From Pseudomonas sp. B21-028 (GTDB lineage Bacteria > Pseudomonadota > Gammaproteobacteria > Pseudomonadales > Pseudomonadaceae), in contig NZ_CP087184.1 of the NCBI RefSeq assembly GCF_024749045.1, forward strand, positions 2,914,001 to 2,978,000: a DNA stretch of 64,000 nucleotides, in the 5' to 3' direction. The position numbers and the translations under genes were made by a program. The notes beneath the pieces are model-generated. The model ran no database searches. It saw only the letters and a program-made list of their open reading frames with translations, and had not been told where the DNA came from. Shown here piece by piece: positions 1 to 64,000 of this stretch (positions are counted from its first letter, which is position 1; each line of letters begins with the position of its first letter).

Positions 1-1218
1 TCCGCCAGCGCCGCTCCGGCCGGGTCGGAGGCCATTCGCCCGTACCATATTCACGTCGATGAAGCGCAGTTGACCGAACTGCGCAAACGCATTGCGGCCA
101 CCCGTTGGCCCGATAAGGAAACCGTCAACGACGTTTCCCAGGGCGTGCAGCTGGCCCAGGTACAAGCGCTGGTGAAGTATTGGGGCGACGGTTATGACTG
201 GCGCAAGGCCGAGGCCAAGCTCAATGCGTTGCCGGAGTTCATCACTACCATCGATGGCGTCGACATTCAGTTCATCCACGTGCGTTCCCGCCACCCTAAC
301 GCGATGCCGCTGATCCTCACCCATGGTTGGCCGGGATCGCAGTTCGAGTTCCTCAAGACCATCGGCCCGCTGACCGATCCGACCGCTTACGGCGGCCGAG
401 CGGAGGATGCCTTCGATGTGATCATCCCGTCGATTCCCGGCCATGGTTTTTCCGGCAAGCCGACCGAATTGGGTTGGGGTCCCGACCGGGTGGCGAAGGC
501 CTGGGACGTGCTGATGAAGCGCCTGGGCTACAGCCATTACGTGTCCCAGGGCGGCGATCACGGCTCGGTGATTTCCGATGCGCTGGGCCGCCTGGCGCCG
601 CCCGGATTGCTGGGCATCCACCTGAACATGCCGGCCACCGTGCCGCCGGAGCTGGTGAAGCCGATCAACAGCGGCGATCCGGCACCCTCGGGGCTGACCG
701 ATCCGGAACGCCGGGCCTACACCTCCCTGAGTACGTTCTTCGGTCGTAACGCGGCCTACGGCGCGATGATGGTGACCCGGCCGCAGACCATCGGCTACCT
801 GCTGGCTGACTCACCCACCGGGACGGCGGCGTGGATGTACGAGAAGTTCGCGGCCTGGACCGACAGTGACGGCAAGCCTGAACGGGTGCTCAGCCGCGAT
901 GAAATGCTCGATGACATCAGTCTCTATTGGCTGACCGACACTGGGGCGTCGTCCTCCCGTTTCTACTGGGAGAACAACAACAATAACTTCAGCGCGGCCG
1001 CGCAAAAGACCACGGACATCAAGGTGCCGGTGGCGATCACGGTGTTCCCGCACGAAATCTATCAGGCACCGAAGACTTGGGCACAACGCGCCTACCCGTC
1101 GCTGTCCTACTTCAACGAAGTCAGCAAGGGCGGTCACTTCGCGGCCTGGGAGCAGCCGCAACTGTTCAGCGAAGAGCTGCGTGAAGCATTCCGGCCATTA
1201 CGTGCGACGGCGAAATAA
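1..1218 (+). CDS. Epoxide hydrolase, 5'-truncated by window edge
   Basis: Alpha/beta hydrolase of the microsomal-type epoxide hydrolase family, expected to open epoxides to diols through a covalent Asp ester. The frame is open from base 1, and the first codons already encode the N-terminal EHN-type segment (PYHIHVDEAQLTELRKR), so the true start and any signal peptide lie upstream; the TTG at 70 is not a likely start. Seen: HGWPG oxyanion motif near base 320, nucleophile elbow GGDHG near base 555 with Asp where Ser hydrolases have Ser, and a C-terminal GGHFAAWEQP supplying the His. The usual Trp after the nucleophile is His here. It is followed 83 bp later by a second Asp-type hydrolase on the same strand. 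Family call is firm; the substrate is unknown. Confidence 0.85.
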   Translation, partial: SASAAPAGSEAIRPYHIHVDEAQLTELRKRIAATRWPDKETVNDVSQGVQLAQVQALVKYWGDGYDWRKAEAKLNALPEFITTIDGVDIQFIHVRSRHPNAMPLILTHGWPGSQFEFLKTIGPLTDPTAYGGRAEDAFDVIIPSIPGHGFSGKPTELGWGPDRVAKAWDVLMKRLGYSHYVSQGGDHGSVISDALGRLAPPGLLGIHLNMPATVPPELVKPINSGDPAPSGLTDPERRAYTSLSTFFGRNAAYGAMMVTRPQTIGYLLADSPTGTAAWMYEKFAAWTDSDGKPERVLSRDEMLDDISLYWLTDTGASSSRFYWENNNNNFSAAAQKTTDIKVPVAITVFPHEIYQAPKTWAQRAYPSLSYFNEVSKGGHFAAWEQPQLFSEELREAFRPLRATAK

Positions 1219-1301
1219 TCCGGCACCGCGGCGCGTCCGGCAGACACCTTCGATTTCACAACTCGCAACCGCCGAGCGGCGGTTCGCAAGGGAGACTCAC
1301 C

Positions 1302-2375
1302 ATGACTACGAACCTGTTGAACCACACCTCCAAACCGCGGCACCGGCGTCTGCTCGCGCCGGCTCTCCTGGCGGTCGCCATGATGCAGTTGGGCGCCCTG
1401 GCTGCGACCTCGTCACAGGCCAGCGCTGCCGAGGTGCCAGCCGGTACCATCGGCGCCATCACGCCGGGAACGAACACTTCGTTCGGCCCGTTGAAACACG
1501 TCAAGGCGGGTCTGCTGGATGTTTCCTATGCCGAGGTTGGCCCCGCCGATGGGCCGGTGGTCATCCTGCTGCACGGCTGGCCGTACGACATCCACAGCTA
1601 CACCGATGTGGCGCCGGCGCTGGCCCAGAAGGGCTATCGCGTGCTGATTCCCTATGCGCGGGGTTATGGCGATACACGTTTCCTGTCGGCCAAGACCGTG
1701 CGTAACGGCCAGCCTGCGGCGCTTGCCAGCGACCTGATTGATTTCATGGACGCCTTGCACATCAAGCAGGCCGTGCTCGGTGGCTATGACTGGGGCGCGC
1801 GCACCGCCGACATCGTCGCGGCGCTGTGGCCGGAGCGGGTGAAGGCATTGGTGGCGGTCAGTGGCTACCTGATCGGTAGCCAGGAAGCCGGCAAGGCGCC
1901 GTTGCCGCCGGCCGCCGAGTTGCAGTGGTGGTACCAGTTCTACTTTGCCACCGAGCGTGGCCGCCTGGGGTATGAAAAGAACACCCACGACTTCGCCAAG
2001 CTGATCTGGAAACTGGCCTCGCCGAAGTGGAACTTCGACGACGCGACCTATGACCGCAGCGCCGCCGCGTTGCAGAACCCCGACCACGTCCCGGTATCGA
2101 TCTTCAACTACCGCTGGCGCCTGGGCCTGATCAAGGGCGAGGCCAAGTACGACGCGCTGGAGAAGAAACTCGCAGCGTTCCCGTCCATTGGGGTGCCGAC
2201 CATCACCCTTGAGGGCGATGCCAACGGTGCGCCGCACCCACCTGCCGAGGCCTATGCCAAGCGCTTTACCGGCAAGTACGAGTACCGGTTGATCAATGGT
2301 GGTGTCGGCCACAACTTGCCACAGGAGGCCCCGCAAGCCTTCGCCCAGGCCGTGATCGATGCCGATCATCTTTGA
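1302..2375 (+). CDS. Exported alpha/beta hydrolase, epoxide-hydrolase type
   Basis: Protein of 357 aa. A basic N-terminus and hydrophobic stretch (about residues 17-43, ending in SQASAA) look like a signal peptide, so it probably acts in the periplasm. HGWP at 91-94 and GGYDWG with Asp163 as nucleophile place it with epoxide hydrolases and haloalkane dehalogenases rather than esterases; GVGHNLP supplies His337. The start follows a good ribosome site (AGGGAGA). It sits between another epoxide hydrolase and a P460-like cytochrome, which suggests one catabolic or detoxification operon. Substrate cannot be told from sequence; dehalogenase activity is the main alternative. Confidence 0.8.
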   Translation: MTTNLLNHTSKPRHRRLLAPALLAVAMMQLGALAATSSQASAAEVPAGTIGAITPGTNTSFGPLKHVKAGLLDVSYAEVGPADGPVVILLHGWPYDIHSYTDVAPALAQKGYRVLIPYARGYGDTRFLSAKTVRNGQPAALASDLIDFMDALHIKQAVLGGYDWGARTADIVAALWPERVKALVAVSGYLIGSQEAGKAPLPPAAELQWWYQFYFATERGRLGYEKNTHDFAKLIWKLASPKWNFDDATYDRSAAALQNPDHVPVSIFNYRWRLGLIKGEAKYDALEKKLAAFPSIGVPTITLEGDANGAPHPPAEAYAKRFTGKYEYRLINGGVGHNLPQEAPQAFAQAVIDADHL

Positions 2376-2397
2376 TCCGGCACGAAGGAGCGCAACG

Positions 2398-2904
2398 ATG
2401 AAACTCAAGCATCTGGCGGCATCCGTCGCGGTTGCATCGGCGGCGTTGATCACTGCCGGCGTTGCCTTGGGCGATGCCGGCAGCGGTGAAGCATCACCGA
2501 TCTACGGAGTGAAGCTGCCCGATGGCTATCGCCAGTGGGCGCTGATCGCGCCGGCGCAAGAAGCCGAGCCGCTGAACGAGCTTCGCGCGGTGCTGGGCAA
2601 TGACCGCGCCATCAAGGCTTACCAGGACGCGACGCTGCCGTTTCCCGACGGCACGGTCCTGGTGAAGCTGGCCTGGAAGCACGTGCAGTCACCGGAGTTC
2701 GAGCCGGCGTCGATTCCTGGAGCGGCCACCACCGTCCAGGTGATGGTCAAGGACTCAAAGAAATATGCGTCAACCGGCGGTTGGGGCTTTGGGCGTTTTA
2801 TCAACGGCAAGCCCGCCGACGAGGCCCAGCACCAGACCTGTTTCGCCTGCCACCAGGCGCGGGTGCAGAACCATGATTTTGTCTTTACGCGTCTCGCTCC
2901 ATAA
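2398..2904 (+). CDS. Cytochrome P460-like exported haem protein
   Basis: Protein of 168 aa with a signal peptide (MKLKHLAASVAVASAALITA region). A single CxxCH haem-binding motif (CFACH) lies at 148-152 near the C-terminus, and the body (KLPDGYRQW at the start, then FPDGTVLVKLAWK) matches the cytochrome P460 family, periplasmic c-type haem proteins. The ATG at 2398 is preceded by AAGGAG; an upstream in-frame ATG at 2359 would lie inside the preceding gene and would spoil the signal peptide, so it was not used. Position among hydrolases suggests a redox partner or an oxidase in the same pathway, which is inference. P460 members act on hydroxylamine or remain uncharacterised. Confidence 0.78.
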   Translation: MKLKHLAASVAVASAALITAGVALGDAGSGEASPIYGVKLPDGYRQWALIAPAQEAEPLNELRAVLGNDRAIKAYQDATLPFPDGTVLVKLAWKHVQSPEFEPASIPGAATTVQVMVKDSKKYASTGGWGFGRFINGKPADEAQHQTCFACHQARVQNHDFVFTRLAP

Positions 2905-2927
2905 ACCAGGTATCCAAGGAGTTTTCC

Positions 2928-3704
2928 ATGAAAAAAGTCATTGCCGCACTGGCCTGCACGGCCGGCCTGATCATCGGCGCCAACGCCTCGGCGCAGACAG
3001 TGAAACCCACCGTCGTTCTCGTGCACGGCGCTTTTGCCGATGCGTCGAGCTGGAATGGCGTGGTGAAAATCCTCGAGAAGGATGGCTACACGGTGGTGTC
3101 CGCCGCCAACCCCTTGCGCAGCGTGAAGGGTGATGGCGCCGCGGTTTCGGCGCTGCTGGGCAGTATCCAGACGCCGGTGGTGCTGGTCGGCCACTCCTAT
3201 GGCGGCAACGTCATCAGTGAAGCGGCCAATGACCACGCCAACGTAAAAGCACTGGTCTACGTCAGCGCCTTCGCCCCCGAGGCGGGGGAAACCGTCGCCG
3301 GGCTTGCTGGGAAGTTCCCCGGCAGCACCCTCGGCCCAACCCTGGCGGCACCTGTCGTATTGGCCGATGGCGGCAAGGATCTGTACATCCAGCAGGGCAA
3401 GTTCCATGACCAGTTCGCCGCCGACGTCCCTGCCGCGCAGGCGGCCTTGATGGCGGCGAACCAGCGTCCGGTGACCGAAGCGGCACTGAACGAGCAGGCG
3501 GGCACGCCGGCCTGGAAACACATTCCGTCCTGGTACATCTACGGCGACAAGGACAAGAACATTCCACCGCAAGCCATGGCGTTCATGGCCAAGCGTGCCG
3601 ATGCCAGGGACGTGAAGGTGGTCAAGGGCGCTTCCCATGTGGTGATGGTGTCCCATCCGGAGCCGGTGGCCCGGTTGATCGAGGAAGCGGCCGCGGCGAA
3701 GTGA
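2928..3704 (+). CDS. Exported alpha/beta hydrolase (Ser nucleophile)
   Basis: Protein of 258 aa with a clear signal peptide ending in ANASA. VHGAFAD (oxyanion turn) at about 33-39, GHSYGG with Ser90 as nucleophile, Asp in YGDKDKN at about 207, and His237 in GASHVV form a complete triad. This is the compact lipase/esterase-like branch often annotated as alpha/beta fold hydrolase, distinct from the two Asp-type hydrolases upstream. The gene begins 23 bp after the P460-like gene with AAGGAG before the ATG, so it is probably co-transcribed. Substrate unknown. Confidence 0.8.
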   Translation: MKKVIAALACTAGLIIGANASAQTVKPTVVLVHGAFADASSWNGVVKILEKDGYTVVSAANPLRSVKGDGAAVSALLGSIQTPVVLVGHSYGGNVISEAANDHANVKALVYVSAFAPEAGETVAGLAGKFPGSTLGPTLAAPVVLADGGKDLYIQQGKFHDQFAADVPAAQAALMAANQRPVTEAALNEQAGTPAWKHIPSWYIYGDKDKNIPPQAMAFMAKRADARDVKVVKGASHVVMVSHPEPVARLIEEAAAAK

Positions 3705-3791
3705 GCTCTGCGCCTTGAGAGGGTTCCGCTCACGCATCGACTCCCGATGCGTGGATGGGCTTTCGATTACTCCATTGAAAGGTTGGAAAAA

Positions 3792-4544
3792 ATGACCATC
3801 ACATCGCAACGCTTCACTGGCAAGATCGCCCTGGTGACCGGCGGTTCTCGCGGCATCGGTGCCGCGGTGGTCCGTCGCCTGGCCAGGGAAGGCGCCACGG
3901 TGGCCTTCACCTACGCGGCATCCGAAGCGAAAGCCCAGGCGCTCGTCAGCAGCATCCAGCAGGAGGGTGGCCGGGTCCTGGCGATCAAGGCGGACAGCAA
4001 GGTCCCGGAGGACATCGAGCGTGCAGTGAGCTCCACCGTGGCGCAGTTTGGCGCGTTGAATATCCTGGTGAACAACGCCGGGATCCTGGGGCTCGGGTCG
4101 GTGGACGATTTCAGTGTCCAGGCATTTGACGACATGTATGCGGTAAACGTGCGCGCCATCTACATCGCCGCCCAGGCATGTTCCAAGGTGATGAATCGCG
4201 GAGACCGGATTATCACCGTTGGCAGCGTAACGGGGGAGCGCACCGGCTTTCCCGGATCCAGCGCCTACTCGATGACCAAGGCCGCACTCACCGGCCTGGT
4301 CCGCGGCCTCGCCCTGGACTTCGCCCCGCGGGGCATTACCGTCAACAACATCCAGCCCGGGCCGACCGCTACCGATATGAATCCGGCTGATGCACCTTAT
4401 CTGGAACACGTCATCGGCCTGGTCCCGCTGGGACGCCTGGGTACAGCGGATGAAATTGCTGGCATGGCTGTCTACCTGGCGAGCGACGATGCCTCGTTCG
4501 TTACCGGTGCGAGTCTCACCGTCGATGGTGGTTACCTGGCCTGA
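3792..4544 (+). CDS. SDR family oxidoreductase
   Basis: Cytosolic short-chain dehydrogenase of 250 aa. The Rossmann motif TGGSRGIG is at 16-23, NNAG at 94-97, and catalytic Ser145, Tyr159 and Lys163 (YSMTK) are all present, so it should be an active NAD(P)H-dependent keto reductase/alcohol dehydrogenase of the classical FabG-like type. The ATG at 3792 follows GAAAGG at suitable distance; an ATG at 3747 lacks a ribosome site and would add an unusual 15-residue leader. Last gene of the hydrolase run, 87 bp after the previous stop. Its lack of a signal peptide contrasts with the exported neighbours. Confidence 0.85.
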   Translation: MTITSQRFTGKIALVTGGSRGIGAAVVRRLAREGATVAFTYAASEAKAQALVSSIQQEGGRVLAIKADSKVPEDIERAVSSTVAQFGALNILVNNAGILGLGSVDDFSVQAFDDMYAVNVRAIYIAAQACSKVMNRGDRIITVGSVTGERTGFPGSSAYSMTKAALTGLVRGLALDFAPRGITVNNIQPGPTATDMNPADAPYLEHVIGLVPLGRLGTADEIAGMAVYLASDDASFVTGASLTVDGGYLA

Positions 4545-4574
4545 TTACGGCGTTTGGTCTATCGCATATACCGC

Positions 4575-5180
4575 AGGTCCAGGGTGGGAGCGGTGGGTCC
4601 GCTTGCATTGATGTTGACTGTGCTGCCGTCTTCGCGAGCAAGCCCGCTCCCACAGGGGATCGGGGCAGTCCCCGATGTTGTGACCAACCCGCGATCAGGG
4701 TGGGAGCGGGCTTGCTCGCGAAAGCGGTGGGTCAGTTTGCATGGATGTTGACTGTTACGCCGCCATCGCGAGCAGGCTCGCTCCCACAGGGAATTGGGAG
4801 CATTCTCGATGTTGTGACCGGCCCGCTCCCACAGGGAATTGGGGGCATTCTCGATGTTGTGACCGGCCCGCGATCAGGGTGGGAGCGGGCTTGCTCGCGA
4901 AAGCGGTGGGTCAGTTTGCATTGATGTTGACTGTGACGCCGCCATCGCGAGCAGGCTCGCTCCCACAGGGAGTTGGGGGCATTCTCGATGTTGTGACCGG
5001 CCCGCGATCAGGGTGGGAGCGGGCTTGCTCGCGAAAGCGGTGGGGCAGTTGCATTGATGTTGACTGTGTTGCCGCCATCGCGAGCAGGCTCGCTCCCACA
5101 GGGAATTGGGGGCATTCTCGATGTTGTGAACAGACAGAAATCAGGGTGGGAGCGAGCCTGCTCGCGATAGCGGTGTCCCG
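4575..5180 (+). repeat. REP array 1 (tandem inverted REP pairs)
   Basis: This gap after the SDR gene contains no credible gene. It is filled by REP palindromes in both orientations: GTGGGAGCGGGCTTGCTCGC at about 4700, 4880, 5013 and 5144 and the opposite form GCGAGCAGGCTCGCTCCCAC at about 4768, 4945 and 5080, with partial copies near 4581, 4635 and 4826. A longer unit of roughly 135-180 bp, including the spacers TTGATGTTGACTGTG and CATTCTCGATGTTGTGA, is repeated in tandem. Short reading frames across it are repeat translations. Confidence 0.9.
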
Positions 5181-5226
5181 GTCGCTGAACGCCATCGCTC
5201 CCACGACTCTCTCCCTTTGAGCTGTG

Positions 5227-6660
5227 TCAGCCCAACGCCTCTATCGCCAGCGCGACACCTGCTCCATACGCCGGGTCGGCCAATGTGCAGTGATGGATAT
5301 GACGCTGCTTGGCGTCGGCCGAAGCTCCTTGGATCGAACGTGCGGTGTTGTCGAACAGTGCCTGTTTCTGCCGAGGGTCCATCAGCCGGAACAGGGCGCC
5401 GGGTTGGGAAAAGTAGTCGTCGTCTTCGCGATGATTCCAATGCCCGGCGCTACCTTGCAAAGCCAGTGGCGGCTCGCGAAAGTCTGGTTGTTCCTGCCAT
5501 TCAGCATGACTGTTGGGCTCATAGCCGGGGGTGCTGCCGGCATTGCCGTCAGTACGCATGGCGCCGTCGCGATGAAAACTGTTGACCGGGCATCTGGGGG
5601 CGTTCACGGGAATCTGGTGATGGTTGACGCCCACTCGATAGCGCTGCGCATCGCCATAGGAGAACAACCGCGCCTGCAGCATCTTGTCGGGCGAAAAGCT
5701 GATGCCCGGGACGACGTTGGCCGGGTTGAAGGCGGCTTGCTCGACGTCGGCGAAGTAATTGTCAGGGTTGCGGTTGAGTTCCAGCAAGCCGACCTCGATC
5801 AGCGGATGATCCCGATGTGGCCAGACTTTGGTCAGGTCGAACGGGTTGATCGGATAAGTACCAGCTTCGGCTTCCGGCATGATCTGGACGTAGAGTTTCC
5901 AGCGCGGAAACTCGCCGTTCTCGATGCTGGTGTACAGGTCGCGCTGCGCGCTTTCGCGGTCGCTACCGATCACCGCAGCGGCCTGCTCGTCGCTCAGGTT
6001 CACGATGCCCTGTTGGGTTTTCCAGGTGAACTTTACCCAGTAGCGCTCATTGGCCGGGCTGATGAAACTGAACGTGTGGCTGCCGAAACCGTGCATGTGC
6101 CGATAGGATTGCGGCAGCCCACGGTCGCTCATCACGATGGTGACCTGATGCAAGGCTTCGGGTAACAGTGTCCAGAAATCCCAGTTGTTCCGGGCGCTGC
6201 GCAGATGGGTACGCGGGTCGCGCTTGACTGCGTGATTGAGATCGGGAAATTTCAGAGGATCGCGCAGGAAGAACACCGGCGTGTTATTGCCCACCAGGTC
6301 CCAGTTGCCTTGATCGGTATAGAACTTGATGGCGAACCCGCGGATGTCGCGCTCGGCGTCGGCAGCGCCACGCTCGCCGGCAACGGTTGAGAACCGGACG
6401 AACACATCGGTGGTCTTGCCGATGTGGGAGAACAGGCTGGCCTTGCTGTAGCGGGTGATGTCGTGGGTCACGGTGAACGTTCCGAACGCACCCGAACCCT
6501 TGGCGTGCATACGGCGCTCGGGAATGACTTCGCGGTCGAAATGCGCCAGCTTCTCCAGCAGCCATACATCCTGGAGCAGCATCGGTCCCCTGGGGCCTGC
6601 CGTTTGTGAGTTGTTGTTATCGACCACCGGCGCACCGGCGGCTGTCGTGAGTTTTTTCAT
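5227..6660 (-). CDS. katA: Catalase (haem, small-subunit clade)
   Basis: Monofunctional catalase of 477 aa that converts hydrogen peroxide to water and oxygen. Catalytic His52 in [12 protein letters not shown], the distal Asn region VGNN at 123-126, and proximal haem Tyr335 in [12 protein letters not shown] are all intact. Length and sequence fit the cytosolic KatA-type clade; there is no signal peptide, unlike KatB-type enzymes. The ATG at 6660 follows AAGGAG with 6-nt spacing; an ATG at 6687 has no better ribosome site. Next gene upstream on the strand is ohr, so this is a peroxide defence pair. Which Pseudomonas catalase paralogue it is remains less sure than the enzyme call. Confidence 0.9.
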
Positions 6661-6731
6661 CGTCTGCTCCTTATGGTGATCGGGCAACGCCGCTGACGGT
6701 CATCATGCGGCGCCGCCCTGTCCTGGCTCAC

Positions 6732-7157
6732 TCAGGCCAGGGTGATTTCGACGTAGATGTTGTTACGCGACAATTTCGAGTAGGGGCAGGTCTCGTGCGC
6801 GGCGTCGAGCAACGCCTGGGCAGACTCCCGGTCTACTCCGGGGACACTGACTTTCAAACGCGCTTGAAGGAAGTAGCTGCCTTCCGCCAGGCACAGATCT
6901 ACCTGTGCGTCGATGGACGGATTTTCCGGCAGTTTGATTTTCAGGCGCCGAGCGGCCAACTGCATCGCGCCTTCGAAGCAAGCGGACCAACCGGCCGCGA
7001 ACAGTTGCTCAGGATTGGTACCGGCCCGTGACGAACCAGGGCTTGAAAGCTGGACGTCCAGGCGTCCATCATCACTGCGCGAATGGCCGTCGCGGCCACC
7101 GGTGGTATCCACATGGGCGGTATAGAGCACATTGTCGGAACGGGTCGAAGCGGGCAT
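6732..7157 (-). CDS. ohr: Organic hydroperoxide resistance protein Ohr
   Basis: OsmC/Ohr family thiol peroxidase of 141 aa that reduces organic hydroperoxides using paired cysteines. Cys60 (GWSACFEGA) and Cys124 (ETCPYSK) are the reactive pair; TGGRDG near residue 20 and NPEQLFAAG before Cys60 are the usual family blocks. Ribosome site AGGAGA lies just upstream. It stands between catalase and an MFS gene on the same strand. A second, divergent paralogue is at 15646-16062. Confidence 0.9.
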   Translation of the reverse strand: MPASTRSDNVLYTAHVDTTGGRDGHSRSDDGRLDVQLSSPGSSRAGTNPEQLFAAGWSACFEGAMQLAARRLKIKLPENPSIDAQVDLCLAEGSYFLQARLKVSVPGVDRESAQALLDAAHETCPYSKLSRNNIYVEITLA

Positions 7158-7229
7158 GGGATTCTCCTGGTTGAAATTGGAAAATCCATCTCACCAAAAG
7201 CCTCCCGGGCGGGCCATTGCACCTAGGTG

Positions 7230-8492
7230 TCAGTCACGGCGCCGACCGCGTCCCCAGGCGATGGCCAGCATCGCCAACAGCAGGCTGCCGGCATAAAACG
7301 TGAACAAGGCCTGTGCGCTCCAGTGCGCATCCAGCAGAGCGCCGGCGACAATCGGTGACAGGATCGCGCCCAGGCGGCCCAACCCGAGCACCAGACCGAC
7401 GCCCCTGGCTCGTTCTCCGGTGCCGTAGGTCTGCGGCGCCAGGACATACAGGCCGGCGATGGCCGCGTTGAGCAGTAGGCCAATGGAAAACCCCATGCCG
7501 ATGGACAGGCTCAACACCTGGATGGCGGGCATCAGCAAGGTCATCAACCCTGCGTTCAGCAGCAGGCAGCCCAGCAGCAAACGACGGCTGCCAAAGCGAT
7601 TCGCGGCAAGTCCCAGGAGCAGGGCGCCCAGCATGCCGCCCAGATTGAGCAGCATGCCACCTTGGATACCGTGGGTTGCGGAAGCCCCCGTCTGGACCAG
7701 CAGTGTCGGTGTCCAGCTCACAACGAAGTAGAAGCAGAACATGACGAGGAAGAATGCCGTCGCCAGCGAAACGGTTGCGCGCCACTGCCTCGACCAGAAA
7801 TCGCGCCGAAGGCCACGCCCGGCATCCGAGGCAGGCCGATGGGCTGACGGCTGGACGGGGGAGGCTTTCACGGCGAGGAATTCGAAGGACTCACGCAGCC
7901 ACAGTGCACCGCTCAAGCCGGTCGCAAGGGTAAAGGCACCTCCGACGAGGAATACGTAGCGCCATCCGACGGCGTCGTTCAACGCATGCGCCAGCAGGCC
8001 ACCCAAGGACACGCCCAAGGCGAAGGCCACGGACTGAAGCGAGATGGCCAGCTCTCGCCGGTGCAGGTGGGTGCATTCATGGGTCAGCACATTGGCGCCG
8101 ACGAGTGTCGCCCCTACACCCATCCCCGTCAGGGTGCGCAACAGCTCAAGAGACCAGAAGCCCTGGGACCAGAATGACAGCAGCATGGTCGTGCCGCTGA
8201 GCAACAGGCTCGCCAGCAGCAAGGGACGACGACCATGACGGTCCGCCATGGGGGCGGCGAATGTCGATCCGCTGGCCATTCCAATGAGGCTTGCACTGAG
8301 CAACAGGCCCTGCTGGAAACCGCTCAACGCCCATTCCGCCGAAAGGCTGGGGAGCACGAAGGCCGTGGCCAGGGTCGCCAGGCCGTTGATCACATTGAAC
8401 AGCATGCACAGGCCGACGACCGTCCATTGACCCATCGCCTTCGAACTGGCGGCCGAATGCTGTTGCCCTGAGGCTGATGTCCTGTCTCGCAA
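7230..8492 (-). CDS. MFS transporter, AAHS-like
   Basis: Inner-membrane major facilitator of 420 aa with about 12 hydrophobic segments. The loop 2-3 signature DRHGRRP is at 84-90, and the block GWRYVFLVGG resembles the aromatic acid:proton symporter (AAHS) group, so an aromatic or related organic acid is the likely substrate (inference). The start appears to be TTG at 8492, preceded by AAGGAA with 6-nt spacing; the first in-frame ATG (8435) would remove a non-membrane leader only. It is divergent from the sensor kinase at 8655, which could control it. Confidence 0.8.
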   Translation of the reverse strand: MRDRTSASGQQHSAASSKAMGQWTVVGLCMLFNVINGLATLATAFVLPSLSAEWALSGFQQGLLLSASLIGMASGSTFAAPMADRHGRRPLLLASLLLSGTTMLLSFWSQGFWSLELLRTLTGMGVGATLVGANVLTHECTHLHRRELAISLQSVAFALGVSLGGLLAHALNDAVGWRYVFLVGGAFTLATGLSGALWLRESFEFLAVKASPVQPSAHRPASDAGRGLRRDFWSRQWRATVSLATAFFLVMFCFYFVVSWTPTLLVQTGASATHGIQGGMLLNLGGMLGALLLGLAANRFGSRRLLLGCLLLNAGLMTLLMPAIQVLSLSIGMGFSIGLLLNAAIAGLYVLAPQTYGTGERARGVGLVLGLGRLGAILSPIVAGALLDAHWSAQALFTFYAGSLLLAMLAIAWGRGRRRD

Positions 8493-8654
8493 ATGCCGTT
8501 CCTTTTGACGGTGTCGGTTGCCAGGATTAATCAGAGCAGGGTGTTGCTGAAAGGGCGATTACACGTTGGTATTGGTCGGTTTCCCATGCCCGGCGCTACA
8601 CTGATCGGCGCGTGTGACACCAAGGTATGATAGGCGGGCCCCAGCACCGGGGGC

Positions 8655-11540
8655 ATGCTCTCTGAAGGGCCATTACAGAGCGGAACCGGCATGGATAACG
8701 AACCCGACAGCATCATCGACGGACTGCCAGGCATGGCCTGGACGGCCCGTGTCGATGGCGGCGTCGACTATGTCAATCAGTACTGGAGCCGGTACACCGG
8801 GCGCAATCGCGAGGAGGCAATGGGAGAGGGCTGGCATGCCGCCGTCCATCCCGACGACCGTGCGCAGGTGTTCGAATGCTGGCGCGCAATTCTGAACGGT
8901 GATGAGCCACGGGGCATACAGGCACGCCTGCGACGGGCCGATGGGGTTTATCGCCGATTCGTCGTGCGCGTGAGCCCGTTGACCGATACGGCCGGAGCCG
9001 TCCGCAAATGGTGTGGAATCTGTACCGACATCGAGGATTACTGTGCGGTCGCCCAGCCCGCCTGCATGGCCGAGCCCGGTTTGCGGACGATGATCGACAG
9101 CATTCCGGCCCTGGTCTCGCTGATGAGCCCCAGCGGGGACCTGGAATGCGTGAACATCCACAACCTGGAATACATGGGCGCCACCCTTGAAGAGCTCAAG
9201 GAGTGGGCCGTGAGTGAGATCATTCACGTCGAGGACCGTCCCAGGATCATCGACAGCTGGGCTCAGGCGGTGGCCACCGGTAATCCCTTTCGCGCCGAGT
9301 TGCGCATCCGTCGTGCGGACGGCGCCTACCACTGGTTCATCGCCAACGGCATGCCGATGCGGGATGAGACCGGTCGCATCACCCGCTGGTGGGTCATCAC
9401 CATCGACATCGACGAGCAGAAGCGCGACAAGGCCCTGATCGCCAAGGCGCTGGCCGAGATCAGCGCCTCGGAAGCCCGGTTGCGCAGCATCATCAACGCG
9501 GTGCCCGGTTTTGTCTGGAGCGCCACGCCCGATGGCAATGTCAGCTTTCTCAACCAGCGGTGGTGCGATTACACCGGTATCGCGCTGGAAGACGCGTGCG
9601 GTACCGGCTGGATGGCCGCGATTCATCCGGATGACGGCGGTGCGTTGGCCGCTTACTGGAAAGCGCTGGCAACGGGCGAACCGGGTGAATTCGAGGCCAG
9701 GTTGCGTCGCTTCGACGGCACGTTCCGCTGGTTTCTGATCCGGGCGGTACCGGAGCGCAATGAGTCGGGCCAGGTGGCGCGCTGGTACGGGGAAAACACC
9801 GATATCGAAGATCGCAAACGCGCCGAAATGCTGCTGGCCGGGGAGAAACGCCTGCTGGGCATGATCGCCGGAGGTTCCGCCCTCAAACGAATTCTCGAAG
9901 CACTTTGCGCATTGGCCGAGGCGAGTCTCGACGGTTGCGTGTGCAGCATCGTGCAAGTCGACCGCAAGCACCCGTATCCGACGCAGGAAGCCATCCCACG
10001 GATATTGCCAGGGGCTGCGCCGAGCATACCGGCGAGCCTGGTGGCAGGCCTCGACGGGCGGGTGGCGGATGCGGACGCGTGTCCCGCCGCGCTGGTTGCG
10101 ATCCGCAACGAACAGGTGATTTGCTGCGACTTGGCCAGTGAGACGCGCTGGCAAGATTGGTGCTCGACTGCCCTGGCCAATGGTTTGCGAGCGAACTGGT
10201 CGACGCCGATCACCTCCGTCAACGGCGAGGTGACAGGAGTTCTGTCGATCCTGCATCCCGAATCGACAGCCCCTGGCCCCCTGCAGCAGACCCTGATCGC
10301 CCAGATCACTCACCTTGCAAGCATTGCCATCGATCGGGCACGGGGCGAGGCGGCACTGCGCCAGAGCGAGGCGTTCCTGGCCAAGGCGCAACGGCTGAGT
10401 TCGACGGGCACCTTCTTGTGGCGCGTCGGCTCGGATGAGCTGACCTGGTCCGAGGAGATCTATCGGATACTCGACCTGGATCCGAGTGTGACGCCCACGC
10501 TGGATTTCATCTACACCCGCATCCACCCGGACGATATCTCGGCCTACAAGGAGATGATCAGGCACCAGCGCCAAAAAGGTCAGGACTTCGAGCATGAACA
10601 TCGGCTGCAGTTACCTGACGGTACCGTCAAACATGTCCACTTGGTGGCGCATGCGATGAGGGACGGGGAGGGCCGGCTGGAGTACATCGCCGCGTTGCAG
10701 GACGTGACCCAGCGGCGTCTTTCCGAAGCGGCGCTCGGCAAGGTCCGCTCGGAGCTGGCTCATCTGGCCCGGGTTGCCAGCCTGGGTGCGCTGACCGCGT
10801 CGATTGCCCACGAGGTCAACCAGCCGCTGGCCGGCATCATCACCAACGCCAGCACCTGCTTGCGCATGCTCGGCGCCAATCCACCGAATGTAGACGGCGC
10901 CCTGGAAACCGCACGGCGTACCATCCGGGATGGCAACCGCGCCTCCGATGTGATCAATCGGTTGCGGGTGCTGTTTTCGAAGAAAAGCATCGCGATTGAA
11001 GACGTCGACATCAACGAAGCCGCACGGGAGGTGATCGCGCTGTTGCTGGGCGAGTTGCAGCGAGGCGCGGTGATACTGCATCCCGAATTCGCTGACGCCC
11101 TGCCGCCAGTCCGCGGTGATCGCGTACAGTTGCAGCAGGTGATTCTCAACTTGATCCTGAATGCCAAGGAGGCGATGAGCAAGATGACCGACCGGCCTCG
11201 GCGCATGCAGGTCAGTACCGGCCTGCAGGACGATCACGTTTATCTCGACGTCAGGGACAACGGCGTCGGCTTCGATCCCCAGGACGCGGAGCGCCTGTTC
11301 AGTGCTTTCTACACAACCAAGAGTTCGGGCATGGGGATCGGCTTGTCGGTCAGTCATTCGATCATCGAAAAACACAACGGAAGGATCTGGGCCTGCGTGA
11401 ACGATATCGGACCGGGCGCAACGTTTCGTTTTTCCATTCCCTGCAAAGGCCAGCGTGATCCAGCCGAAGTCATCCAGGGCGTCCGCGAGCCTGGTGCCGA
11501 GAGGGATTGCGAGCCCACCAGAGAGGTTTTCAATGGATAA
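8655..11540 (+). CDS. Multi-PAS sensor histidine kinase
   Basis: Cytosolic sensor kinase of up to 961 aa without membrane segments. Order: PAS at about 22-130, PAS at about 145-255, PAS at about 275-390, GAF-like region at about 405-565, PAS at about 575-690, then dimerisation/phosphotransfer domain with His719 (ASIAHEVNQPL) and an ATPase domain with N box (NLILNAKEAM), DNGVGF and the G box GMGIGL. The HExNQPL motif is of the FixL/DctB type. ATG at 8655 or 8691 are both possible; neither has a strong ribosome site. The 3' end overlaps the next response-regulator gene by 8 nt, so the trio at 8655-12600 is one signalling operon. The signal is not evident; no haem-binding PAS residue was verified. 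Confidence 0.85.
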   Translation: MLSEGPLQSGTGMDNEPDSIIDGLPGMAWTARVDGGVDYVNQYWSRYTGRNREEAMGEGWHAAVHPDDRAQVFECWRAILNGDEPRGIQARLRRADGVYRRFVVRVSPLTDTAGAVRKWCGICTDIEDYCAVAQPACMAEPGLRTMIDSIPALVSLMSPSGDLECVNIHNLEYMGATLEELKEWAVSEIIHVEDRPRIIDSWAQAVATGNPFRAELRIRRADGAYHWFIANGMPMRDETGRITRWWVITIDIDEQKRDKALIAKALAEISASEARLRSIINAVPGFVWSATPDGNVSFLNQRWCDYTGIALEDACGTGWMAAIHPDDGGALAAYWKALATGEPGEFEARLRRFDGTFRWFLIRAVPERNESGQVARWYGENTDIEDRKRAEMLLAGEKRLLGMIAGGSALKRILEALCALAEASLDGCVCSIVQVDRKHPYPTQEAIPRILPGAAPSIPASLVAGLDGRVADADACPAALVAIRNEQVICCDLASETRWQDWCSTALANGLRANWSTPITSVNGEVTGVLSILHPESTAPGPLQQTLIAQITHLASIAIDRARGEAALRQSEAFLAKAQRLSSTGTFLWRVGSDELTWSEEIYRILDLDPSVTPTLDFIYTRIHPDDISAYKEMIRHQRQKGQDFEHEHRLQLPDGTVKHVHLVAHAMRDGEGRLEYIAALQDVTQRRLSEAALGKVRSELAHLARVASLGALTASIAHEVNQPLAGIITNASTCLRMLGANPPNVDGALETARRTIRDGNRASDVINRLRVLFSKKSIAIEDVDINEAAREVIALLLGELQRGAVILHPEFADALPPVRGDRVQLQQVILNLILNAKEAMSKMTDRPRRMQVSTGLQDDHVYLDVRDNGVGFDPQDAERLFSAFYTTKSSGMGIGLSVSHSIIEKHNGRIWACVNDIGPGATFRFSIPCKGQRDPAEVIQGVREPGAERDCEPTREVFNG

Positions 11541-11904
11541 GCCTTTGCTCGTATCGGTGGTTGATGACGACGAATCGGTGCGGGAAGCCTTGCCGGACTT
11601 GCTCAAGGAATTCGGTTTTGCGGTCCAGGCGTTTTCGTCGGCCCAGGCGTTTCTTTCGTCCGGGTATCCCAGCCAGACCCACTGCCTGATACTGGACGTC
11701 GCCATGCCGGGTATGTCGGGTCCGGAGCTGCAAAAGGAACTCGCCTTGCGCCATTTCAACATCCCGATCATCTTCATCACGGCGCTGGGCGATGCGGCCC
11801 GATGTGCACACCTGATAAGCCAGGGCGCAGTGGATTGCCTGATGAAGCCCTTCAGCGAGGAGGCGCTGCTCAAGGCGCTCAGCGCTGCGTTGCCGGTCAG
11901 TTGA
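11533..11904 (+). CDS. Receiver-only response regulator
   Basis: Protein of 123 aa that is one CheY-like receiver. Acidic pocket (VVDDDES at 9-15), phosphoacceptor Asp55 (LILDVAMPG), conserved Thr in FITALGD and Lys105 (MKPFSE) are present. There is no output domain. The ATG at 11533 lies inside the end of the kinase gene with GAGAGG six bases upstream, so translation is probably coupled. It probably takes phosphate from the adjacent kinase, as a sink or relay competing with the FixJ-like partner downstream; that role is inferred. Confidence 0.85.
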   Translation: MDKPLLVSVVDDDESVREALPDLLKEFGFAVQAFSSAQAFLSSGYPSQTHCLILDVAMPGMSGPELQKELALRHFNIPIIFITALGDAARCAHLISQGAVDCLMKPFSEEALLKALSAALPVS

Positions 11905-11934
11905 CTGCCAATGACGACTACTGGAGGAGGTAGC

Positions 11935-12600
11935 GTGTTGAGCGCGAACAATAGAGCTGGCGCCGAGCGTCGCGGCTCGGCGATGGACAACACGCCCATC
12001 GTGTTTGTCGTCGACGATGATATTTCCGTGCGCGAGTCGCTGGAATTGCTGATCGGTCACGCCCAGTGGCGACCGCAACTGTTCGAGTCCGCCCAGGCCT
12101 TTCTTGCCCAGCCCCGGCCTGCGGTTCCCAGTTGCCTGATACTCGACATCAACCTGCCGGACCTGAGCGGGCTGGACCTGCAGAATGCGATTGCCGGTGA
12201 CCGGCCCATGATCCCGATCATCTTCATCACCGGCTACGGCGATGTGCCGCGTTCGGTGCGTGCCATGAAGGCCGGCGCCGTGGAGTTCCTGACCAAACCG
12301 TTCGACGACGAAGTGCTGCTCAACGCCATCGCCGATGCGTTGGAAGGCAGCCGTACCGCCTTGAGTCGCGAGGGGGACCTGCGTGCGCTGCGAGAAGCCT
12401 ACGCAACGTTGACTCCCCGTGAGCAAGAGGTCCTGGCCATGGTTGTCACGGGGCGCATGAACAAAGTCATCGCGGCGGAACTGGGGATCAGCGAAATCAC
12501 CGTCAAGGCCCATCGAGGCAAGGTCATGCGCAAGATGAAGGCCCGCTCCCTGGCTGACCTGGTGAAAATGGATGCCCAGTTGACCCTGGCGCTCAGCTGA
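11935..12600 (+). CDS. FixJ/NarL-type response regulator
   Basis: Transcription regulator of about 221 aa: receiver at about 20-135 with phosphoacceptor Asp71 (LILDINLPD) and TKPFDD Lys, then a LuxR-type helix-turn-helix at about 155-215 (LTPREQEVL, then IAAELGISEITVKAHRGKV). The GTG at 11935 is chosen because GGAGGAGG lies 4-11 bases before it; ATG at 11911 lies upstream of that ribosome site, TTG at 11938 has equal claim, and ATG at 11983 is a shorter option. The stop overlaps the convergent regulator gene by 8 nt. It is the DNA-binding output of the adjacent multi-PAS kinase. Confidence 0.85.
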   Translation: MLSANNRAGAERRGSAMDNTPIVFVVDDDISVRESLELLIGHAQWRPQLFESAQAFLAQPRPAVPSCLILDINLPDLSGLDLQNAIAGDRPMIPIIFITGYGDVPRSVRAMKAGAVEFLTKPFDDEVLLNAIADALEGSRTALSREGDLRALREAYATLTPREQEVLAMVVTGRMNKVIAAELGISEITVKAHRGKVMRKMKARSLADLVKMDAQLTLALS

Positions 12601-15502
12601 GCCCCGGTGATGCCAGCGTCCTTTGCCACAGAGCTTGCAACTGGCGCGCGTCCAGGGTGTCATGCCCTTCGGACATTCGTTCGTTGCACGCCGCCAGCAG
12701 GTTCCTGGCCTCGTGGACCCGGGCCTGCTCCAGCCACAAAGTGGCGAGATCCATCGAGGACCGCAGTTCCCACGACAAGGCGCCTTGCCGCTGGCTCAGG
12801 GCAATCGATTCATTGAGCGTGTCTTCGACCGCAACGGGATTGCCTGGGCCCAGTGTCTTGAGGATAGCGGCCTTGATCCGAAGCAGTTCTGGCAGGGCGT
12901 AGGCGTCGCCGCTCTGGCGGCAGTGGCGGATGGTGGCCTCGACCTGCGCCGACGCCTTCTCGTACTGGCCGCTCAGGACCAGGCCCTCGACCAGGGACGT
13001 CTCGAACGAAGTGGTCAGCAGTTCGTAACGCATGCCTCGCAGCCGCGCCAGGCTTTCCTCCAGCAAGGCCACCGCGTTACCGGGTTGCCCGGCACGGATC
13101 GCGATAGCCCCTTGCACGCCCATTGCCGCTGCTACATAAGGGGCCAGCGCATTGGCCTCGGCGGTTTTCCTGAAGGTCTCAAGGCCGTTGGCGGCCTTCT
13201 CCAGGTCCCCCGTCCAGATGTAAATGCACAGTGTCCAGACCAAGGCGATGCAGTAAGTCACCGGGTGGTCCAACGCGGCGGCCTCTGCCTCGACCTGCTC
13301 GGCCCAGCGCCGGGCCTGATCGGGAAACCCCATCAACCACAGTGTCCGCGCCAGGGCCAGCCCGGTGCGGTTGCGATGATCGAAACCATAATGAACGGTG
13401 CTGCTGCGTTCCGACGGCAGGCTGTTGCGCAGGGACTTTTCCAGTTCCCGCCGCGCCAGCGTCTGGTTGCCGAGCAGGTGATGGGAAATACCGGCCAGCG
13501 AGGCGGCCACGGCGATGGCCTCGGGTGTGCCGATGAGGTTGCCCACGGCGACGGCTTGTTCGGCCCAGGCCAGCGATGACGGGAAGTCGCCAATGCGCTC
13601 CGAGAAGATTTGCAGGCGTCCGAGCAGCCTCAGCCGGGATTCGTGATCGCCCAGCCCCTCGGCAATGGCCAGGGCCCTGAGCAGCGCTTTGTGTGCCGCC
13701 TCGCTGTTCCCCCGAGTGAACATCAACACCAGGCCCAGGGCGGCCTGCAATTCCATTTCGGTCGGTGTCCCGAAGTAACCCAACTCAAGCAGTTCGGTGG
13801 CCCGTGAACACCAGGTGCGGCACTCGACCATCAGCGAAAAATGCAAGAACAACGGTGCGCTCGCGGCGGCCAGGGGCAACGCCAGCCCTGGATCGCCCTG
13901 AGGGCCGAAACTCCATTCCAGCGCATTCCTGATATTGCCCAGCTGGCTGGCGAGTCGCGAGGACTGCTCGAATATTTCATCGGGGGTGCTGCCGAGCCGA
14001 CCGAGCAAGTCCATGAAGTAGGCCGCGTGCCTGAACGACAGCGCGTGCGCCTCGGTATCGCCCCGGGCCACAAGCTTCTCGCGCGCGTAGGCGCGGGTCA
14101 TTTCCAGCAGGCGATAGGTTGCCATCGCGTCACTGTGATCAACGCTGACCAGGCCCTTGGAGGCCAGTTCATCCAGCGTCGTGACCGCGGTGAGGGAGTC
14201 GATCTGGGTGTCGGTGAGAATCTGCGAGGCTGCCTCCAGGGAAAACGGTCCTACGAAAACCGCGAGGCGATCGAACACCAGTTGCTCTTGCATCGAGAGC
14301 AGGGCGTAGCTCCAATCGAGCATGGCGCGCAGCGTCTGATGGCGTGGCAGCGCCGTCCTTCGTCCGGACCAGCCCAGGGAAAAACGCTCGCCCAGCAGGG
14401 CGTGGGTGGCGTGCAGGCCGTGCCTGGCAACACGCACGGCAGCCAGCTCGATAGGCAAGGCCATGCCTTCGAGACGTCGGCACATGTCGGCAATCATCTG
14501 CGCGTTGCCGGCTTCCAGAAACAGCGAAGGATTGCCCGACGAGGCGCGGTCGACAAACAACTTCACCGCCGCGAATCCCAACAGTTCATCGGCGCTCAGC
14601 GCCTGTGTCTCGCCCGGAAAGTCCAAGGGGCTTAGCCAATGTACGTGTTCGCCCAGGGTACGCAGCGGTTCGCGGCTGGTCGCCAGCAGGCTCACGCCGG
14701 GCGCCGCCGCCCTGATCTGTTCGACAACGGCCGAAACGGCATCGATGAGGTGTTCGCAGTTGTCGATGATCAGCACCAGCTTGCGGGCTCGAAGGTGCGC
14801 GAGCAACACGAACAGCGGGTCTTCGGCCTGCACCGGAATGCCCAGGGAGCCGGCGAGCGAAGAGGGCACCAGCGTGGCGTCCTCGACTTGAGCGAGATCG
14901 ACAAAACGTACCGGGTCGTCGTTGTCGGCAGCGAGCCTGTGACCCACCTCAACGGCCAGGCTGGTCTTGCCGACCCCGCCAGGCCCGACGATGGTGAGCA
15001 GCTTGGGCTCTTGCAGGCGGTCGATAACCCTCTGCACATCGTCGTCCCGACCGATCAGCCTGGCGCGGGCCGGCAAGTTGCCAACCGTGCTGATGAAGCG
15101 TTTGCCGCCGGCTTGGGCGGACGTGACAGAGGAGATGGCGGAGTCGCCGGACTGGAGCCGTTCGATGGGCGCGACAAAGGCGTAGCCGACACCCACCTGG
15201 GTGGAGATATAGCGCGCCCCGTCTTCTCCATCCCCGAGGATTCGACGCAACCCCGTCATGTGGAAACGAAGGCTGCCTTCCGCGACCACGATATCGGGCC
15301 AGACCCGCTTGATCAATTCGCGCTTGGACAATACCCGTCCGGGACGCTCGAGCAATGCAATGAGCAAGTCCAGCGCTCGTCCGCCGATTTCCACAGTGGA
15401 GCCACTTTTAGTGAGCAATCGCTTGCCCGGCGTCACGCAGAAAGGACCGAAGGCAAGTTGCAGGCTCAACGATTCGTGCAGGTCGTCCGGGGCTGACTCC
15501 AC
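12593..15502 (-). CDS. Winged-helix / ATPase / TPR transcriptional regulator
   Basis: Large cytosolic regulator of 969 aa. Residues about 15-112 form an OmpR-type winged helix (LTKSGSTVEIGGRALDLLIA, then RELIKRVWPD and GVGYAFV). An NB-ARC/STAND-like ATPase follows, with Walker A GPGGVGKT at 173-180 and Walker B KLVLIIDNCE at 241-250. The remainder, about 500-960, is helical and TPR-like. The architecture resembles signal-transduction ATPases with an N-terminal DNA-binding domain, in which nucleotide and ligand drive oligomerisation. Two near-identical 12-mers upstream (15539 and 15595) could be its operator. Target genes are unknown; the ohr2 gene behind it lies on the same strand. Confidence 0.8.
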   Translation of the reverse strand: MESAPDDLHESLSLQLAFGPFCVTPGKRLLTKSGSTVEIGGRALDLLIALLERPGRVLSKRELIKRVWPDIVVAEGSLRFHMTGLRRILGDGEDGARYISTQVGVGYAFVAPIERLQSGDSAISSVTSAQAGGKRFISTVGNLPARARLIGRDDDVQRVIDRLQEPKLLTIVGPGGVGKTSLAVEVGHRLAADNDDPVRFVDLAQVEDATLVPSSLAGSLGIPVQAEDPLFVLLAHLRARKLVLIIDNCEHLIDAVSAVVEQIRAAAPGVSLLATSREPLRTLGEHVHWLSPLDFPGETQALSADELLGFAAVKLFVDRASSGNPSLFLEAGNAQMIADMCRRLEGMALPIELAAVRVARHGLHATHALLGERFSLGWSGRRTALPRHQTLRAMLDWSYALLSMQEQLVFDRLAVFVGPFSLEAASQILTDTQIDSLTAVTTLDELASKGLVSVDHSDAMATYRLLEMTRAYAREKLVARGDTEAHALSFRHAAYFMDLLGRLGSTPDEIFEQSSRLASQLGNIRNALEWSFGPQGDPGLALPLAAASAPLFLHFSLMVECRTWCSRATELLELGYFGTPTEMELQAALGLVLMFTRGNSEAAHKALLRALAIAEGLGDHESRLRLLGRLQIFSERIGDFPSSLAWAEQAVAVGNLIGTPEAIAVAASLAGISHHLLGNQTLARRELEKSLRNSLPSERSSTVHYGFDHRNRTGLALARTLWLMGFPDQARRWAEQVEAEAAALDHPVTYCIALVWTLCIYIWTGDLEKAANGLETFRKTAEANALAPYVAAAMGVQGAIAIRAGQPGNAVALLEESLARLRGMRYELLTTSFETSLVEGLVLSGQYEKASAQVEATIRHCRQSGDAYALPELLRIKAAILKTLGPGNPVAVEDTLNESIALSQRQGALSWELRSSMDLATLWLEQARVHEARNLLAACNERMSEGHDTLDARQLQALWQRTLASPGLS

Positions 15503-15538
15503 AAGAAGGACTCTCTAGAAATAGGATGGTGTTTTGCT

Positions 15539-15606
15539 GTACGACTGTCCTTACAGGCGAGTCTGCATGATAGGTGTTTTGATTAAACGTTCAAGTACGA
15601 CCGTCC
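15539..15606 (-). promoter_or_regulatory. Candidate operator: two direct 12-mers
   Basis: The 143-bp gap before the large regulator gene holds GTACGACTGTCC at 15539-15550 and GTACGACCGTCC at 15595-15606, one mismatch apart and spaced 56 bp start to start. Their position suits autoregulation by the winged-helix regulator starting at 15502. This is pattern only; no binding evidence exists here. Confidence 0.35.
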
Positions 15607-15645
15607 CGTTAGCCGGGTGTGACAGGATGGGCCTGCGCTGGGTAA

Positions 15646-16062
15646 TCAGACGATGGTGAGAGTGACGTCGATGTTCTTGCGGGTGGCTTTGGAGTACGGG
15701 CAGTTCTGGTGGGCAGCCTCGACAAGTTCCTGTGCGGTATCGGGCTCGATGTCGGGCAGCGAAACGGCCAGCCGGGCTTGCAGGAAAAAACCGTGTTCGC
15801 CATGGACCAGATCAACTTGCGCATTGACGGCTGCGCGGGCCGGGAACTGGATCTTGCGAGCGTTGCAGGCGTGACGCAAGGAACCCAGGAAACAGGCTGA
15901 CCAGCAGACTGCGAAGAGTTGTTCCGGGTTGGTGCCGGCTCCAGGCGCGCCTGGGGGGGATAACAGCAGGTCCAGTCGACCATCGTCACTACGCCCAACG
16001 CCTTCTCGACCGCCTGTTGTATACGTATGGCTGGTGTAAAGCACTTTTTCGATATTGATCAT
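15646..16062 (-). CDS. Second Ohr/OsmC family peroxidase
   Basis: OsmC/Ohr family protein of about 138 aa, with the reactive Cys pair in CWSACFLG and QNCPYSK and the TGGREG and NPEQLF blocks. It is clearly paralogous to the Ohr at 6732-7157 but diverged over most of its length, including an extra Cys in FAVCWSAC. The ATG at 16062 is preferred because AGGA lies 7 bases upstream; the ATG at 16068 sits almost on top of that site. It lies 36 bp downstream of the sigma-like gene on the same strand, so the two may form an operon. Confidence 0.85.
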   Translation of the reverse strand: MINIEKVLYTSHTYTTGGREGVGRSDDGRLDLLLSPPGAPGAGTNPEQLFAVCWSACFLGSLRHACNARKIQFPARAAVNAQVDLVHGEHGFFLQARLAVSLPDIEPDTAQELVEAAHQNCPYSKATRKNIDVTLTIV

Positions 16063-16098
16063 CGGCATTTCCTGATCAGGAGGACGGCGAGGCGCGAG

Positions 16099-16476
16099 TC
16101 AGACCGCTCTGCCGGCTTCGTTGAGGGGGGCTGCAACGCCGGCATCGCGGCCTTGGTTGTGCCAGCGGTAGAGCAAGGTTTCCCGGGCAATCGCGATCAG
16201 CCATGCGCGAAACGGAACGCCGGGGTCATAGTCTGCCCGTCGTTGCTGGAGCGCCATGAAAGCCTCCTGGATCAGACCGTCGACTTCTTCACGCCTGGCC
16301 CGCCCGGCTTGTACCTGGCCCTCGTAGAAGGCGCTGAGCAGCGGCTTCACTGTTGCCAGCAGCTGCTGTGAAGCCCGCGGGCCGTGTTTGGCGACCTTGG
16401 CCATCAACGCACACAGTTCATCGTTCCCCAGACGGTCGGTTCTGCACAGCCAGCTATCGCGGCAGCCTTCGGTCAT
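16099..16476 (-). CDS. ECF sigma-like protein with region 2 only
   Basis: Protein of 125 aa. The stretch VDGLIQEAFMALQQRR, then YDPGVPFRAWLIAIARE, matches sigma-70 region 2 (core binding and -10 recognition) of ECF sigma factors, especially the type next to small anti-sigma proteins. The protein ends soon after (NEAGRAV) with no region 4, so -35 recognition is missing. The ATG at 16476 has a good ribosome site (AGAGGGG). No anti-sigma gene is adjacent. It could be a truncated sigma remnant, a stand-alone region-2 regulator, or one half of a split sigma factor. Confidence 0.6.
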   Translation of the reverse strand: MTEGCRDSWLCRTDRLGNDELCALMAKVAKHGPRASQQLLATVKPLLSAFYEGQVQAGRARREEVDGLIQEAFMALQQRRADYDPGVPFRAWLIAIARETLLYRWHNQGRDAGVAAPLNEAGRAV

Positions 16477-16645
16477 GATCGAACCCCTCTTGAGTCATTG
16501 GGTCACTGCCCAGGCGCAACAGTTGGATGGACCTGTTGTCCCTGGCAGTGGTGAGCCTCAAGGGTGATGCCTTGCGGTGTCGACCACCAGTTATTCGGTG
16601 TTAGCGCTTGTTAGCTGACACGTTAACGAGCTGCAGCTCACCCCA

Positions 16646-17335
16646 GAACCCTCTGTGGGGGCGAGCCTGCTCGCGATAGCGGAGTGTCTGTCATGCAGAT
16701 GTTGAATGTACCCGACGCCATCGCGAGCAGGCTCGCTCCCACGGGGTTTGATGGTGTATGCAAAGGCCGTGTACACCGCAAAATCCCTTGTGGGAGCGAG
16801 CCTGCTCGCGATAGCGGAGTGTCTGTCCTGCAGATGTTGAATGTACCGACGCCATCGCGAGCAGGCTCGCTCCCACAGGGTTTGATGGTGTTTGCAAAGG
16901 CCGTGTATACCGCAAGATCCCTTGTGGGAGCGAACCTGCTCGCGATAGCGGAGTGTCTGTCCTGCAGATGTGAAAGTGCCGACGCCATCGCGAGCAAGCT
17001 AGGCTCCCACAGGGTTTGATGGTGTATGCAAAGGCCGTGTATACCGCAAGATCCCTTGTGGGGGCGAGCCTGCTCGCGATAGCGGAGTGTCTGTCATGCA
17101 GATGTGAAAGTGCCGACGCCATCGCGAGCAAGCCCGGCTCCCACAGGGTTTGATGGTGTTTGCAAAGGCCGTGTATACCGCAAGATCCCTTGTGGGGGCG
17201 AACCTGCTCGCGATAGCGGAGTGTCTGTCCAGCAGATGTTGAATGTACCGACGCCATCGCGAGCAGGCTCGCTCCCACAGGGTTTGATGGTGTATGCAAA
17301 GGCCGTGTACATCCCAGATCTCTTGTGGGAGTAAG
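16646..17335 (+). repeat. REP array 2, 134-bp period
   Basis: About five tandem units of 134 bp, with unit starts (TTTGATGGTG) at 16747, 16881, 17015, 17149 and 17283. Each unit carries one REP in each orientation, about 16790-16825 and 16850-16880 in the first full unit, plus the spacers TATGCAAAGGCCGTGTA and CAGATGTTGAATGTACC. It lies directly downstream of the 12-gene ebo operon. The stretch 16477-16645 holds no gene that I can see; it contains the 5' side of the sigma-like gene. Confidence 0.92.
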
Positions 17336-17350
17336 CAGGCACGCACGGTT

Positions 17351-18400
17351 TTAAAGTTGCACCCGCCGAAGCCTGCCACTGAGCGGGACGACATGGCCGT
17401 CGGGTGTGGGCAGTCGCCGTCCGGTCAGGCCCATGCCTTCGCTCACCAGCACGGCATCCCCCACTACGCACAGGTTGGATGGGGTATCCAGGCCTTGGGC
17501 GAGCACGGTGACCTGGGTGGTTTGCAGGTTGCAGCTCAGCAATCGACCGGTGAACCGGGTGAAGCCGCCATGCAGCGGTTCGCCGTTCCAGTCCGGCAGC
17601 AGAGGTTGTTGCAGGCGGTCGCAGAGTTCCAGTACCAGCAGGTTTCCGGCTGGGCATAGCGCCAGGCCAGTGGGCAGTTGCAGGCCGTCGATCAGCCGTT
17701 CGATCTGCCCGCTGCCGGGATGGACCCGGATCACCTGACCCGCCTTCTCGACGAAGTCGATGCCCTTGCGCGCGGGGTCGCCTTGCCGTTCGCCGGAGAA
17801 CAGGCTGATCAGCACAGCGTCCGTTGCCGGCTCGTACACCAACGTCACGGGGACGGCTTCCTGGCCCTGGTCCAGTTCGGGTAACTGGACCAGTACCCGT
17901 TCGTCCTGGCCGGCGACGAACTCCACCAACTGGTTGGTATCAGGCTTGACCGCCAGCCAACTGCGGCGAGAGGGGTGGTAGCACAGGGCGTTGAGATTGC
18001 CACGGCTGCGAAACACCGGTTCGGGCGGGGTGAATTGCAGGTCCAGCAGTTTGGAACCCTCGACGTAATCGGTCTGACTGACCAGATAACGCCCATCTCC
18101 GCAGGCCACGTCCGATAGCCCCATGATCTCATCACGCAGCATGCGAACCTGCATGTTCATGGCCCGAAACCCGTCTGCCAGCGTTTCACGGGGCAGGTAG
18201 GCGCCGGGTCGATCAGGATCGGGTCGCAGGCGACTGATGCGCCCGCTGAAGGTCTGTTCCGGCAGGCCGGAACCGGCCTCGACGAGCAACAGGCTGCCAT
18301 CGGCCCGCACGCAGACGCCACGAGGGTTCAGCAGACCCTCGGCAATGATGGTAACCGGGCGCAGACTTTGGCTGGGTTGCACAGGAATATGGATAGACAT
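17351..18400 (-). CDS. ScyD/ScyE-like beta-propeller protein
   Basis: Protein of 349 aa. Repeated blades such as GLLNPRGVCVRADGSLLLVE, GLQLPTGLALCPAGNLLVLE and GLDTPSNLCVVGDAVLVSEG give an NHL/SMP-30-like propeller resembling the ScyD/ScyE family of scytonemin clusters. No convincing signal peptide follows the ATG at 18400, which has GGAG nine bases upstream; longer in-frame starts would overlap the preceding gene. Last gene of the ebo operon, 32 bp after the 603-aa gene. It may bind or process the operon's product; that is inference from context. REP array 2 begins at its stop. Confidence 0.65.
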   Translation of the reverse strand: MSIHIPVQPSQSLRPVTIIAEGLLNPRGVCVRADGSLLLVEAGSGLPEQTFSGRISRLRPDPDRPGAYLPRETLADGFRAMNMQVRMLRDEIMGLSDVACGDGRYLVSQTDYVEGSKLLDLQFTPPEPVFRSRGNLNALCYHPSRRSWLAVKPDTNQLVEFVAGQDERVLVQLPELDQGQEAVPVTLVYEPATDAVLISLFSGERQGDPARKGIDFVEKAGQVIRVHPGSGQIERLIDGLQLPTGLALCPAGNLLVLELCDRLQQPLLPDWNGEPLHGGFTRFTGRLLSCNLQTTQVTVLAQGLDTPSNLCVVGDAVLVSEGMGLTGRRLPTPDGHVVPLSGRLRRVQL

Positions 18401-18432
18401 GAAGAGGCTCTCCGTCATGAAGGGGGACGCGA

Positions 18433-20244
18433 TCACTGCGGCGGTTGCCACGGCTCACCGGTGAGATAGGCCCGCAACAGGGCCCGCTGGCAGGGCGACA
18501 TCGAGCGCACCACCGGCATGAACAGGGTGGTGCCTTTGTAGGCGTCCGAGGTCCGGGCAAGGATGGGATTCTTGGCGCCCATGATCGCATCGGGCTGATT
18601 CAACGGGATGTAGCGCGACATGGCGGGGAAGGCCAGGTAGTGAAAGCGCAGGACGTTGGGGTACATCAGCGGCCAGGTGATGGTGGTGCCCTTGGGGATG
18701 CCGAAATCGGTTTGGGCGTATTTGCGGAAGTTGCTGAAGCAGGCGCTGCTGTCCACGCCATTGACGGTGCAGGTCAGCGTGACGAAACCTGCCTGGGCGG
18801 CACTGGCCTGCTTGACGGTGACGGGGAAGCTGACGGCAAGCTGGCCGGCGTTGACGGTCAGCGAGTCGGGGAAGTCGAGGAAATCCCAGTATTTTGGCAG
18901 AACATAGGCCGCGGTCGCCGACGCCTTCACGCCGATTTCCGTGGCGCTGGGCACCGGCCCGCCCAGGTACCGGACCTGCAGGGTAATCGACAGGCCATTG
19001 GGGTAGTCTTCCAGGTAGACGTTGCGCTGGTCGGCATACAGACGATAGGTCGATTCAGTGGCCTGCAAGGTGGTGTCGGCGACTGTGCCGGGGGCGTTGA
19101 TCGCCAGGGGGCTGGTCTGCACCGCTTGTATCTGGCTGGCGGTCATGGGCAGGTCGACGATGCCGCCGTACACGTAGTAGTTCAATAACGGACTGCTGGT
19201 CGGGTCCAGGGTGGCCAGGGTGGTGGTGCCGGCACTGATGGTGACGGGGCCGTAATTGGCGTTGGGCCCGATGGGGCTGGTGATGTCGTCCCTGACGGCG
19301 CGGAAGGTTTCCTTCGGAATGACGTTCACCATGTCGATGCTCAGGTAACCGTTACCCTTGCCCAGGTCGGCATAGCCGGCATTCCCCGTGCCCTGGTTGA
19401 CCAGTTGCCGGCCCGGCTGACAGCTCAGCGGTTCGTCGGCGTAGGCAGTGGCCAGCGTGCCGATGACCCGGCCGATGCTCGGGTTGGGAGTGTATCGGCC
19501 GGCCGCGTAGTCGGCGTCCAGTTGCTCGGTGGTCATCGTCGGGCACATTTCGAACATGACGAAACGCAGGACAATCCCCGTTGCCCCCGGCGCCTGGATG
19601 ATCGCGCGCAGGCCGGCGCTGTTCGTGTTCCAGCTGACGATGCTGCTCAGGGGAAAGGTCAGTTGGAACGTGCCGCTGGCGTGAAAGGAGCCTGGTGAAT
19701 CCATCTTTTTCGGCAGCAACACACGCCCGGCCACGTCAAAACTGCTGCACACGGTATTGCTGTGAATCAACAGCTGGATGTCGCTGTTTCCGCCGATTTG
19801 CAGACCACCGACGAAGATCTGTGTGGTCGTGGTGCCGGTGGGATCAAGGTCCACCATCATCGGGCCGGAAACGGGCGCCTGGCCCGTCACCGGATCCACT
19901 GAGCCAAGCAGGTAGACCGGTTGGCCCACCAGGTCGCCGGTGGTGCTGATGCCGCCCGGTATGCCCTGGGAACTGATCAAGGCGTTCTGCATGTCGACGA
20001 CATGCTGCCCGTAGTGATTCCAGCCGCCGGCGGTGTAGTAGTCACCGGTGGGGGCATTGATCATGTCATTCAGCTGGTCGTCAGTGTAGGACTGCGCGCC
20101 CGGTGCCAGGGTCGAGGTGGTCAGGTCGAAGAGCGGCCAGTTGTCGTTGCCGTCGAAGGGGATGGTGGGGGAGTTGTTCGGCAGGCTGACGTCGGTGCGG
20201 ATGCCGCCCCAGAAATTCAGTCGGGGTCCGTTCAGGATGCTCAT
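18433..20244 (-). CDS. Unrecognised 603-aa protein, MSxLN family
   Basis: I do not recognise a characterised family. It starts MSILNGPRLNFWGG without a signal peptide and ends in a Cys-containing tail (VVRSMSPCQRALLRAYL). The N-terminus and C-terminus align by eye with the 794-aa protein at 22623-25007 (MSVLNFPRIYLNG; ITRDLSQSRRAVLELWA), so these are diverged paralogues. It starts 3 bp after the stop of an exported CxxCH protein, a pairing repeated by the other paralogue. The middle is rich in Thr, Gly and short strands. Role in the ebo operon is unknown. Confidence 0.7.
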   Translation of the reverse strand: MSILNGPRLNFWGGIRTDVSLPNNSPTIPFDGNDNWPLFDLTTSTLAPGAQSYTDDQLNDMINAPTGDYYTAGGWNHYGQHVVDMQNALISSQGIPGGISTTGDLVGQPVYLLGSVDPVTGQAPVSGPMMVDLDPTGTTTTQIFVGGLQIGGNSDIQLLIHSNTVCSSFDVAGRVLLPKKMDSPGSFHASGTFQLTFPLSSIVSWNTNSAGLRAIIQAPGATGIVLRFVMFEMCPTMTTEQLDADYAAGRYTPNPSIGRVIGTLATAYADEPLSCQPGRQLVNQGTGNAGYADLGKGNGYLSIDMVNVIPKETFRAVRDDITSPIGPNANYGPVTISAGTTTLATLDPTSSPLLNYYVYGGIVDLPMTASQIQAVQTSPLAINAPGTVADTTLQATESTYRLYADQRNVYLEDYPNGLSITLQVRYLGGPVPSATEIGVKASATAAYVLPKYWDFLDFPDSLTVNAGQLAVSFPVTVKQASAAQAGFVTLTCTVNGVDSSACFSNFRKYAQTDFGIPKGTTITWPLMYPNVLRFHYLAFPAMSRYIPLNQPDAIMGAKNPILARTSDAYKGTTLFMPVVRSMSPCQRALLRAYLTGEPWQPPQ

Positions 20245-20247
20245 GAT

Positions 20248-21540
20248 TTATTCCTCGTCCTTGATGGATTTGATGACCGGTGAATTGGCGAATTTGAACA
20301 GGTAGGAGAAATCGGACTTGTAGGCGCTCTTGACCGGCGTTGCCATGGAATGGCAGTTCATGCAGCTGCTGTTGGGCTGGATGTAGCTCTCCATGGTCAC
20401 GTTGGCCGAGAGTGACGGGGTCGGCTGGCCCAGGGGATTACTGGGGTTGTCCGGCATCAATGGGCGTTGGGTGGTGATGAGCTGGTAGTACTTCAACACG
20501 CTTTTCTGCAGGTCCGGGTTGCTGCGGTAGTCAGCATTCACCTTGTTGGTGACCTCGGCAATCGGCGTGACCCGGTTCAACGGGTTCGGGGTCTGGAACG
20601 TGGTGCCGGGCTTGGGTACGCAGACCAGGTGTGCGCCTTGGGTCTGCCAGTCACAGGGTGACTGGTTGAGGCTGGCGGCGGGGGCGCTGGCGTTGAAGTA
20701 GGAATAAGCCATGCCCGATGCCGGCTGGTCGACCCACTGACCGTGCACCAGCGCCTTGGGCGGCACATTGTCGATCTGCTCGAAGGTCGACCAGATCCAC
20801 TGTGGATAGCCGTTCACCTTGGTGATGATGTGCAGGCCCACCAGGCCCAGGTAGGCCTCGGTAACGCCGGTGCGTTGGCCCTGGTCATCGAACGTGGCGA
20901 CGCGGGCGAGCTGGGTCAGGTAGCGGCTGGCATTGTCGCTGGTGCTCAGGATGCGCCAGCTCGACTTGATCTCGATGACGCCGCTGGGAAAGCTGACGTT
21001 GTTGGCCTTGGACACGACATCGGCGTTGTAGTACTGGTTGTCGACGATGTAGTCGTAGGAGTCCTCGTTGGCCGAGATATCGTAGTAGGTCGGGTTGCCG
21101 GCCTGGTCGATCAGCCAACCGCCGACGGCCTGGTCGACGGTGTTCACCTGGGTGCTGTTTTTCAGCGCCGCGATGTTGATGATGCCCAGGCTCTTGGCTT
21201 TTTGTGGGGTGTTCCAGGGGCCCGGATTTGCCCCCTGCGGCAGGAAGATTTCTTCCACGGTCTTGTAGGTTTGCCAGACGGTGTAGCCGGCGCCCCCAGG
21301 TTGTTTGCTGCAGTCGGGATCACCGCGCTGCCCGTTCTGGGCGGGCCAGTTCATGGCGATGAACATCTGCCAGCTGTACTGATCGAACAGGTCCTGGCTG
21401 GCGTTGGCGGCGGGCGCGGTAGTGGGGGGCTGGCAGTTCAGGGTGCTGGCCTGGACTGGTTCGCTCTGGTCGCGGGTTTGATTCAAGGCCAGGGCCGGCA
21501 GACTGGCGAGCCCCAGCAATATCAGGATGAACGTTTTCAT
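20248..21540 (-). CDS. Exported protein with one CxxCH haem motif
   Basis: Protein of 430 aa with a signal peptide (MKTFILILLGLASLPALALN). A single CMNCH motif at 393-397 near the C-terminus suggests a covalently bound c-type haem in the periplasm. The body is not a standard cytochrome c; conserved WQMFIAMNWP, GLHIITKVNG and WSTFEQIDN also occur in related form in the 379-aa protein at 25020-26159 (GLHVVNKLDA, WTTFENINN, CLACH at 322-326), so the two are paralogues. Family unknown to me. It precedes the 603-aa partner by 3 bp. Confidence 0.72.
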   Translation of the reverse strand: MKTFILILLGLASLPALALNQTRDQSEPVQASTLNCQPPTTAPAANASQDLFDQYSWQMFIAMNWPAQNGQRGDPDCSKQPGGAGYTVWQTYKTVEEIFLPQGANPGPWNTPQKAKSLGIINIAALKNSTQVNTVDQAVGGWLIDQAGNPTYYDISANEDSYDYIVDNQYYNADVVSKANNVSFPSGVIEIKSSWRILSTSDNASRYLTQLARVATFDDQGQRTGVTEAYLGLVGLHIITKVNGYPQWIWSTFEQIDNVPPKALVHGQWVDQPASGMAYSYFNASAPAASLNQSPCDWQTQGAHLVCVPKPGTTFQTPNPLNRVTPIAEVTNKVNADYRSNPDLQKSVLKYYQLITTQRPLMPDNPSNPLGQPTPSLSANVTMESYIQPNSSCMNCHSMATPVKSAYKSDFSYLFKFANSPVIKSIKDEE

Positions 21541-21639
21541 GGCAATCCTTCGTCTTGAGTTAATCCACTGTTACTGATGCCAGCTCCTACGGGTCCAGCG
21601 GGAACAGTCGCCCCTCATTCCAGATCCATGAACGAGTGT

Positions 21640-22560
21640 TCAGGGCTTGCGCTGCATCAGCTTGTTCCACTGGGCCTTCTGGCCGTTGTTCTGCGAAGCC
21701 GGCGGCTCGAACAACTGGCAGGGCGGTGGGTTTGACGGGCACATGGCGGCTACCTGTGCCCAGGTCTGGGCCGGGTCGGGCTTGGCGATGCGGAAGTTGG
21801 TGTAGTTCTGGCTGACGATGGGCGCGTTGGCGACGCTGGCGTCACCGGAGAAATAGAACGACTGCGGCGGCCGGTAGGGTGGTTGCCCGGACATCTGCTT
21901 GTAAAAGGCGTAGCCGAACAGGATTGGCCCTTGCGGTGAGTCGAGGTCCAGGGCATAGGCCTGCACGCTGCCATTGAGGTTCTGGCTGCGCGCGGCGCTG
22001 TAGGGCAGATGCTGGATGAAATCCTGCCGTGGCGGATGGTTCATCGGCGAGAACATGCAGCAGGCCGGCATGTCCTTGGGGCGATCCTGCGGATAGGTCA
22101 GGAAGTACGCCTTGTTGCCCAGGGACACGAAGGAGCAGGTGTAGTTGTTGTTCTTGATCGGGAAGATCGGCAGGCAGTATTTCTCGTAGTGTTCCATCAT
22201 CGCGCCGAAGCCGTCGCCATCCGGCGGGATGTAGGTGGTGTCGTAGTAGCTGGTGCCCCAGGACACGGTGTAGTCCGCCGGGACGAGGGTGGTGGGTGGG
22301 TTGCTGTAGGGCGGCGGGTTCTTCTCGTAGTTGTGCATCACCCGGTACATGGTCCAGTCGCTGATCCAGAACGCCGGGAAAAACGGATCGGAAGGGTCGC
22401 CCGGTGCGCGTTTGGCGATGCAGTTGCCGTTCTGTTCGTTACAGCCCTCGGTGTTGTGCACTCCCATGGTGAAGTACACCGCGCCGCTGTCCTGGGCGAA
22501 AAGCCCCGGACTGAACAACAGGATCAGTAGCAACAGTCGGCTCAAAATGCTGGCTTTCAT
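21640..22560 (-). CDS. Exported Cys-rich protein of unknown function
   Basis: Protein of 306 aa with a signal peptide (ILSRLLLLILLFSPGLFAQ). Several cysteines (EGCNEQNGNC, PACCMF, MCPSNPPPC) suggest disulfides in the periplasm. No haem CxxCH and no family that I recognise. The ATG at 22560 follows AGGAG; the longer frame to 22626 would overlap the upstream gene and hide the signal peptide. It lies between the two haem-protein/partner pairs of the ebo operon, with gaps of 62 and 99 bp on its sides. Confidence 0.7.
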   Translation of the reverse strand: MKASILSRLLLLILLFSPGLFAQDSGAVYFTMGVHNTEGCNEQNGNCIAKRAPGDPSDPFFPAFWISDWTMYRVMHNYEKNPPPYSNPPTTLVPADYTVSWGTSYYDTTYIPPDGDGFGAMMEHYEKYCLPIFPIKNNNYTCSFVSLGNKAYFLTYPQDRPKDMPACCMFSPMNHPPRQDFIQHLPYSAARSQNLNGSVQAYALDLDSPQGPILFGYAFYKQMSGQPPYRPPQSFYFSGDASVANAPIVSQNYTNFRIAKPDPAQTWAQVAAMCPSNPPPCQLFEPPASQNNGQKAQWNKLMQRKP

Positions 22561-22622
22561 ATCGACACTCCTGTGAAGTGCCGGGCGGCGGGCTCGCCAC
22601 CCGGTGATCCTGGGTGAAATCG

Positions 22623-25007
22623 TCAAAGGCCGTTGTAGTCACTCATGCTGAGTGTGCTGGGCGGAAAGTTGAGCTTCACCAGGCGCTTGGCCCACAGCTC
22701 CAGTACGGCGCGGCGGCTTTGTGACAGGTCGCGGGTGATGGGCATCGCCAGGGTGCTTTCCTCCTGGTTCTCCTTGCTGATCAATATGATCAACTGATCG
22801 ACGGCGCCCTCCACACGCGTGCGGGAATCGAGCGGCATGTACTTGTTCATGATGGGGTACAGGTAATAGAAGGTCTGCAGGACCTTTGGAAAGATGAACG
22901 TGTTCCATATCTTTTCCGGGGCGTCCGTGGCCGTGCACATGCCATTCCAGGCGCTGATGAAGTCCTCTTGCAACTTCATGTCCACGGGCAGCACTCGTAT
23001 CGGCGCGAGGAAATCGACGAAGGTCTGGGTGATCGGGAAGCTGAACGGGATGACCGGTTTCTTGTCGTTCTCCTGCACGAAGAAGCGCAAGGTGGGGAAG
23101 CCCGGCGCCACTGCCCGGTAGGCTATCTGGGCGATGCCTTGGGCGTTGGTGGTGATGACGGCGTAGGAGTAACTGATGCTGCTGGCCGTCTTGTCTTGCA
23201 GTGTGCCGGTGGCATTGATGCCCTTCTCGAAAACCAGGCAGGGGCGCAGGTTGATGGCGACCGGTGTACCGGAATGATGGAGGAAGTCTTGATAACCGAC
23301 CGGGCTGCCCACCGGTTCGAACACGTCCTGCAGATCGGTCAGTCGACGACCGCTGCCGGTGCTGCGATAGAGATCGACCGTAGCCGCATCGGTGAACTGC
23401 GGCAGATTGGCCGTGTTCTTGCTGCGGTCCGGCGGGTTGTCGTAGAACAGGGTGAAGTTGGCTGCGTTGCTGAATGCCAGGTAATAGTTACTGCTGGTCA
23501 CCATGTAGGGATTGCCATACTCGGCCACATACAACGTGGTGTTGGCGGCCGGCTGACCATTTTTCTGCACCATGATGCTCATTACCTTGCGCTCACCGAC
23601 GTCGATGAAGCTGCCGCTCTCGATCACTTCGGCGGTCCATGTCTGTTGGGCGGCGGCGTCGGTCGGGGGGGCGCCGTTCTGGCCCAACTGACGCAGAGCC
23701 AGTGGACCGGATTGCAGTATCCCCTTGCTGTAAGCGTCGAGGGGAATGTCGAGGATGCCCGAGCGTTGGTTGAAGGCCGCTTGCCGGTAGTCCGCGAAGT
23801 TCAAGAGGGCCGCCGGGGTAAATCGTCCATCCTTCACGGCGCCCAACTGGTAGGTGCCGGCGTTGAATTTTTCCGGAACGAGGATATCGGCCGTGGCATC
23901 TACTGGATAACTCGGAAAGGTATTGCCCAGGTCCAGAGATAAAGTGTCGTCGGTAAACTGTGCCGAGATCACCCCCAGCTTGGCTTTTTTCACATCCTGA
24001 AAATTTGTCTGGAACATCGACACCGCCTTGTCGGGTACCAGGCGCAGCCCTGTGGGGGCGGTAGGGTATTCGTTGGCGAACCACAGACCCAGCACCGCCG
24101 AGGTGCGGCTGTAGGCGGGGTTGAAGAAAATGTCGTTGACGTTGTTCAAGCCCTTCTCGTAGAGCTCACGCACATGCGCCATGACGTTCGGGTCGTTGGA
24201 GCGGGTGTTGAGACGCTGGGGGTAATCGTTGAATATCCCGTTCTTGTCGTAGCAGGTCAGGTAGGCGGAAAACCGGAACATCAGGCCCTGCGCGCCTTGC
24301 TGCTCCATCTGCTGCTGGAGGTTGCTCAGCAGAGCGGAGTTGCCGATCACCCATTTCAGGTTGTCCTTGGGAAAGCAGGTCTGCCAGGTGGTGCTGACAT
24401 TCACCAGACCACCCAGGGCGCCCCAACTGAAGTTCAGGAAACGGTCCATCATCCGGTACTTGCGGTTGAGGGTCAGGCCGCAGGTGGTATCCCCCAGCAC
24501 CAGTTTGTCGAAATACAACGCCGTGAAGGTGTTCTGCCATGGGCTGATATCCACGAAGCGTGCCGGAGTCGGGGCAGAACTGCCCAGGGGGCTGCCGAGC
24601 AGTTGGTATGGCTTGCCGACCAGCGAATCATGGTCGATGTAGGTATTGGCCAGCAGTTCGCCGCCGATGACGGTCGAGGTGGTTTTCCCGTAGTTCACCA
24701 GGCCGCAACCGTTGTCGCCGAACAGGTCCCATTCAGCGGGCATGTAGGGGTCATGGCTTGGATTGATATTGCCTGGCACCTGCTGCACATAGGTCGGCAT
24801 GTTAGCCATGTACTGCGTCGAGAGGGTCCATGGCATCAGTGTGTCGGGGGCGTTGAGGGGGTCGATGCCGAAGTGCTTCACGAACGGCCAGTTGATGTCC
24901 ATCTTCACCGCGTCATACAGCGGGTACACATCATTGTTATTGGCCGTCGGCGGGTTCCAGAACATCTCGCCGTTGAGGTAGATGCGAGGGAAATTCAATA
25001 CGCTCAT
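22623..25007 (-). CDS. Unrecognised 794-aa protein, MSxLN family
   Basis: Large protein without signal peptide, starting MSVLNFPRIYLNGEMFWNPP. Paralogue of the 603-aa protein by its first 25 and last 70 residues (FYYLYPIMNKYMPLDSRTR against FHYLAFPAMSRYIPLNQPD). Beta-rich, with no catalytic motif that I can name. It starts 12 bp after the stop of the exported haem protein at 25020-26159, mirroring the second pair. The pairing suggests a haem protein working with each MSxLN protein, but how they meet is unclear because only one member of each pair has an export signal. Confidence 0.7.
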   Translation of the reverse strand: MSVLNFPRIYLNGEMFWNPPTANNNDVYPLYDAVKMDINWPFVKHFGIDPLNAPDTLMPWTLSTQYMANMPTYVQQVPGNINPSHDPYMPAEWDLFGDNGCGLVNYGKTTSTVIGGELLANTYIDHDSLVGKPYQLLGSPLGSSAPTPARFVDISPWQNTFTALYFDKLVLGDTTCGLTLNRKYRMMDRFLNFSWGALGGLVNVSTTWQTCFPKDNLKWVIGNSALLSNLQQQMEQQGAQGLMFRFSAYLTCYDKNGIFNDYPQRLNTRSNDPNVMAHVRELYEKGLNNVNDIFFNPAYSRTSAVLGLWFANEYPTAPTGLRLVPDKAVSMFQTNFQDVKKAKLGVISAQFTDDTLSLDLGNTFPSYPVDATADILVPEKFNAGTYQLGAVKDGRFTPAALLNFADYRQAAFNQRSGILDIPLDAYSKGILQSGPLALRQLGQNGAPPTDAAAQQTWTAEVIESGSFIDVGERKVMSIMVQKNGQPAANTTLYVAEYGNPYMVTSSNYYLAFSNAANFTLFYDNPPDRSKNTANLPQFTDAATVDLYRSTGSGRRLTDLQDVFEPVGSPVGYQDFLHHSGTPVAINLRPCLVFEKGINATGTLQDKTASSISYSYAVITTNAQGIAQIAYRAVAPGFPTLRFFVQENDKKPVIPFSFPITQTFVDFLAPIRVLPVDMKLQEDFISAWNGMCTATDAPEKIWNTFIFPKVLQTFYYLYPIMNKYMPLDSRTRVEGAVDQLIILISKENQEESTLAMPITRDLSQSRRAVLELWAKRLVKLNFPPSTLSMSDYNGL

Positions 25008-25019
25008 GTCGTGCTCTCC

Positions 25020-26159
25020 TTAGCGTTTCCACTGGGCGCGTTTCAGCGACCAGACAAAATCCAGTTTGTTGTAGCCGTCGAAGGCTTTGTCCGGCAGCGG
25101 TGCAGTGGGGTAGGTGAGACCCCCTGAACTCGGGATGGCGAAATTGAAGTAGCCGTCTTTCTTCGAGTAGGCGGCGGTACTGTGGCAGGCCAGGCAGGAC
25201 GACGAGTCCTGGAATGCCGATTCCAGCTGCGAGTTCGCCAGGACCTGGGTAATGGGTTGGAACTCCACGCCGATCAGCTCGTACTTCGACAGCGTCGGGT
25301 TATTGGCCTGGAACTGGGTATTGACCGGTATGGCGGCCGATGTCGGCCCGGTGAGGTTTTCCATCGGCTTGGGTGGATGGCCCTTGGTCACGGTGTACTT
25401 GTGGTTATTGATGTTTTCGAAGGTGGTCCAGACCCAGTTGGCGTCCAGCTTGTTGACGACATGCAAGCCACTCAATGCCGCATAACCGACCTGGTAGTCG
25501 GTGCCCACGGCGTAGTAGGCCTGGGCCACGAAGTAGCCATCTTTTTCCAGCTGCGTCTTGTAGTTCGCGTCCGTGCCGATCCACAGCCAGGAGGCTTTCA
25601 ACTCCCAGGCCGTGGCCGGAAAGTTCAGGTTGCTCGTCAGGGCCGCTTGACCATTCACGTTGTAGACATTGTTTTTTACGATGTAGTTGTAGGTGTCCTG
25701 GCCCATCAGCAGTTGAAAGCGCACGACGTGACCTTTTTGTGCCTCAGGCACGGCTTTGCCGCCCATCTCCAGGCTCAGACCGTCGACCTGCTGGACGGCG
25801 TTGAGGTTATGCAGCAGACGATTCGAGTTCAGCCCCAGGGCTTGGGCTTGCCTGATCACCTCATCCGGTGGTTTCACACGGCTGTCATATGAACCGGGGT
25901 TGGCGCCATTGGCCAGATAGACCTGATCGGAAGGCTTGAACAATTCCCACTGACGGTTGTAGCCCTTGGCATCGGACTGGTTCAGACAGACGAACCAGTT
26001 CCAGGCCATGGTTTCGGGACTGTTGTTGAACGCGGCCCGGGTCTGGTCGACGTCCGTTCCGAATTGCAGGAATTTGTCGCAACTGAAGGGGCTGGTGTTC
26101 TCGGCCTGGGCCAATCCGGCCAGGGCACTCAGAACTGTGATGGAAATGGCTCGCCGCAT
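25020..26159 (-). CDS. Exported protein with one CxxCH haem motif
   Basis: Protein of 379 aa with a short signal peptide (ISITVLSALAGLAQA) and one CLACH motif at 322-326, so probably a periplasmic c-type haem protein. Paralogue of the 430-aa protein at 20248-21540 (see WxTFExInN and GLHxxxK blocks). AAGGAG precedes the ATG, and the gene begins inside the last 31 bp of eboF, so the ebo genes and this haem set are one transcriptional unit. The enzymatic role is unknown; electron transfer or oxidation of the ebo product are guesses. Confidence 0.72.
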   Translation of the reverse strand: MRRAISITVLSALAGLAQAENTSPFSCDKFLQFGTDVDQTRAAFNNSPETMAWNWFVCLNQSDAKGYNRQWELFKPSDQVYLANGANPGSYDSRVKPPDEVIRQAQALGLNSNRLLHNLNAVQQVDGLSLEMGGKAVPEAQKGHVVRFQLLMGQDTYNYIVKNNVYNVNGQAALTSNLNFPATAWELKASWLWIGTDANYKTQLEKDGYFVAQAYYAVGTDYQVGYAALSGLHVVNKLDANWVWTTFENINNHKYTVTKGHPPKPMENLTGPTSAAIPVNTQFQANNPTLSKYELIGVEFQPITQVLANSQLESAFQDSSSCLACHSTAAYSKKDGYFNFAIPSSGGLTYPTAPLPDKAFDGYNKLDFVWSLKRAQWKR

Positions 26160-27583
26160 GGAAGCTCCTTGGCACTGGCCGTGTCGGTGTGAGGGCGCCC
26201 CAGGAAGTGTTCCAGGAGCAGTTGTTTCACCGCCGTGGCCGCAAGCTGCTGGGGCAATGGCAGATCACAATTGGTGATGAGCAGCGGGCCGGTCAGCTCG
26301 CTGTCGGGCAGGCGTCCATGGCTGCCGCGAACCAGGCCGGTGTCCAGTGGAATCAGGTCCATGTAGTAGCGAAAACCGAGCTTCTTTTGCAGCAGGCGGC
26401 GCGCCACTTTCAGTTTCGGGAAGCGAATGGCCGGGTCGATGAACAGCTCCAGCGGGTCGTAGCCCGGCTTGCGGTGGATGTCCACGGTGCGGGCAAAGTC
26501 GGGGGCCTTGCGGTCGTCGAACCAGTAGTAATAATCGAACCAATGACCCGGCTCGGCCACGGCCACCAGTTCACCGCTGCGCGGATGGTCCAGGTGCCAG
26601 GCCCGCTGTTCGGCTTTATCCAGCACCTGCTCGATGCCGGGTTGGCGCAGCAACAGCGCCTTGACCCGAGGAATATCCTGCGCCTGTTTCACATAGACAT
26701 GGGCGATCTGGTGATCGGCGACGGCGAACGCGGCACTGGCGCCGGGGTCGAGCAATTCCCAGCTCAGGGACTGACGCACTTGCAACAAACCTTCCGCGCG
26801 CAACAACCGGTTGATAGACACCGATTGGCGGACGGCCTCGATGCCGTATTCGGACAGCAACATCACCGCTGCGCCTTGCGCCTGGGCAAGATCCAGCAGA
26901 CGACCCACCTCGCTGTCGATGGCGCGTACTTCACCGGCAATCGACGGATGATCAGGACCAAGGCGTTGCAGGCTGTAGTCCAGGTGAGGCAGGTAGATCA
27001 GTTGCAGGTCAGGACGGTTGATGTCGAATTCAGCGATGGCGCAGTCGACGATCCAGCGGCTCGACGCGATGCCGGCGGCCGGCCCCCAAAAGGCTGGGAA
27101 GGGGAACTCGCCGATCTGCTGTTCGATACGTTCGTGCAACGTGGACGGTGCCGAATACAGGCCGAACATCTTGCGTCCATCGGCGGGGTAGTGCGGGCGA
27201 GGGGTGATGGCGGCGTCCACGTCCGCGTACATGTTGTACCACCAGAACAACTGGCTGCAGCGAAACCCCGGAAGCTGGCGCTTGAGTGTGTGCCAGACCT
27301 TCTCGCCCTGGATCAAGGCATTGGGCTGTAGCCAGAAACGCACTTCGGCCTGGTCGCGGAAATACCAGCCGTTGCCGACGATGCCGTGTTCCGAGGGTGT
27401 CAGCCCGGTGAGGATCGAGGCTTGCACCGACGAGGTGACGGCCGGGAACACCGGTTGCAGGGTGGTCATCCTGGCCGTCTTCAGCAGCGCGTTGATGTGC
27501 GGCGTCGACGCGCCCAGCAGTGCCGGGGTCAGCCCCACCACGTTGATCAGCAGCAGCGGCTGGCGCGGTCGATCAGAGGGCAT
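26129..27583 (-). CDS. eboF: EboF-like alkaline phosphatase/pyrophosphatase family protein
   Basis: Protein of 484 aa from the nucleotide pyrophosphatase/phosphodiesterase (alkaline phosphatase) superfamily. FPAVTSSVQASILTG near residues 45-60 carries the Thr/Ser nucleophile block, followed by GLTPSEHGIVGNGWY; later Asp/His metal ligands are suggested by LPHLDYSLQR and AVAEPGHWF. GGGAGG-type ribosome site sits before two close ATGs (27589 and 27583); 27583 has the better spacing. It overlaps eboE by 11 nt and the next haem gene by 31 nt. In ebo clusters this is the phosphodiesterase-like member; no substrate is established. Confidence 0.75.
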   Translation of the reverse strand: MPSDRPRQPLLLINVVGLTPALLGASTPHINALLKTARMTTLQPVFPAVTSSVQASILTGLTPSEHGIVGNGWYFRDQAEVRFWLQPNALIQGEKVWHTLKRQLPGFRCSQLFWWYNMYADVDAAITPRPHYPADGRKMFGLYSAPSTLHERIEQQIGEFPFPAFWGPAAGIASSRWIVDCAIAEFDINRPDLQLIYLPHLDYSLQRLGPDHPSIAGEVRAIDSEVGRLLDLAQAQGAAVMLLSEYGIEAVRQSVSINRLLRAEGLLQVRQSLSWELLDPGASAAFAVADHQIAHVYVKQAQDIPRVKALLLRQPGIEQVLDKAEQRAWHLDHPRSGELVAVAEPGHWFDYYYWFDDRKAPDFARTVDIHRKPGYDPLELFIDPAIRFPKLKVARRLLQKKLGFRYYMDLIPLDTGLVRGSHGRLPDSELTGPLLITNCDLPLPQQLAATAVKQLLLEHFLGRPHTDTASAKELPCGEPFPSQF

Positions 27584-28802
27584 TGGCATACACCTCCCGC
27601 GCTTGAGGTTGCAGCAGTTGCCGTTGGCGCAGTTGCTCTTCGACCCAGCGCAGTTCCCTGGCGATGCCCTGGAGCTGGGCATGCGCGGTGGTGGGGCGCA
27701 GTTGCTCGGGCAGGACGCCCCAGCTGTAGGTTTCCACTTCCAGTACCGGACGAAAATCCTCGTGGTCGGCAAGGAAGTCGAAGGTCTGTGCCAGGGCGAT
27801 CTGGCTACCGCTGAGTTCGGGCAGCAGCAAGTGTTCGCTGAACAGCGGAATGTGAAAATGAATCCGCAATTCGGGGTGTTGCCCGGGGTTGCGCGCGCAT
27901 TCGTCGAGGGCGGCGGGGAGGTCTGCCCAGGCCGCCAGGCGATCCTGCCCGTCGCGGGCCTTCACCTGATGTAGGTAGGTGGCTTCGGCAAAATCGCCCA
28001 GGGTCTTGAGGACCTGTTCGCGGCGCTCGACATCCTGGGGCAGTTGGCAGATCAAGGCGTTGGACAGCTGGATCTTGCCCACGGGCACCCGGGCCTGGCG
28101 CAGTTTGTCCAGCGACTGATAACAGTCCTCGAAGACCACGGCCTGGTGGCACACGTCAAAACACAGCGCCAGATGATCATGGTGCGGATCGCTGGCTTGC
28201 AGACGGTGGAAGAAAGCGATGGCCTGGTCGGTGTGTTCCAGCACGCAATCCGGCTCCATCTCCAGGCAGAACACGATCTTCTTGCCGGTTTCCTCATGCA
28301 GCCTGTGCAGCGAGGCGGTGAGTTGGCGCAACTGATGCTCGGCGCGCCGGTGCAAGATTGCGTTCCAGTGGGCGGCGTACCCCAGTGGCACGGTGGAAAT
28401 CACGCCCTGCTGACAATCCGGCGGTAGGGCTTGGGCGAGGATCCGCGCCAGGTTCAGGCTGTACATCAACCGCTTCGGATCGGCCCAACTGGGCAGGTAG
28501 ACCTCGGCCTTCACCGCGCCCTGATGAAACTGGCCGTAGGGAAAGCCGTTGAGGGAGGTCAGGCGCAGCCCGCTGCGCCGCAGCAGGTCGAGGAAGTCCA
28601 TGCGCGCCGCCGTCTGTTGCAGTTCGGCGGCGGCGAGGGCGCTGATCCACAGGCCGCTGTCCTGTTCGTCGAGTCTGCGCAGCGTGCGCACGCCCTTGAA
28701 ATGCTGCTCGATGGAAGACCGCAGCCCGGCCAGGTCACGGGTCGGGTGCACGTTGCTGCAATAGCCGACCTGCGCGGCCTGCCAGCCCATGCCGACGTTC
28801 AT
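27573..28802 (-). CDS. eboE: EboE-like sugar-isomerase-type TIM barrel protein
   Basis: Protein of 409 aa with a xylose isomerase-like TIM barrel. Blocks such as FCLEMEPDCVLE, LALCFDVCHQAVVFED, HFHIPLF and the Glu in VLEVETYSW are the usual metal-site strands of this fold. The start MNVGMGWQAAQVGYCSNVHP overlaps the eboB stop in an ATGA, which fixes the start at 28802. Known as the TIM-barrel member of ebo clusters; its reaction is not known. Confidence 0.8.
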   Translation of the reverse strand: MNVGMGWQAAQVGYCSNVHPTRDLAGLRSSIEQHFKGVRTLRRLDEQDSGLWISALAAAELQQTAARMDFLDLLRRSGLRLTSLNGFPYGQFHQGAVKAEVYLPSWADPKRLMYSLNLARILAQALPPDCQQGVISTVPLGYAAHWNAILHRRAEHQLRQLTASLHRLHEETGKKIVFCLEMEPDCVLEHTDQAIAFFHRLQASDPHHDHLALCFDVCHQAVVFEDCYQSLDKLRQARVPVGKIQLSNALICQLPQDVERREQVLKTLGDFAEATYLHQVKARDGQDRLAAWADLPAALDECARNPGQHPELRIHFHIPLFSEHLLLPELSGSQIALAQTFDFLADHEDFRPVLEVETYSWGVLPEQLRPTTAHAQLQGIARELRWVEEQLRQRQLLQPQAREVYANAL

Positions 28803-29683
28803 TTGATCACCGGTTCCTGACCACGCAGGGCGGAGTTTTCCTGCCATTGCCGACGCTGGTCGATGGGCAGCGGGGTGCTGACCAGGGTCTTGTCCAACTG
28901 GCCGCTCTGGGCAAAGAAGTCCACCGGGTTGTGGAACAGCACCTGCTCGACCTGCGCTTCACTGAAGCCGGCCGCCAGCATGGCCTGGCCGGTTTTCGGC
29001 ACCTTGAGCGGGTCGCTGATGCCCCAGTCGGCGGCGCTGTTGACCACCATTTTCTCGGTGCCGTATTCCTGCAACAGGGCGACCATGCGCTGTTCCGACA
29101 TCTTGGTATTGGGGTAGATGGAATGGCCGCGCCAGCAGTCGGTTTCCAGCACCAGGGGCAGGGTCAATTCGTTGAGGTGGTCGATGATCACCAGGTGCTC
29201 GTCAATCCCGACTTCGCGAATGACCGCCAGGGTCCGCTTGGTGCCGCCGATTTTGTCGCGGTGCGGGGTATGCACCAGTACCGGCAGATTGAACTGCCGG
29301 GCCAGTTCCAGTTGCGCGGCGAGGAAGCGATCCTCTTCCGGGGTAATGTCGTCGTAGCCGATTTCGCCGACCGCGACCACGCCGTCCTTCACCAGGTAGC
29401 GCGGCAGGATCTCCAGTACTTCGTTGGCGATCGACAGGTCATTGGCTTCCTTGGGGTTGAGGCCAATCGTGCAGAAATGATGGATGCCGAACATGCTGGC
29501 GCGAAAGCGCTCCCAGCCCAGCAAGGTGTCGAAGTAGTCGATGAAGCTGCCGACACTGGTCCTGGCCTGGCCCTGCCAGAAGGCCGGCTCGATGACCCCG
29601 GTAATGCCGGCGGCCGCCATGTTCTGGTAGTCATCGGTGGTGCGGCTGACCATATGAATATGCGGATCGAAGTACTTGGGCAT
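28799..29683 (-). CDS. eboB: EboB-like TatD family hydrolase
   Basis: Metal-dependent hydrolase of 294 aa. FDPHIHM at 6-12 supplies the first metal-binding HxH, VGEIGYDD the Glu, VLVHTPHRD and IIDHLNE further His residues, and NSAADWGISDP the late Asp, as in TatD-type amidohydrolases. Ribosome site GAGGA precedes the ATG, 37 bp after eboA. It ends in an ATGA overlap with eboE. TatD-like member of the ebo set; a metabolic rather than DNase role is likely in this setting. Confidence 0.8.
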   Translation of the reverse strand: MPKYFDPHIHMVSRTTDDYQNMAAAGITGVIEPAFWQGQARTSVGSFIDYFDTLLGWERFRASMFGIHHFCTIGLNPKEANDLSIANEVLEILPRYLVKDGVVAVGEIGYDDITPEEDRFLAAQLELARQFNLPVLVHTPHRDKIGGTKRTLAVIREVGIDEHLVIIDHLNELTLPLVLETDCWRGHSIYPNTKMSEQRMVALLQEYGTEKMVVNSAADWGISDPLKVPKTGQAMLAAGFSEAQVEQVLFHNPVDFFAQSGQLDKTLVSTPLPIDQRRQWQENSALRGQEPVIK

Positions 29684-29720
29684 GGTGAGTCCTCATCAAG
29701 AAGCAGGGAACCGTCGGGCA

Positions 29721-30494
29721 TCAGTTCAGTGAGATGTTGGCCAGGTCGTCGTGCCATTCCGGTGGCAGGCGTTGCTGCTGGCCCAGGCCGACCAGGCGCT
29801 GGCGTTGCGCCTGGCTGAGCAGGTCGAAATCGATGATGCGGGGCAACCCGGCGGACACCGTCCGTTCGGCGGCGAGCTGTTCGGCCAGCAGGTCGAGGGC
29901 CAATTGGTTGAGGCTGACGCTGCGCCGTTGTGTCAGGCCGAGCAGGCGCCGCACATCGAGTCCCATGCCCAGGGCCTTCAACACCAGTTGATGGAAGGCC
30001 CGGTCGTCGTAGTGACGCGACGGATAGAAGGTGTCCAGGGCGACAGCGGCAAACACCTGGCTGTTGCTGGTGCGTCCGGCTTGCAGCGCCAGCTCCACGC
30101 ACGCTCCCTGGCTGTCGAGCCAGTCGAGGGCCTTCAAGAGCGCGATCTTTTCCTGATCATCGCCCCACAGGAACAACTGGCGGAGCAAGGGAAACTGCTC
30201 GGCGGCGGGCTGTTGCTCCAGCACCTGGGCCAGCAACAGTGCCCGTGTGAGCTGCACAGTGCTCCAGTCGGTCTTGCCGGGCAGCGCATGTTCCTTGAGA
30301 TGACGCTTGCACTGGCTGCTCAACAGCGCCGTGGTCGTCGCGTCCGGGCGTTGGGCAAGCTGTTCCTGGGCCTGATTCCACCACTGCCGTTCGGCATCGT
30401 CGAGCTGCTGCGCGAGCAACTGGCGATGTTCAGCGAGGCAATCGTGACGCATTTCAAAGGCCGTCGATGACGGCGCGGTAACGTCCGTGTTCAT
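29721..30494 (-). CDS. eboA: EboA domain protein
   Basis: Helical protein of 257 aa with no catalytic motif visible. EboA-type features are the LALQAGRTSNSQVFAAVALD and TFYPSRHYDDRAFHQLVLKA stretches, the latter also seen in cyanobacterial and eustigmatophyte EboA by memory. The ATG overlaps the eboC stop in an ATGA, so the two are coupled. Function unknown in all hosts; it serves mainly as a marker for the ebo cluster. Confidence 0.8.
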   Translation of the reverse strand: MNTDVTAPSSTAFEMRHDCLAEHRQLLAQQLDDAERQWWNQAQEQLAQRPDATTTALLSSQCKRHLKEHALPGKTDWSTVQLTRALLLAQVLEQQPAAEQFPLLRQLFLWGDDQEKIALLKALDWLDSQGACVELALQAGRTSNSQVFAAVALDTFYPSRHYDDRAFHQLVLKALGMGLDVRRLLGLTQRRSVSLNQLALDLLAEQLAAERTVSAGLPRIIDFDLLSQAQRQRLVGLGQQQRLPPEWHDDLANISLN

Positions 30495-31381
30495 GTCGGT
30501 TTGATCCAGCGTTGGAAGTGTGGGAGCAGGAAAAACACCAGGACACAGGCCAGACTGCCCAGTGGCTGGTCAGCCACCGCCAGCACCAGCGCATCGAACA
30601 GCGGCAAGGCCGCCAGGCCGGCGCCGATAAACGCCCGAACCTGTCGCTGCCGCGGGTTCGCCAGATGACGCCAGTAATTGCGGCCCAGCCATCCCAGCCA
30701 CAGCAGCATGACCGGCCAGAACCAGAGGCTATTGGAGTAGAACGCCAGCACCAACGGACTCAGCATCAGCAGCAGGGGCAAGCGGCTGAGCAACTGATTG
30801 CGGTGTTCCTGGCGGGCCAGATAGGTCAGGCCGCTGATGTAGACGCCGAGCAGAATCGCGCACAGCCAGATCGGCCCCGGTGGAATCGCCAGGCTGGCCG
30901 CCGCCGTGAGATAGAGTGCCGAGCGGCAGGCGCCCATCAGCCAGACGCTGTGGGCGTATTTCTTGTGCAGCACGTTGTAGCCCAGGATGCAGCCCACCAG
31001 CAGGGTGGCGCTGCCCAGCATCCAGTGTGGTTGATCGATCAACCGGCTCAGGCCGAGCAGTGTCGCGGCGGCCAGCAGCAGCAACACTGCGGTAGCCAGC
31101 CGCACTTGCTGGCGGCTGACCAGGCCCAGGGTGATGGGGCGGGGGTTATGGTGTTGTTGGTCCCAATCGGCGTCCAGCAGGTCATTCAACAACATGCCGG
31201 CCAGGTACAGTAGCGACAGGGCGGCCAGCAGCAGGAGCCACACCAGGGACGACGGCGGCGCCAGGGCACCGGCGCTGCTGGCAAGCAGGGCGGCGGCCAG
31301 GGTATTGGTCCACACCGTGGGCAGGTTGGAGACCCGGCCCAGGGTCATCCAGGTTTTGATATTCAGCGGTGCCAGGCTCAT
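30491..31381 (-). CDS. eboC: EboC-like UbiA prenyltransferase
   Basis: Integral membrane protein of 296 aa with about 8-9 hydrophobic segments. The first Asp-rich site LLNDLLDADWDQ (NDxxDxxxD) is intact and typical of UbiA enzymes that bind prenyl diphosphate with magnesium; the second site is less clear (near GLTYLARQEHRN). It would attach or transfer a prenyl group at the inner membrane. ATG overlaps the eboD stop by 4 nt. Acceptor and donor in the ebo pathway are not known. Confidence 0.82.
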   Translation of the reverse strand: MSLAPLNIKTWMTLGRVSNLPTVWTNTLAAALLASSAGALAPPSSLVWLLLLAALSLLYLAGMLLNDLLDADWDQQHHNPRPITLGLVSRQQVRLATAVLLLLAAATLLGLSRLIDQPHWMLGSATLLVGCILGYNVLHKKYAHSVWLMGACRSALYLTAAASLAIPPGPIWLCAILLGVYISGLTYLARQEHRNQLLSRLPLLLMLSPLVLAFYSNSLWFWPVMLLWLGWLGRNYWRHLANPRQRQVRAFIGAGLAALPLFDALVLAVADQPLGSLACVLVFFLLPHFQRWIKPT

Positions 31382-33252
31382 TGCGCGCAGCCTTCGCTCA
31401 GGGTGAGCGCCGGATCGCCGAGGGCGGACAGCCGCTGCAATGCCTGCTCCATTCGAGCGGCATCGATCTCATGCAGGTCCAGCGATTCGCCGATCCGGTT
31501 GAGCATGGGGATGGAGAGCTCCCCGCCCAAGTGCTGGCGGAACTCTTCCAGCCCGAGCAACACCAGCGAACGACCCTGTGCATCTTTCAAGTTCAATTCC
31601 GCGGGGTTGAGGCTGAAGCCGAGCTTGAGCAGCAGGCGCAGAATGCGCTCGCTGTCGACATCGCTCAACAGGCCCAGGGCGTTGGCGTAAAGGCTGTCCA
31701 AGGCGATGCCCACCGCCACCGCTTCGCCATGGCGCAACCGGTGATGGCTTAGATTTTCCAGCTTGTGCGCTGCCCAGTGGCCGTAGTCCAACGGGCGACC
31801 GTTACCGCGTTCGAACGGGTCGCCGGCCCCGGTGATGTGCGCCAGATGCAGCTCGGCGCAGCGGCGAATGGCATAGCGGCTGGCGGCGTGATCGAAACGG
31901 GCGAGGGCGTCGGCCTGTTGCTCCATCCATTGGAAGAAAGCCTGGTCCTTGATCAACGCGACTTTCACCGCCTCGGCCAACCCGGCGATCTGATCGCGAT
32001 GACTGAGGCTGATCAGCAGTTGGAAATCGTTGATCACCGCCGTGGCGGGGTAGAACGCGCCGAGCAGGTTCTTCTGGCCGAAGGCATTGATGCCGTTTTT
32101 CACGCCGATGCCCGCGTCGTTCTGGGCCAGCACCGTGCTTGGAATACGGATCAGGCGCATGCCGCGGTGGAAAGTGGCGCAGGCATAGCCCACCGCATCC
32201 AGCACCGCACCACCGCCCAGGGCCAGCACATAGCAATGCCGGTCCAGGCCATGCTGCAGCATGTCGCTGTAGAGTTGCTGCAGCACTTGTGAATCCTTGC
32301 TCAGTTCGCCAGCCGGTACCGCAATCGGCGGTGCCTGCAGATTCAGGTCTGCGGGGTGGGCGGCGAAGTAGGTGTCGATCTGCTCCCGCAACGAGGGGAC
32401 GCTGTGCAGCAATTGCTCATCGGCGAACACCAGGACCGTCACCGGGCCTCGTTGTCGAGCGGTGAGCTGGCGGTGAAGGCAGGGATTGAGCGGGGCGAAC
32501 AGATGATCGGTGAATATCACCGGGTAGTCGTAACTGACCTCGAAGCGTCCGCGCAGGGGTTGCTCGGTGTCGCGCTTGCGCAGGTTTTTGAACAGGCTGT
32601 ACCCGGCGATGAACAACCCGGGCAAAACCATGCTGGCGAGCAGGGTCACCAGCAACGCATTCTGCTCGACGAGGAAGGTGCCGATTGCGCTGTAGGCCAG
32701 CGCCAGGCCGGCATTGGCTAGGACAATTACCGGCACGAACGCACGCAACGGGTAGCGTTGCATCCCGGCCGCCACCACCGAGGTTTCCGCCAGCACCGGC
32801 ACACCCCGCAGGCAGATCAACGACAGCGTGCCCAACCGATACCCCAGCTGTCCCGGTTGACGCTGATGCAGACCCAATCGGCCGGACAACAGTCGGAAAT
32901 AACCGGCCCCCAACGCATAGCCCAGCCCGGCACCCAGGCACAGCCCGAGGAAAATCACCAGGTAACCACCGAGGCTGCCAAGCATCGCCACGGCCAGCAG
33001 CGCAACCATGCTCGACGGCACTGGCAACACCACGTCCAGCGTCAGCAGGGCGACCAGCAACAGCGCCAGGTTGAGTTTCTGGGACGGCGTCGTAGGCAGG
33101 TAGAGGTTGAGATGGGTCAGGAAGTCCTGGATTTGCTGTTCGAACAGCACGAAGCTGGCGATCACCAGGCCTGAGAAGCAGATCAGCGACAGCCAGAAAG
33201 GTGTGGCTGGACCTTTTTGCGAGAGTGCACGAAACCACCGGCTACGCTTCAT
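31378..33252 (-). CDS. eboD: EboD-like 3-dehydroquinate synthase fused to a DedA/VTT membrane domain
   Basis: First gene of the 12-gene operon, 624 aa. Residues about 18-225 are an inner-membrane DedA/VTT-type domain (LDVVLPVPSSMVALLAVAM, then CLRGVPVLAETSVVAAGM). Residues about 240-610 form a sugar-phosphate cyclase of the dehydroquinate synthase fold: GGGAVLDAVGY at about 347, RIPSTVLAQNDAGIGVKNGIN, KNLLGAF, EAVKVALIKD, and metal His in GHWAAHKLE and RHGEAVAVG. It probably makes a cyclic C7-type intermediate, not necessarily dehydroquinate. ATG at 33252 has AGAGGG seven bases upstream; a TTG at 33255 is adjacent. The cytosolic catalytic half would be tethered to the membrane next to EboC. 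Confidence 0.82.
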   Translation of the reverse strand: MKRSRWFRALSQKGPATPFWLSLICFSGLVIASFVLFEQQIQDFLTHLNLYLPTTPSQKLNLALLLVALLTLDVVLPVPSSMVALLAVAMLGSLGGYLVIFLGLCLGAGLGYALGAGYFRLLSGRLGLHQRQPGQLGYRLGTLSLICLRGVPVLAETSVVAAGMQRYPLRAFVPVIVLANAGLALAYSAIGTFLVEQNALLVTLLASMVLPGLFIAGYSLFKNLRKRDTEQPLRGRFEVSYDYPVIFTDHLFAPLNPCLHRQLTARQRGPVTVLVFADEQLLHSVPSLREQIDTYFAAHPADLNLQAPPIAVPAGELSKDSQVLQQLYSDMLQHGLDRHCYVLALGGGAVLDAVGYACATFHRGMRLIRIPSTVLAQNDAGIGVKNGINAFGQKNLLGAFYPATAVINDFQLLISLSHRDQIAGLAEAVKVALIKDQAFFQWMEQQADALARFDHAASRYAIRRCAELHLAHITGAGDPFERGNGRPLDYGHWAAHKLENLSHHRLRHGEAVAVGIALDSLYANALGLLSDVDSERILRLLLKLGFSLNPAELNLKDAQGRSLVLLGLEEFRQHLGGELSIPMLNRIGESLDLHEIDAARMEQALQRLSALGDPALTLSEGCAQ

Positions 33253-33258
33253 CAAGCA

Positions 33259-33268
33259 TCCCTCTTTA
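33259..33268 (-). promoter_or_regulatory. eboD ribosome site with RsmA/E-like ANGGA core
   Basis: The eboD ribosome site reads AAGAGGGATGCTT on the minus strand. It contains AGGGA (ANGGA) at 33259-33263, with a possible short AAG/CTT stem placing it in the loop, as in RsmA/RsmE-bound leaders. That would suit Gac/Rsm control of this operon. Weak stem, so low confidence. Confidence 0.35.
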
Positions 33269-33463
33269 TATTTTTGACTGGTTCCGTGTCAGTAATCTAA
33301 AAGCAGCGTCTGGTGGTTTTCAGGTCGATAGAGACTCTCGCTTGAGGGACTCACCCAAGTGCGTTGGGCTGCGCTGGTGAAGACAGTTTTGAATCTAGAC
33401 GGGCATCGTCTTTTTGCAAGGCGATTTGATGGCAAAGTGATTTTTTCGCCACATGTGCCGCCG

Positions 33464-34362
33464 CCATCGCGGGCAGGGCTCGCTCCCACAGTGGTTGCTG
33501 GTGAATGCAGAATTTGCCTGCGCCAAGGACCTGTGGGAGCGAGCCTGCTCGCGATAGCGTCGGGTCAGCTTGCGGTGATGTTGAATGTACCGCCGCCATC
33601 GCGGGCAAGCCCGGCTCCCACAGGGTCTGGTGGTGTATGCAAATGCCGTGTACACCCAAGTCCAGTGTGGGAGCGAGCCTGCTCGCGATAGCGGAGTGGC
33701 CGTCATACAGATGTTGAATGTGCCGCCGCCATCGCGGGCAAGCCCGGCTCCCACAGGGTCTGGTGGTGTATGCAAATGCCGTGTACATCCAAGCCCAGTG
33801 TGGGAGCGGGCTTGCTCGCGATAGCGGAGTGGCCGTCATACAGATGTTGAATGTGCCGCCGCCAACGCGGGCAAGCCCGGCTCCCACAGGGTCTGGTGGT
33901 GTATGCAAATGCTGCGTACACCCAAGTCCAGTGTGGGAGCGGGCTTGCTCGCGAAAGCGGAGTGGCCGTCATACAGATGTTGAATGTGCCGCCGCCATCG
34001 CGGGCAAGCCCGGCTCCCACAGAGAGTCAGGTGGCGTGCACAAATGCCGTGTACACCCAAGTCCAGTGTGGGAGCGAGCCTGCTCGCGATAGCGGAGTGG
34101 CCGTCATACAGATGTTGAATGTGCCGCCGCCATCGCGGGCAAGCCCGGCTCCCACAGGGTCTGGTGGTGTATGCAAATGCCGTGTACACCCAAGTCCAGT
34201 GTGGGAGCGGGCTTGCTCGCGAAAGCGGAGTGGCCGTCATACAGATGTTGAATGTGCCGCCGCCATCGCGGGCAAGCCCGGCTCCCACAGGGGCTGGTGG
34301 TGTATGCAAATGCCGTGTACACCCAAGCCCAGTGTGGGAGCGAGCCTGCTCGCGATAGCGGT
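33464..34362 (+). repeat. REP array 3, 133-134-bp period
   Basis: Six or so tandem units with unit starts (CTGGTGGTG) at 33627, 33760, 33893, about 34027 (variant), 34161 and 34294. Each has both REP orientations, with spacers TATGCAAATGCCGTGTACAC and CATACAGATGTTGAATG. Unit length and spacers match REP array 2 at the other end of the ebo operon far better than array 1. It lies between eboD and the convergent-side aldo/keto reductase. The 33253-33463 stretch between eboD and the array is the eboD leader and promoter region; no gene seen there. Confidence 0.92.
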
Positions 34363-34398
34363 GGCTCAGCCAACGGTGACGCCAGCCGTTCCACTCAC

Positions 34399-35394
<996 letters not shown>

Positions 35395-35472
35395 GATGCT
35401 GCTCCTGCAGATGAGTGACACGCTCAGTTTCCGGTAAACGATTGCATGGATAAATCCGTGAATATTGGTTTA

Positions 35473-35495
35473 ACTATTCGTGATTTCTGAATAGT
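35473..35495 (+). promoter_or_regulatory. Candidate LysR operator (7-9-7 palindrome)
   Basis: Perfect palindrome ACTATTC-N9-GAATAGT, which contains the T-N11-A pattern of LysR-type regulators. It sits in the divergent aldo/keto reductase-LysR intergenic region, 11 bp before the LysR start codon, where a LysR protein usually binds for autorepression and for activating the divergent gene. Confidence 0.6.
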
Positions 35496-35506
35496 GAGGT
35501 AAGCCA

Positions 35507-36430
35507 TTGGACCGCTTACAGGCCATGCAGGTGTTCCGGCGCATTGTCGAGCTGGGCGGCTTCGGCAAGGCCGCCGACGACTTGGAATTGCCCCGAGCCA
35601 CCGTCAGCCTGCTGATTCAGCAGCTCGAAGCGCACCTGGGCGTGCAACTGCTGCAGCGCACCACACGGCAGGTGCGCGCTACGCTCGATGGTGAAGCCTA
35701 TTACCAGCGCTGCGGCCAACTGCTGGACGATCTGGATGATCTCGAGGGGTCACTGTCGGCCCAGCGGAGCCAGCCTCGCGGCACTTTGCGGGTGGACATG
35801 CCCATCGCTTTCGGATGCAGTTGGATCCTGCCGCGGCTGGCGGATTTCTACCGGCGCTACCCGGCGTTGCAACTGGACATCGGCTTTCACGACCGGCAAG
35901 TGCATCTGCAGCGCGAAGGCGTGGATTGTGCGATCCGCGCCGGTAACATCACCGACCAGGCGTTGGTGGCACGGCCCATCGTGCGATTGCATCAGCTGAC
36001 CTGCGCCAGCCCCGACTACCTGGCTCGCTCGGGCACGCCTCGGCAACTGGAGGATCTGGCGACGCATCGCGCCATCAGCTTCGCCTCCGGCAATGGGCGA
36101 TATTTTCCTTTCGAATTCGAGGTGGCGGGGCAGGTGCGTGAGCTGCAGATGCCGGGTGAACTGACCGTCAACAATGCCGATGCCTACGTCAGCGCCTGCG
36201 AGGCAGGCTTCGGTCTGATCCAGGTGCCGCGCTATCACGTTGAGCGGCAGTTGGCCGAGGGACGCCTGGTGCAGGTCCTGAGCGAATATCCGCTGCCGCT
36301 GTGGCCGATTTCAGCCGTGTACCCACCCCACCGACAGCTGTCGCCACGGGTGCGGGTGTTTATTGACTGGGTGATCGAGGTATTGCACGGGGAAGCAGAT
36401 TTGCACGGGGAATGGATGGTGAGGATCTAG
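35507..36430 (+). CDS. LysR family transcriptional regulator
   Basis: LysR-type regulator of 307 aa. N-terminal helix-turn-helix at about 1-60 (FGKAADDLELPRATVSLLIQ), effector-binding domain at about 90-295. The start is TTG at 35507, preceded by GAGGT; MDRLQAMQVF is the usual N-terminus of this subfamily, so the ATG at 35525 is less likely. Divergent from the aldo/keto reductase at 34399-35394, which it probably controls through the palindrome upstream. Effector unknown. Confidence 0.85.
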   Translation: MDRLQAMQVFRRIVELGGFGKAADDLELPRATVSLLIQQLEAHLGVQLLQRTTRQVRATLDGEAYYQRCGQLLDDLDDLEGSLSAQRSQPRGTLRVDMPIAFGCSWILPRLADFYRRYPALQLDIGFHDRQVHLQREGVDCAIRAGNITDQALVARPIVRLHQLTCASPDYLARSGTPRQLEDLATHRAISFASGNGRYFPFEFEVAGQVRELQMPGELTVNNADAYVSACEAGFGLIQVPRYHVERQLAEGRLVQVLSEYPLPLWPISAVYPPHRQLSPRVRVFIDWVIEVLHGEADLHGEWMVRI

Positions 36431-36458
36431 TGGACATGGCAGCCGGATGCAGGCGAAT

Positions 36459-36491
36459 CCCGGCGCCCACTACCGAAGTAGTTGCGCCGGG
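36459..36491. terminator. Hairpin between convergent genes
   Basis: CCCGGCGC-CC-ACTAC-CGAA-GTAGT-T-GCGCCGGG forms a long near-perfect hairpin with a CGAA loop between the convergent LysR (stop 36430) and mmsA (stop 36514). There is no U-tract, so it may be a bidirectional transcription or mRNA-stability barrier rather than a classical terminator. Confidence 0.5.
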
Positions 36492-36513
36492 GCTCACGAT
36501 CATGGCGGACTCG

Positions 36514-38031
36514 TTACTTCGCCGTCGGCATCACGAACTCGGCACCCTTGTCGATGCTTTCGGGCCAGCGCTGCATGATCGATTTCTGCTTGGTGTAGAA
36601 GCGCACGCCTTCTTCGCCATAGGCGTGCATGTCGCCGAACAGGCTGCGCTTCCAGCCGCCGAAACCGTGCCACGCCATGGGCACCGGGATCGGAACGTTG
36701 ATACCCACCATCCCGACCTGGATGCGTCGGCTGAACTCCCGGGCGACGTTGCCGTCACGGGTGAAGCAGGCGACGCCGTTGCCGAATTCGTGTGCGTTGA
36801 TCAGGTCGACGGCTTCCTTCAAGTCGTTGACCCGCAGGCAACCCAATACGGGACCGAAGATCTCCTCCTTGTAGATGCTCATTTGTGGCGTGACGTGGTC
36901 GAAGAGCGTGCCGCCCAGCCAGAAGCCGTCCTCGCAACCGTCGCCGGCCTCGTGCCCTCGGAAGTCGCGACCGTCCACCAGCATTTCTGCGCCTTCGGCG
37001 ATGCCCTGTTCGATGCAGCCGGTGATGCGTTGGTGCGCCGCTTTCGACACGATCGGGCCCATTTCGGCCGTCAGGTCCATGCCATTGAGGATCTTCAGCG
37101 CCCGGGTGCGTTCCACCAGTTTCGGCATGACTTTGTCGGCGACATCCCCGACGAACACCGCCACCGAGATCGCCATGCAACGTTCGCCGGCAGAGCCGAA
37201 GGCCGCGCCGATCAGCGCGTCGACCACCTGGTCGATGTCGGCGTCAGGCATCACCACCATATGGTTTTTAGCGCCGCCCAGCGCCTGCACGCGCTTGCCC
37301 TGGCGGGCACCGGTTTCGTAGATGTAGTTGGCGATCGGTGTCGAGCCGACAAAGCTCACGGCCTTGACGTCAGGGTGATCGAGCAGCGCATCGACCGCTG
37401 CCTTGTCGCCCTGCACGACGTTGAATACGCCATCCGGCAAACCGGCTTCCTTGAACAGCTCGGCAATGAACAGCGGCGGTGACGGATCGGTCGGGCTGGG
37501 CTTGAGGACGAAGGTGTTGCCCGCCGCGATGGCGACCGGGAACATCCACATGGGCACCATCACCGGGAAGTTGAACGGTGTGATGCCGGCCACTACGCCC
37601 AGCGGCTGGCGAAGGGTCCAGTTGTCCATGCCGGTCGACACTTGCTCGGTGAAATCGCCTTTCAACAGCTGGGGCATGCCGCAGGCGAATTCCACGATGT
37701 CGATACCCCGGGAGACTTCGCCCTGGGCATCGGTGAAGACTTTGCCGTGCTCCGCCGTGATCAACCGGGCGAGCTCGTCGCGGTGTTGGTTCAGCAACTC
37801 AAGAAACTTGAACATGACGCGGGCGCGGCGTATTGGCGGCGTGTCGGCCCACTTGGGAAATGCCTCGGCGGCCGATTGCACGGCGGCGTTGACCTGATCG
37901 ACACCGGCCAGGCCCGCACGGCCGGTGACCTTGCCGGTGGCAGGATTGAATACGTCCTGCGAGCGCCCGGAGGTATTCGGAACGTGGCGTCCATGGATGT
38001 AGTGATCGATTGGGGAAACAGGGCCAGTCAT
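36514..38031 (-). CDS. mmsA: CoA-acylating methylmalonate-semialdehyde dehydrogenase
   Basis: Aldehyde dehydrogenase of 505 aa. [19 protein letters not shown] is the cofactor/substrate block of MmsA, Cys285 in [11 protein letters not shown] is the nucleophile, and [17 protein letters not shown] near the C-terminus is typical of this group. MmsA turns methylmalonate or malonate semialdehyde into propionyl- or acetyl-CoA in valine, beta-alanine or inositol degradation. No mmsB, acyl-CoA dehydrogenase or aminotransferase gene is adjacent, so the pathway here is open; IolA-type use is the alternative. Divergent from a LysR gene. Confidence 0.88.
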
Positions 38032-38114
38032 GCAATCTCTCCGTTGAGGTAGTAGGAACCTTCGGGAGTGTAGGAAGGGTGCGCTGGATCGCCTAGCCGT
38101 CTAAGATTGAACTC

Positions 38115-38136
38115 ATTGTTCACAACGGCAAACAAT
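38115..38136 (+). promoter_or_regulatory. Candidate LysR operator upstream of mmsA/LysR pair
   Basis: ATTGTT-N10-AACAAT is a perfect inverted repeat in the 111-bp gap between mmsA and its divergent LysR gene, ending 6 bp before the ATG at 38143. It favours that ATG over a TTG at 38107, since the site would otherwise be coding. Confidence 0.5.
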
Positions 38137-38142
38137 CACCCT

Positions 38143-39081
38143 ATGAAAAAGTCACCCCTCGACATTCCCTGGAACCAGCTCCATTGGCTCACCGTGTTGT
38201 CGGAGCAGGGCAGCTTTACCGCGGCGGCACGCCGTCTTGGGGTCAGCAAGGCGGCGATGAGTCAGCACATCGCCGAGCTGGAGCGGCAGGCAGGGATAGC
38301 CCTGGTGCAGCGAACCACGCGCAGCGTGCGCCTCACGGATGCCGGCCGTGGCTTGGTCGAGGAAACCCGCACGGCATTCGGTGCAATCGCCCATAGTTTT
38401 GCCAGTGTTCAGGACCTTGCACAAACGCCTCGGGGATTGCTTCGGATCACGGCCCCTGTCGCATTGGCCCGGCAGCAATTGGTTCCCAGGCTGACGACCT
38501 TCTTTCAGGCCTATCCGGAGGTCCGCGTTGAGCTGTCCATGTTGAACAACATCAGCGCCCTGGCGACGGAAGGATTCGACCTCGCTATTCGCCATACACA
38601 GACTCCACCGGACACCCATGTTGCCTTGCCGCTTTGCCGCACACGCACGCTCCTGGTTGCCAGTCGCGAGTATTTGGAGCGTCGCGGAACTCCTACGGAG
38701 CCCCACATGCTTGCGGATCAGGATTGTCTTTACTATCTGCGCCAGGGTCAGCCGGTCTGGCATTTCGTACCAAGGAACGCGGCGCCTGATCATCCTCGTA
38801 CGACGGTGCCGATCGTCGGCGTATTTTCCGCCAACAACAGCGAAGCGTTGCGTGAGGCGGCACTTTGCGGATTAGGCATCACCTTGCTGCCGGACTTCAG
38901 CGCGCAAGCCGCGCTGCGTGACGGCTCGCTCGTCGAGGTGATGCCCGACTGGGAGTCGACCGGGGCGTTCGCTTCCCACTTGTTTGCCATTCGCCCTTAC
39001 TCCGCCCATGTGCCACGGGCGGTGAGTGTGTTTACGGCCTGGCTGCGGGAGACGTTTGCAGAGGGCTTTGTGGCGGATTGA
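38143..39081 (+). CDS. LysR family transcriptional regulator
   Basis: LysR-type regulator of 312 aa with helix-turn-helix at about 15-65 (AARRLGVSKAAMSQHIAEL) and effector domain (RGLLRITAPVALARQQLVP onward). It belongs to the subgroup with C-terminal VPRAVSVFTAWLRE. Start chosen at ATG 38143; there is no strong ribosome site and a TTG at 38107 is possible. Divergent from mmsA, a likely target. REP elements follow its stop. Confidence 0.82.
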   Translation: MKKSPLDIPWNQLHWLTVLSEQGSFTAAARRLGVSKAAMSQHIAELERQAGIALVQRTTRSVRLTDAGRGLVEETRTAFGAIAHSFASVQDLAQTPRGLLRITAPVALARQQLVPRLTTFFQAYPEVRVELSMLNNISALATEGFDLAIRHTQTPPDTHVALPLCRTRTLLVASREYLERRGTPTEPHMLADQDCLYYLRQGQPVWHFVPRNAAPDHPRTTVPIVGVFSANNSEALREAALCGLGITLLPDFSAQAALRDGSLVEVMPDWESTGAFASHLFAIRPYSAHVPRAVSVFTAWLRETFAEGFVAD

Positions 39082-39104
39082 TTATGTGTTGATGCCAACC
39101 ACTT

Positions 39105-39270
39105 GTGGGAGCCGAGCCTGCTCGCGATAGCGGTGGGTCAGCTTGCATCGATATTGAATGTGTTGCCGTCATCGCGAGCAGGCTCGCTCCCTCAATTTCC
39201 GAGCTGTTCGCATACATCGCATACACCCTGAATCCCTGTGGGAGCGAGCCTGCTCGCGAAGGCGGTCTTC
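39105..39270 (+). repeat. REP elements upstream of cdiA
   Basis: REP copies at about 39107-39132 (+ form, GAGCCTGCTCGCGATAGCGG), 39165-39195 (opposite form, CATCGCGAGCAGGCTCGCTC) and 39238-39262 (+ form). No gene is visible in the 321-bp gap 39082-39402 apart from the cdiA promoter region. Confidence 0.85.
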
Positions 39271-39322
39271 CCCACACCCCCTGGTTTTCCGACGAAACCT
39301 CTCCCTTCCGATAAATCAAAAG

Positions 39323-39351
39323 TTGACGCCAAAATGATGGCTATCTACCAT
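39323..39351 (+). promoter_or_regulatory. Candidate sigma-70 promoter for cdiA
   Basis: TTGACG at 39323-39328 and TACCAT at 39346-39351, spaced 17 bp, 52 bp before the cdiA start. The -10 match is only 4 of 6. Confidence 0.35.
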
Positions 39352-39402
39352 CGCGCCACTATTTTGATGGCACTTCTGCGCCCCTCGTAACGAGACCTGA
39401 TC

Positions 39403-42400
39403 ATGGACGACCGCCAATACGCCTTGCTGGCCCGCCAACCTTCCGCTGCCCTGCAAAACCGCGAACGGTTCTGCGGCATGCCCAAGCGCGGCCTGGCGTT
39501 TTTGCTGGCCAACGTCATGTTCTGGCAACCGATGTGGGCCCAGGCTGGTGGCATCGTCGTCAGTGCGCCGGGCACCAGCCTCGGCCAGGCGGGCAACGGC
39601 GTGCCCATCGTCAACATCGCCAAGCCCAACGGCAATGGTCTGTCCCACAACCGGTTCAAGGACTACAACGTCGGCAGCAACGGCGTGATCCTCAACAATG
39701 CCACCGGTCGTACTCAGTCCACCCAACTGGGCGGGATCATCCTTGGCAACCCGAACCTCAACGGCGCGGCCGCCACCACCATCCTCAACGAAGTCAACGG
39801 CGGCAGCCCTAGCCAGTTGCGCGGCTACACCGAAGTGGCGGGGCAGTCGGCCCACGTCATTGTCGCCAACCCCTATGGCATCACCTGTAACGGCTGTGGC
39901 TTCATCAACACCCCCCGGGCAACTTTGACCACCGGCAAACCCATTGTGGAAAACGGCCAGGTGAGCCGCTATCAGGTCGACCAGGGCAACGTCACGGTCG
40001 AAGGCGCGGGCCTCAATGCCACCAACGTCGACCGCTTCGAAATCATCACCCGCAGCGCCAAGATCAACGCCGAGATCCAGGCGAAAAACCTGACCATCAT
40101 CGCCGGCCGCAACGACGTCGACGTCACCAACCTCAACGCCACCGCCCGCGCCGACGATGGTAGCGTCAAACCGCAACTGGCCATCGACTCTTCGGCCCTG
40201 GGCGGCATGTACGCAGGCGCCATCAGACTGGTGGGCACCGAGGCCGGTGTCGGGGTGAAGCTGGACGGCAAGCTGATCGCCAGCGGTGGCGATATCCAGC
40301 TCGACGCCAACGGCCATCTGAGCATGGTCGACACCTCGGCCACCGGCGCGGTCACCGCCAAGGCCGCCAGCGCCAATGTGCAAGGCGCGGTCTACGGTGC
40401 CAGCGTCAACGTGCAAACCAGCGGCGCGCTGGACGTGCAGCAGAGCATTGCCGCCCGTGACCAGATCAGCTTGAGCAGCGGCGGGCAGTTGACCAACAAC
40501 GGCGTCATCGAAGCTGGGGTCAATGCCGATTCCACCCGTAACGCCAAGGGGGATGTGAGCCTCACCGCGCAGCATCTCAACAACAGTGGCAAGAGCGTGG
40601 TCGCCAGCCGCAACCTGACGGCCAACGTGGCGCAGACCCTGAACAACCAGGGCGGAACGCTGAGTGCTGGGCAGGCCTCGGTGGTAAAAGCCGGGACCCT
40701 CGATAACCAGAACAACGGCCGGGTACTGAGCAACAAAACGCTGACCGTCACCGCCGACACACTGCTCAACACCCAGGGCGTCGTCAGTAGCAACGGCAAC
40801 CTGACGGCCACTGTCGGGCAGTTGAATAACCACGACGGCGAAGTCTCCAGCGCCGCGACCACCCAGCTCATCGGCAGCACCCTCGACAACAGCGACGGTC
40901 TGCTCAGCGGTGACGTGGCCCTGAACATCGGTTTGATCGGGGCCCTGAACAACCGGAATGGCGTGTTAGGTTCTGGCGCCAAGCTGACGGTCACGGCCGC
41001 CAGCCTGGACAACCATGCCGGCCAGATCCAGTCCGCCCAAGACATGCAACTGACTGTGGGGGTCCTGGACAATAGCCAGCAAGGCCTGCTCAGCAGCCAG
41101 GCAGGACTGCGGGTGGATGGCACGCAACTGAATAACACCGGCGGCCTGCTCACTGCGGTTGGCCCGGTGCACCTGGAAACCACCGGCGTCGATAACAGCG
41201 GCGGGCGCATCTCCAGCCAAACTGACCTCACCGCAAACGTCGCCCAACTGACCAACCAGGGCGGCGAATTGGTTGCCCAGGGCCTGTTGACCGTCAGCGG
41301 TCAGAGCCTGGATAACCGCAATGGCGGCCTGGTCGGTGCGACAAACGCGCTGACACTCGACGTCGACGCCGTGGACAACCGCGGCGGGGAGATTTCCAGT
41401 TCGCTGGGGATCGACATCGACGGCGAGCGCCTGGACAACAGCGACAATGGCAAGGTCCTGGCCGGCACTGACCTGGGGCTGAAAGTCGCGGAAATCATCA
41501 ACCAGACCAAGGGCCTCCTGTTCAGCACGGGCACCACCACGGTCGTCGGGAAAAGCCTGGACAACAGTGGCGGCAGTCTCGTCGCCGATCAAGGCCTGGA
41601 TATTCGCCTCGACAACGCCTTGACCAACGTCGCTGGACTGATCAGCAGCGAAGGCACCCTGAGCGCGAAGGCCGGCAGCCTCGACAACACGCAAGGCAGC
41701 GTCTCCAGTGCCGGCGCCCTAGGCCTCACGCTCGACAATGCCTTGCTCAACCAGGGCGGCGAGATCCTCACCGACGCCGGCCTCACCGTCAAAAGCGCCA
41801 GCCTCGACAACCGCAATAACGGCACCATCAGCGGCAAGCAAGGCGTACTGGTCGAGACCGGCGCGTTCGACAACAGCCAGTCCGGCCGCCTGAGCAGCGC
41901 CGCCAGCCTCGACCTGACCACACAAAAACTGACCAACCAGGACGGCGGCCGCATCGCCAGCAACGGCGCACTCACCGCCAACGTCACCGGCCTCGACCAG
42001 CAGGGCGGCCAACTCTTCAGCAACACGGCGCTGACCCTGGACCTCAAACAGGGCCAACTGAACAACCAGGGCGGCCTGATCAACGCACCGCTGCTGGTGC
42101 TCAAGAACCTCAAGGGCGTCAACAACGACGGCGGCGAAATCTCCAGCGCCCAGACGTTCACCCTGGCCGCGCAAAGCCTGAACAACGACAACGGCAAACT
42201 GCTGAGCAACCAGGCCCTGACCCTGCGCATCGATAACGCCCTGACCAACCTCAAGGGCCTGATCGCCGCCGCTGCGCTGGACGTCGAAGCCGCGAGCCTG
42301 AACAACAGCGGCGGCACCCTGACCAGCCGCGCCAACCTCGACCTGGCCCTCAGCGGCTCACTGACTAACCAGAGCAACGGGCTGATCAGCGCCACCGATG

Positions 42401-45400
42401 CCTTGAACCTCCACACCAGTGACCTGAACAACCAGCAAGGCTCGTTGCTGGGCAGCGCCATCGCCATCGACTTCGGCGCCGCCACCGGCGACCTGAACAA
42501 CAGCGCCGGCCTGATCACCACCGCCGGTGTTCTCAGCCTCAAGCACCTGCGGGACCTGAACAACCAGCACGGCGAGATCTCCAGCAGCCAGAGCCTGGAC
42601 CTGAATGCCCGCGACCTGGACAACAGCGCCGGCCAACTCATCAGCAACGGCGTGCTGACCGTGGGCGCCCGCGACGTCATCAATCAGGGAGGTCTGCTGT
42701 CCGGCTTCAAGGGCCTGGGCCTGACCGCCACGAGCCTGGACAACCGCAACAGCGGCACCCTGTCGAGCCGCGATGAAGACCTCAGCGCCACCCTCAGCGG
42801 GGCGCTGCTCAACGGCAATGCCGGCGCGCTGGTTGGCAAGAAACAACTGACTGTCAGCGCCGCCAGCCTGGACAACGGTGGCGGCATTCTTTCCAGCGGC
42901 GGCGACCAGACCCTGACCGTCACCGACGGTCTGCTGAACAACGCCCAAGGCGGCTTGATCGACAGCGGCGCCGCCCTGGTCATCAACGCCATGACCCTCG
43001 GCAACGCCGGCGGCACCGTCAACGCCCAAAATGCCCTGAGCTTCACCGGCACCGACCTGGACAACACTGGCGGCCAACTGATCGGCAACGCCGCCGTGAC
43101 CCTCGACCTGCTCGGCGCCCTGACCAATACCAACGGCAAGATCGCCAGCGCCGGCCCGCTGCGGGTCGAACGCGCCACGCAGATCGACAACCAGCGCGGC
43201 CAGATCGCCAGCCAGGGCCTGCTGACCCTGCTCACCGCTGGCCTGGACAACCGCGATCGCGGCACCGTGGCCGCCAATGATCAACTCGTCCTGACCAGCA
43301 CCGGCACCGTGCAGAACGACGCTGATGGCCTGATCTACAGCCAGAACGGCAGCGTGCAAATCGACGCCGCCAGCCTCACCAACGGCAAAGGCACCGTGCA
43401 GAGCCAGGGCGCCATGACCCTGACCGTCGCCAACGACATCGACAACCAGAGCGGTCGCCTCCAGGCCAAGGCCGGTGACCTGATGGTCGTTGCCCGCAAC
43501 CTGGACAACCGTGGCGGCGTGCTCGCCAGCCTGCAAGGTCTGCTCACCACCCAACTGAGCGGCGTGCTGAAGAACGGTTACGACCTGAACAACAACCGCC
43601 AGGGCGGCATCACCCAGGCCCAGCGCCTGAACCTGATCGCCCTGGGCGGCCTCGACAACTACGGCGGACGCATTTCGGCCCAGACCGGCGACGCCACCGT
43701 CACCACCCGCAACTTCGACAACCGCAACGGTGGGCTCTACGCGAAGGGCAAGGTCAGCGTTACCGCCAACGATTTCGACAACAGTGGCGACAACGACGGG
43801 CAGATTGCGGGTAGTCAGATCGATCTGGATCTGACCGGGGCGTTGAACAACCGCCTGGGCATCATCGAGAGTGACAGCACCCTGGCGATCAAGGCGGCAA
43901 GCCTGGATAACCAGACCGGGCAGTTGCGGGCGTTGGGTACTAGCGGCAAGACCGAGTTTCAGATTGGTGGGTTGTTTGATAACCGCAACGGTACCCTGGA
44001 AACCGCCAACACTGATCTGACGCTTGGCGCTGCCAGCTTCCTCAACACCGATGGCAGCCTGCTGCACGTGGGCACCGGGCTCTTTGACATTTCTACTGCG
44101 AACCTCAACAACGCCGGCGGCAACCTCGTCACCCGTGGAGGCCTGACTCTCACCGCAGATAACTGGACCAACAGCAGTGTGATCCAGGCGGGACGGCTGA
44201 CCGTCAACGTCAACAACCTCACCCAGACCAGCACCGGGCAGTTGCTAGCCTCCACCAGCCTGGTGGGCAGCGGAGGTAACTGGAGCAACGATGGTCTGAT
44301 CGCCAGCGATGGTTCAATCAGCCTAGCGTTGGGTGGCAGCTATGGGGGTAGCGGGCGGCTGTCGAGTCTCGGGGGTATCGACCTGACTGCGGCGCAACTG
44401 AACCTGAGAGTCTCTTCCAGCATCGCCGGTGGAGATGACTCCACCGTCAAGGTAGGCGGACAGCTAACCAATGCCGGGCGTCTGACCTCCAATGCAAACC
44501 TGATCGTCCAGGCCGGCAGCCTCATCAACTCCGGAACTTTGGGTTCGGCCCGGAACCTCGTTCTGAAAACCCCTTCGCTGCTTAATGACCGTGGGTTGGT
44601 ATTCAGCGGCGCAGACATGACGCTGGGTGTAGGTAACCTCACCAATCAGCGCGGCGATCTTTACGGACTGGGCAATGTCGTCATTGGAGGCTATGGCGGC
44701 GCGCCGAGGGCTGCGGGTGTCTACAACATTTCCGGCTCGATGGAGAGTGGTGGCGGGTTCACGATCAACGCTGACGCATTTGAGAATCGCACCGAAGGTG
44801 CGGTGATGTCGGCTGACCGAAAGCTGGTGTCGGGTCTGATCGCCGGTAGCTGCGGTGACTGCGTTGGGGATATCTACAGCATCTACATCATGGCGCGGGA
44901 AACCTTTCAAAGCACGGACAGCGACACCAGCGCCTCTGCCGTGCTCAACGTCGGCAAGGATTTCACGTTCCAGGGTGGAAGTTTCCTCAATAGCAAAAGC
45001 ACGGTTGCCGCAGGCGGCAACATCAATATCACGGCGGACACCCTTAAAAATATCGGCGCAAAAAGCGGGACGATCGAACGCACCACGTCATATGTATTCG
45101 AACTGACCGATGGTGGCACTGGGCGGTTCTTTTCCAACGTCGTGATGCCATACAACCAGCGGAATAATCCTGACTTTCCGAATGTGTACTACGTAGTTGT
45201 CGGGAGTGAAAATCCGATCCGCAAAGCCATCCCTAAGTCGGTTCATGTCAGAGAGGGTGGTCGAGACGGAGAGACGTACGACACCGTTTCACTTACAGAC
45301 ACTGCAACCGGCGAGGATGTCAGCAAGCGCCGCTATGGCAGGGGGCTGTCAGGGCTGAGCTATGGTTTCGAAACCTCAATGCCATCCCTGTATGACCCCA

Positions 45401-48400
45401 ATAACCTGCTCGAACTGCCGAGTCAGCTGACCCAGTACACGCCGCAGTCTGTTGTAGAAGTCGCCGTAGACAACACCGGTGCCATCGGTACGGCCACCGG
45501 CCGCAACGCCATAATCCAGGCCGGCGGTAACGTTTCGATCACCGCTGCCAAGGATCTTGAAAACAGTGTTATCCATGAAGACTACGGCTCTTCGGGTGGC
45601 ACCAATAAAGTAGTCGATACAAAGGTTGCCGGCACCACCACTGCGGTCGTCCGCATCAACAGCCAGTTGCCACCTGACGTCGCCCAACAACAGGTCAATC
45701 CGCTGACGTTGCCTGGTTTTTCTCTGCCAACCGGAGAGAACGGTCTATTCCGTTTGAGCGGTATAGGTAAAAGCGATTCCTCATCGGTCGGCCCGTCACC
45801 GACGTGGACCATCGGCGGCGGAGCCGTCACGGCACAAGATCATTTGGTTGCCGCGATCAACGGTGGCGTACGCGATCGGGTTATCGACACCTCGGTTGCA
45901 CCTTCCGGCAGTACTCGCACGGTAGATACACTCAACCCCACGCCAACCGCTCCCCAGGTAACAGCCAACGGGCCGGCCACTCGCGTTACCGGCCTGCCGA
46001 ACACCACGGCACCTTCCAACGCCCACAAATACCTCATCGAAACCAACCCGGTGCTCACCGAGCTCAAGTCGTTCATGAGCTCGGATTACCTGCTGCAAAA
46101 CCTCGGCTACGACCCGGATCAAAGCGCCAAGCGCCTGGGTGACGGCCTTTATGAACAACGCTTGATCCAGCAAGCGGTCGTCGCCCGCACCGGCCAGCGC
46201 TTCATCGACGGCCAGACCACCGACGAAGGTTTGTTCAAGTATCTGATGAACAACGCCATCGCCAGTAAACAGGAACTCGGTCTGTCGGTGGGGGTAACGC
46301 TGACCTCAGAGCAAGTCGCCGCGCTGACCCACGACATCGTCTGGCTCGAAGAACACGAAGTGAATGGCGAAAAAGTTCTGGTGCCGGTGCTGTATCTGGC
46401 CCAGGCCGAAGGCCGCCTCGGGCCTACCGGCGCGCTGATCGCAGGCAAGGACGTGACGCTGATCGCCGGTCAGAACCTCGATAACGTCGGCACCCTGCGC
46501 GCTTCCAACAACCTGTCGGCGACAGCAGGCAAAGACCTGGTCAACAGCGGTTTGGTGCAGGCGGGTAATCGCCTGGACGTATTGGCGGTTAACGAGATCG
46601 TCAACAAATCGGGCGGCATCATCGCCGGTCGCGATGTGAACATGACTGCGCTGACCGGAGACGTGCTTGTCGAGCGCACCCTTACGTCGTCCGACGGCAG
46701 CAGCCGCTTCGGCACGGAGCATCACGACTATGCGGACAACGCTGCGCGCATCGAGGCGGCGAACAACCTCACGCTGGGAGCAGGGCGAGACATCAACGTA
46801 GTGGGAGGGGTGCTGCAAAGCGGGTTCGACATGAAGCTGGACGCCGACCGGGACGTGAACATCGTGTCCACGCAGGTCACCAACAGTGAGTCACGTGGCC
46901 GTAGATACAACAGCAGTGACATCACCCAACTCAGCGCCAGCCTAGACGCGGGACGCGACTTCTCAGCCCAGGCGGGGCGCGACATCAATGTCATCGCCAG
47001 TCAGGTCGATGCCAAGCGCGACATCGCCATGGCCGCGACCCAGAACCTCGGCATCAGCTCGGCGGCGGATGAAGAGCATTCTTTGTCGAAAAGCAAAAAA
47101 GTGACCCGCCAGGAAGATCACGTCAGCCAGGTCATGTCCGGTGTCACGGCGGGCGGCGATGTGGACCTGAGCGCCGGAAAGGACATGGCGCTTGTCTCCA
47201 GTCGCATCAGTGCAGGTGACGAAGCGTATCTGGTGGCGGGTGAGAACCTCGACGTGCTGGCGGCGCAGGACAGTGATTACTCGCTGTATGACAAGAAGAA
47301 AAAGGGCAGCTTTGGGAAAAAGCAGACCCGACATGATGAGCTCACCAAGGTCACTAACGTGAGCAGTCAGATCACCACGGGTGGAGATCTGACGCTGGTG
47401 AGTGGGGATGACCAGCGTTATCAGGCTGCCAAGTTGGAGAGCGGTAATGATCTGATGTTGCAGAGCGGTGGGGCGATTGTTTTTGAGGGTGTGAAAGATC
47501 TCCACGACGAGAGCCATACCAAAAGCAATGGCGATGCTTTCTGGACATCATCGAAAGGAAAGGGCCACACCGACGAAACCTTGCGCCAGACGCAAATAGT
47601 CGCCGCCGGCAAGATCATGATCCAAGCCGTAGATGGCCTGCAGATCGATATCCGGCAGGTCAATAAGGAAACGGTCAGCCAATCCATCGACGCGATGGTC
47701 AAGGCGGATCCGAAACTGGCCTGGCTGAAAGAGGCTGAAGCGCGAGGAGATGTGGATTGGCGGCAAGTGAAGGAGATTCATGAGTCGTTCAAGTACAGCA
47801 ACTCTGGGCTTGGGCCTGCTTCGCAATTGATCATTGCTATCGTTATGGCGGCCGTTGTCGGGCCTGCTGCCCTGAGTGCTTTTGCAAGTCTGGGGTCCAT
47901 CGGAGCCGCAGGCCTTGCAGCGGTGGCGACAGGTGCTGCGACGAATGCGACGACTAGTTTTATCAACAATGGAGGAAATCTTGGGGCGGTGTTCCAGGAC
48001 GTGACGTCTTCGGATGCGCTTAAAGGTTATGTCATTTCAGGGGTGACGGCTGGGTTAACAGCTGGTGTCTTTGACGGCATGCTGAAAACAACGACTAATC
48101 CGGTTACGGGGAAAGTTACCGTTGACCTGAGCAGTCTGGATGGGGTTGGTCGGTTCGCTGGAAATCAGATTCTGCAAGGCGAAACATCTGCGTTGCTGAG
48201 CAAGGCGCTCGGGCAGGGGGGGAGCGGAAGTGACGCGCTAAAAGCGGCCTTATTCAACACGTTGGCGGCAGCTAGCTTCAATGCGGTAGGTGGTTATACA
48301 AAAGGAGTAATTGACGACGGCTCTCTGCAAAAAATCGCTATACACGCCATGGTGGGAGGCTTGCTGGCTAAAGCCACTGGCGGGGACTTCAAAACAGGCG

Positions 48401-49620
48401 CCTTGGCGGCAGGAGCGAATGAGGCCCTGGTAGCAGACTTGGATAATCTGGTTAAAGGTAATGAGAACCTCTTGACGATGAGTTCTCAGATTGTTGGGAT
48501 CTTGGCCGCCACTACGCAAAAAGACGTTGATGCGAGCACATTGGAGAAAGCTGCGTGGATCGCAAAAAATGCTTCGCAATACAACAGGCAGTTGCACAAA
48601 GAAGATCGTGAACTCGCCCAACAACTGGCGGCTCGCAGTGGTGGAAAATACACGGTCGAACAAATCGAAGAACAGCTGCGTCTTTCCAATGTTGAGGGCA
48701 CTGACATCCGTGCAGGCGACATAGTTACCACCAAGGATGGCATTTACGATTCTTCGGCAAAATGGGTGGACCTGGGTAACGGCCAATTTGTCCAGCAGTT
48801 AGCAAAGCCCGATCTGGATCTCATAGCTTTTATCCAAGCGTCGACCAGCAATTACACATGGGCGGCGTTTCCTGCTGCCCCTGATTATGACTGGAGCAAA
48901 GTACCCAATGTCAGCGATGAGGTTCGAGATCGTCTCTCGGGGCGTGTGCTCGATGCTGAGGGTGGCTTCCGCTCGCCTGTTCTTGTAGATGGAGAGGCGT
49001 TCAATCCGCGCTTTCTACCTTGTGGTGACGCTTCGTGTGTTGCAAGCGGTGGCGCCATTGATCTGAAGGATCCAGAAACGCAGCGTTGGATCAGCGCAGG
49101 AGACGCAAAGGCGGCGAAAGATGCCTTGGCAGTTGGGGCGCTCGTGCCTTTGCCTATGGCGTGGGTGGGTAAGGTCTTGGGATCTGTTTTTGGAAGAGGA
49201 GTTGCGAGGGAGGCGATAGGTGAGGCAAGCTTGGCTGCCGGTGCAAAAGAAGTAGGAGCTGTAGGACAAAAGCTGCCCTCTGCTTTGCCAGAAAACTTGA
49301 CTGGTTATGCGAACCCGAAGGATATCCGGTTCACGCAAGATAGTGTTTCGAACACCTTTAAAGATGGCCAAACTCTTCAGTCAACAATTGACGGGCTGAA
49401 GTCAGGGAAAATCTCTCCAGATGACTTGCCTCCTATCCGGGTATTTGAGAAGGACGGAGCGGTTTACAGTTTGGATAATAGACGATTGCTTGCAGCGTCT
49501 GAGGCGGGCGTTCCAATCAAAGTTGTTCCCGCTACGCCAGCGGAGGTTGCCAGGGAGGGATGGAAAATGACTACGCCCAATAATGGTTCGATTATCTGTG
49601 TTCGAGGCGTTTGTAAGTGA
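39403..49620 (+). CDS. cdiA: CdiA-type filamentous haemagglutinin effector
   Basis: Two-partner-secretion exoprotein of 3405 aa. Long signal region 1-48 (GMPKRGLAFLLANVMFWQPM) and TPS secretion domain at about 50-300 (NGLSHNRFKDYNVG, NPYGITCNGCGF). FHA-1 repeats (LDNxxGxxxS pattern) run about 340-1765, a non-repetitive receptor-binding-type region about 1765-2190, a conserved helical block about 2200-2340, FHA-2 repeats about 2350-2720, and a DUF637-like pretoxin about 2780-2930. The toxin end, about 3300-3405 (DDLPPIRVFEKDGAVYSLDN), resembles a ParB/sulfiredoxin-like nuclease domain. It would deliver this tail into touching cells. Base composition drops towards AT in the last 1.2 kb, as in exchangeable tips. 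No partner transporter gene (cdiB/fhaC) lies in the window. Confidence 0.88.
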   Translation: MDDRQYALLARQPSAALQNRERFCGMPKRGLAFLLANVMFWQPMWAQAGGIVVSAPGTSLGQAGNGVPIVNIAKPNGNGLSHNRFKDYNVGSNGVILNNATGRTQSTQLGGIILGNPNLNGAAATTILNEVNGGSPSQLRGYTEVAGQSAHVIVANPYGITCNGCGFINTPRATLTTGKPIVENGQVSRYQVDQGNVTVEGAGLNATNVDRFEIITRSAKINAEIQAKNLTIIAGRNDVDVTNLNATARADDGSVKPQLAIDSSALGGMYAGAIRLVGTEAGVGVKLDGKLIASGGDIQLDANGHLSMVDTSATGAVTAKAASANVQGAVYGASVNVQTSGALDVQQSIAARDQISLSSGGQLTNNGVIEAGVNADSTRNAKGDVSLTAQHLNNSGKSVVASRNLTANVAQTLNNQGGTLSAGQASVVKAGTLDNQNNGRVLSNKTLTVTADTLLNTQGVVSSNGNLTATVGQLNNHDGEVSSAATTQLIGSTLDNSDGLLSGDVALNIGLIGALNNRNGVLGSGAKLTVTAASLDNHAGQIQSAQDMQLTVGVLDNSQQGLLSSQAGLRVDGTQLNNTGGLLTAVGPVHLETTGVDNSGGRISSQTDLTANVAQLTNQGGELVAQGLLTVSGQSLDNRNGGLVGATNALTLDVDAVDNRGGEISSSLGIDIDGERLDNSDNGKVLAGTDLGLKVAEIINQTKGLLFSTGTTTVVGKSLDNSGGSLVADQGLDIRLDNALTNVAGLISSEGTLSAKAGSLDNTQGSVSSAGALGLTLDNALLNQGGEILTDAGLTVKSASLDNRNNGTISGKQGVLVETGAFDNSQSGRLSSAASLDLTTQKLTNQDGGRIASNGALTANVTGLDQQGGQLFSNTALTLDLKQGQLNNQGGLINAPLLVLKNLKGVNNDGGEISSAQTFTLAAQSLNNDNGKLLSNQALTLRIDNALTNLKGLIAAAALDVEAASLNNSGGTLTSRANLDLALSGSLTNQSNGLISATDALNLHTSDLNNQQGSLLGSAIAIDFGAATGDLNNSAGLITTAGVLSLKHLRDLNNQHGEISSSQSLDLNARDLDNSAGQLISNGVLTVGARDVINQGGLLSGFKGLGLTATSLDNRNSGTLSSRDEDLSATLSGALLNGNAGALVGKKQLTVSAASLDNGGGILSSGGDQTLTVTDGLLNNAQGGLIDSGAALVINAMTLGNAGGTVNAQNALSFTGTDLDNTGGQLIGNAAVTLDLLGALTNTNGKIASAGPLRVERATQIDNQRGQIASQGLLTLLTAGLDNRDRGTVAANDQLVLTSTGTVQNDADGLIYSQNGSVQIDAASLTNGKGTVQSQGAMTLTVANDIDNQSGRLQAKAGDLMVVARNLDNRGGVLASLQGLLTTQLSGVLKNGYDLNNNRQGGITQAQRLNLIALGGLDNYGGRISAQTGDATVTTRNFDNRNGGLYAKGKVSVTANDFDNSGDNDGQIAGSQIDLDLTGALNNRLGIIESDSTLAIKAASLDNQTGQLRALGTSGKTEFQIGGLFDNRNGTLETANTDLTLGAASFLNTDGSLLHVGTGLFDISTANLNNAGGNLVTRGGLTLTADNWTNSSVIQAGRLTVNVNNLTQTSTGQLLASTSLVGSGGNWSNDGLIASDGSISLALGGSYGGSGRLSSLGGIDLTAAQLNLRVSSSIAGGDDSTVKVGGQLTNAGRLTSNANLIVQAGSLINSGTLGSARNLVLKTPSLLNDRGLVFSGADMTLGVGNLTNQRGDLYGLGNVVIGGYGGAPRAAGVYNISGSMESGGGFTINADAFENRTEGAVMSADRKLVSGLIAGSCGDCVGDIYSIYIMARETFQSTDSDTSASAVLNVGKDFTFQGGSFLNSKSTVAAGGNINITADTLKNIGAKSGTIERTTSYVFELTDGGTGRFFSNVVMPYNQRNNPDFPNVYYVVVGSENPIRKAIPKSVHVREGGRDGETYDTVSLTDTATGEDVSKRRYGRGLSGLSYGFETSMPSLYDPNNLLELPSQLTQYTPQSVVEVAVDNTGAIGTATGRNAIIQAGGNVSITAAKDLENSVIHEDYGSSGGTNKVVDTKVAGTTTAVVRINSQLPPDVAQQQVNPLTLPGFSLPTGENGLFRLSGIGKSDSSSVGPSPTWTIGGGAVTAQDHLVAAINGGVRDRVIDTSVAPSGSTRTVDTLNPTPTAPQVTANGPATRVTGLPNTTAPSNAHKYLIETNPVLTELKSFMSSDYLLQNLGYDPDQSAKRLGDGLYEQRLIQQAVVARTGQRFIDGQTTDEGLFKYLMNNAIASKQELGLSVGVTLTSEQVAALTHDIVWLEEHEVNGEKVLVPVLYLAQAEGRLGPTGALIAGKDVTLIAGQNLDNVGTLRASNNLSATAGKDLVNSGLVQAGNRLDVLAVNEIVNKSGGIIAGRDVNMTALTGDVLVERTLTSSDGSSRFGTEHHDYADNAARIEAANNLTLGAGRDINVVGGVLQSGFDMKLDADRDVNIVSTQVTNSESRGRRYNSSDITQLSASLDAGRDFSAQAGRDINVIASQVDAKRDIAMAATQNLGISSAADEEHSLSKSKKVTRQEDHVSQVMSGVTAGGDVDLSAGKDMALVSSRISAGDEAYLVAGENLDVLAAQDSDYSLYDKKKKGSFGKKQTRHDELTKVTNVSSQITTGGDLTLVSGDDQRYQAAKLESGNDLMLQSGGAIVFEGVKDLHDESHTKSNGDAFWTSSKGKGHTDETLRQTQIVAAGKIMIQAVDGLQIDIRQVNKETVSQSIDAMVKADPKLAWLKEAEARGDVDWRQVKEIHESFKYSNSGLGPASQLIIAIVMAAVVGPAALSAFASLGSIGAAGLAAVATGAATNATTSFINNGGNLGAVFQDVTSSDALKGYVISGVTAGLTAGVFDGMLKTTTNPVTGKVTVDLSSLDGVGRFAGNQILQGETSALLSKALGQGGSGSDALKAALFNTLAAASFNAVGGYTKGVIDDGSLQKIAIHAMVGGLLAKATGGDFKTGALAAGANEALVADLDNLVKGNENLLTMSSQIVGILAATTQKDVDASTLEKAAWIAKNASQYNRQLHKEDRELAQQLAARSGGKYTVEQIEEQLRLSNVEGTDIRAGDIVTTKDGIYDSSAKWVDLGNGQFVQQLAKPDLDLIAFIQASTSNYTWAAFPAAPDYDWSKVPNVSDEVRDRLSGRVLDAEGGFRSPVLVDGEAFNPRFLPCGDASCVASGGAIDLKDPETQRWISAGDAKAAKDALAVGALVPLPMAWVGKVLGSVFGRGVAREAIGEASLAAGAKEVGAVGQKLPSALPENLTGYANPKDIRFTQDSVSNTFKDGQTLQSTIDGLKSGKISPDDLPPIRVFEKDGAVYSLDNRRLLAASEAGVPIKVVPATPAEVAREGWKMTTPNNGSIICVRGVCK

Positions 49621-49627
49621 GGGTTGT

Positions 49628-49879
49628 ATGAGTTTTGAACGAGTTAGAGATATACAGACAAAAGAAGATCTTGCGGATTTTGTTGGAGAGTTTCGAGAGG
49701 GGTTGGTGCTTAATCCCGATGACTGGGAAAATCCGGACTTAGAGAGGTTTCTAGCTGCAATGGAAGCCTGGATTCGGTCAATAGATATGTATGCAAAAAA
49801 CTCTGGTGATAGTGATGTTACTAGCCCTAGCTGGAGTACTTTTGCAAAGATATTGTGTGCTTCGAAAGTTTATGAGTAG
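49628..49879 (+). CDS. Probable CdiI immunity protein
   Basis: Acidic protein of 83 aa starting MSFERVRDIQTKEDLADFVG, with the WENPDLERFLAAMEAWI core seen in a widespread family of small proteins (DUF7660-like by memory). It begins 7 bp after the cdiA stop, is AT-richer than cdiA and is followed by a strong terminator, the classical place for the cognate immunity gene. It should bind and block the CdiA tail in the producing cell. ATG at 49628 chosen; a longer GTG frame starts inside cdiA. Confidence 0.75.
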   Translation: MSFERVRDIQTKEDLADFVGEFREGLVLNPDDWENPDLERFLAAMEAWIRSIDMYAKNSGDSDVTSPSWSTFAKILCASKVYE

Positions 49880-49900
49880 TTGTTCTGCATAGCCTTCACT

Positions 49901-49929
49901 CAACACCGGCCTCGTGCCGGTGTTGTTTT
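49901..49929 (+). terminator. Rho-independent terminator after cdiA/immunity
   Basis: CAACACCGGC-CTCGT-GCCGGTGTTG is a perfect 10-bp stem with a 5-nt loop, followed by TTTT. It ends the cdiA-immunity transcript and may also serve the minus-strand regulator remnant that ends at 49936. Confidence 0.88.
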
Positions 49930-49935
49930 ATCCGC

Positions 49936-50175
49936 TTACTGCAAAATTTCCCTTCCTTCACTGTTCGCCTTGGTCGTAGCCTGAGCGATCAGGGCATCGA
50001 GCATATGCGCAACGAATTTCTGTTGGCTCTTAGGTAGCTGGTCGATGGCTTCCAGTTGCTGTTGCCATTTCGGAGCCGGCCCACGCTTACGCACAGTGGT
50101 TTCCTGCTGCTGACCAAACAGCTCTTCGAGTGTGGTCGAAAGCAGCCGGGCCAGCTCTGGCAACGCCGCTACCTG
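49936..50175 (-). pseudogene. 3' remnant of an XRE-type regulator
   Basis: About 80 codons of the C-terminal part of an XRE/HTH regulator: LPELARLLSTTLEELFGQ is the end of an HTH domain, then KRGPAPKWQQQLEAIDQLPK. The N-terminal half is gone; the frame upstream of 50175 is the terminal repeat of a RAYT element (GAAAAAAGGGGACAG). Broken by that insertion or by a rearrangement. Confidence 0.65.
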
Positions 50176-50193
50176 AAAAAAGGGGACAGATTT

Positions 50194-51706
50194 GAATGGC
50201 ACTTACTTAACAGCTAACTAGCTGATACGACTGCGAAAAAATAAAAAAAGGCTGGCCTTGGTCTACGGTGATAGTTGCGAACACACACCGATCAAGCAAG
50301 GACACAGCCCGAGTGAATCGTAGACGCCAAATCGTCCGACATCAACAGCACCGTATGCGCCAGCACGCCATGAACAGCAATGTTCATGCTTTCTTCAAGC
50401 TGCTCTCCGATCCAGAGTTATTGCGGGTGTCGAGTCGTCGATACCCAAGCATCGCCAGCGGCTATTTCCCCCGACCGAAACGCTGTCCATGTTTTTGTCC
50501 CAGGCAATGAGCGCCGATCGGTCCTGCCAGAATGCCGTGAATGATTTATCTATCAAACGCTCCTGCGAAGGGTTGAAACCCAACAGCGTCCATACGGGGG
50601 CCTACTGCAGAGCCAGAGCGCGGTTGCCGGTGGAGATGGTTTCAACCTTGTTGCGTTCCACCGGGTCATCAATGAGCAACCGGGGTCCGTCATCGTGGCG
50701 TTGGATGGGGCGACCAGTTCGTCTCGTGGATGGCACTACGGTGACCCTGCCGGATACGCCGGCCAACCAAGAGGCCTACCCGCAATCTCGTGGGCAGAAG
50801 GCAGGACTGGGCTTTCCCATCTGCCGTTTAGTGGGGATCGTTTGCCTCGCCAGCGGTGCTGTTCTGGATGCCTCGTTGGGACGTTTTCGCGGTAAAGGAG
50901 GCGATGAGCAAACGTTGCTCAGAACCATGCTTGATACCTTGGAACGGGGTGACATTGTCCTAGGCGATGCCTACTACGCTACCTACTTTTTGTTGTGTGA
51001 ACTGCACCGTAGGGGCGTGGACGGGGTGTTCGAACAATACGGCGCTCGACGGCGCAGCACGGATTTTCAGTTGGGGAAGTCCTTGGGGTCGGAAGATCAT
51101 TTGGTTGAACTGAAAAAACCAAAGGCAAAGCCGTCCTGGATGAGTCAGGCCTATTACGAAAGGGCACCTGAAACGCTGACGGTACGTGAGTTGAAGGCCG
51201 GAGGGAAAATCCTGGTCACCACTTTGAGTTGCCCGCAGCAAGTGCCCAAAGCGTCCCTCAAATCCCTGTTCAAGGATCGATGGCATGTGGAGTTGGATCT
51301 GCGCAACCTCAAGACTACGCTGGGGCTTGAAGCACTGAGCTGCAAGACGCCGGATATGGCCGTCAAAGAGTTATGGATTTACTTGTTGGCGCACAACCTG
51401 ATACGGATGCTCATGACGCAATCAGCTCTGTTAGTCGACTGCCTGCCTCGCGAACTGAGCTTCAAGCATAGCCTTCAGCTGTGCCTTGCGTTGAGGCAGT
51501 ACGGGGCTCAAGAGCAAGAGGACAAGATGCTGAATCTGCTTGAGCTGATTGCCCAGAAGCGCGTCGGTAAGCGTCCAGGCAGAATTGAGCCGCGAGCCAT
51601 AAAACGAAGACCCAAGCCTTACCCCATGCTGATGAAAACACGTCGATCAGCAAGGGCCGAGGTCAGGAAGAATGGACATCCGAAGAAGGTTAAGTAAGTG
51701 CCATTC
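50194..51706 (+). mobile_element. IS4-family insertion sequence
   Basis: About 1513 bp with perfect 17-bp terminal inverted repeats GAATGGCACTTACTTAA (50194-50210) and its complement (51690-51706). An 11-bp target duplication GGGACAGATTT flanks it at 50183-50193 and 51707-51717, showing a clean insertion into the left end of the RAYT element. The element contains one transposase gene that is frameshifted. Confidence 0.9.
50313..51697 (+). pseudogene. IS4-family transposase, one-base frameshift
   Basis: DDE transposase. The main frame (from about 50430) has the catalytic Asp in LVDGTTVTLPDT, the second Asp in GDIVLGDAYYAT and the Glu of the YREK-type region in DRWHVELDLRNLKTTLGL. The N-terminal frame starts at GTG 50313 or ATG 50370 (MNSNVHAFFKLLSDPELLRV) and then runs out of frame; reading resumes as VESSIPKHRQRLFPPTETLS in another frame. 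One G is missing near 50427-50430 relative to the expected LRVVESS, so the full enzyme is not made. A downstream ATG start (50489) would omit about 60 residues. Confidence 0.8.
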
Positions 51707-51769
51707 GGGACAGATTTGTTTTTTAATCCTCTACTACTCTGAGAGCTTCCACGGATGGAGGATTCAGAT

Positions 51770-52471
51770 ATGCCCAGAATGGGACGTATTGTTTTACCGA
51801 ATTACCCACACCATGTCGTACAGCGCGGCCATAACCGTCAGGTGGCATTTGCGGTGGCTGAGGATTATCAGCGCTATCTCGCGGATCTGCGGGAGCTAAA
51901 GGATGCATTCGGCGTGAAGGTCTACGCCTATTGCCTGATGACGAATCATCTCCATCTATCGCTAGCTCCGGGGGAGTCGATCACTGGGCTAGGGCAGTTA
52001 ATGAAAGCCCTGGCGGCGCGTGCGACACGCTATCGCAATCGATTGGAGGGGCGTTCAGGTACCCTATGGGAAAGCCGTTACTAATCCAGTGTGGTGCAGT
52101 CGGATGCCTACTTGCTTGCCTGTTGTCGTTACATTGAATTGAATCCTGTACGTGCTCATATAGTTGCTGATGTCGCAGACTATCCGTGGTCGAGCTATCG
52201 AAGCCGGACGGGTGATGAGCCTGATAGCTGCTGGTTGGATGCTGATCCATGCTTCGTTGCTTTGGGTGATACCGCGATGAAACGACGTCATCGGTACGAG
52301 GCGTTTGTACGCCAAGCGATTCCGGCTGATCAGATTCAATTGATCCGCGATGCTTTGCAGCGGGGTCAGCTAACGGGTACAAGTCGTTTCGTCGATGAGG
52401 TAGAGCGGATCGTTGGAGTGCGGGTAGAGCAGCGAGGGCAGGGCCGCCCAAAGACAGCGCCGGGAAAATAA
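51770..52471 (+). pseudogene. REP-associated tyrosine transposase, nonsense mutation
   Basis: Y1 (IS200/RAYT) transposase of about 233 codons. HxH metal motif is in MTNHLHLSLAP and the catalytic Tyr in CCRYIELNPVRAH. GGAGGA precedes the ATG at 51770. The frame is broken at TAA 52082-52084: GTLWESRY-stop-SSVVQSDAYLL, where related proteins read RYKSSVVQSD, so AAA became TAA. Both halves are otherwise intact and in the same frame. It is not beside a REP, although REPs are abundant in the window. Confidence 0.8.
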
Positions 52472-52502
52472 ATCTGTCCCCTTTTTCCGCTTTTTCCATG
52501 GG

Positions 52503-52610
52503 CGACCGGTTTATGAGTTAGATATTAATGGAAAGCCGCAGCGGATTGCGGTGACTGTCGGTAGCAACGGCTTTGTCGTCGGTGCGAACCCAAGAGGTAG
52601 CGTTAAATGA
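52503..52610 (+). pseudogene. Displaced toxin C-terminus A
   Basis: Last 35 codons of a polymorphic-toxin tail (RPVYELDINGKPQRIAVTVG, then SNGFVVGANPRGSVK). It has no start; it is cut at the right end of the RAYT element. The stop TGA overlaps the ATG of the next gene in ATGA, as a toxin-immunity pair would. Confidence 0.65.
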
Positions 52611-52900
52611 AGAATATAAGGTTGATGGCGGATTATCACTGTTATCCGCTTTGGAATATGTCCCTGGAGGAGTATGGGGATATGGCACCTAGCGAACTCC
52701 CTATTTCTGAGGAGTTGCAGTTAAGGCTATTGGCATGGGCTGCAACGTATGATGAAACACTAGATGTTGATTATCCTCCGAATTCTGGGTTCAAGAGCAG
52801 AGAACTAGAGCAAGAATTCAAGAGGGAAGGGGAACGACTGGTTGAAAATTTGAAGATTGAGCTTGGGCCGGACTTTTGTATTTCTCTGAAGGTTAATTAG
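52607..52900 (+). CDS. Orphan immunity protein A
   Basis: Protein of 97 aa (MKNIRLMADYHCYPLWNMSL at the start, then SEELQLRLLAWAATYDETLD). It matches my memory of a small immunity family found after CdiA and other polymorphic toxins, with a low-GC composition unlike the main genome. The ATG overlaps the stop of toxin tail A. The cognate toxin is reduced to a tail, so the gene may be kept to protect against siblings that still have the full toxin. Confidence 0.65.
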   Translation: MKNIRLMADYHCYPLWNMSLEEYGDMAPSELPISEELQLRLLAWAATYDETLDVDYPPNSGFKSRELEQEFKREGERLVENLKIELGPDFCISLKVN

Positions 52901-52929
52901 AAAAAAGGGGACAGATTTATTTTTTAATC
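52901..52929 (+). repeat. Left-end remnant of RAYT element
   Basis: AAAAAAGGGGACAGATTT then ATTTTTTAATCC, the same sequence as the left end of the RAYT element at 50177 (continuing after the IS at 51718). It directly abuts the stop of immunity gene A on one side and toxin tail B on the other. Confidence 0.75.
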
Positions 52930-53049
52930 CGAGATCTTGATGGGCACAATGGCGGCGCCTGGAAAATGGCAGATGCAGTTAAGGCGCTTGGTCGAAAGGA
53001 GATGCGCTCAGGAACCTATGATATAAATTTAAAGCGTATTGGAGATTGA
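52930..53049 (+). pseudogene. Displaced toxin C-terminus B
   Basis: Last 39 codons of a toxin domain: HNGGAWKMADAVKALGRKEM, then RSGTYDINLKRIGD. The HNGGxWKxAD and GTYDxNLxRIGD pattern recalls the Ntox21-type toxin tails (memory, not searched). No start; cut at the RAYT left-end remnant. Immunity gene B follows after one base. Confidence 0.65.
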
Positions 53050-53050
53050 T

Positions 53051-53242
53051 ATGAGCGATAAGAAGAATCCTGATTGGGTTGGGCGGGGAAAGACGATTAA
53101 GCAGCTTATTTCTGAGTTGCAGTATTTTGAGAGTGAGAATTTATTGGTAGAAATATCAACTGATGATGGTGTTACGAAGATGCCTATTAGCTTGGTCGTG
53201 AAAGCTGGTGGAGTTTGCCTGTTGTTGAATTGCGGTCAATAA
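53051..53242 (+). CDS. Orphan immunity protein B
   Basis: Protein of 63 aa with WVGRGKTIKQLISELQYFES, then LLVEISTDDGVTKMPISLVV, the familiar layout of small immunity proteins paired with the toxin tail just upstream. AT-rich. ATG at 53051 is one base after the tail stop. Its frame continues, after the TAA, into a RAYT remnant and toxin tail C. Confidence 0.7.
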   Translation: MSDKKNPDWVGRGKTIKQLISELQYFESENLLVEISTDDGVTKMPISLVVKAGGVCLLLNCGQ

Positions 53243-53377
53243 AGGAAAAAGGGGCGGCCCATTGGAGCGCGCTTCCGCGCCGAGGGGGAGCGTCATCTCC
53301 CTGAGCCCTCCCAGATTCTCCGTATTGTTTTACCGAATTACCCGCACCATGTCGTACAGCGCGGCCATAACCGCCAG

Positions 53378-53872
53378 GTGGTATTTGCGGTGGCTGAGGA
53401 TTATCAGCGCTATCTCGCGGATCTGCGGGAGCTAAAGGATGCACTCGGCGTGAAGGTCTACGCCTATTGCCTGATGACGAATCATGTCCATCTATTGCTA
53501 GCTCCGGGGAGTTCCGGAGCTGAGAGCGCTGTCAATCAGGGCCGACTCAATGCTCAACTTTTGGCTGAAGAGGTCGCGAGTGGACATGCTTTCCAAAAAC
53601 ACGTGGTGGAACGGCAGGAGTTCTCTGATCTTGGTATCAGTACAAAAAGCCAGTTTCAGAGCTTTATTAAAAATATCGTTTATAATCCAGCAATCGAGCG
53701 CCGCCAATCTGTTGATGGGACGATGTACTATCTCGATAGCTCTACGAAGACTATTGTTATTCGAGGGCAGAGAGGCGAGGCAACTGCATTTGGGCCTGAT
53801 CAAAAAGGCGGCGTCGGTTGGGATAACTATCTAAAATCTCAGGTCCCCAAAAATGAGTGGGTTAAAAAATAA
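53378..53872 (+). CDS. Hybrid frame: RAYT transposase fragment joined to toxin domain C
   Basis: Open frame of 164 codons from GTG 53378 (no ribosome site; the frame is open back to 53243). Residues 1-44 are the N-terminal part of the RAYT transposase, ending at MTNHVHLLLAPG; homology starts further upstream at about 53319. From about 53510 the sequence switches in frame to a toxin domain (AFQKHVVERQEFSDLGISTK, then STKTIVIRGQRGEATAFGPD) of a type found at tails of contact-dependent toxins, probably an RNase. No export or delivery domain is present, so it is likely a silent remnant. Confidence 0.6.
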   Translation: MVFAVAEDYQRYLADLRELKDALGVKVYAYCLMTNHVHLLLAPGSSGAESAVNQGRLNAQLLAEEVASGHAFQKHVVERQEFSDLGISTKSQFQSFIKNIVYNPAIERRQSVDGTMYYLDSSTKTIVIRGQRGEATAFGPDQKGGVGWDNYLKSQVPKNEWVKK

Positions 53873-54059
53873 TTTGGATTTTATTGAGCTGAAGATTACA
53901 CCAAGGGAACTTAGGTACTTTGTATCGTGTGGGATGGCTCTAATACAGAATGTTCCAGATGGTTCGTTGTCGACGTATTGTGGTTTCAATAAAGATGAAA
54001 TTATTGAAATTTCTCTGCGGCTAAGAGAAGTGGCTGATAGATTAGGCGTTGATATGTAG
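53853..54059 (+). CDS. Orphan immunity protein C
   Basis: Protein of 68 aa (IELKITPRELRYFVSCGMAL, later EISLRLREVADRLGVDM), helical and AT-rich. It overlaps the toxin C frame by 20 nt in another frame, a typical toxin-immunity junction. Proposed immunity to toxin C; the family is not one I can name. Confidence 0.6.
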   Translation: MSGLKNNLDFIELKITPRELRYFVSCGMALIQNVPDGSLSTYCGFNKDEIIEISLRLREVADRLGVDM

Positions 54060-54082
54060 TTTTGATGAGCAAAAAAAAGAGG

Positions 54083-54405
54083 CCCATTATCCGGTTCCAG
54101 GTCAAGGTTAATGGGTGTCTCCTTTCGACTAGGTAAAATGTGACAGTTTGAATAGGGCAGAAAAACGGGGGCAGAAAAACGGCAGAAAAACCGGGACAGA
54201 CCCTGAGGGATCCCCAAAAATCTATCCCAGGCCCCGCATCTGTCGCATCGCCTCGGAGCGTAACGTTTGCTCGGTCTCCTCTAGCCCTTGTTGATCCTTT
54301 GGGAGTAATGGGGATAGGCCACGTTTTCTGCTCGCCGGTGTTGAAAAAGAAGGACACCCATTAGCCTGTTCCAAGTCAGGGTTAATGGGTTTCCCTTTCT
54401 CATTG
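54083..54405. repeat. Duplicated hairpin motif in AT-rich gap
   Basis: The 421-bp gap 54060-54480 has no complete gene. Two diverged direct copies (about 54083-54135 and 54357-54405) share CCCATTA, GTTCCA, GGTTAATGGGT and ACTAGG; in each, CCCATTA and TAATGGG can form a stem. Between them lie three short repeats of GGCAGAAAAACGG (54155-54195) and, on the minus strand, a short tail of a lost gene ending in EAMRQMRGLG. Confidence 0.5.
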
Positions 54406-54480
54406 ACTAGGGAGCTTGTGTAAAATTACTATGGTGCCACTATTCTGATATCGTTTCGTATTCCATTCTAAGGACAGAAC

Positions 54481-54909
54481 ATGCTGCACAGAGCCATCAC
54501 CACAGGTCTTCTATTGATATTAGCCGGTTGTACCAATGTCACAGTCGAGCCGGTCGCTTCTCAATACAAAATTTCGCAGCTTTGCATCGAAGAAAACCCG
54601 AAAGTGGTGACGTATGACTTCGTGGATGGCTTGCAAACACTACTGCACCAGCACGGCATCGAAAGTCGGCTTTACACGGCGCCCGTTCCAAGTAGTTGTG
54701 AGTACCGCCTTACTTACACCGCCATTCGTTCTTGGGACATTTCCCCATACTTGTCCGATGCTAGCGTCCGGCTCTTCAAGGGCGATCAGCAGATAGGTTT
54801 TGGGCAATACCATCTGGTGGGCGAGGGCGGTTTTGATCCGTCTAAGATAGCCTCGGTCGAGCAGAAAATGACGCCTGTGATTAATCAGTTGCTAGGGCAA
54901 AATAAATGA
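54481..54909 (+). CDS. Small lipoprotein (Sbal_3080-like)
   Basis: Lipoprotein of 142 aa with lipobox LAGC at 15-18 (Cys18 would be lipidated). The body, with VEPVASQYKISQLCIEENPK and SCEYRLTYTAIRSWDISPYL, resembles the Sbal_3080 family lipoproteins, of unknown role in the envelope. AAGGA precedes the ATG. The stop overlaps the next lipoprotein start by 4 nt. Confidence 0.7.
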   Translation: MLHRAITTGLLLILAGCTNVTVEPVASQYKISQLCIEENPKVVTYDFVDGLQTLLHQHGIESRLYTAPVPSSCEYRLTYTAIRSWDISPYLSDASVRLFKGDQQIGFGQYHLVGEGGFDPSKIASVEQKMTPVINQLLGQNK

Positions 54910-55337
54910 GTTCAATATCAAAAACTATACCGCTCCTATTGTTCATACTGCTGTTGGCCGGCTGTGCTCACACCAGTTCCAGTCAGCCATATTTCGAACC
55001 ACCGCCGTTACCACAGGGCAAGGCGTTGGTTTACATGATGCGGACTCAGGTCCTTCAAGGCAGCTTTTATGACAGCGTGTTCAGCATCAATGACAGTGCG
55101 GTTGTGGGGCTCAATAACAAGACCTATTCCTGGGTGCAGGTGAGTCCGGGTCTGCATAAGGTATCGGCTGGGCCACGTCCGCACCCCAATAACGTATTTC
55201 TGAACCTGCCGGTCGAACCGGGCAAAGAATACTTTGTTGAATATACACAGGAGTATGCAGTCGAAATGATCCGGATACGGAACGCCGAGGAAGGGAAAGC
55301 GATGGTGAAGGGATACTCGTATATACCCGTCAAGTAG
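54906..55337 (+). CDS. DUF2846-like lipoprotein
   Basis: Lipoprotein of 143 aa with lipobox LAGC at 18-21. GKALVYMMRTQ, then VGLNNKTYSWVQVSPGLHKV and PVEPGKEYFVEYT fit the DUF2846 family, small envelope proteins of beta structure with unknown function. Coupled by ATGA to the preceding lipoprotein and closed by a terminator, so the two form an operon. Confidence 0.75.
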   Translation: MSSISKTIPLLLFILLLAGCAHTSSSQPYFEPPPLPQGKALVYMMRTQVLQGSFYDSVFSINDSAVVGLNNKTYSWVQVSPGLHKVSAGPRPHPNNVFLNLPVEPGKEYFVEYTQEYAVEMIRIRNAEEGKAMVKGYSYIPVK

Positions 55338-55367
55338 GAGCCTTCCTCAAATAGCATGAGTGCAAGC

Positions 55368-55394
55368 TAAACGGGCGACCTTGGATCGCCCGTT
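55368..55394. terminator. Bidirectional terminator
   Basis: AACGGGCGA-CCTTGGA-TCGCCCGTT followed by T-rich sequence, with A-rich sequence on the other side. It lies between the convergent lipoprotein operon (stop 55337) and the small gene at 55400-55705. Confidence 0.85.
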
Positions 55395-55399
55395 TGCAT

Positions 55400-55705
55400 T
55401 TATTCGGCAGCCTGCTCCCGCAACCGCCTGCCAATCACATCCATCACATCACACCCATCGCGCAACGCTATCGTCAGCATTTTACAAAAGTCAGAGAGCA
55501 CCACCGTATCCGAGCCGATATCGGAACGAAACGCAATATTCTCCAACACCTGGGTCACGCTACGAATACGGTAGTCGGCAGTTTCGAAGAGGACATCGAG
55601 CGGTGCTTCGGTGTCGATGAGAAGGGTAGCGGGGACGCAGTCGATGCCAGTGATAGGCATGTATCGATTCATTTTGAAGATCTCTGTTTGATTGGCTGAA
55701 GCCAT
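55400..55705 (-). CDS. Small Pseudomonas protein of unknown function
   Basis: Protein of 101 aa (MASANQTEIFKMNRYMPITG at the start). The pattern EAPLDVLFETADYRIRSVTQ, then FCKMLTIALRDGCDVMDV, resembles a group of short Pseudomonas proteins (DUF3077-like in layout), but this is weak. ATG at 55705 has no clear ribosome site; later in-frame ATGs at 55672 and 55660 are possible. It has a structured leader upstream that may control it. Confidence 0.55.
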   Translation of the reverse strand: MASANQTEIFKMNRYMPITGIDCVPATLLIDTEAPLDVLFETADYRIRSVTQVLENIAFRSDIGSDTVVLSDFCKMLTIALRDGCDVMDVIGRRLREQAAE

Positions 55706-55745
55706 CACCCAGTCGTCGCCAAACGATGGGTGGTGGCTGTACGCA

Positions 55746-55908
55746 GGTTGGCGAACCGATTACAGAGAAAACCGGCAGATCCGAAGATCTCCCGCGCACA
55801 GCCACCGCGGAATATAGCGGCTTTGCGGGTGCGTAGGTACCTGCAAATGAGCCGGTAGCTTTCGCATTCTCTGTATTCAGGTCGCCAAACCCGAATCGCC
55901 ATTTCGGG
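55746..55908 (-). ncRNA. Candidate structured RNA leader
   Basis: Nested inverted repeats form a multi-branch structure: GGTTGGCGAACC (55746-55757) with GGTCGCCAAACC (55880-55891), TACAGAGA (55761) with TCTCTGTA (55868), ACCGGC (55771) with GCCGGT (55851), all collinear. Inside are AGATC-CGAA-GATCT (55777-55790), CCCGC (55791) with GCGGG (55825) around CCGC-N8-GCGG (55805-55820), and AGGTACCT (55835). CCCGAA-N7-TTCGGG (55890-55908) abuts it. It lies 40 bp before the small minus-strand gene at 55705, so a cis-acting leader is likely. Strand is inferred from that gene. The rest of the gap (55909-56084) shows no gene. Confidence 0.6.
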
Positions 55909-56084
55909 CGACGAGAAAAATATAGACCCCACCACACAAGTACTACAAGCCACCACTTTCCCATCTTCACGTAGGAATTTGGCCCGCTTGCCGGTGATGT
56001 TGGTTGATGTTGTGTAGGCCTCGGCAAAGCACACGACTGCTGCGCAGCCGAGCGGGAGCAGCCGTCTTGCATGGATGTTTGAAT

Positions 56085-56195
56085 GTGCTGCCGCCATCGC
56101 GAGCAGGCTCGCTCCCACAGTGGATTGGGCCATCCCCCGATGTTGTGACCAGCCCGAGATCAGGGTGGGAGCGAGCCTGCTCGCGATAGCGGTAT
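56085..56195 (+). repeat. REP pair
   Basis: One inverted pair: CATCGCGAGCAGGCTCGCTC at about 56095-56114 and GGGAGCGAGCCTGCTCGCGA at about 56167-56186, with the spacer CCCGATGTTGTGACCAGCCC as in REP array 1. Confidence 0.88.
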
Positions 56196-56364
56196 CCCAG
56201 CAGCTTCAGGCTCGCCCCCGCATTTTGTGATCTATAGTTTCCAGCAAACCCATCGGCAATCTGCCTCGCACGGACGCCGCAAGAGACTCCTGGCATCTCC
56301 TTGAGCTCAAGCCCCGGCGGGTGCCCGCTAACCTGAAGTGCTGATACAACGCAGGGAGCAAAGC

Positions 56365-58254
56365 ATGCTGTTTCAACGGCCCCATGGGCTGAGGTTGGTC
56401 TCCGGTATCACCCCGTCAACGGACACTGCCGCGGGGGGCGTGGGGCGGGCTTTTCGACGTGGGATGGCTCATGTCAAGGAAGCCTACGTCCTGTTTCCGT
56501 TGCTCGCCGTTCTGCTATTGCTGGCGATCTGGATGACGACGTTCTACCTCATCAACAGTGAGTTGGCGCGTGCCAGATACAACGCCGCCACGGTCAGCCA
56601 GGAAATCAGCGCCACCTACGAAGCGCAGATGTTGCGGGCGGTTCACGAGATCGATCAAACCCTCAAACTCGTCAAATACACCTACGAGGCCGAGGGCAAG
56701 CGCAACCCACTGCCCCGGCTCAAGGAGCGGGCGTTGTTGCCTCCGGCCCTGTTGTTTGATGTGAGTGTGGTCAGTGCCGACGCAAAGCTTGTGGCCAGCA
56801 CCCGGGCCAACGAAACGGGGCCGGTCAGTGACCCGGATGAGCTGCGAACGCTGCGCAGCAATGATTCGCTGTTGATCAGCCTCCCCTGGAAAGACCCTTC
56901 GACGGATGAGTGGCGTCTGCGTTTCAGTCGTCGTCTCGATGCGCCGGATGGGTCGTTTTCGGGTGTCGCCAGGGTCGAGGTCGATGCGGCCTATTTCGCC
57001 AGCAGCTATGACGCCTCGAAACTCGGTGAGCGGGGTGTGCTCGGACTGCTGGGCACCGATGGGATCTTCCGGGTGCGACGCACCGGGGAGTCGATCCAGG
57101 CCGGCGATGCGGTCGATTATGGGGCGCTGGTCCCGGACAGCGAGGACACCCAGGCGCAGCTGCTGACCAACAGTTGGGACGAGGTGCGGCGTTATACCAG
57201 TGCCCGCCAGCTCTATGATCTTCCCCTGGCGGTGATCGTCGGGTTATCCGAAGAGGAACAACTGGCCGCCGTGACCGAGCTAGCCCACACCTATCAGTGG
57301 CGGGCCGCAGGAGGCAGCCTGTTGTTGGTGTTTCTGGTTGTCTTGCTGAGCCGGACGAGCTGGCAGCTGGCACAAAGCCGTTTGCGCACCGCCGAAGCCC
57401 AGACCCAACTGGTGGCTGTTGCGCGTCAGGCCGGCATGGCCGAGATCGCCACCAACGTCCTGCATAACGTGGGGAATGTGCTCAACAGCGTGAACGTCTC
57501 CGCGGAAGTGCTGACGCAAAAACTGCGTACCAGCAAGGCCTTGGGGCTGGGCAAGGCTATGCAGTTGATGAACCAGCATGCCTCGAACCTGGGCCAGTTT
57601 CTCTCTGAAGACGAGAAAGGAAAGCTGCTTCCGGGGTATCTGAATCAGGTGACGGAAGCGTTGGCTGTCGAACAGAAAAGCATGTCCGATGAACTGGAAC
57701 AACTGGTCAAGAGCATCGATCACATCAAGGAGGTCGTCACGGCCCAGCAATCTTACTCGGGTGTATCCAGTCTCTGTGAGAGCGTCCAGGTCGAGCGTTT
57801 GCTGGAGGACGCGCTGCGCATGAACGCCGGCATCATCACCGCTCGCCGGGTCTCGGTGCTGAAGGAGTTTTCGGCAATGCCCGCAGTGCAGCTGGACAAG
57901 CATCGAGTGCTGATGATCATGGTCAACCTGATCAAGAATGCCTGCGGCGCGATGGTCAATATGTCGGATCGATCGCCGCTGATCACTCTTCATACTGAGT
58001 TGACGCCGGAGCACAAGCTGATCATTCAGGTGGTCGACAATGGGGAAGGTATCGCCGAGGAGAACCTGACGCGAATTTTTGCCCATGGTTTCACCACTCG
58101 CAAAGAGGGCCATGGTTTCGGTTTGCACAGCTGTGTCCTGGCGGCGATGGAAATGGGCGGTGTGCTGAGAGCCCAAAGCGACGGGCCGGGGCAGGGTGCC
58201 ACGTTCACCCTGGAACTGCCCATCAAAGCCTTGAGCCAGGCGACCCTCGCATGA
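56365..58254 (+). CDS. Membrane sensor histidine kinase
   Basis: Inner-membrane kinase of 629 aa. TM1 at about 40-62, a periplasmic sensor region to about 310 (a double-Cache-like span), and TM2 at about 315-335. The cytosolic part has an unusual H box: His367 in NVLHNVGNVLNSVNV instead of HExxN/P, then N box (MVNLIKNACGAM), DNGEGI and GHGFGLH. The ATG at 56365 follows GGGAG. The first 330 residues are nearly the same as those of the GGDEF-EAL protein at 60113-62485. No response regulator gene is adjacent. The porin and PstS-like genes downstream suggest an anion or nutrient signal. Confidence 0.85.
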   Translation: MLFQRPHGLRLVSGITPSTDTAAGGVGRAFRRGMAHVKEAYVLFPLLAVLLLLAIWMTTFYLINSELARARYNAATVSQEISATYEAQMLRAVHEIDQTLKLVKYTYEAEGKRNPLPRLKERALLPPALLFDVSVVSADAKLVASTRANETGPVSDPDELRTLRSNDSLLISLPWKDPSTDEWRLRFSRRLDAPDGSFSGVARVEVDAAYFASSYDASKLGERGVLGLLGTDGIFRVRRTGESIQAGDAVDYGALVPDSEDTQAQLLTNSWDEVRRYTSARQLYDLPLAVIVGLSEEEQLAAVTELAHTYQWRAAGGSLLLVFLVVLLSRTSWQLAQSRLRTAEAQTQLVAVARQAGMAEIATNVLHNVGNVLNSVNVSAEVLTQKLRTSKALGLGKAMQLMNQHASNLGQFLSEDEKGKLLPGYLNQVTEALAVEQKSMSDELEQLVKSIDHIKEVVTAQQSYSGVSSLCESVQVERLLEDALRMNAGIITARRVSVLKEFSAMPAVQLDKHRVLMIMVNLIKNACGAMVNMSDRSPLITLHTELTPEHKLIIQVVDNGEGIAEENLTRIFAHGFTTRKEGHGFGLHSCVLAAMEMGGVLRAQSDGPGQGATFTLELPIKALSQATLA

Positions 58255-58420
58255 TCCGGGCAGATAGAATTTTGTCGTCTACAATTCGCTCATGGTATTG
58301 AGCCGACGTCATAAGGACTGGAACGAATGGTGGCAATCCCTTCAGGCAATCTCGAACAAGGCCCCAGCGCGATAGCCTGCCTGGATGAGTGGGTTCTCCT
58401 GTCGGGGCTGCACTGATTCC

Positions 58421-59659
58421 ATGGCTCCCCGATTCAATCCGCTGGCCCTGGCCGTGATGTCGCTTTATGCCTGCACGGCCAACGCCGCCGATGCCGACGG
58501 GCCGACGTTTTCCGTGAGCAGCTTCGGCACGGTCGGTGTGGTTCATTCCAGCGAGAAGAAAGCCGATTTCGCCTCCAGCATCTATAAGCCCAACGGCGCC
58601 GGCCACACGCGCAGTTGGAATGCCGATATCGACAGCCTGGTCGGTGCGCAAGTGACGGCACGCTTCACTCCGGAACTCTCGGCGGTGGTGCAGGTAATTT
58701 CTGAGCAGCGTTACGACAACAGCTATCGCCCCTACGTCGAATGGGCAAACTTCAAATATCAGGTCACACCCGATTTCAGCCTGCGTATCGGCCGTACGGT
58801 GCAACCGGCCTTCCTGTTCTCCGACACCCGCAAGGTCGGTTATACGCTTCCCTGGGTGCGCCCCCCGGGGGAGGTCTACAGCATGATCCCCGTCACCGCG
58901 ACCGATGGCATGGACCTCAGCTACCGGCTGCACATGGGCGATGTCATCAGTACCGTACAAGGCAACGTCGGTCAGAGCACGGTCCGGATGCCCAATGACA
59001 CGGGCGAGACACGGGCCAGAGGCTCATGGGGTGTTTCCAACCTGACCGAATACGGTGCCTTGACCACGCGCATTACCTATCAGCACACGCGCTTGACCTA
59101 CGAGCCGTTCAATCCGCTCTTCGATGGTTTCCGGCAGTTCGGCGAAGACGGCGACGTCATCGCCGACCGCTACGACACCAAGGGCAAGGACTTCAATTTC
59201 GTCGGTGTCGGGGCCATCTATGATCCCGGCGACTGGTTCGTCATGGGCGAGTGGGGGCATTTCGATAGCCATGCGGTGTTTGGTGAGGTGAGTGCCTGGT
59301 ATGTCAGCGGTGGATACCGGATCGAGGCGTTCACGCCTTACATCACGTATGCGCGGTCAAAGACACTGAGCGACACGTCCAGCGAAGGGCTGGACACCTC
59401 GACATTGCCCCCGGACCTGGCCGATGCCGCGGGGGAGCTCAACGGAACGCTCAACTCCATCCTGGGCGCCGGCAGCCGCCAGCAAACCCTGTCGCTGGGT
59501 GTACGCTGGGATTTCACGAAAAACATGGACGCCAAATTGCAGTACGACCACACCCGGATGGATGGCATCACGACGGGCCCGCTGACCAACTTCCAGCCGG
59601 GTTTCAAACCGGGCGGCTCGTTCAGCGTGCTCAGCCTCGCTGTCGATTTTGTTTTCTGA
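58421..59659 (+). CDS. Outer-membrane porin-like protein
   Basis: Protein of 412 aa with a signal peptide ending in ANAADAD, beta-strand alternation throughout and a C-terminal Phe (LSLAVDFVF), as in outer-membrane barrels. Repeated amphipathic strands and YxWANFKY-like blocks suggest a substrate-specific trimeric porin, but no Opr subfamily could be named. ATG at 58421 is favoured by the signal peptide; an ATG at 58385 would put a Cys-rich leader before it. Its stop overlaps the next start (TGATG), so export and binding protein are coupled. Confidence 0.75.
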   Translation: MAPRFNPLALAVMSLYACTANAADADGPTFSVSSFGTVGVVHSSEKKADFASSIYKPNGAGHTRSWNADIDSLVGAQVTARFTPELSAVVQVISEQRYDNSYRPYVEWANFKYQVTPDFSLRIGRTVQPAFLFSDTRKVGYTLPWVRPPGEVYSMIPVTATDGMDLSYRLHMGDVISTVQGNVGQSTVRMPNDTGETRARGSWGVSNLTEYGALTTRITYQHTRLTYEPFNPLFDGFRQFGEDGDVIADRYDTKGKDFNFVGVGAIYDPGDWFVMGEWGHFDSHAVFGEVSAWYVSGGYRIEAFTPYITYARSKTLSDTSSEGLDTSTLPPDLADAAGELNGTLNSILGAGSRQQTLSLGVRWDFTKNMDAKLQYDHTRMDGITTGPLTNFQPGFKPGGSFSVLSLAVDFVF

Positions 59660-60108
59660 TGAGGCCGATCATGGGGTTTCTCAAGCGCGCCGGATGCGCC
59701 GTGGCGGGAATCACCTTGTGCGCAGGCAGCACGTTCGTCATGGCTGATGTGGTGGTGATCGTCTCGACGGCCAACCCGGTAAAAACCCTGGCGAGCAACC
59801 AGGTGGCGAATATTTTCCTGGGCAAGGCCAGTCGCTTTCCCGAGGGCGGGCAGGCCATTCCAATCGACCAGCCTGAAGGCGCTGCCGTGCGCGATGAGTT
59901 CTACACCCGATACACCGGCAAATCCGCCGCACAACTCAAGACGCACTGGTCAAAAATCATATTTACCGGTCGGGGCCAGCCTCCGGATACTGTTTCGAAC
60001 AGTGCGGAAGTCAAGACGCACGTGGCCGGTAATCCCGCTGCCATTGGCTATATCGATGCGCGCGAAGTGGATGACAGCGTCAGGGTAGTGCCGGCCGATC
60101 CGCAATGA
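59659..60108 (+). CDS. Small PstS-like periplasmic binding protein
   Basis: Protein of 149 aa with a signal peptide (AGCAVAGITLCAGSTFVMA). VVVIVSTANPVKTLASNQVA, FLGKASRFPEGG and NPAAIGYIDA match the short PstS-like phosphate-binding family seen next to porins and signalling proteins. It would bind an anion, probably phosphate, in the periplasm, but it lacks the length of a full PstS and no ABC permease genes are adjacent. It is convergent with the GGDEF-EAL gene, 4 bp between stops. Confidence 0.75.
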   Translation: MRPIMGFLKRAGCAVAGITLCAGSTFVMADVVVIVSTANPVKTLASNQVANIFLGKASRFPEGGQAIPIDQPEGAAVRDEFYTRYTGKSAAQLKTHWSKIIFTGRGQPPDTVSNSAEVKTHVAGNPAAIGYIDAREVDDSVRVVPADPQ

Positions 60109-60112
60109 GCGG

Positions 60113-62485
60113 CTACACGTCCGTGTTGGTACGCACCGTCTGTGCTTGCAGCAATACCTTGAACTGATCGGCAGGAACCGGCTTGTTGAAGTAGAACCCC
60201 TGGAATTCGTCGCAGGCGTTGTCCCGTAGGAAATCGGCTTGCTCCTTGGTTTCCACGCCCTGGGCAACCACGGTCAGGCTGAGGCTCCTGCCCATGGTGA
60301 TGATGGCTTCGGTCAAGGCTCTGTCTTCTGCCTGGCTGGTGACGTCACGGATGAACGAGCGATCGATCTTGATCGAGTCGAGCGGGAACTGTTTGAGTGC
60401 CGAGAGCGAGGAGTAGCCAATACCGAAGTCATCGATGGCGATCCGGATATCCAGTTCCTTGAGGCCGGTCAACACCTGCAGGGTCTTCCTGACATCCTGC
60501 ATGAGCAGGCTTTCGGTGATCTCCAGCTCCAGCAGACGGGCGTCCATGCCGGTGTCGGTCAGTATCGTCGCGAGGTCGCTCAAGAGATGTTCATCGACAA
60601 ACTGGCGGGCCGTCAGGTTCACGGCGATGCACAGGTGCGGCAGGCCCTGTTGTTGCCAGGCCACGTTTTGCTCGCAGGCAGTCCTGAGTACCCACTTGCC
60701 GATGGGAACGATCAGGCCGGTCTCTTCGGCAACCGGAATGAACTGCATGGGAGCCACCAGCCCCAGGTCAGGATGCTCCCAGCGCAGGAGGGCTTCCATG
60801 CCGGTGATCTGGCCGCTGCGAATATCCCGCTTGGCCTGGTAATGCAGCCGGAACTCGTTACGTTCCAGTGCATGACGCAAGCCGAATTCCAGCGTCTGGC
60901 GTTCCAATGACTCCGCGTTCAGTTTTTCGGAATAGAACTGGAAGGTGTTTTTACCTTGTTGCTTGGCCTGGTACATCGCGATATCGGCGTTTTTCTTCAG
61001 GGTCTGTTCGTCCTGGCCATCCCGGGAAAAAAGACTGATACCGATGCTGGCGGTGACCCGGAATTCTTTCCCTCGAAGATTGAAGGGGCGGGCAATCGCG
61101 GCGAGGATTTTCTGGGCGGTGGCCGCCACATACTTTTCATCAGACAACTGTGGCAGCAACACCACAAACTCGTCACCACCCAATCGGGCAACGATATCGC
61201 TCTCGCGCAGACAGGCCTTGAGGCGGTTCGCGACTTCTTGCAGCAACTGGTCGCCGGCGTCATGGCCGAGGGTATCGTTGATTTGCTTGAAGCGGTCCAG
61301 GTCGAGGAACAGCACGGCCATTTGTCGCTGATAACGATGGGCTTCGTGGATGTGCTGAATCAACAATTTGCTGAACAGGCTGCGATTGGGCAGTGCCGTG
61401 AGGGCGTCGTGATAGGCAAGGTATTCGACACGCTCGGCATAGGCCACCTTGGCTTCGGCGGCCTGCAGCCGGCTTTGTGCAAGCTGCCAGCTCATTCGAC
61501 TCAACAGGCCGGCGAGCAGCACCAGCAACAGGCTGACACCCGCTGCGCGCCGCAGATAGGTCTGGGCTTGCCGGTTCACGACCACCAGTTGTTCTTCTTC
61601 GGATAAGCCGACGATCACTGCCAGGGGAAGGTCATAGAGCTGGCGTGCACTGGTATAACGCCGCACCCCGTCCCAACTGTTGGTCAACAACGATGTCTGG
61701 ATGTCTTCGGTATCCGGTACCAACGCCTCATAGTTGACCGTATCGCCGGCCTGGATCGACTCCCCGGTGCGTCGCACCCGGAAGATCCCATCGGTGCCCA
61801 GCAGTCCGAGCACACCCCGCTCACCGAGTTTCGAGGCGTCATAGCTGCTGGCGAAATAGGCCGCATCGACCTCGACCCTGGCGATGCCCGAGAACGTGCC
61901 ATCCGGCGTGTTGAGGCGCCGGCTGAAGCGCAAGCGCCATTCCTCGGTCAGGGGATCCTTCCACGGGCGGCTGATCAGCAACGTGTCGTTGTTGCGCAAC
62001 GTCCGCAGTTCATCCCGATCTCTGACGGGGTCCGTTTCGTTCGCTCGGGTGCTGGCCAGCAGCTTGGCGTCGACGTTGACCACACTGACATCAAACAGCA
62101 GGGCCGGCGGCAACAACGCCCGCTCCTTGAGCCGGGGCAATGGGGTGCGTTCGCCCTCGGCCTCGTAGGCGTATTTGACGAGCTTGAGGGTTTGGTCGAT
62201 CTCCCGGACCGCACGCAGTATCTGCGCTTCGTAGGTGGCGCCGATTTCCTGGCTGACGGCGGCGGCGTTGCGCTGGGCACGGGTCTGCTCGACCTTGATG
62301 AGGTAGAGGGTGGCGGACCAGAGAGCGAACAAGAGCAGGGCGGACAACAGCGGAAGCAGGATATAGGCTTCCCTGAGGTGGCCGAGCCGATCACGGAAGA
62401 CATGGCTCGGTCCCTTGGACGCGGTGTACTCGGATGCCGTGATACCGGGAGCCAGTCTCAGTCCACTTGTCCGTTGGATCGACAT
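60113..62485 (-). CDS. GGDEF-EAL protein with periplasmic sensor
   Basis: Inner-membrane protein of 790 aa. TM1 at about 42-63, periplasmic sensor to about 310, TM2 at about 315-332. Then a GGDEF domain (GGDEF at 436-440, inhibitory RESD at 427-430) and an EAL domain (EAL at 564-566, DDFGIGYSSLS, AQGVETKEQ). Both motifs are intact, so it could make or break c-di-GMP. ATG at 62485 follows GGGAG in the same layout as the kinase at 56365; an ATG at 62533 has a poorer site. The sensor is almost identical to that kinase, and the pair faces the porin and PstS-like genes. Confidence 0.88.
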   Translation of the reverse strand: MSIQRTSGLRLAPGITASEYTASKGPSHVFRDRLGHLREAYILLPLLSALLLFALWSATLYLIKVEQTRAQRNAAAVSQEIGATYEAQILRAVREIDQTLKLVKYAYEAEGERTPLPRLKERALLPPALLFDVSVVNVDAKLLASTRANETDPVRDRDELRTLRNNDTLLISRPWKDPLTEEWRLRFSRRLNTPDGTFSGIARVEVDAAYFASSYDASKLGERGVLGLLGTDGIFRVRRTGESIQAGDTVNYEALVPDTEDIQTSLLTNSWDGVRRYTSARQLYDLPLAVIVGLSEEEQLVVVNRQAQTYLRRAAGVSLLLVLLAGLLSRMSWQLAQSRLQAAEAKVAYAERVEYLAYHDALTALPNRSLFSKLLIQHIHEAHRYQRQMAVLFLDLDRFKQINDTLGHDAGDQLLQEVANRLKACLRESDIVARLGGDEFVVLLPQLSDEKYVAATAQKILAAIARPFNLRGKEFRVTASIGISLFSRDGQDEQTLKKNADIAMYQAKQQGKNTFQFYSEKLNAESLERQTLEFGLRHALERNEFRLHYQAKRDIRSGQITGMEALLRWEHPDLGLVAPMQFIPVAEETGLIVPIGKWVLRTACEQNVAWQQQGLPHLCIAVNLTARQFVDEHLLSDLATILTDTGMDARLLELEITESLLMQDVRKTLQVLTGLKELDIRIAIDDFGIGYSSLSALKQFPLDSIKIDRSFIRDVTSQAEDRALTEAIITMGRSLSLTVVAQGVETKEQADFLRDNACDEFQGFYFNKPVPADQFKVLLQAQTVRTNTDV

Positions 62486-62658
62486 GATGTGCTCCCTGAA
62501 TGACACCCGCGCGTCCGTACGAAAAAACATCAATTGATTAGAGGGAAACTATAGACCAGATATTCTCCTTGTTCCGCACGAGTCAGCGGGGGTGCGACGT
62601 CTCGCTAGATCCCCTCGTCAGGGGACAATGCTATTCACTTAAGGCAGTAGATGAACCT

Positions 62659-62807
62659 GTGGCGAGGGGATTTAGCGAAACGTCGCACCGCCCCGCTGGG
62701 CTGCGAAGCAGTCCCCCTCAACCTGTCTGACATACCGCATGCTCAGGTTTTGGGACGCGTCGCGCCCCAGCGGGGCGGTGCGACGTTTCGCTAAATCTCC
62801 TCGCCAC
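62659..62807. repeat. 42-bp inverted repeat around a 65-bp centre
   Basis: Arms GTGGCGAGGGGATTTAGCGA... at 62659-62700 and their complement at 62766-62807, with one mismatch over 42 bp, so the sequence can form a large cruciform or RNA hairpin. A third, diverged half-copy lies at about 62591-62620 (GGTGCGACGTCTCGCTAGAT). The rest of the gap 62486-62882 holds no gene. This is a REP-like palindrome family separate from the REPs elsewhere in the window. Confidence 0.85.
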
Positions 62808-62882
62808 AATGAATCAAGCAAACCTTAAGTGACAGCATTGCTCGCCAGAGGGCTCAAGGGTTGTTGATGCCGCCATGCCCCA

Positions 62883-64000
62883 TCAACGCCGCCCCACCCG
62901 CGTACTCACATCCACCCACACCGCCAGCACCAGGATGCTGCCCTTGACGATCATCTGCCAGTAACTGTCGACGTCGAGCATCGACATGCCGTTGTCCAGG
63001 CTGGTGATGACCAGCGCGCCGAGGAGGGCTCCGTAGACGGTGCCGGAGCCACCGCGCATGGAGGTGCCGCCGATGAAGCAGGCGGCGATGGCGTCGAGTT
63101 CGCCCATGCTGCCGGCCGAGGGTGAGCCCGCGGCCAGGCGTGCGGTGTTGACCAGGCCGGCGAGGGCGCACATTACGCCCATGATGCCGAAGATCCACAG
63201 TTTCACTGCCTGTACGTTGATGCCAGACAGGCGCGTGGCTTCCATGTTGCTGCCCACCGAATAGACGCGGCGTCCGAACACGGTTTGGCTGGTGACGTAG
63301 CTGAACACCCCCAGCAGGATCAGCAGGAGCAGTACCGGAACCGGAATGCCGTCGTAGCTGTTGAGGGTATGGACGAACCCGGCCAGCACCGCGCCAATCG
63401 TCACCACGCGCAACACGTCACGCACCAGGGAATGTGCCGACAAGCCATGGAGGGCGCGGTTGCGGCGTTGTTTCCAGGTCAGGAAAACGGTGAGGGCGAA
63501 CAGCAGTATGCCCAACGCTATACCCATGGTTTGCGGCAGGTAACCCTGGCCGACGTAGACCAGCTCCGGCGACACCGGGGCAATGGTGGTGCCGCCGGTG
63601 ATGCCCAGCAGAACCCCGCGAAACGCCAGCATGCCGCCCAGACCCACGATGAACGAAGGGATGCGCAGGTAGGCGGTCATGAAGCCGTTGGCCAGGCCGA
63701 TGACCAAGCCGCACAGGGCCACCAGGCTGAGGTTGGCCAGCAGCGGTATGTGATAGACCACGTCGAGAATCGCCGCCAGACCACCCAGCAACCCGAGCAA
63801 TGAGCCCACCGACAGATCGATTTCGCCGCTGATGATCACCAGCACCATGCCGCAGGCGAGGATCCCGGTGATGGACATCTGCCTCAGCAGGTTGGACAGG
63901 TTGCGCGGGGTCAGGAAACCGCCGTCGGTCTGCCAGCTGAAGAACAGCCAGATGATCGCCACGGCGATCACCAGCGCGAGCATTTTGTAGCGGGTGAAGA
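62883..64000 (-). CDS. xylH: Xylose-type ABC transporter permease, 5'-truncated by window edge
   Basis: RbsC/XylH family inner-membrane permease; 372 codons visible, the frame is open at the window edge (FTRYKMLALVIAVAIIWLFF) so the start is outside. About 10 hydrophobic segments, GEIDLSVGSLLGLLGGLAAI and IAACFIGGTSMRGGSGTVYG are signature blocks of the family, and the protein resembles XylH more than RbsC in length and sequence by memory. It imports a pentose with an ATPase and a periplasmic binding protein not in view. Confidence 0.78.
   Translation of the reverse strand, partial: FTRYKMLALVIAVAIIWLFFSWQTDGGFLTPRNLSNLLRQMSITGILACGMVLVIISGEIDLSVGSLLGLLGGLAAILDVVYHIPLLANLSLVALCGLVIGLANGFMTAYLRIPSFIVGLGGMLAFRGVLLGITGGTTIAPVSPELVYVGQGYLPQTMGIALGILLFALTVFLTWKQRRNRALHGLSAHSLVRDVLRVVTIGAVLAGFVHTLNSYDGIPVPVLLLLILLGVFSYVTSQTVFGRRVYSVGSNMEATRLSGINVQAVKLWIFGIMGVMCALAGLVNTARLAAGSPSAGSMGELDAIAACFIGGTSMRGGSGTVYGALLGALVITSLDNGMSMLDVDSYWQMIVKGSILVLAVWVDVSTRVGRR

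Follow-up and report, generated by a model that had tools for sequence, protein, structure and literature searches.

The twelve minus-strand genes at 17351..33252 of the window (the whole 64,000-nucleotide stretch of Pseudomonas sp. B21-028 DNA that was analysed) form one operon, in which six ebo-type genes are followed by six distal genes (g01 to g12, Table 1). We propose, as a reading that we hold to be about evenly balanced between right and wrong, that this is an EDB-type locus for a tryptophan-derived deterrent, which would be exported and made by a two-compartment pathway resembling a rearranged violacein pathway. The proposal builds on computed gene content, co-inheritance, VioB N-half homology, a VioE/LolA-type predicted fold and the hydrophobic N-termini of g07, g09 and g10.

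The ebo operon and its leader

All twelve ORFs lie where, and on the strand on which, a preliminary description of this DNA had placed them. Adjacent genes overlap by 4-200 bp or are separated by gaps of 3-99 bp, the 200 bp overlap being that of g05 and g06 when counted with the longest g06 frame, whose start is uncertain. Family models supported the ebo-type identity that had been given to the first six genes, with g02 matching EboC best, yet under its cut-off (scores in Table 1). A UbiA prenyltransferase, an EboD-type cyclase, a TatD hydrolase and a phosphodiesterase thereby stand in one operon with EboA and EboE. The lack of ebo homology that had been named as counter-evidence did not occur, and spurious homology is ruled out by the Pfam and NCBIfam scores of g01-g06. 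The N-terminal VTT domain of g01 is fused to the synthase, a fusion kept in 10 of 11 same-genus relatives. This domain, like the VioB likeness of g08 and g11 presented below, had been overlooked in the preliminary description.

Table 1. Genes of the operon and elements of its leader, with positions in the window, assignments and the models or data behind them
Feature	Position (strand)	Assignment	Basis
g01	31378..33252 (-)	VTT (DedA-type) domain fused to EboD-type 3-dehydroquinate-synthase-like cyclase	PF09335, 34.2 bits (cut-off 33.9); PF01761; PF24621; NF004852, 628 bits (cut-off 333)
g02	30491..31381 (-)	UbiA prenyltransferase, nearest family EboC	PF01040; NF035940, 86 bits (cut-off 250)
g03	29721..30494 (-)	EboA	NF035938 (EboA domain), 140 bits (cut-off 50)
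g04	28799..29683 (-)	TatD-type hydrolase (EboB-like)	PF01026, 45 bits (cut-off 27)
g05	27573..28847 (-)	EboE TIM barrel	NF035939, 408 bits (cut-off 250)
g06	26129..27772 (-)	Type I phosphodiesterase/pyrophosphatase (EboF-like); start probably inside the frame	PF01663 (Phosphodiest), 213 bits, above cut-off
g07	25020..26159 (-)	Signal-peptide-like start, one C-terminal CXXCH; paralogue of g10	Weak cytochrome c'-beta/P460 predicted fold
g08	22623..25007 (-)	VioB N-half-like, hydrophobic N-terminus absent; paralogue of g11	
g09	21640..22560 (-)	VioE/LolA-fold protein (predicted), signal-peptide-like start	
g10	20248..21540 (-)	Signal-peptide-like start, one C-terminal CXXCH; paralogue of g07	
g11	18433..20244 (-)	VioB N-half-like, hydrophobic N-terminus absent	
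g12	17351..18451 (-)	ScyD/ScyE-type propeller protein, clear signal peptide absent	NF033206, 60.9 bits (under cut-off 80); hydropathy
Leader hairpin	33277..33293 (-)	ACGGA in the loop (RsmA/CsrA-type site)	12-genome leader alignment
Second ANGGA motif	33259..33263 (-)	Overlaps the ribosome-binding site	Motif count; leader alignment

The leader alignment of 12 genomes detected two conserved ANGGA motifs, one of them inside a conserved hairpin in which 95% of the cells were paired, against at most 33% when the hairpin was slid. In the pair counts no pair had changed on both sides; the hairpin is therefore compatible and conserved rather than proven by covariation. RsmA/CsrA favours ANGGA in hairpin loops, and the conserved leader hairpin would fit Gac/Rsm control. 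A sigma-70 scan gave 1 site, fewer than shuffled sequences did (mean 4.0), and a terminator scan gave 16 against 12.0 in shuffles.

The operon layout fits the published EDB locus, and the operon type is therefore already known. Compared by description with the EDB locus of Pseudomonas fluorescens NZI7 (PMC6282210), the operon shares the ebo set and further ORFs, some of them with signal peptides (judged here by hydropathy). Its architecture agrees with that description, as does the Gac/Rsm-type leader, and the earlier designation as an EDB-like locus is upheld to this extent. The NZI7 locus, known to repel C. elegans, is described as Gac-controlled (PMC6282210; PMC4406715). Genes of a CPS ABC permease are said to lie just upstream in NZI7, whereas the three Pfam-typed upstream genes here encode an aldo/keto reductase, a LysR protein and an aldehyde dehydrogenase.

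Distal proteins of the operon

VioB comprises an N-half and a PF12902 ferritin-like half at 604-825. Using hhalign, residues 1-594 of g11 aligned to VioB 1-575 (prob 96.3%, E 1.6e-9), a homology that extends over the whole length of g11, and residues 1-424 of g08 aligned to VioB 1-375 (prob 96.4%); the VioB model was also matched by a Gloeothece homologue (E 2e-16). As judged from these alignments, homology links both g08 and g11 to the VioB N-terminal half, VioB being the imine-dimer synthase in the biosynthesis of the purple pigment violacein. A Pfam scan of the twelve operon proteins found no PF12902 ferritin-like domain, and hydropathy gave no hydrophobic N-terminus in either g08 or g11. 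PDB sequence searches with g08, g11, g07 and the g09 profile returned chance-level matches and no relative. We found no published identity for the distal genes; the VioB likeness may already have been pointed out in Burlinson 2013 and Zhou 2022.

The missing ferritin-like half would suit a simpler chemistry, in which the distal genes oxidise nothing beyond single indole units, turning a tryptophan-derived imine into indolyl-oxoacetamide and indole-3-aldehyde, with no dimer formed and g09 as a mere carrier. According to a review, EDB expressed in E. coli converts tryptophan to indoles; in tests, two of these were mild repellents of C. elegans (PMC9655573). The products named there are simple indoles, as this chemistry would predict, and the fold of g09 is common to LolA carriers. 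However, simple indoles in E. coli may reflect shunting from a pathway that is incomplete there, the N-half of VioB is retained in full by g11 and for the most part by g08, and VioE heads the fold ranking of g09; we consider oxidation of single indoles rather unlikely. The metabolite had been called unidentified in the preliminary description, which holds only in part, given the indoles reported from E. coli.

For the predicted fold of g09, VioE was ranked first by two programs, Foldseek and VIA, and each of the five Foldseek matches with E below 0.001 was VioE. By sequence g09 differs from VioE, having a signal-peptide-like start (hydropathy) and no detectable similarity (hhalign prob 0.7% over 15 columns), although the two may be remotely related. 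An NCBIfam scan of 42 members of the g09 family gave no relevant match, and neither Pfam nor NCBIfam yielded a family for g07, g09 or g10. Two residues near the VioE N-terminus, which we take to be catalytic, are seemingly not kept in g09, in a short alignment that is not a test of the point.

In the VIA list for g09, ependymin and LolA chains lay within about one Z unit of VioE and were tied with it. This tie, the signal-peptide-like start that a periplasmic LolA requires and the missing sequence link to VioE are all consistent with g09 being a LolA-type carrier that takes a hydrophobic metabolite or lipid through the periplasm and is functionally unrelated to VioE. Such a role concerns g09 alone and is compatible with the other readings. 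Searching for g09 relatives turned up 77 loci from four phyla. Of these, 72 include a VioB-like gene (43/43 Pseudomonas-type loci and 29/34 others), and VioE is described as acting directly after VioB in the violacein pathway (PMC9705886). This sharing of loci, together with the five VioE matches out of five, argues against a LolA-type carrier, which we regard as a real possibility that falls somewhat short of even.

The haem proteins of the preliminary description are g07 and g10 only, which are paralogues (E 3e-26). Their CXXCH, single and near the C-terminus, was invariant in 33/33 aligned relatives, and both starts were signal-peptide-like by hydropathy only. For the predicted fold of g07, the first 17 rows of the VIA list were cytochrome P460/cytochrome c'-beta, with which g07 shares this weak fold match and the single C-terminal CXXCH. 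The two proteins look like putative secreted c-haem proteins; plain cytochrome c is not favoured, since there was no Pfam cytochrome c match. A crude hydropathy test of 11 g12 sequences found no hydrophobic N-terminus, and g12, lacking an evident signal peptide, has no firm role in the proposed pathway. The earlier view of the haem proteins and the propeller as the tailoring part is plausible, yet more can be read from the two VioB-like genes and that of the VioE/LolA-fold protein than from any other distal gene, and the preliminary description did not name these three.

Distribution among relatives

EboE was found in 12 of 119 same-genus genomes (own included), and g08 lay close to it in the same 12, a pattern beyond chance. 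Gene order was kept in 11/11 relatives and all twelve genes were present in 8 of these, g09-g11 being missing from three (L007, L009, L010). The preliminary description had named absence of the six distal genes beside ebo in related strains as counter-evidence; this was not seen for g07, g08 and g12, which lie beside ebo in 12/12 ebo-positive same-genus genomes, and was seen in part for g09-g11, which do so in 9/12. Absence of the distal genes near ebo in relatives is ruled out except for g09-g11 in 3/12, and confinement of the operon to this strain is ruled out, as relatives carry it. In the relatives, most sides of the locus extend only about 2 kb past the operon, and within that span no flank gene of the window was found in place, bar weak partial matches.

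In most g09 loci there are also such haem proteins, or else a ferritin-like gene that corresponds to the other half of VioB, and ebo is often present. Among the 27 non-Pseudomonas g09 loci that span at least 10 kb, 20 had a separate ferritin-like gene, and all 26 such genes scanned were PF12902. EboE was present in 22/34 g09-bearing genomes compared with 3/398 Pseudomonadota. The g09 profile had no match in G302, the sole EboE-positive genome outside the window's genus in the Pseudomonadota scan, in a search that had no positive control. A VioA query across 80 g09 loci likewise gave no match.

These distributions bear on whether the distal genes could form an envelope redox module that has no relation to ebo beyond the shared operon. 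In keeping with such a module, 61 plasmid records match g10 relatives without this operon, one g10 relative adjoins a GMC oxidoreductase among the few plasmid records examined, and EboE is missing from 12/34 g09-bearing genomes. The same-genus co-occurrence given above speaks against it, as does the linkage of ebo to g09/VioB-like/ferritin-like sets in Chromobacterium, Azospirillum, Mycetohabitans and Solimicrobium too, and we consider the module very improbable.

A candidate two-compartment pathway and its counterparts

In the rearranged-violacein-like pathway that we propose, the VioB-like g08 and g11 would act in the cytoplasm, oxidising and perhaps coupling an indole-3-pyruvate-imine-type intermediate. 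The products of g01 and g02 would make a prenylated cyclitol-type carrier and the ebo proteins would carry the product over the inner membrane, with lipid flipping as the likely task of the DedA-like VTT domain of g01. On the periplasmic side, oxidation of the product would fall to the c-haem proteins g07 and g10, and the VioE-fold g09 would bind or rearrange it. Haem binding, substrates, step order, compartments, dimerisation and carrier chemistry are what we infer in this scheme. Signal-peptide-like starts are found on g07, g09 and g10 but not on g08 and g11, so that an export step would be called for; enzymes on both sides of the membrane would give the reason for ebo export. In Nostoc, ebo is described as moving an indole precursor out of the cytosol to be finished in the periplasm (PMC6282210).

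With ebo and scytonemin (scy) of Nostoc punctiforme, the operon shares the ebo genes, a ScyD/E-type propeller and, on the proposed pathway, a tryptophan-derived product family and periplasmic finishing. It differs in that no ScyA-C type was assigned among the twelve genes, g12 falls under the ScyE cut-off and has no clear signal peptide, and VioB-like and VioE/LolA-fold proteins are found instead. With the violacein pathway (VioA-E) it has in common the homology of g08 and g11 to the VioB N-half and the predicted fold of g09, for which VioE is the nearest match; in contrast to that pathway it has neither VioA nor the ferritin-like VioB half, and ebo and c-haem-type proteins are added. For ebo cargo outside scytonemin producers, the VioB-/VioE-like link gives a concrete and testable class, tryptophan-derived oxidised indoles, and six hypothetical genes of a known worm-deterrent locus type become candidates with testable chemistry.

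The split VioB sets of Chromobacterium haemolyticum, Azospirillum and Mycetohabitans share g09, a VioB-like protein and often ebo with this operon, but their ferritin-like half is a separate gene, and their loci yielded neither haem proteins nor a ScyE-like gene. The ebo genes are reported from many phyla and a plastid lineage (PMC6282210). We tentatively suggest, while thinking it more probably wrong than right, that ebo export recurrently serves two-compartment violacein-like pathways from cyanobacteria to proteobacteria, in which a VioB-like protein of the cytoplasm, at first accompanied by a separate ferritin-like half, is paired with a VioE-like one secreted to the other side of the membrane, and that in gammaproteobacteria secreted c-haem proteins replaced the ferritin-like half to give the EDB operon. 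This suggests VioB to be two separable halves, of which the second would be exchangeable. Clustering of the frames around g09 in 39 loci added, beyond the named families, small SDR-, MFS- and response-regulator-like clusters (not Pfam-typed) in 3-5 groups, together with many antisense frames.

Organization and conservation of the operon

The twelve ORFs of the operon lie in a genome of 6.49 Mb assembled as one contig, and neighbouring ORFs either overlap or are separated by no more than 99 bp. Curated models typed g01-g06 as ebo genes. Beyond them, the c-haem-type genes g07 and g10 are paralogous (E 3e-26), as are the VioB N-half-like genes g08 and g11 (E 7e-11), indicating that the g10-g11 pair is a repeat of the g07-g08 pair. 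We interpret the distal half as a module of VioB-like and VioE/LolA-fold (g09) proteins with c-haem-type proteins.

Among 119 genomes of the genus, the source genome counted, EboE was present in 12, and g08 was found in the same 12 at a distance of a few kb. A tblastn search with all twelve proteins detected the same gene order in 11/11 other loci of the genus. Eight of these carry all twelve genes; L007, L009 and L010 have no g09, g10 or g11, so that the ebo genes with g07, g08 and g12 form a core and g09-g11 an accessory block. Counterparts of the g09 protein in Pseudomonas sp. ICMP22404, Pseudomonas sp. PSB18, P. mediterranea and P. corrugata share 98-99% identity with it. A g08 profile matched 2 of 398 sampled Pseudomonadota genomes, both of the same genus and none outside it. 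The operon is real, conserved and of a known type, that of the nematode-repellent EDB locus. In the copy of Pseudomonas sp. TH31 (L066), 8 of the 12 genes are broken into two frames, by decay or poor assembly.

Coordinates of the operon and of features in its loci
Feature	Position	Strand
g01-g12, twelve ORFs	33252 -> 17351	minus
Large regulator-like protein with a DNA-binding domain, an AAA ATPase and TPR, encoded downstream of the operon	12593-15502	minus
VTT-domain feature, g01	31378-33252	
VTT-domain feature	L029:8115-10016	
VTT-domain feature	L075	
VTT-domain feature	L090:8553-9887	
VTT-domain feature	L106:10827-11678	
GoxA/LodA-type quinone amino-acid oxidase and flavoprotein annotated tryptophan 7-halogenase, Mycetohabitans endofungorum megaplasmid	L018:3498-6559	

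The VTT domain and the leader of g01

The first ebo-type gene, g01, also bears a VTT domain of the DedA type. All same-genus relatives but L007 (10 of 11) share this VTT-cyclase fusion, and it recurs in L049, in a Kangiellaceae MAG (L075) and, at 67.9 bits, on a Salipiger plasmid within its ebo cluster. A further 58 cyclase frames were listed without it, most of the Pseudomonas ones being clipped by the locus start and hence uninformative; whole or nearly whole cyclases without VTT occur in Chromobacterium, Azospirillum, Mycetohabitans, Solimicrobium, Gloeothece, Ketogulonicigenium, Deinococcus and Roseivivax. Ramlibacter (L090) and Sphingomonas (L106) each have a stand-alone VTT-domain gene adjoining g09 that scores above the Pfam cut-off, and L092 has one, likewise adjoining g09, that scores below it. 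Since DedA proteins have been reported as undecaprenyl-phosphate flippases (PMC12893004), we reasonably infer that ebo export may include a lipid flip step.

The g01 leader is conserved across 12 genomes. ANGGA lies on the ribosome-binding site at -8 in 10 of the 12 leaders; the other two have it at -9 or -11, and a second ANGGA at -32 to -35 is found in all except L007. The 24 motifs observed compare with a mean of 6.1 and a maximum of 16 in 1000 mononucleotide shuffles; the ribosome-binding site accounts for half of the 24, and the leaders are related to one another. A five-pair hairpin carries the upstream motif in its loop, and 95% of its cells are paired, against at most 33% when slid; the 12-genome alignment contained no two-sided changes in its pairs. 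Judged by sequence, motifs and hairpin would fit the GacS control reported for EDB (PMC4406715). In L007, the VTT domain, the g09-g11 block and the upstream ANGGA are all missing together.

Loci of g09 across phyla

A plasmid search detected VioB-like, ferritin-like and g09-like genes together in Gloeothece verrucosa, Azospirillum sp. B510 and Mycetohabitans endofungorum; the Mycetohabitans set sits within a full ebo cluster, and that of Gloeothece adjoins ebo-type DHQS and TatD genes and a g07-like gene. Scanning genome_contigs (84,980 species, one genome apiece) with a g09 profile yielded 77 loci, whose genes were labelled by home-made profiles; the ferritin-like labels corresponded to PF12902 in 26/26 cases (24 loci, three of them plasmid). 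The counts, being g09-centred, show the companions of g09 and not the frequency of VioB-like genes. Every one of the 43 Pseudomonas-type loci, among them one filed as Pantoea, includes a VioB-like gene; of those of at least 10 kb (n=41), all carry haem proteins and none a ferritin-like gene, with at least four ebo genes in 39 and a ScyE-like gene in 39. A VioB-like gene was found in 29 of the 34 non-Pseudomonas loci. Those of at least 10 kb (n=27) include 24 with VioB-like, 20 with ferritin-like and 5 with haem-protein genes; ferritin-like or haem protein is present in 24 and both in 1. At least four ebo genes occur in 12/27, and a ScyE-like gene in 4/27, always with haem proteins and without a ferritin-like gene.

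The gammaproteobacterial haem-type loci grouped together with support (100/99) in a tree of 45 g09 sequences. The group has 20 rows, of which 18 are haem-type, one carries both haem and ferritin-like genes and one is undetermined. One further haem-type row, a Xanthobacteraceae MAG, falls outside it. Because the midpoint root serves drawing only, a change from ferritin to haem is a direction that we infer.

Several loci stand apart. The record named Pantoea sp. Cy-639 (L056) bears a Pseudomonas-type operon, through misnaming or transfer; L082, L088, L098 and L100 hold g09 relatives without a nearby VioB-like gene; and in C. subtsugae VioB halves were weakly matched on other contigs than g09. 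Relatives of g10 matched in 61 plasmid records, mostly rhizobial; among these matches and L019 and L021, one adjoins a GMC oxidoreductase in Azospirillum ramasamyi and another sits among thiazole/oxazole-peptide genes in Gloeothece.

Association with ebo and the proposed pathway

EboE was present in 22 of 34 g09-bearing genomes (those of the 34 non-Pseudomonas loci and the Pantoea one, minus L101) versus 3 of 398 genomes of Pseudomonadota, of which two belong to the genus of the window (Fisher p 2e-25, uncorrected for kinship and with other phyla among the 34). The 12 without EboE are four Xanthobacteraceae MAGs, two Ramlibacter, four Sphingomonadales, one alphaproteobacterial MAG and one Bryobacterales MAG. 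EboE was also found in 47 plasmid records. Within 10-12 kb on each side, the six examined (Azospirillum B510, Deinococcus, Ketogulonicigenium, Salipiger, Streptomyces and Roseivivax) showed no g09, VioB-like, ferritin-like, haem-protein or ScyE-like gene; on the circular plasmid of Azospirillum B510, about 310 kb separate the EboE locus from the g09 set. Thus ebo is wider than the g09/VioB-like system, which sometimes occurs without ebo.

VioB has been described as a haem b enzyme, with VioE acting next (PMC9705886), an ebo UbiA has been reported to farnesylate quinoline acids (PMC9235831), and heterologous expression of EDB (2022) reportedly gave indoles from tryptophan (PMC9655573). We give even chances to a two-compartment, violacein-like pathway for this operon, in which VioB-like proteins would act in the cytoplasm, ebo would export, and haem and VioE-like proteins would finish the product in the periplasm. 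That ebo recurrently serves such pathways is a more tentative suggestion, which we hold to be somewhat improbable. Our literature search, to which the original EDB papers (Burlinson 2013, Zhou 2022) were external, returned no paper evidently on an EDB/ebo–VioB/VioE link; two violacein taxonomy papers contain the strings 'ebo' and 'viob' once each.

No VioA-like gene was detected in 80 g09 loci or, with one query and no positive control, in the genome of the window. Upstream of the VioB-like/ferritin-like/ebo set of Mycetohabitans endofungorum lie the oxidase and flavoprotein genes of L018, possibly an imine source or possibly unrelated neighbours.
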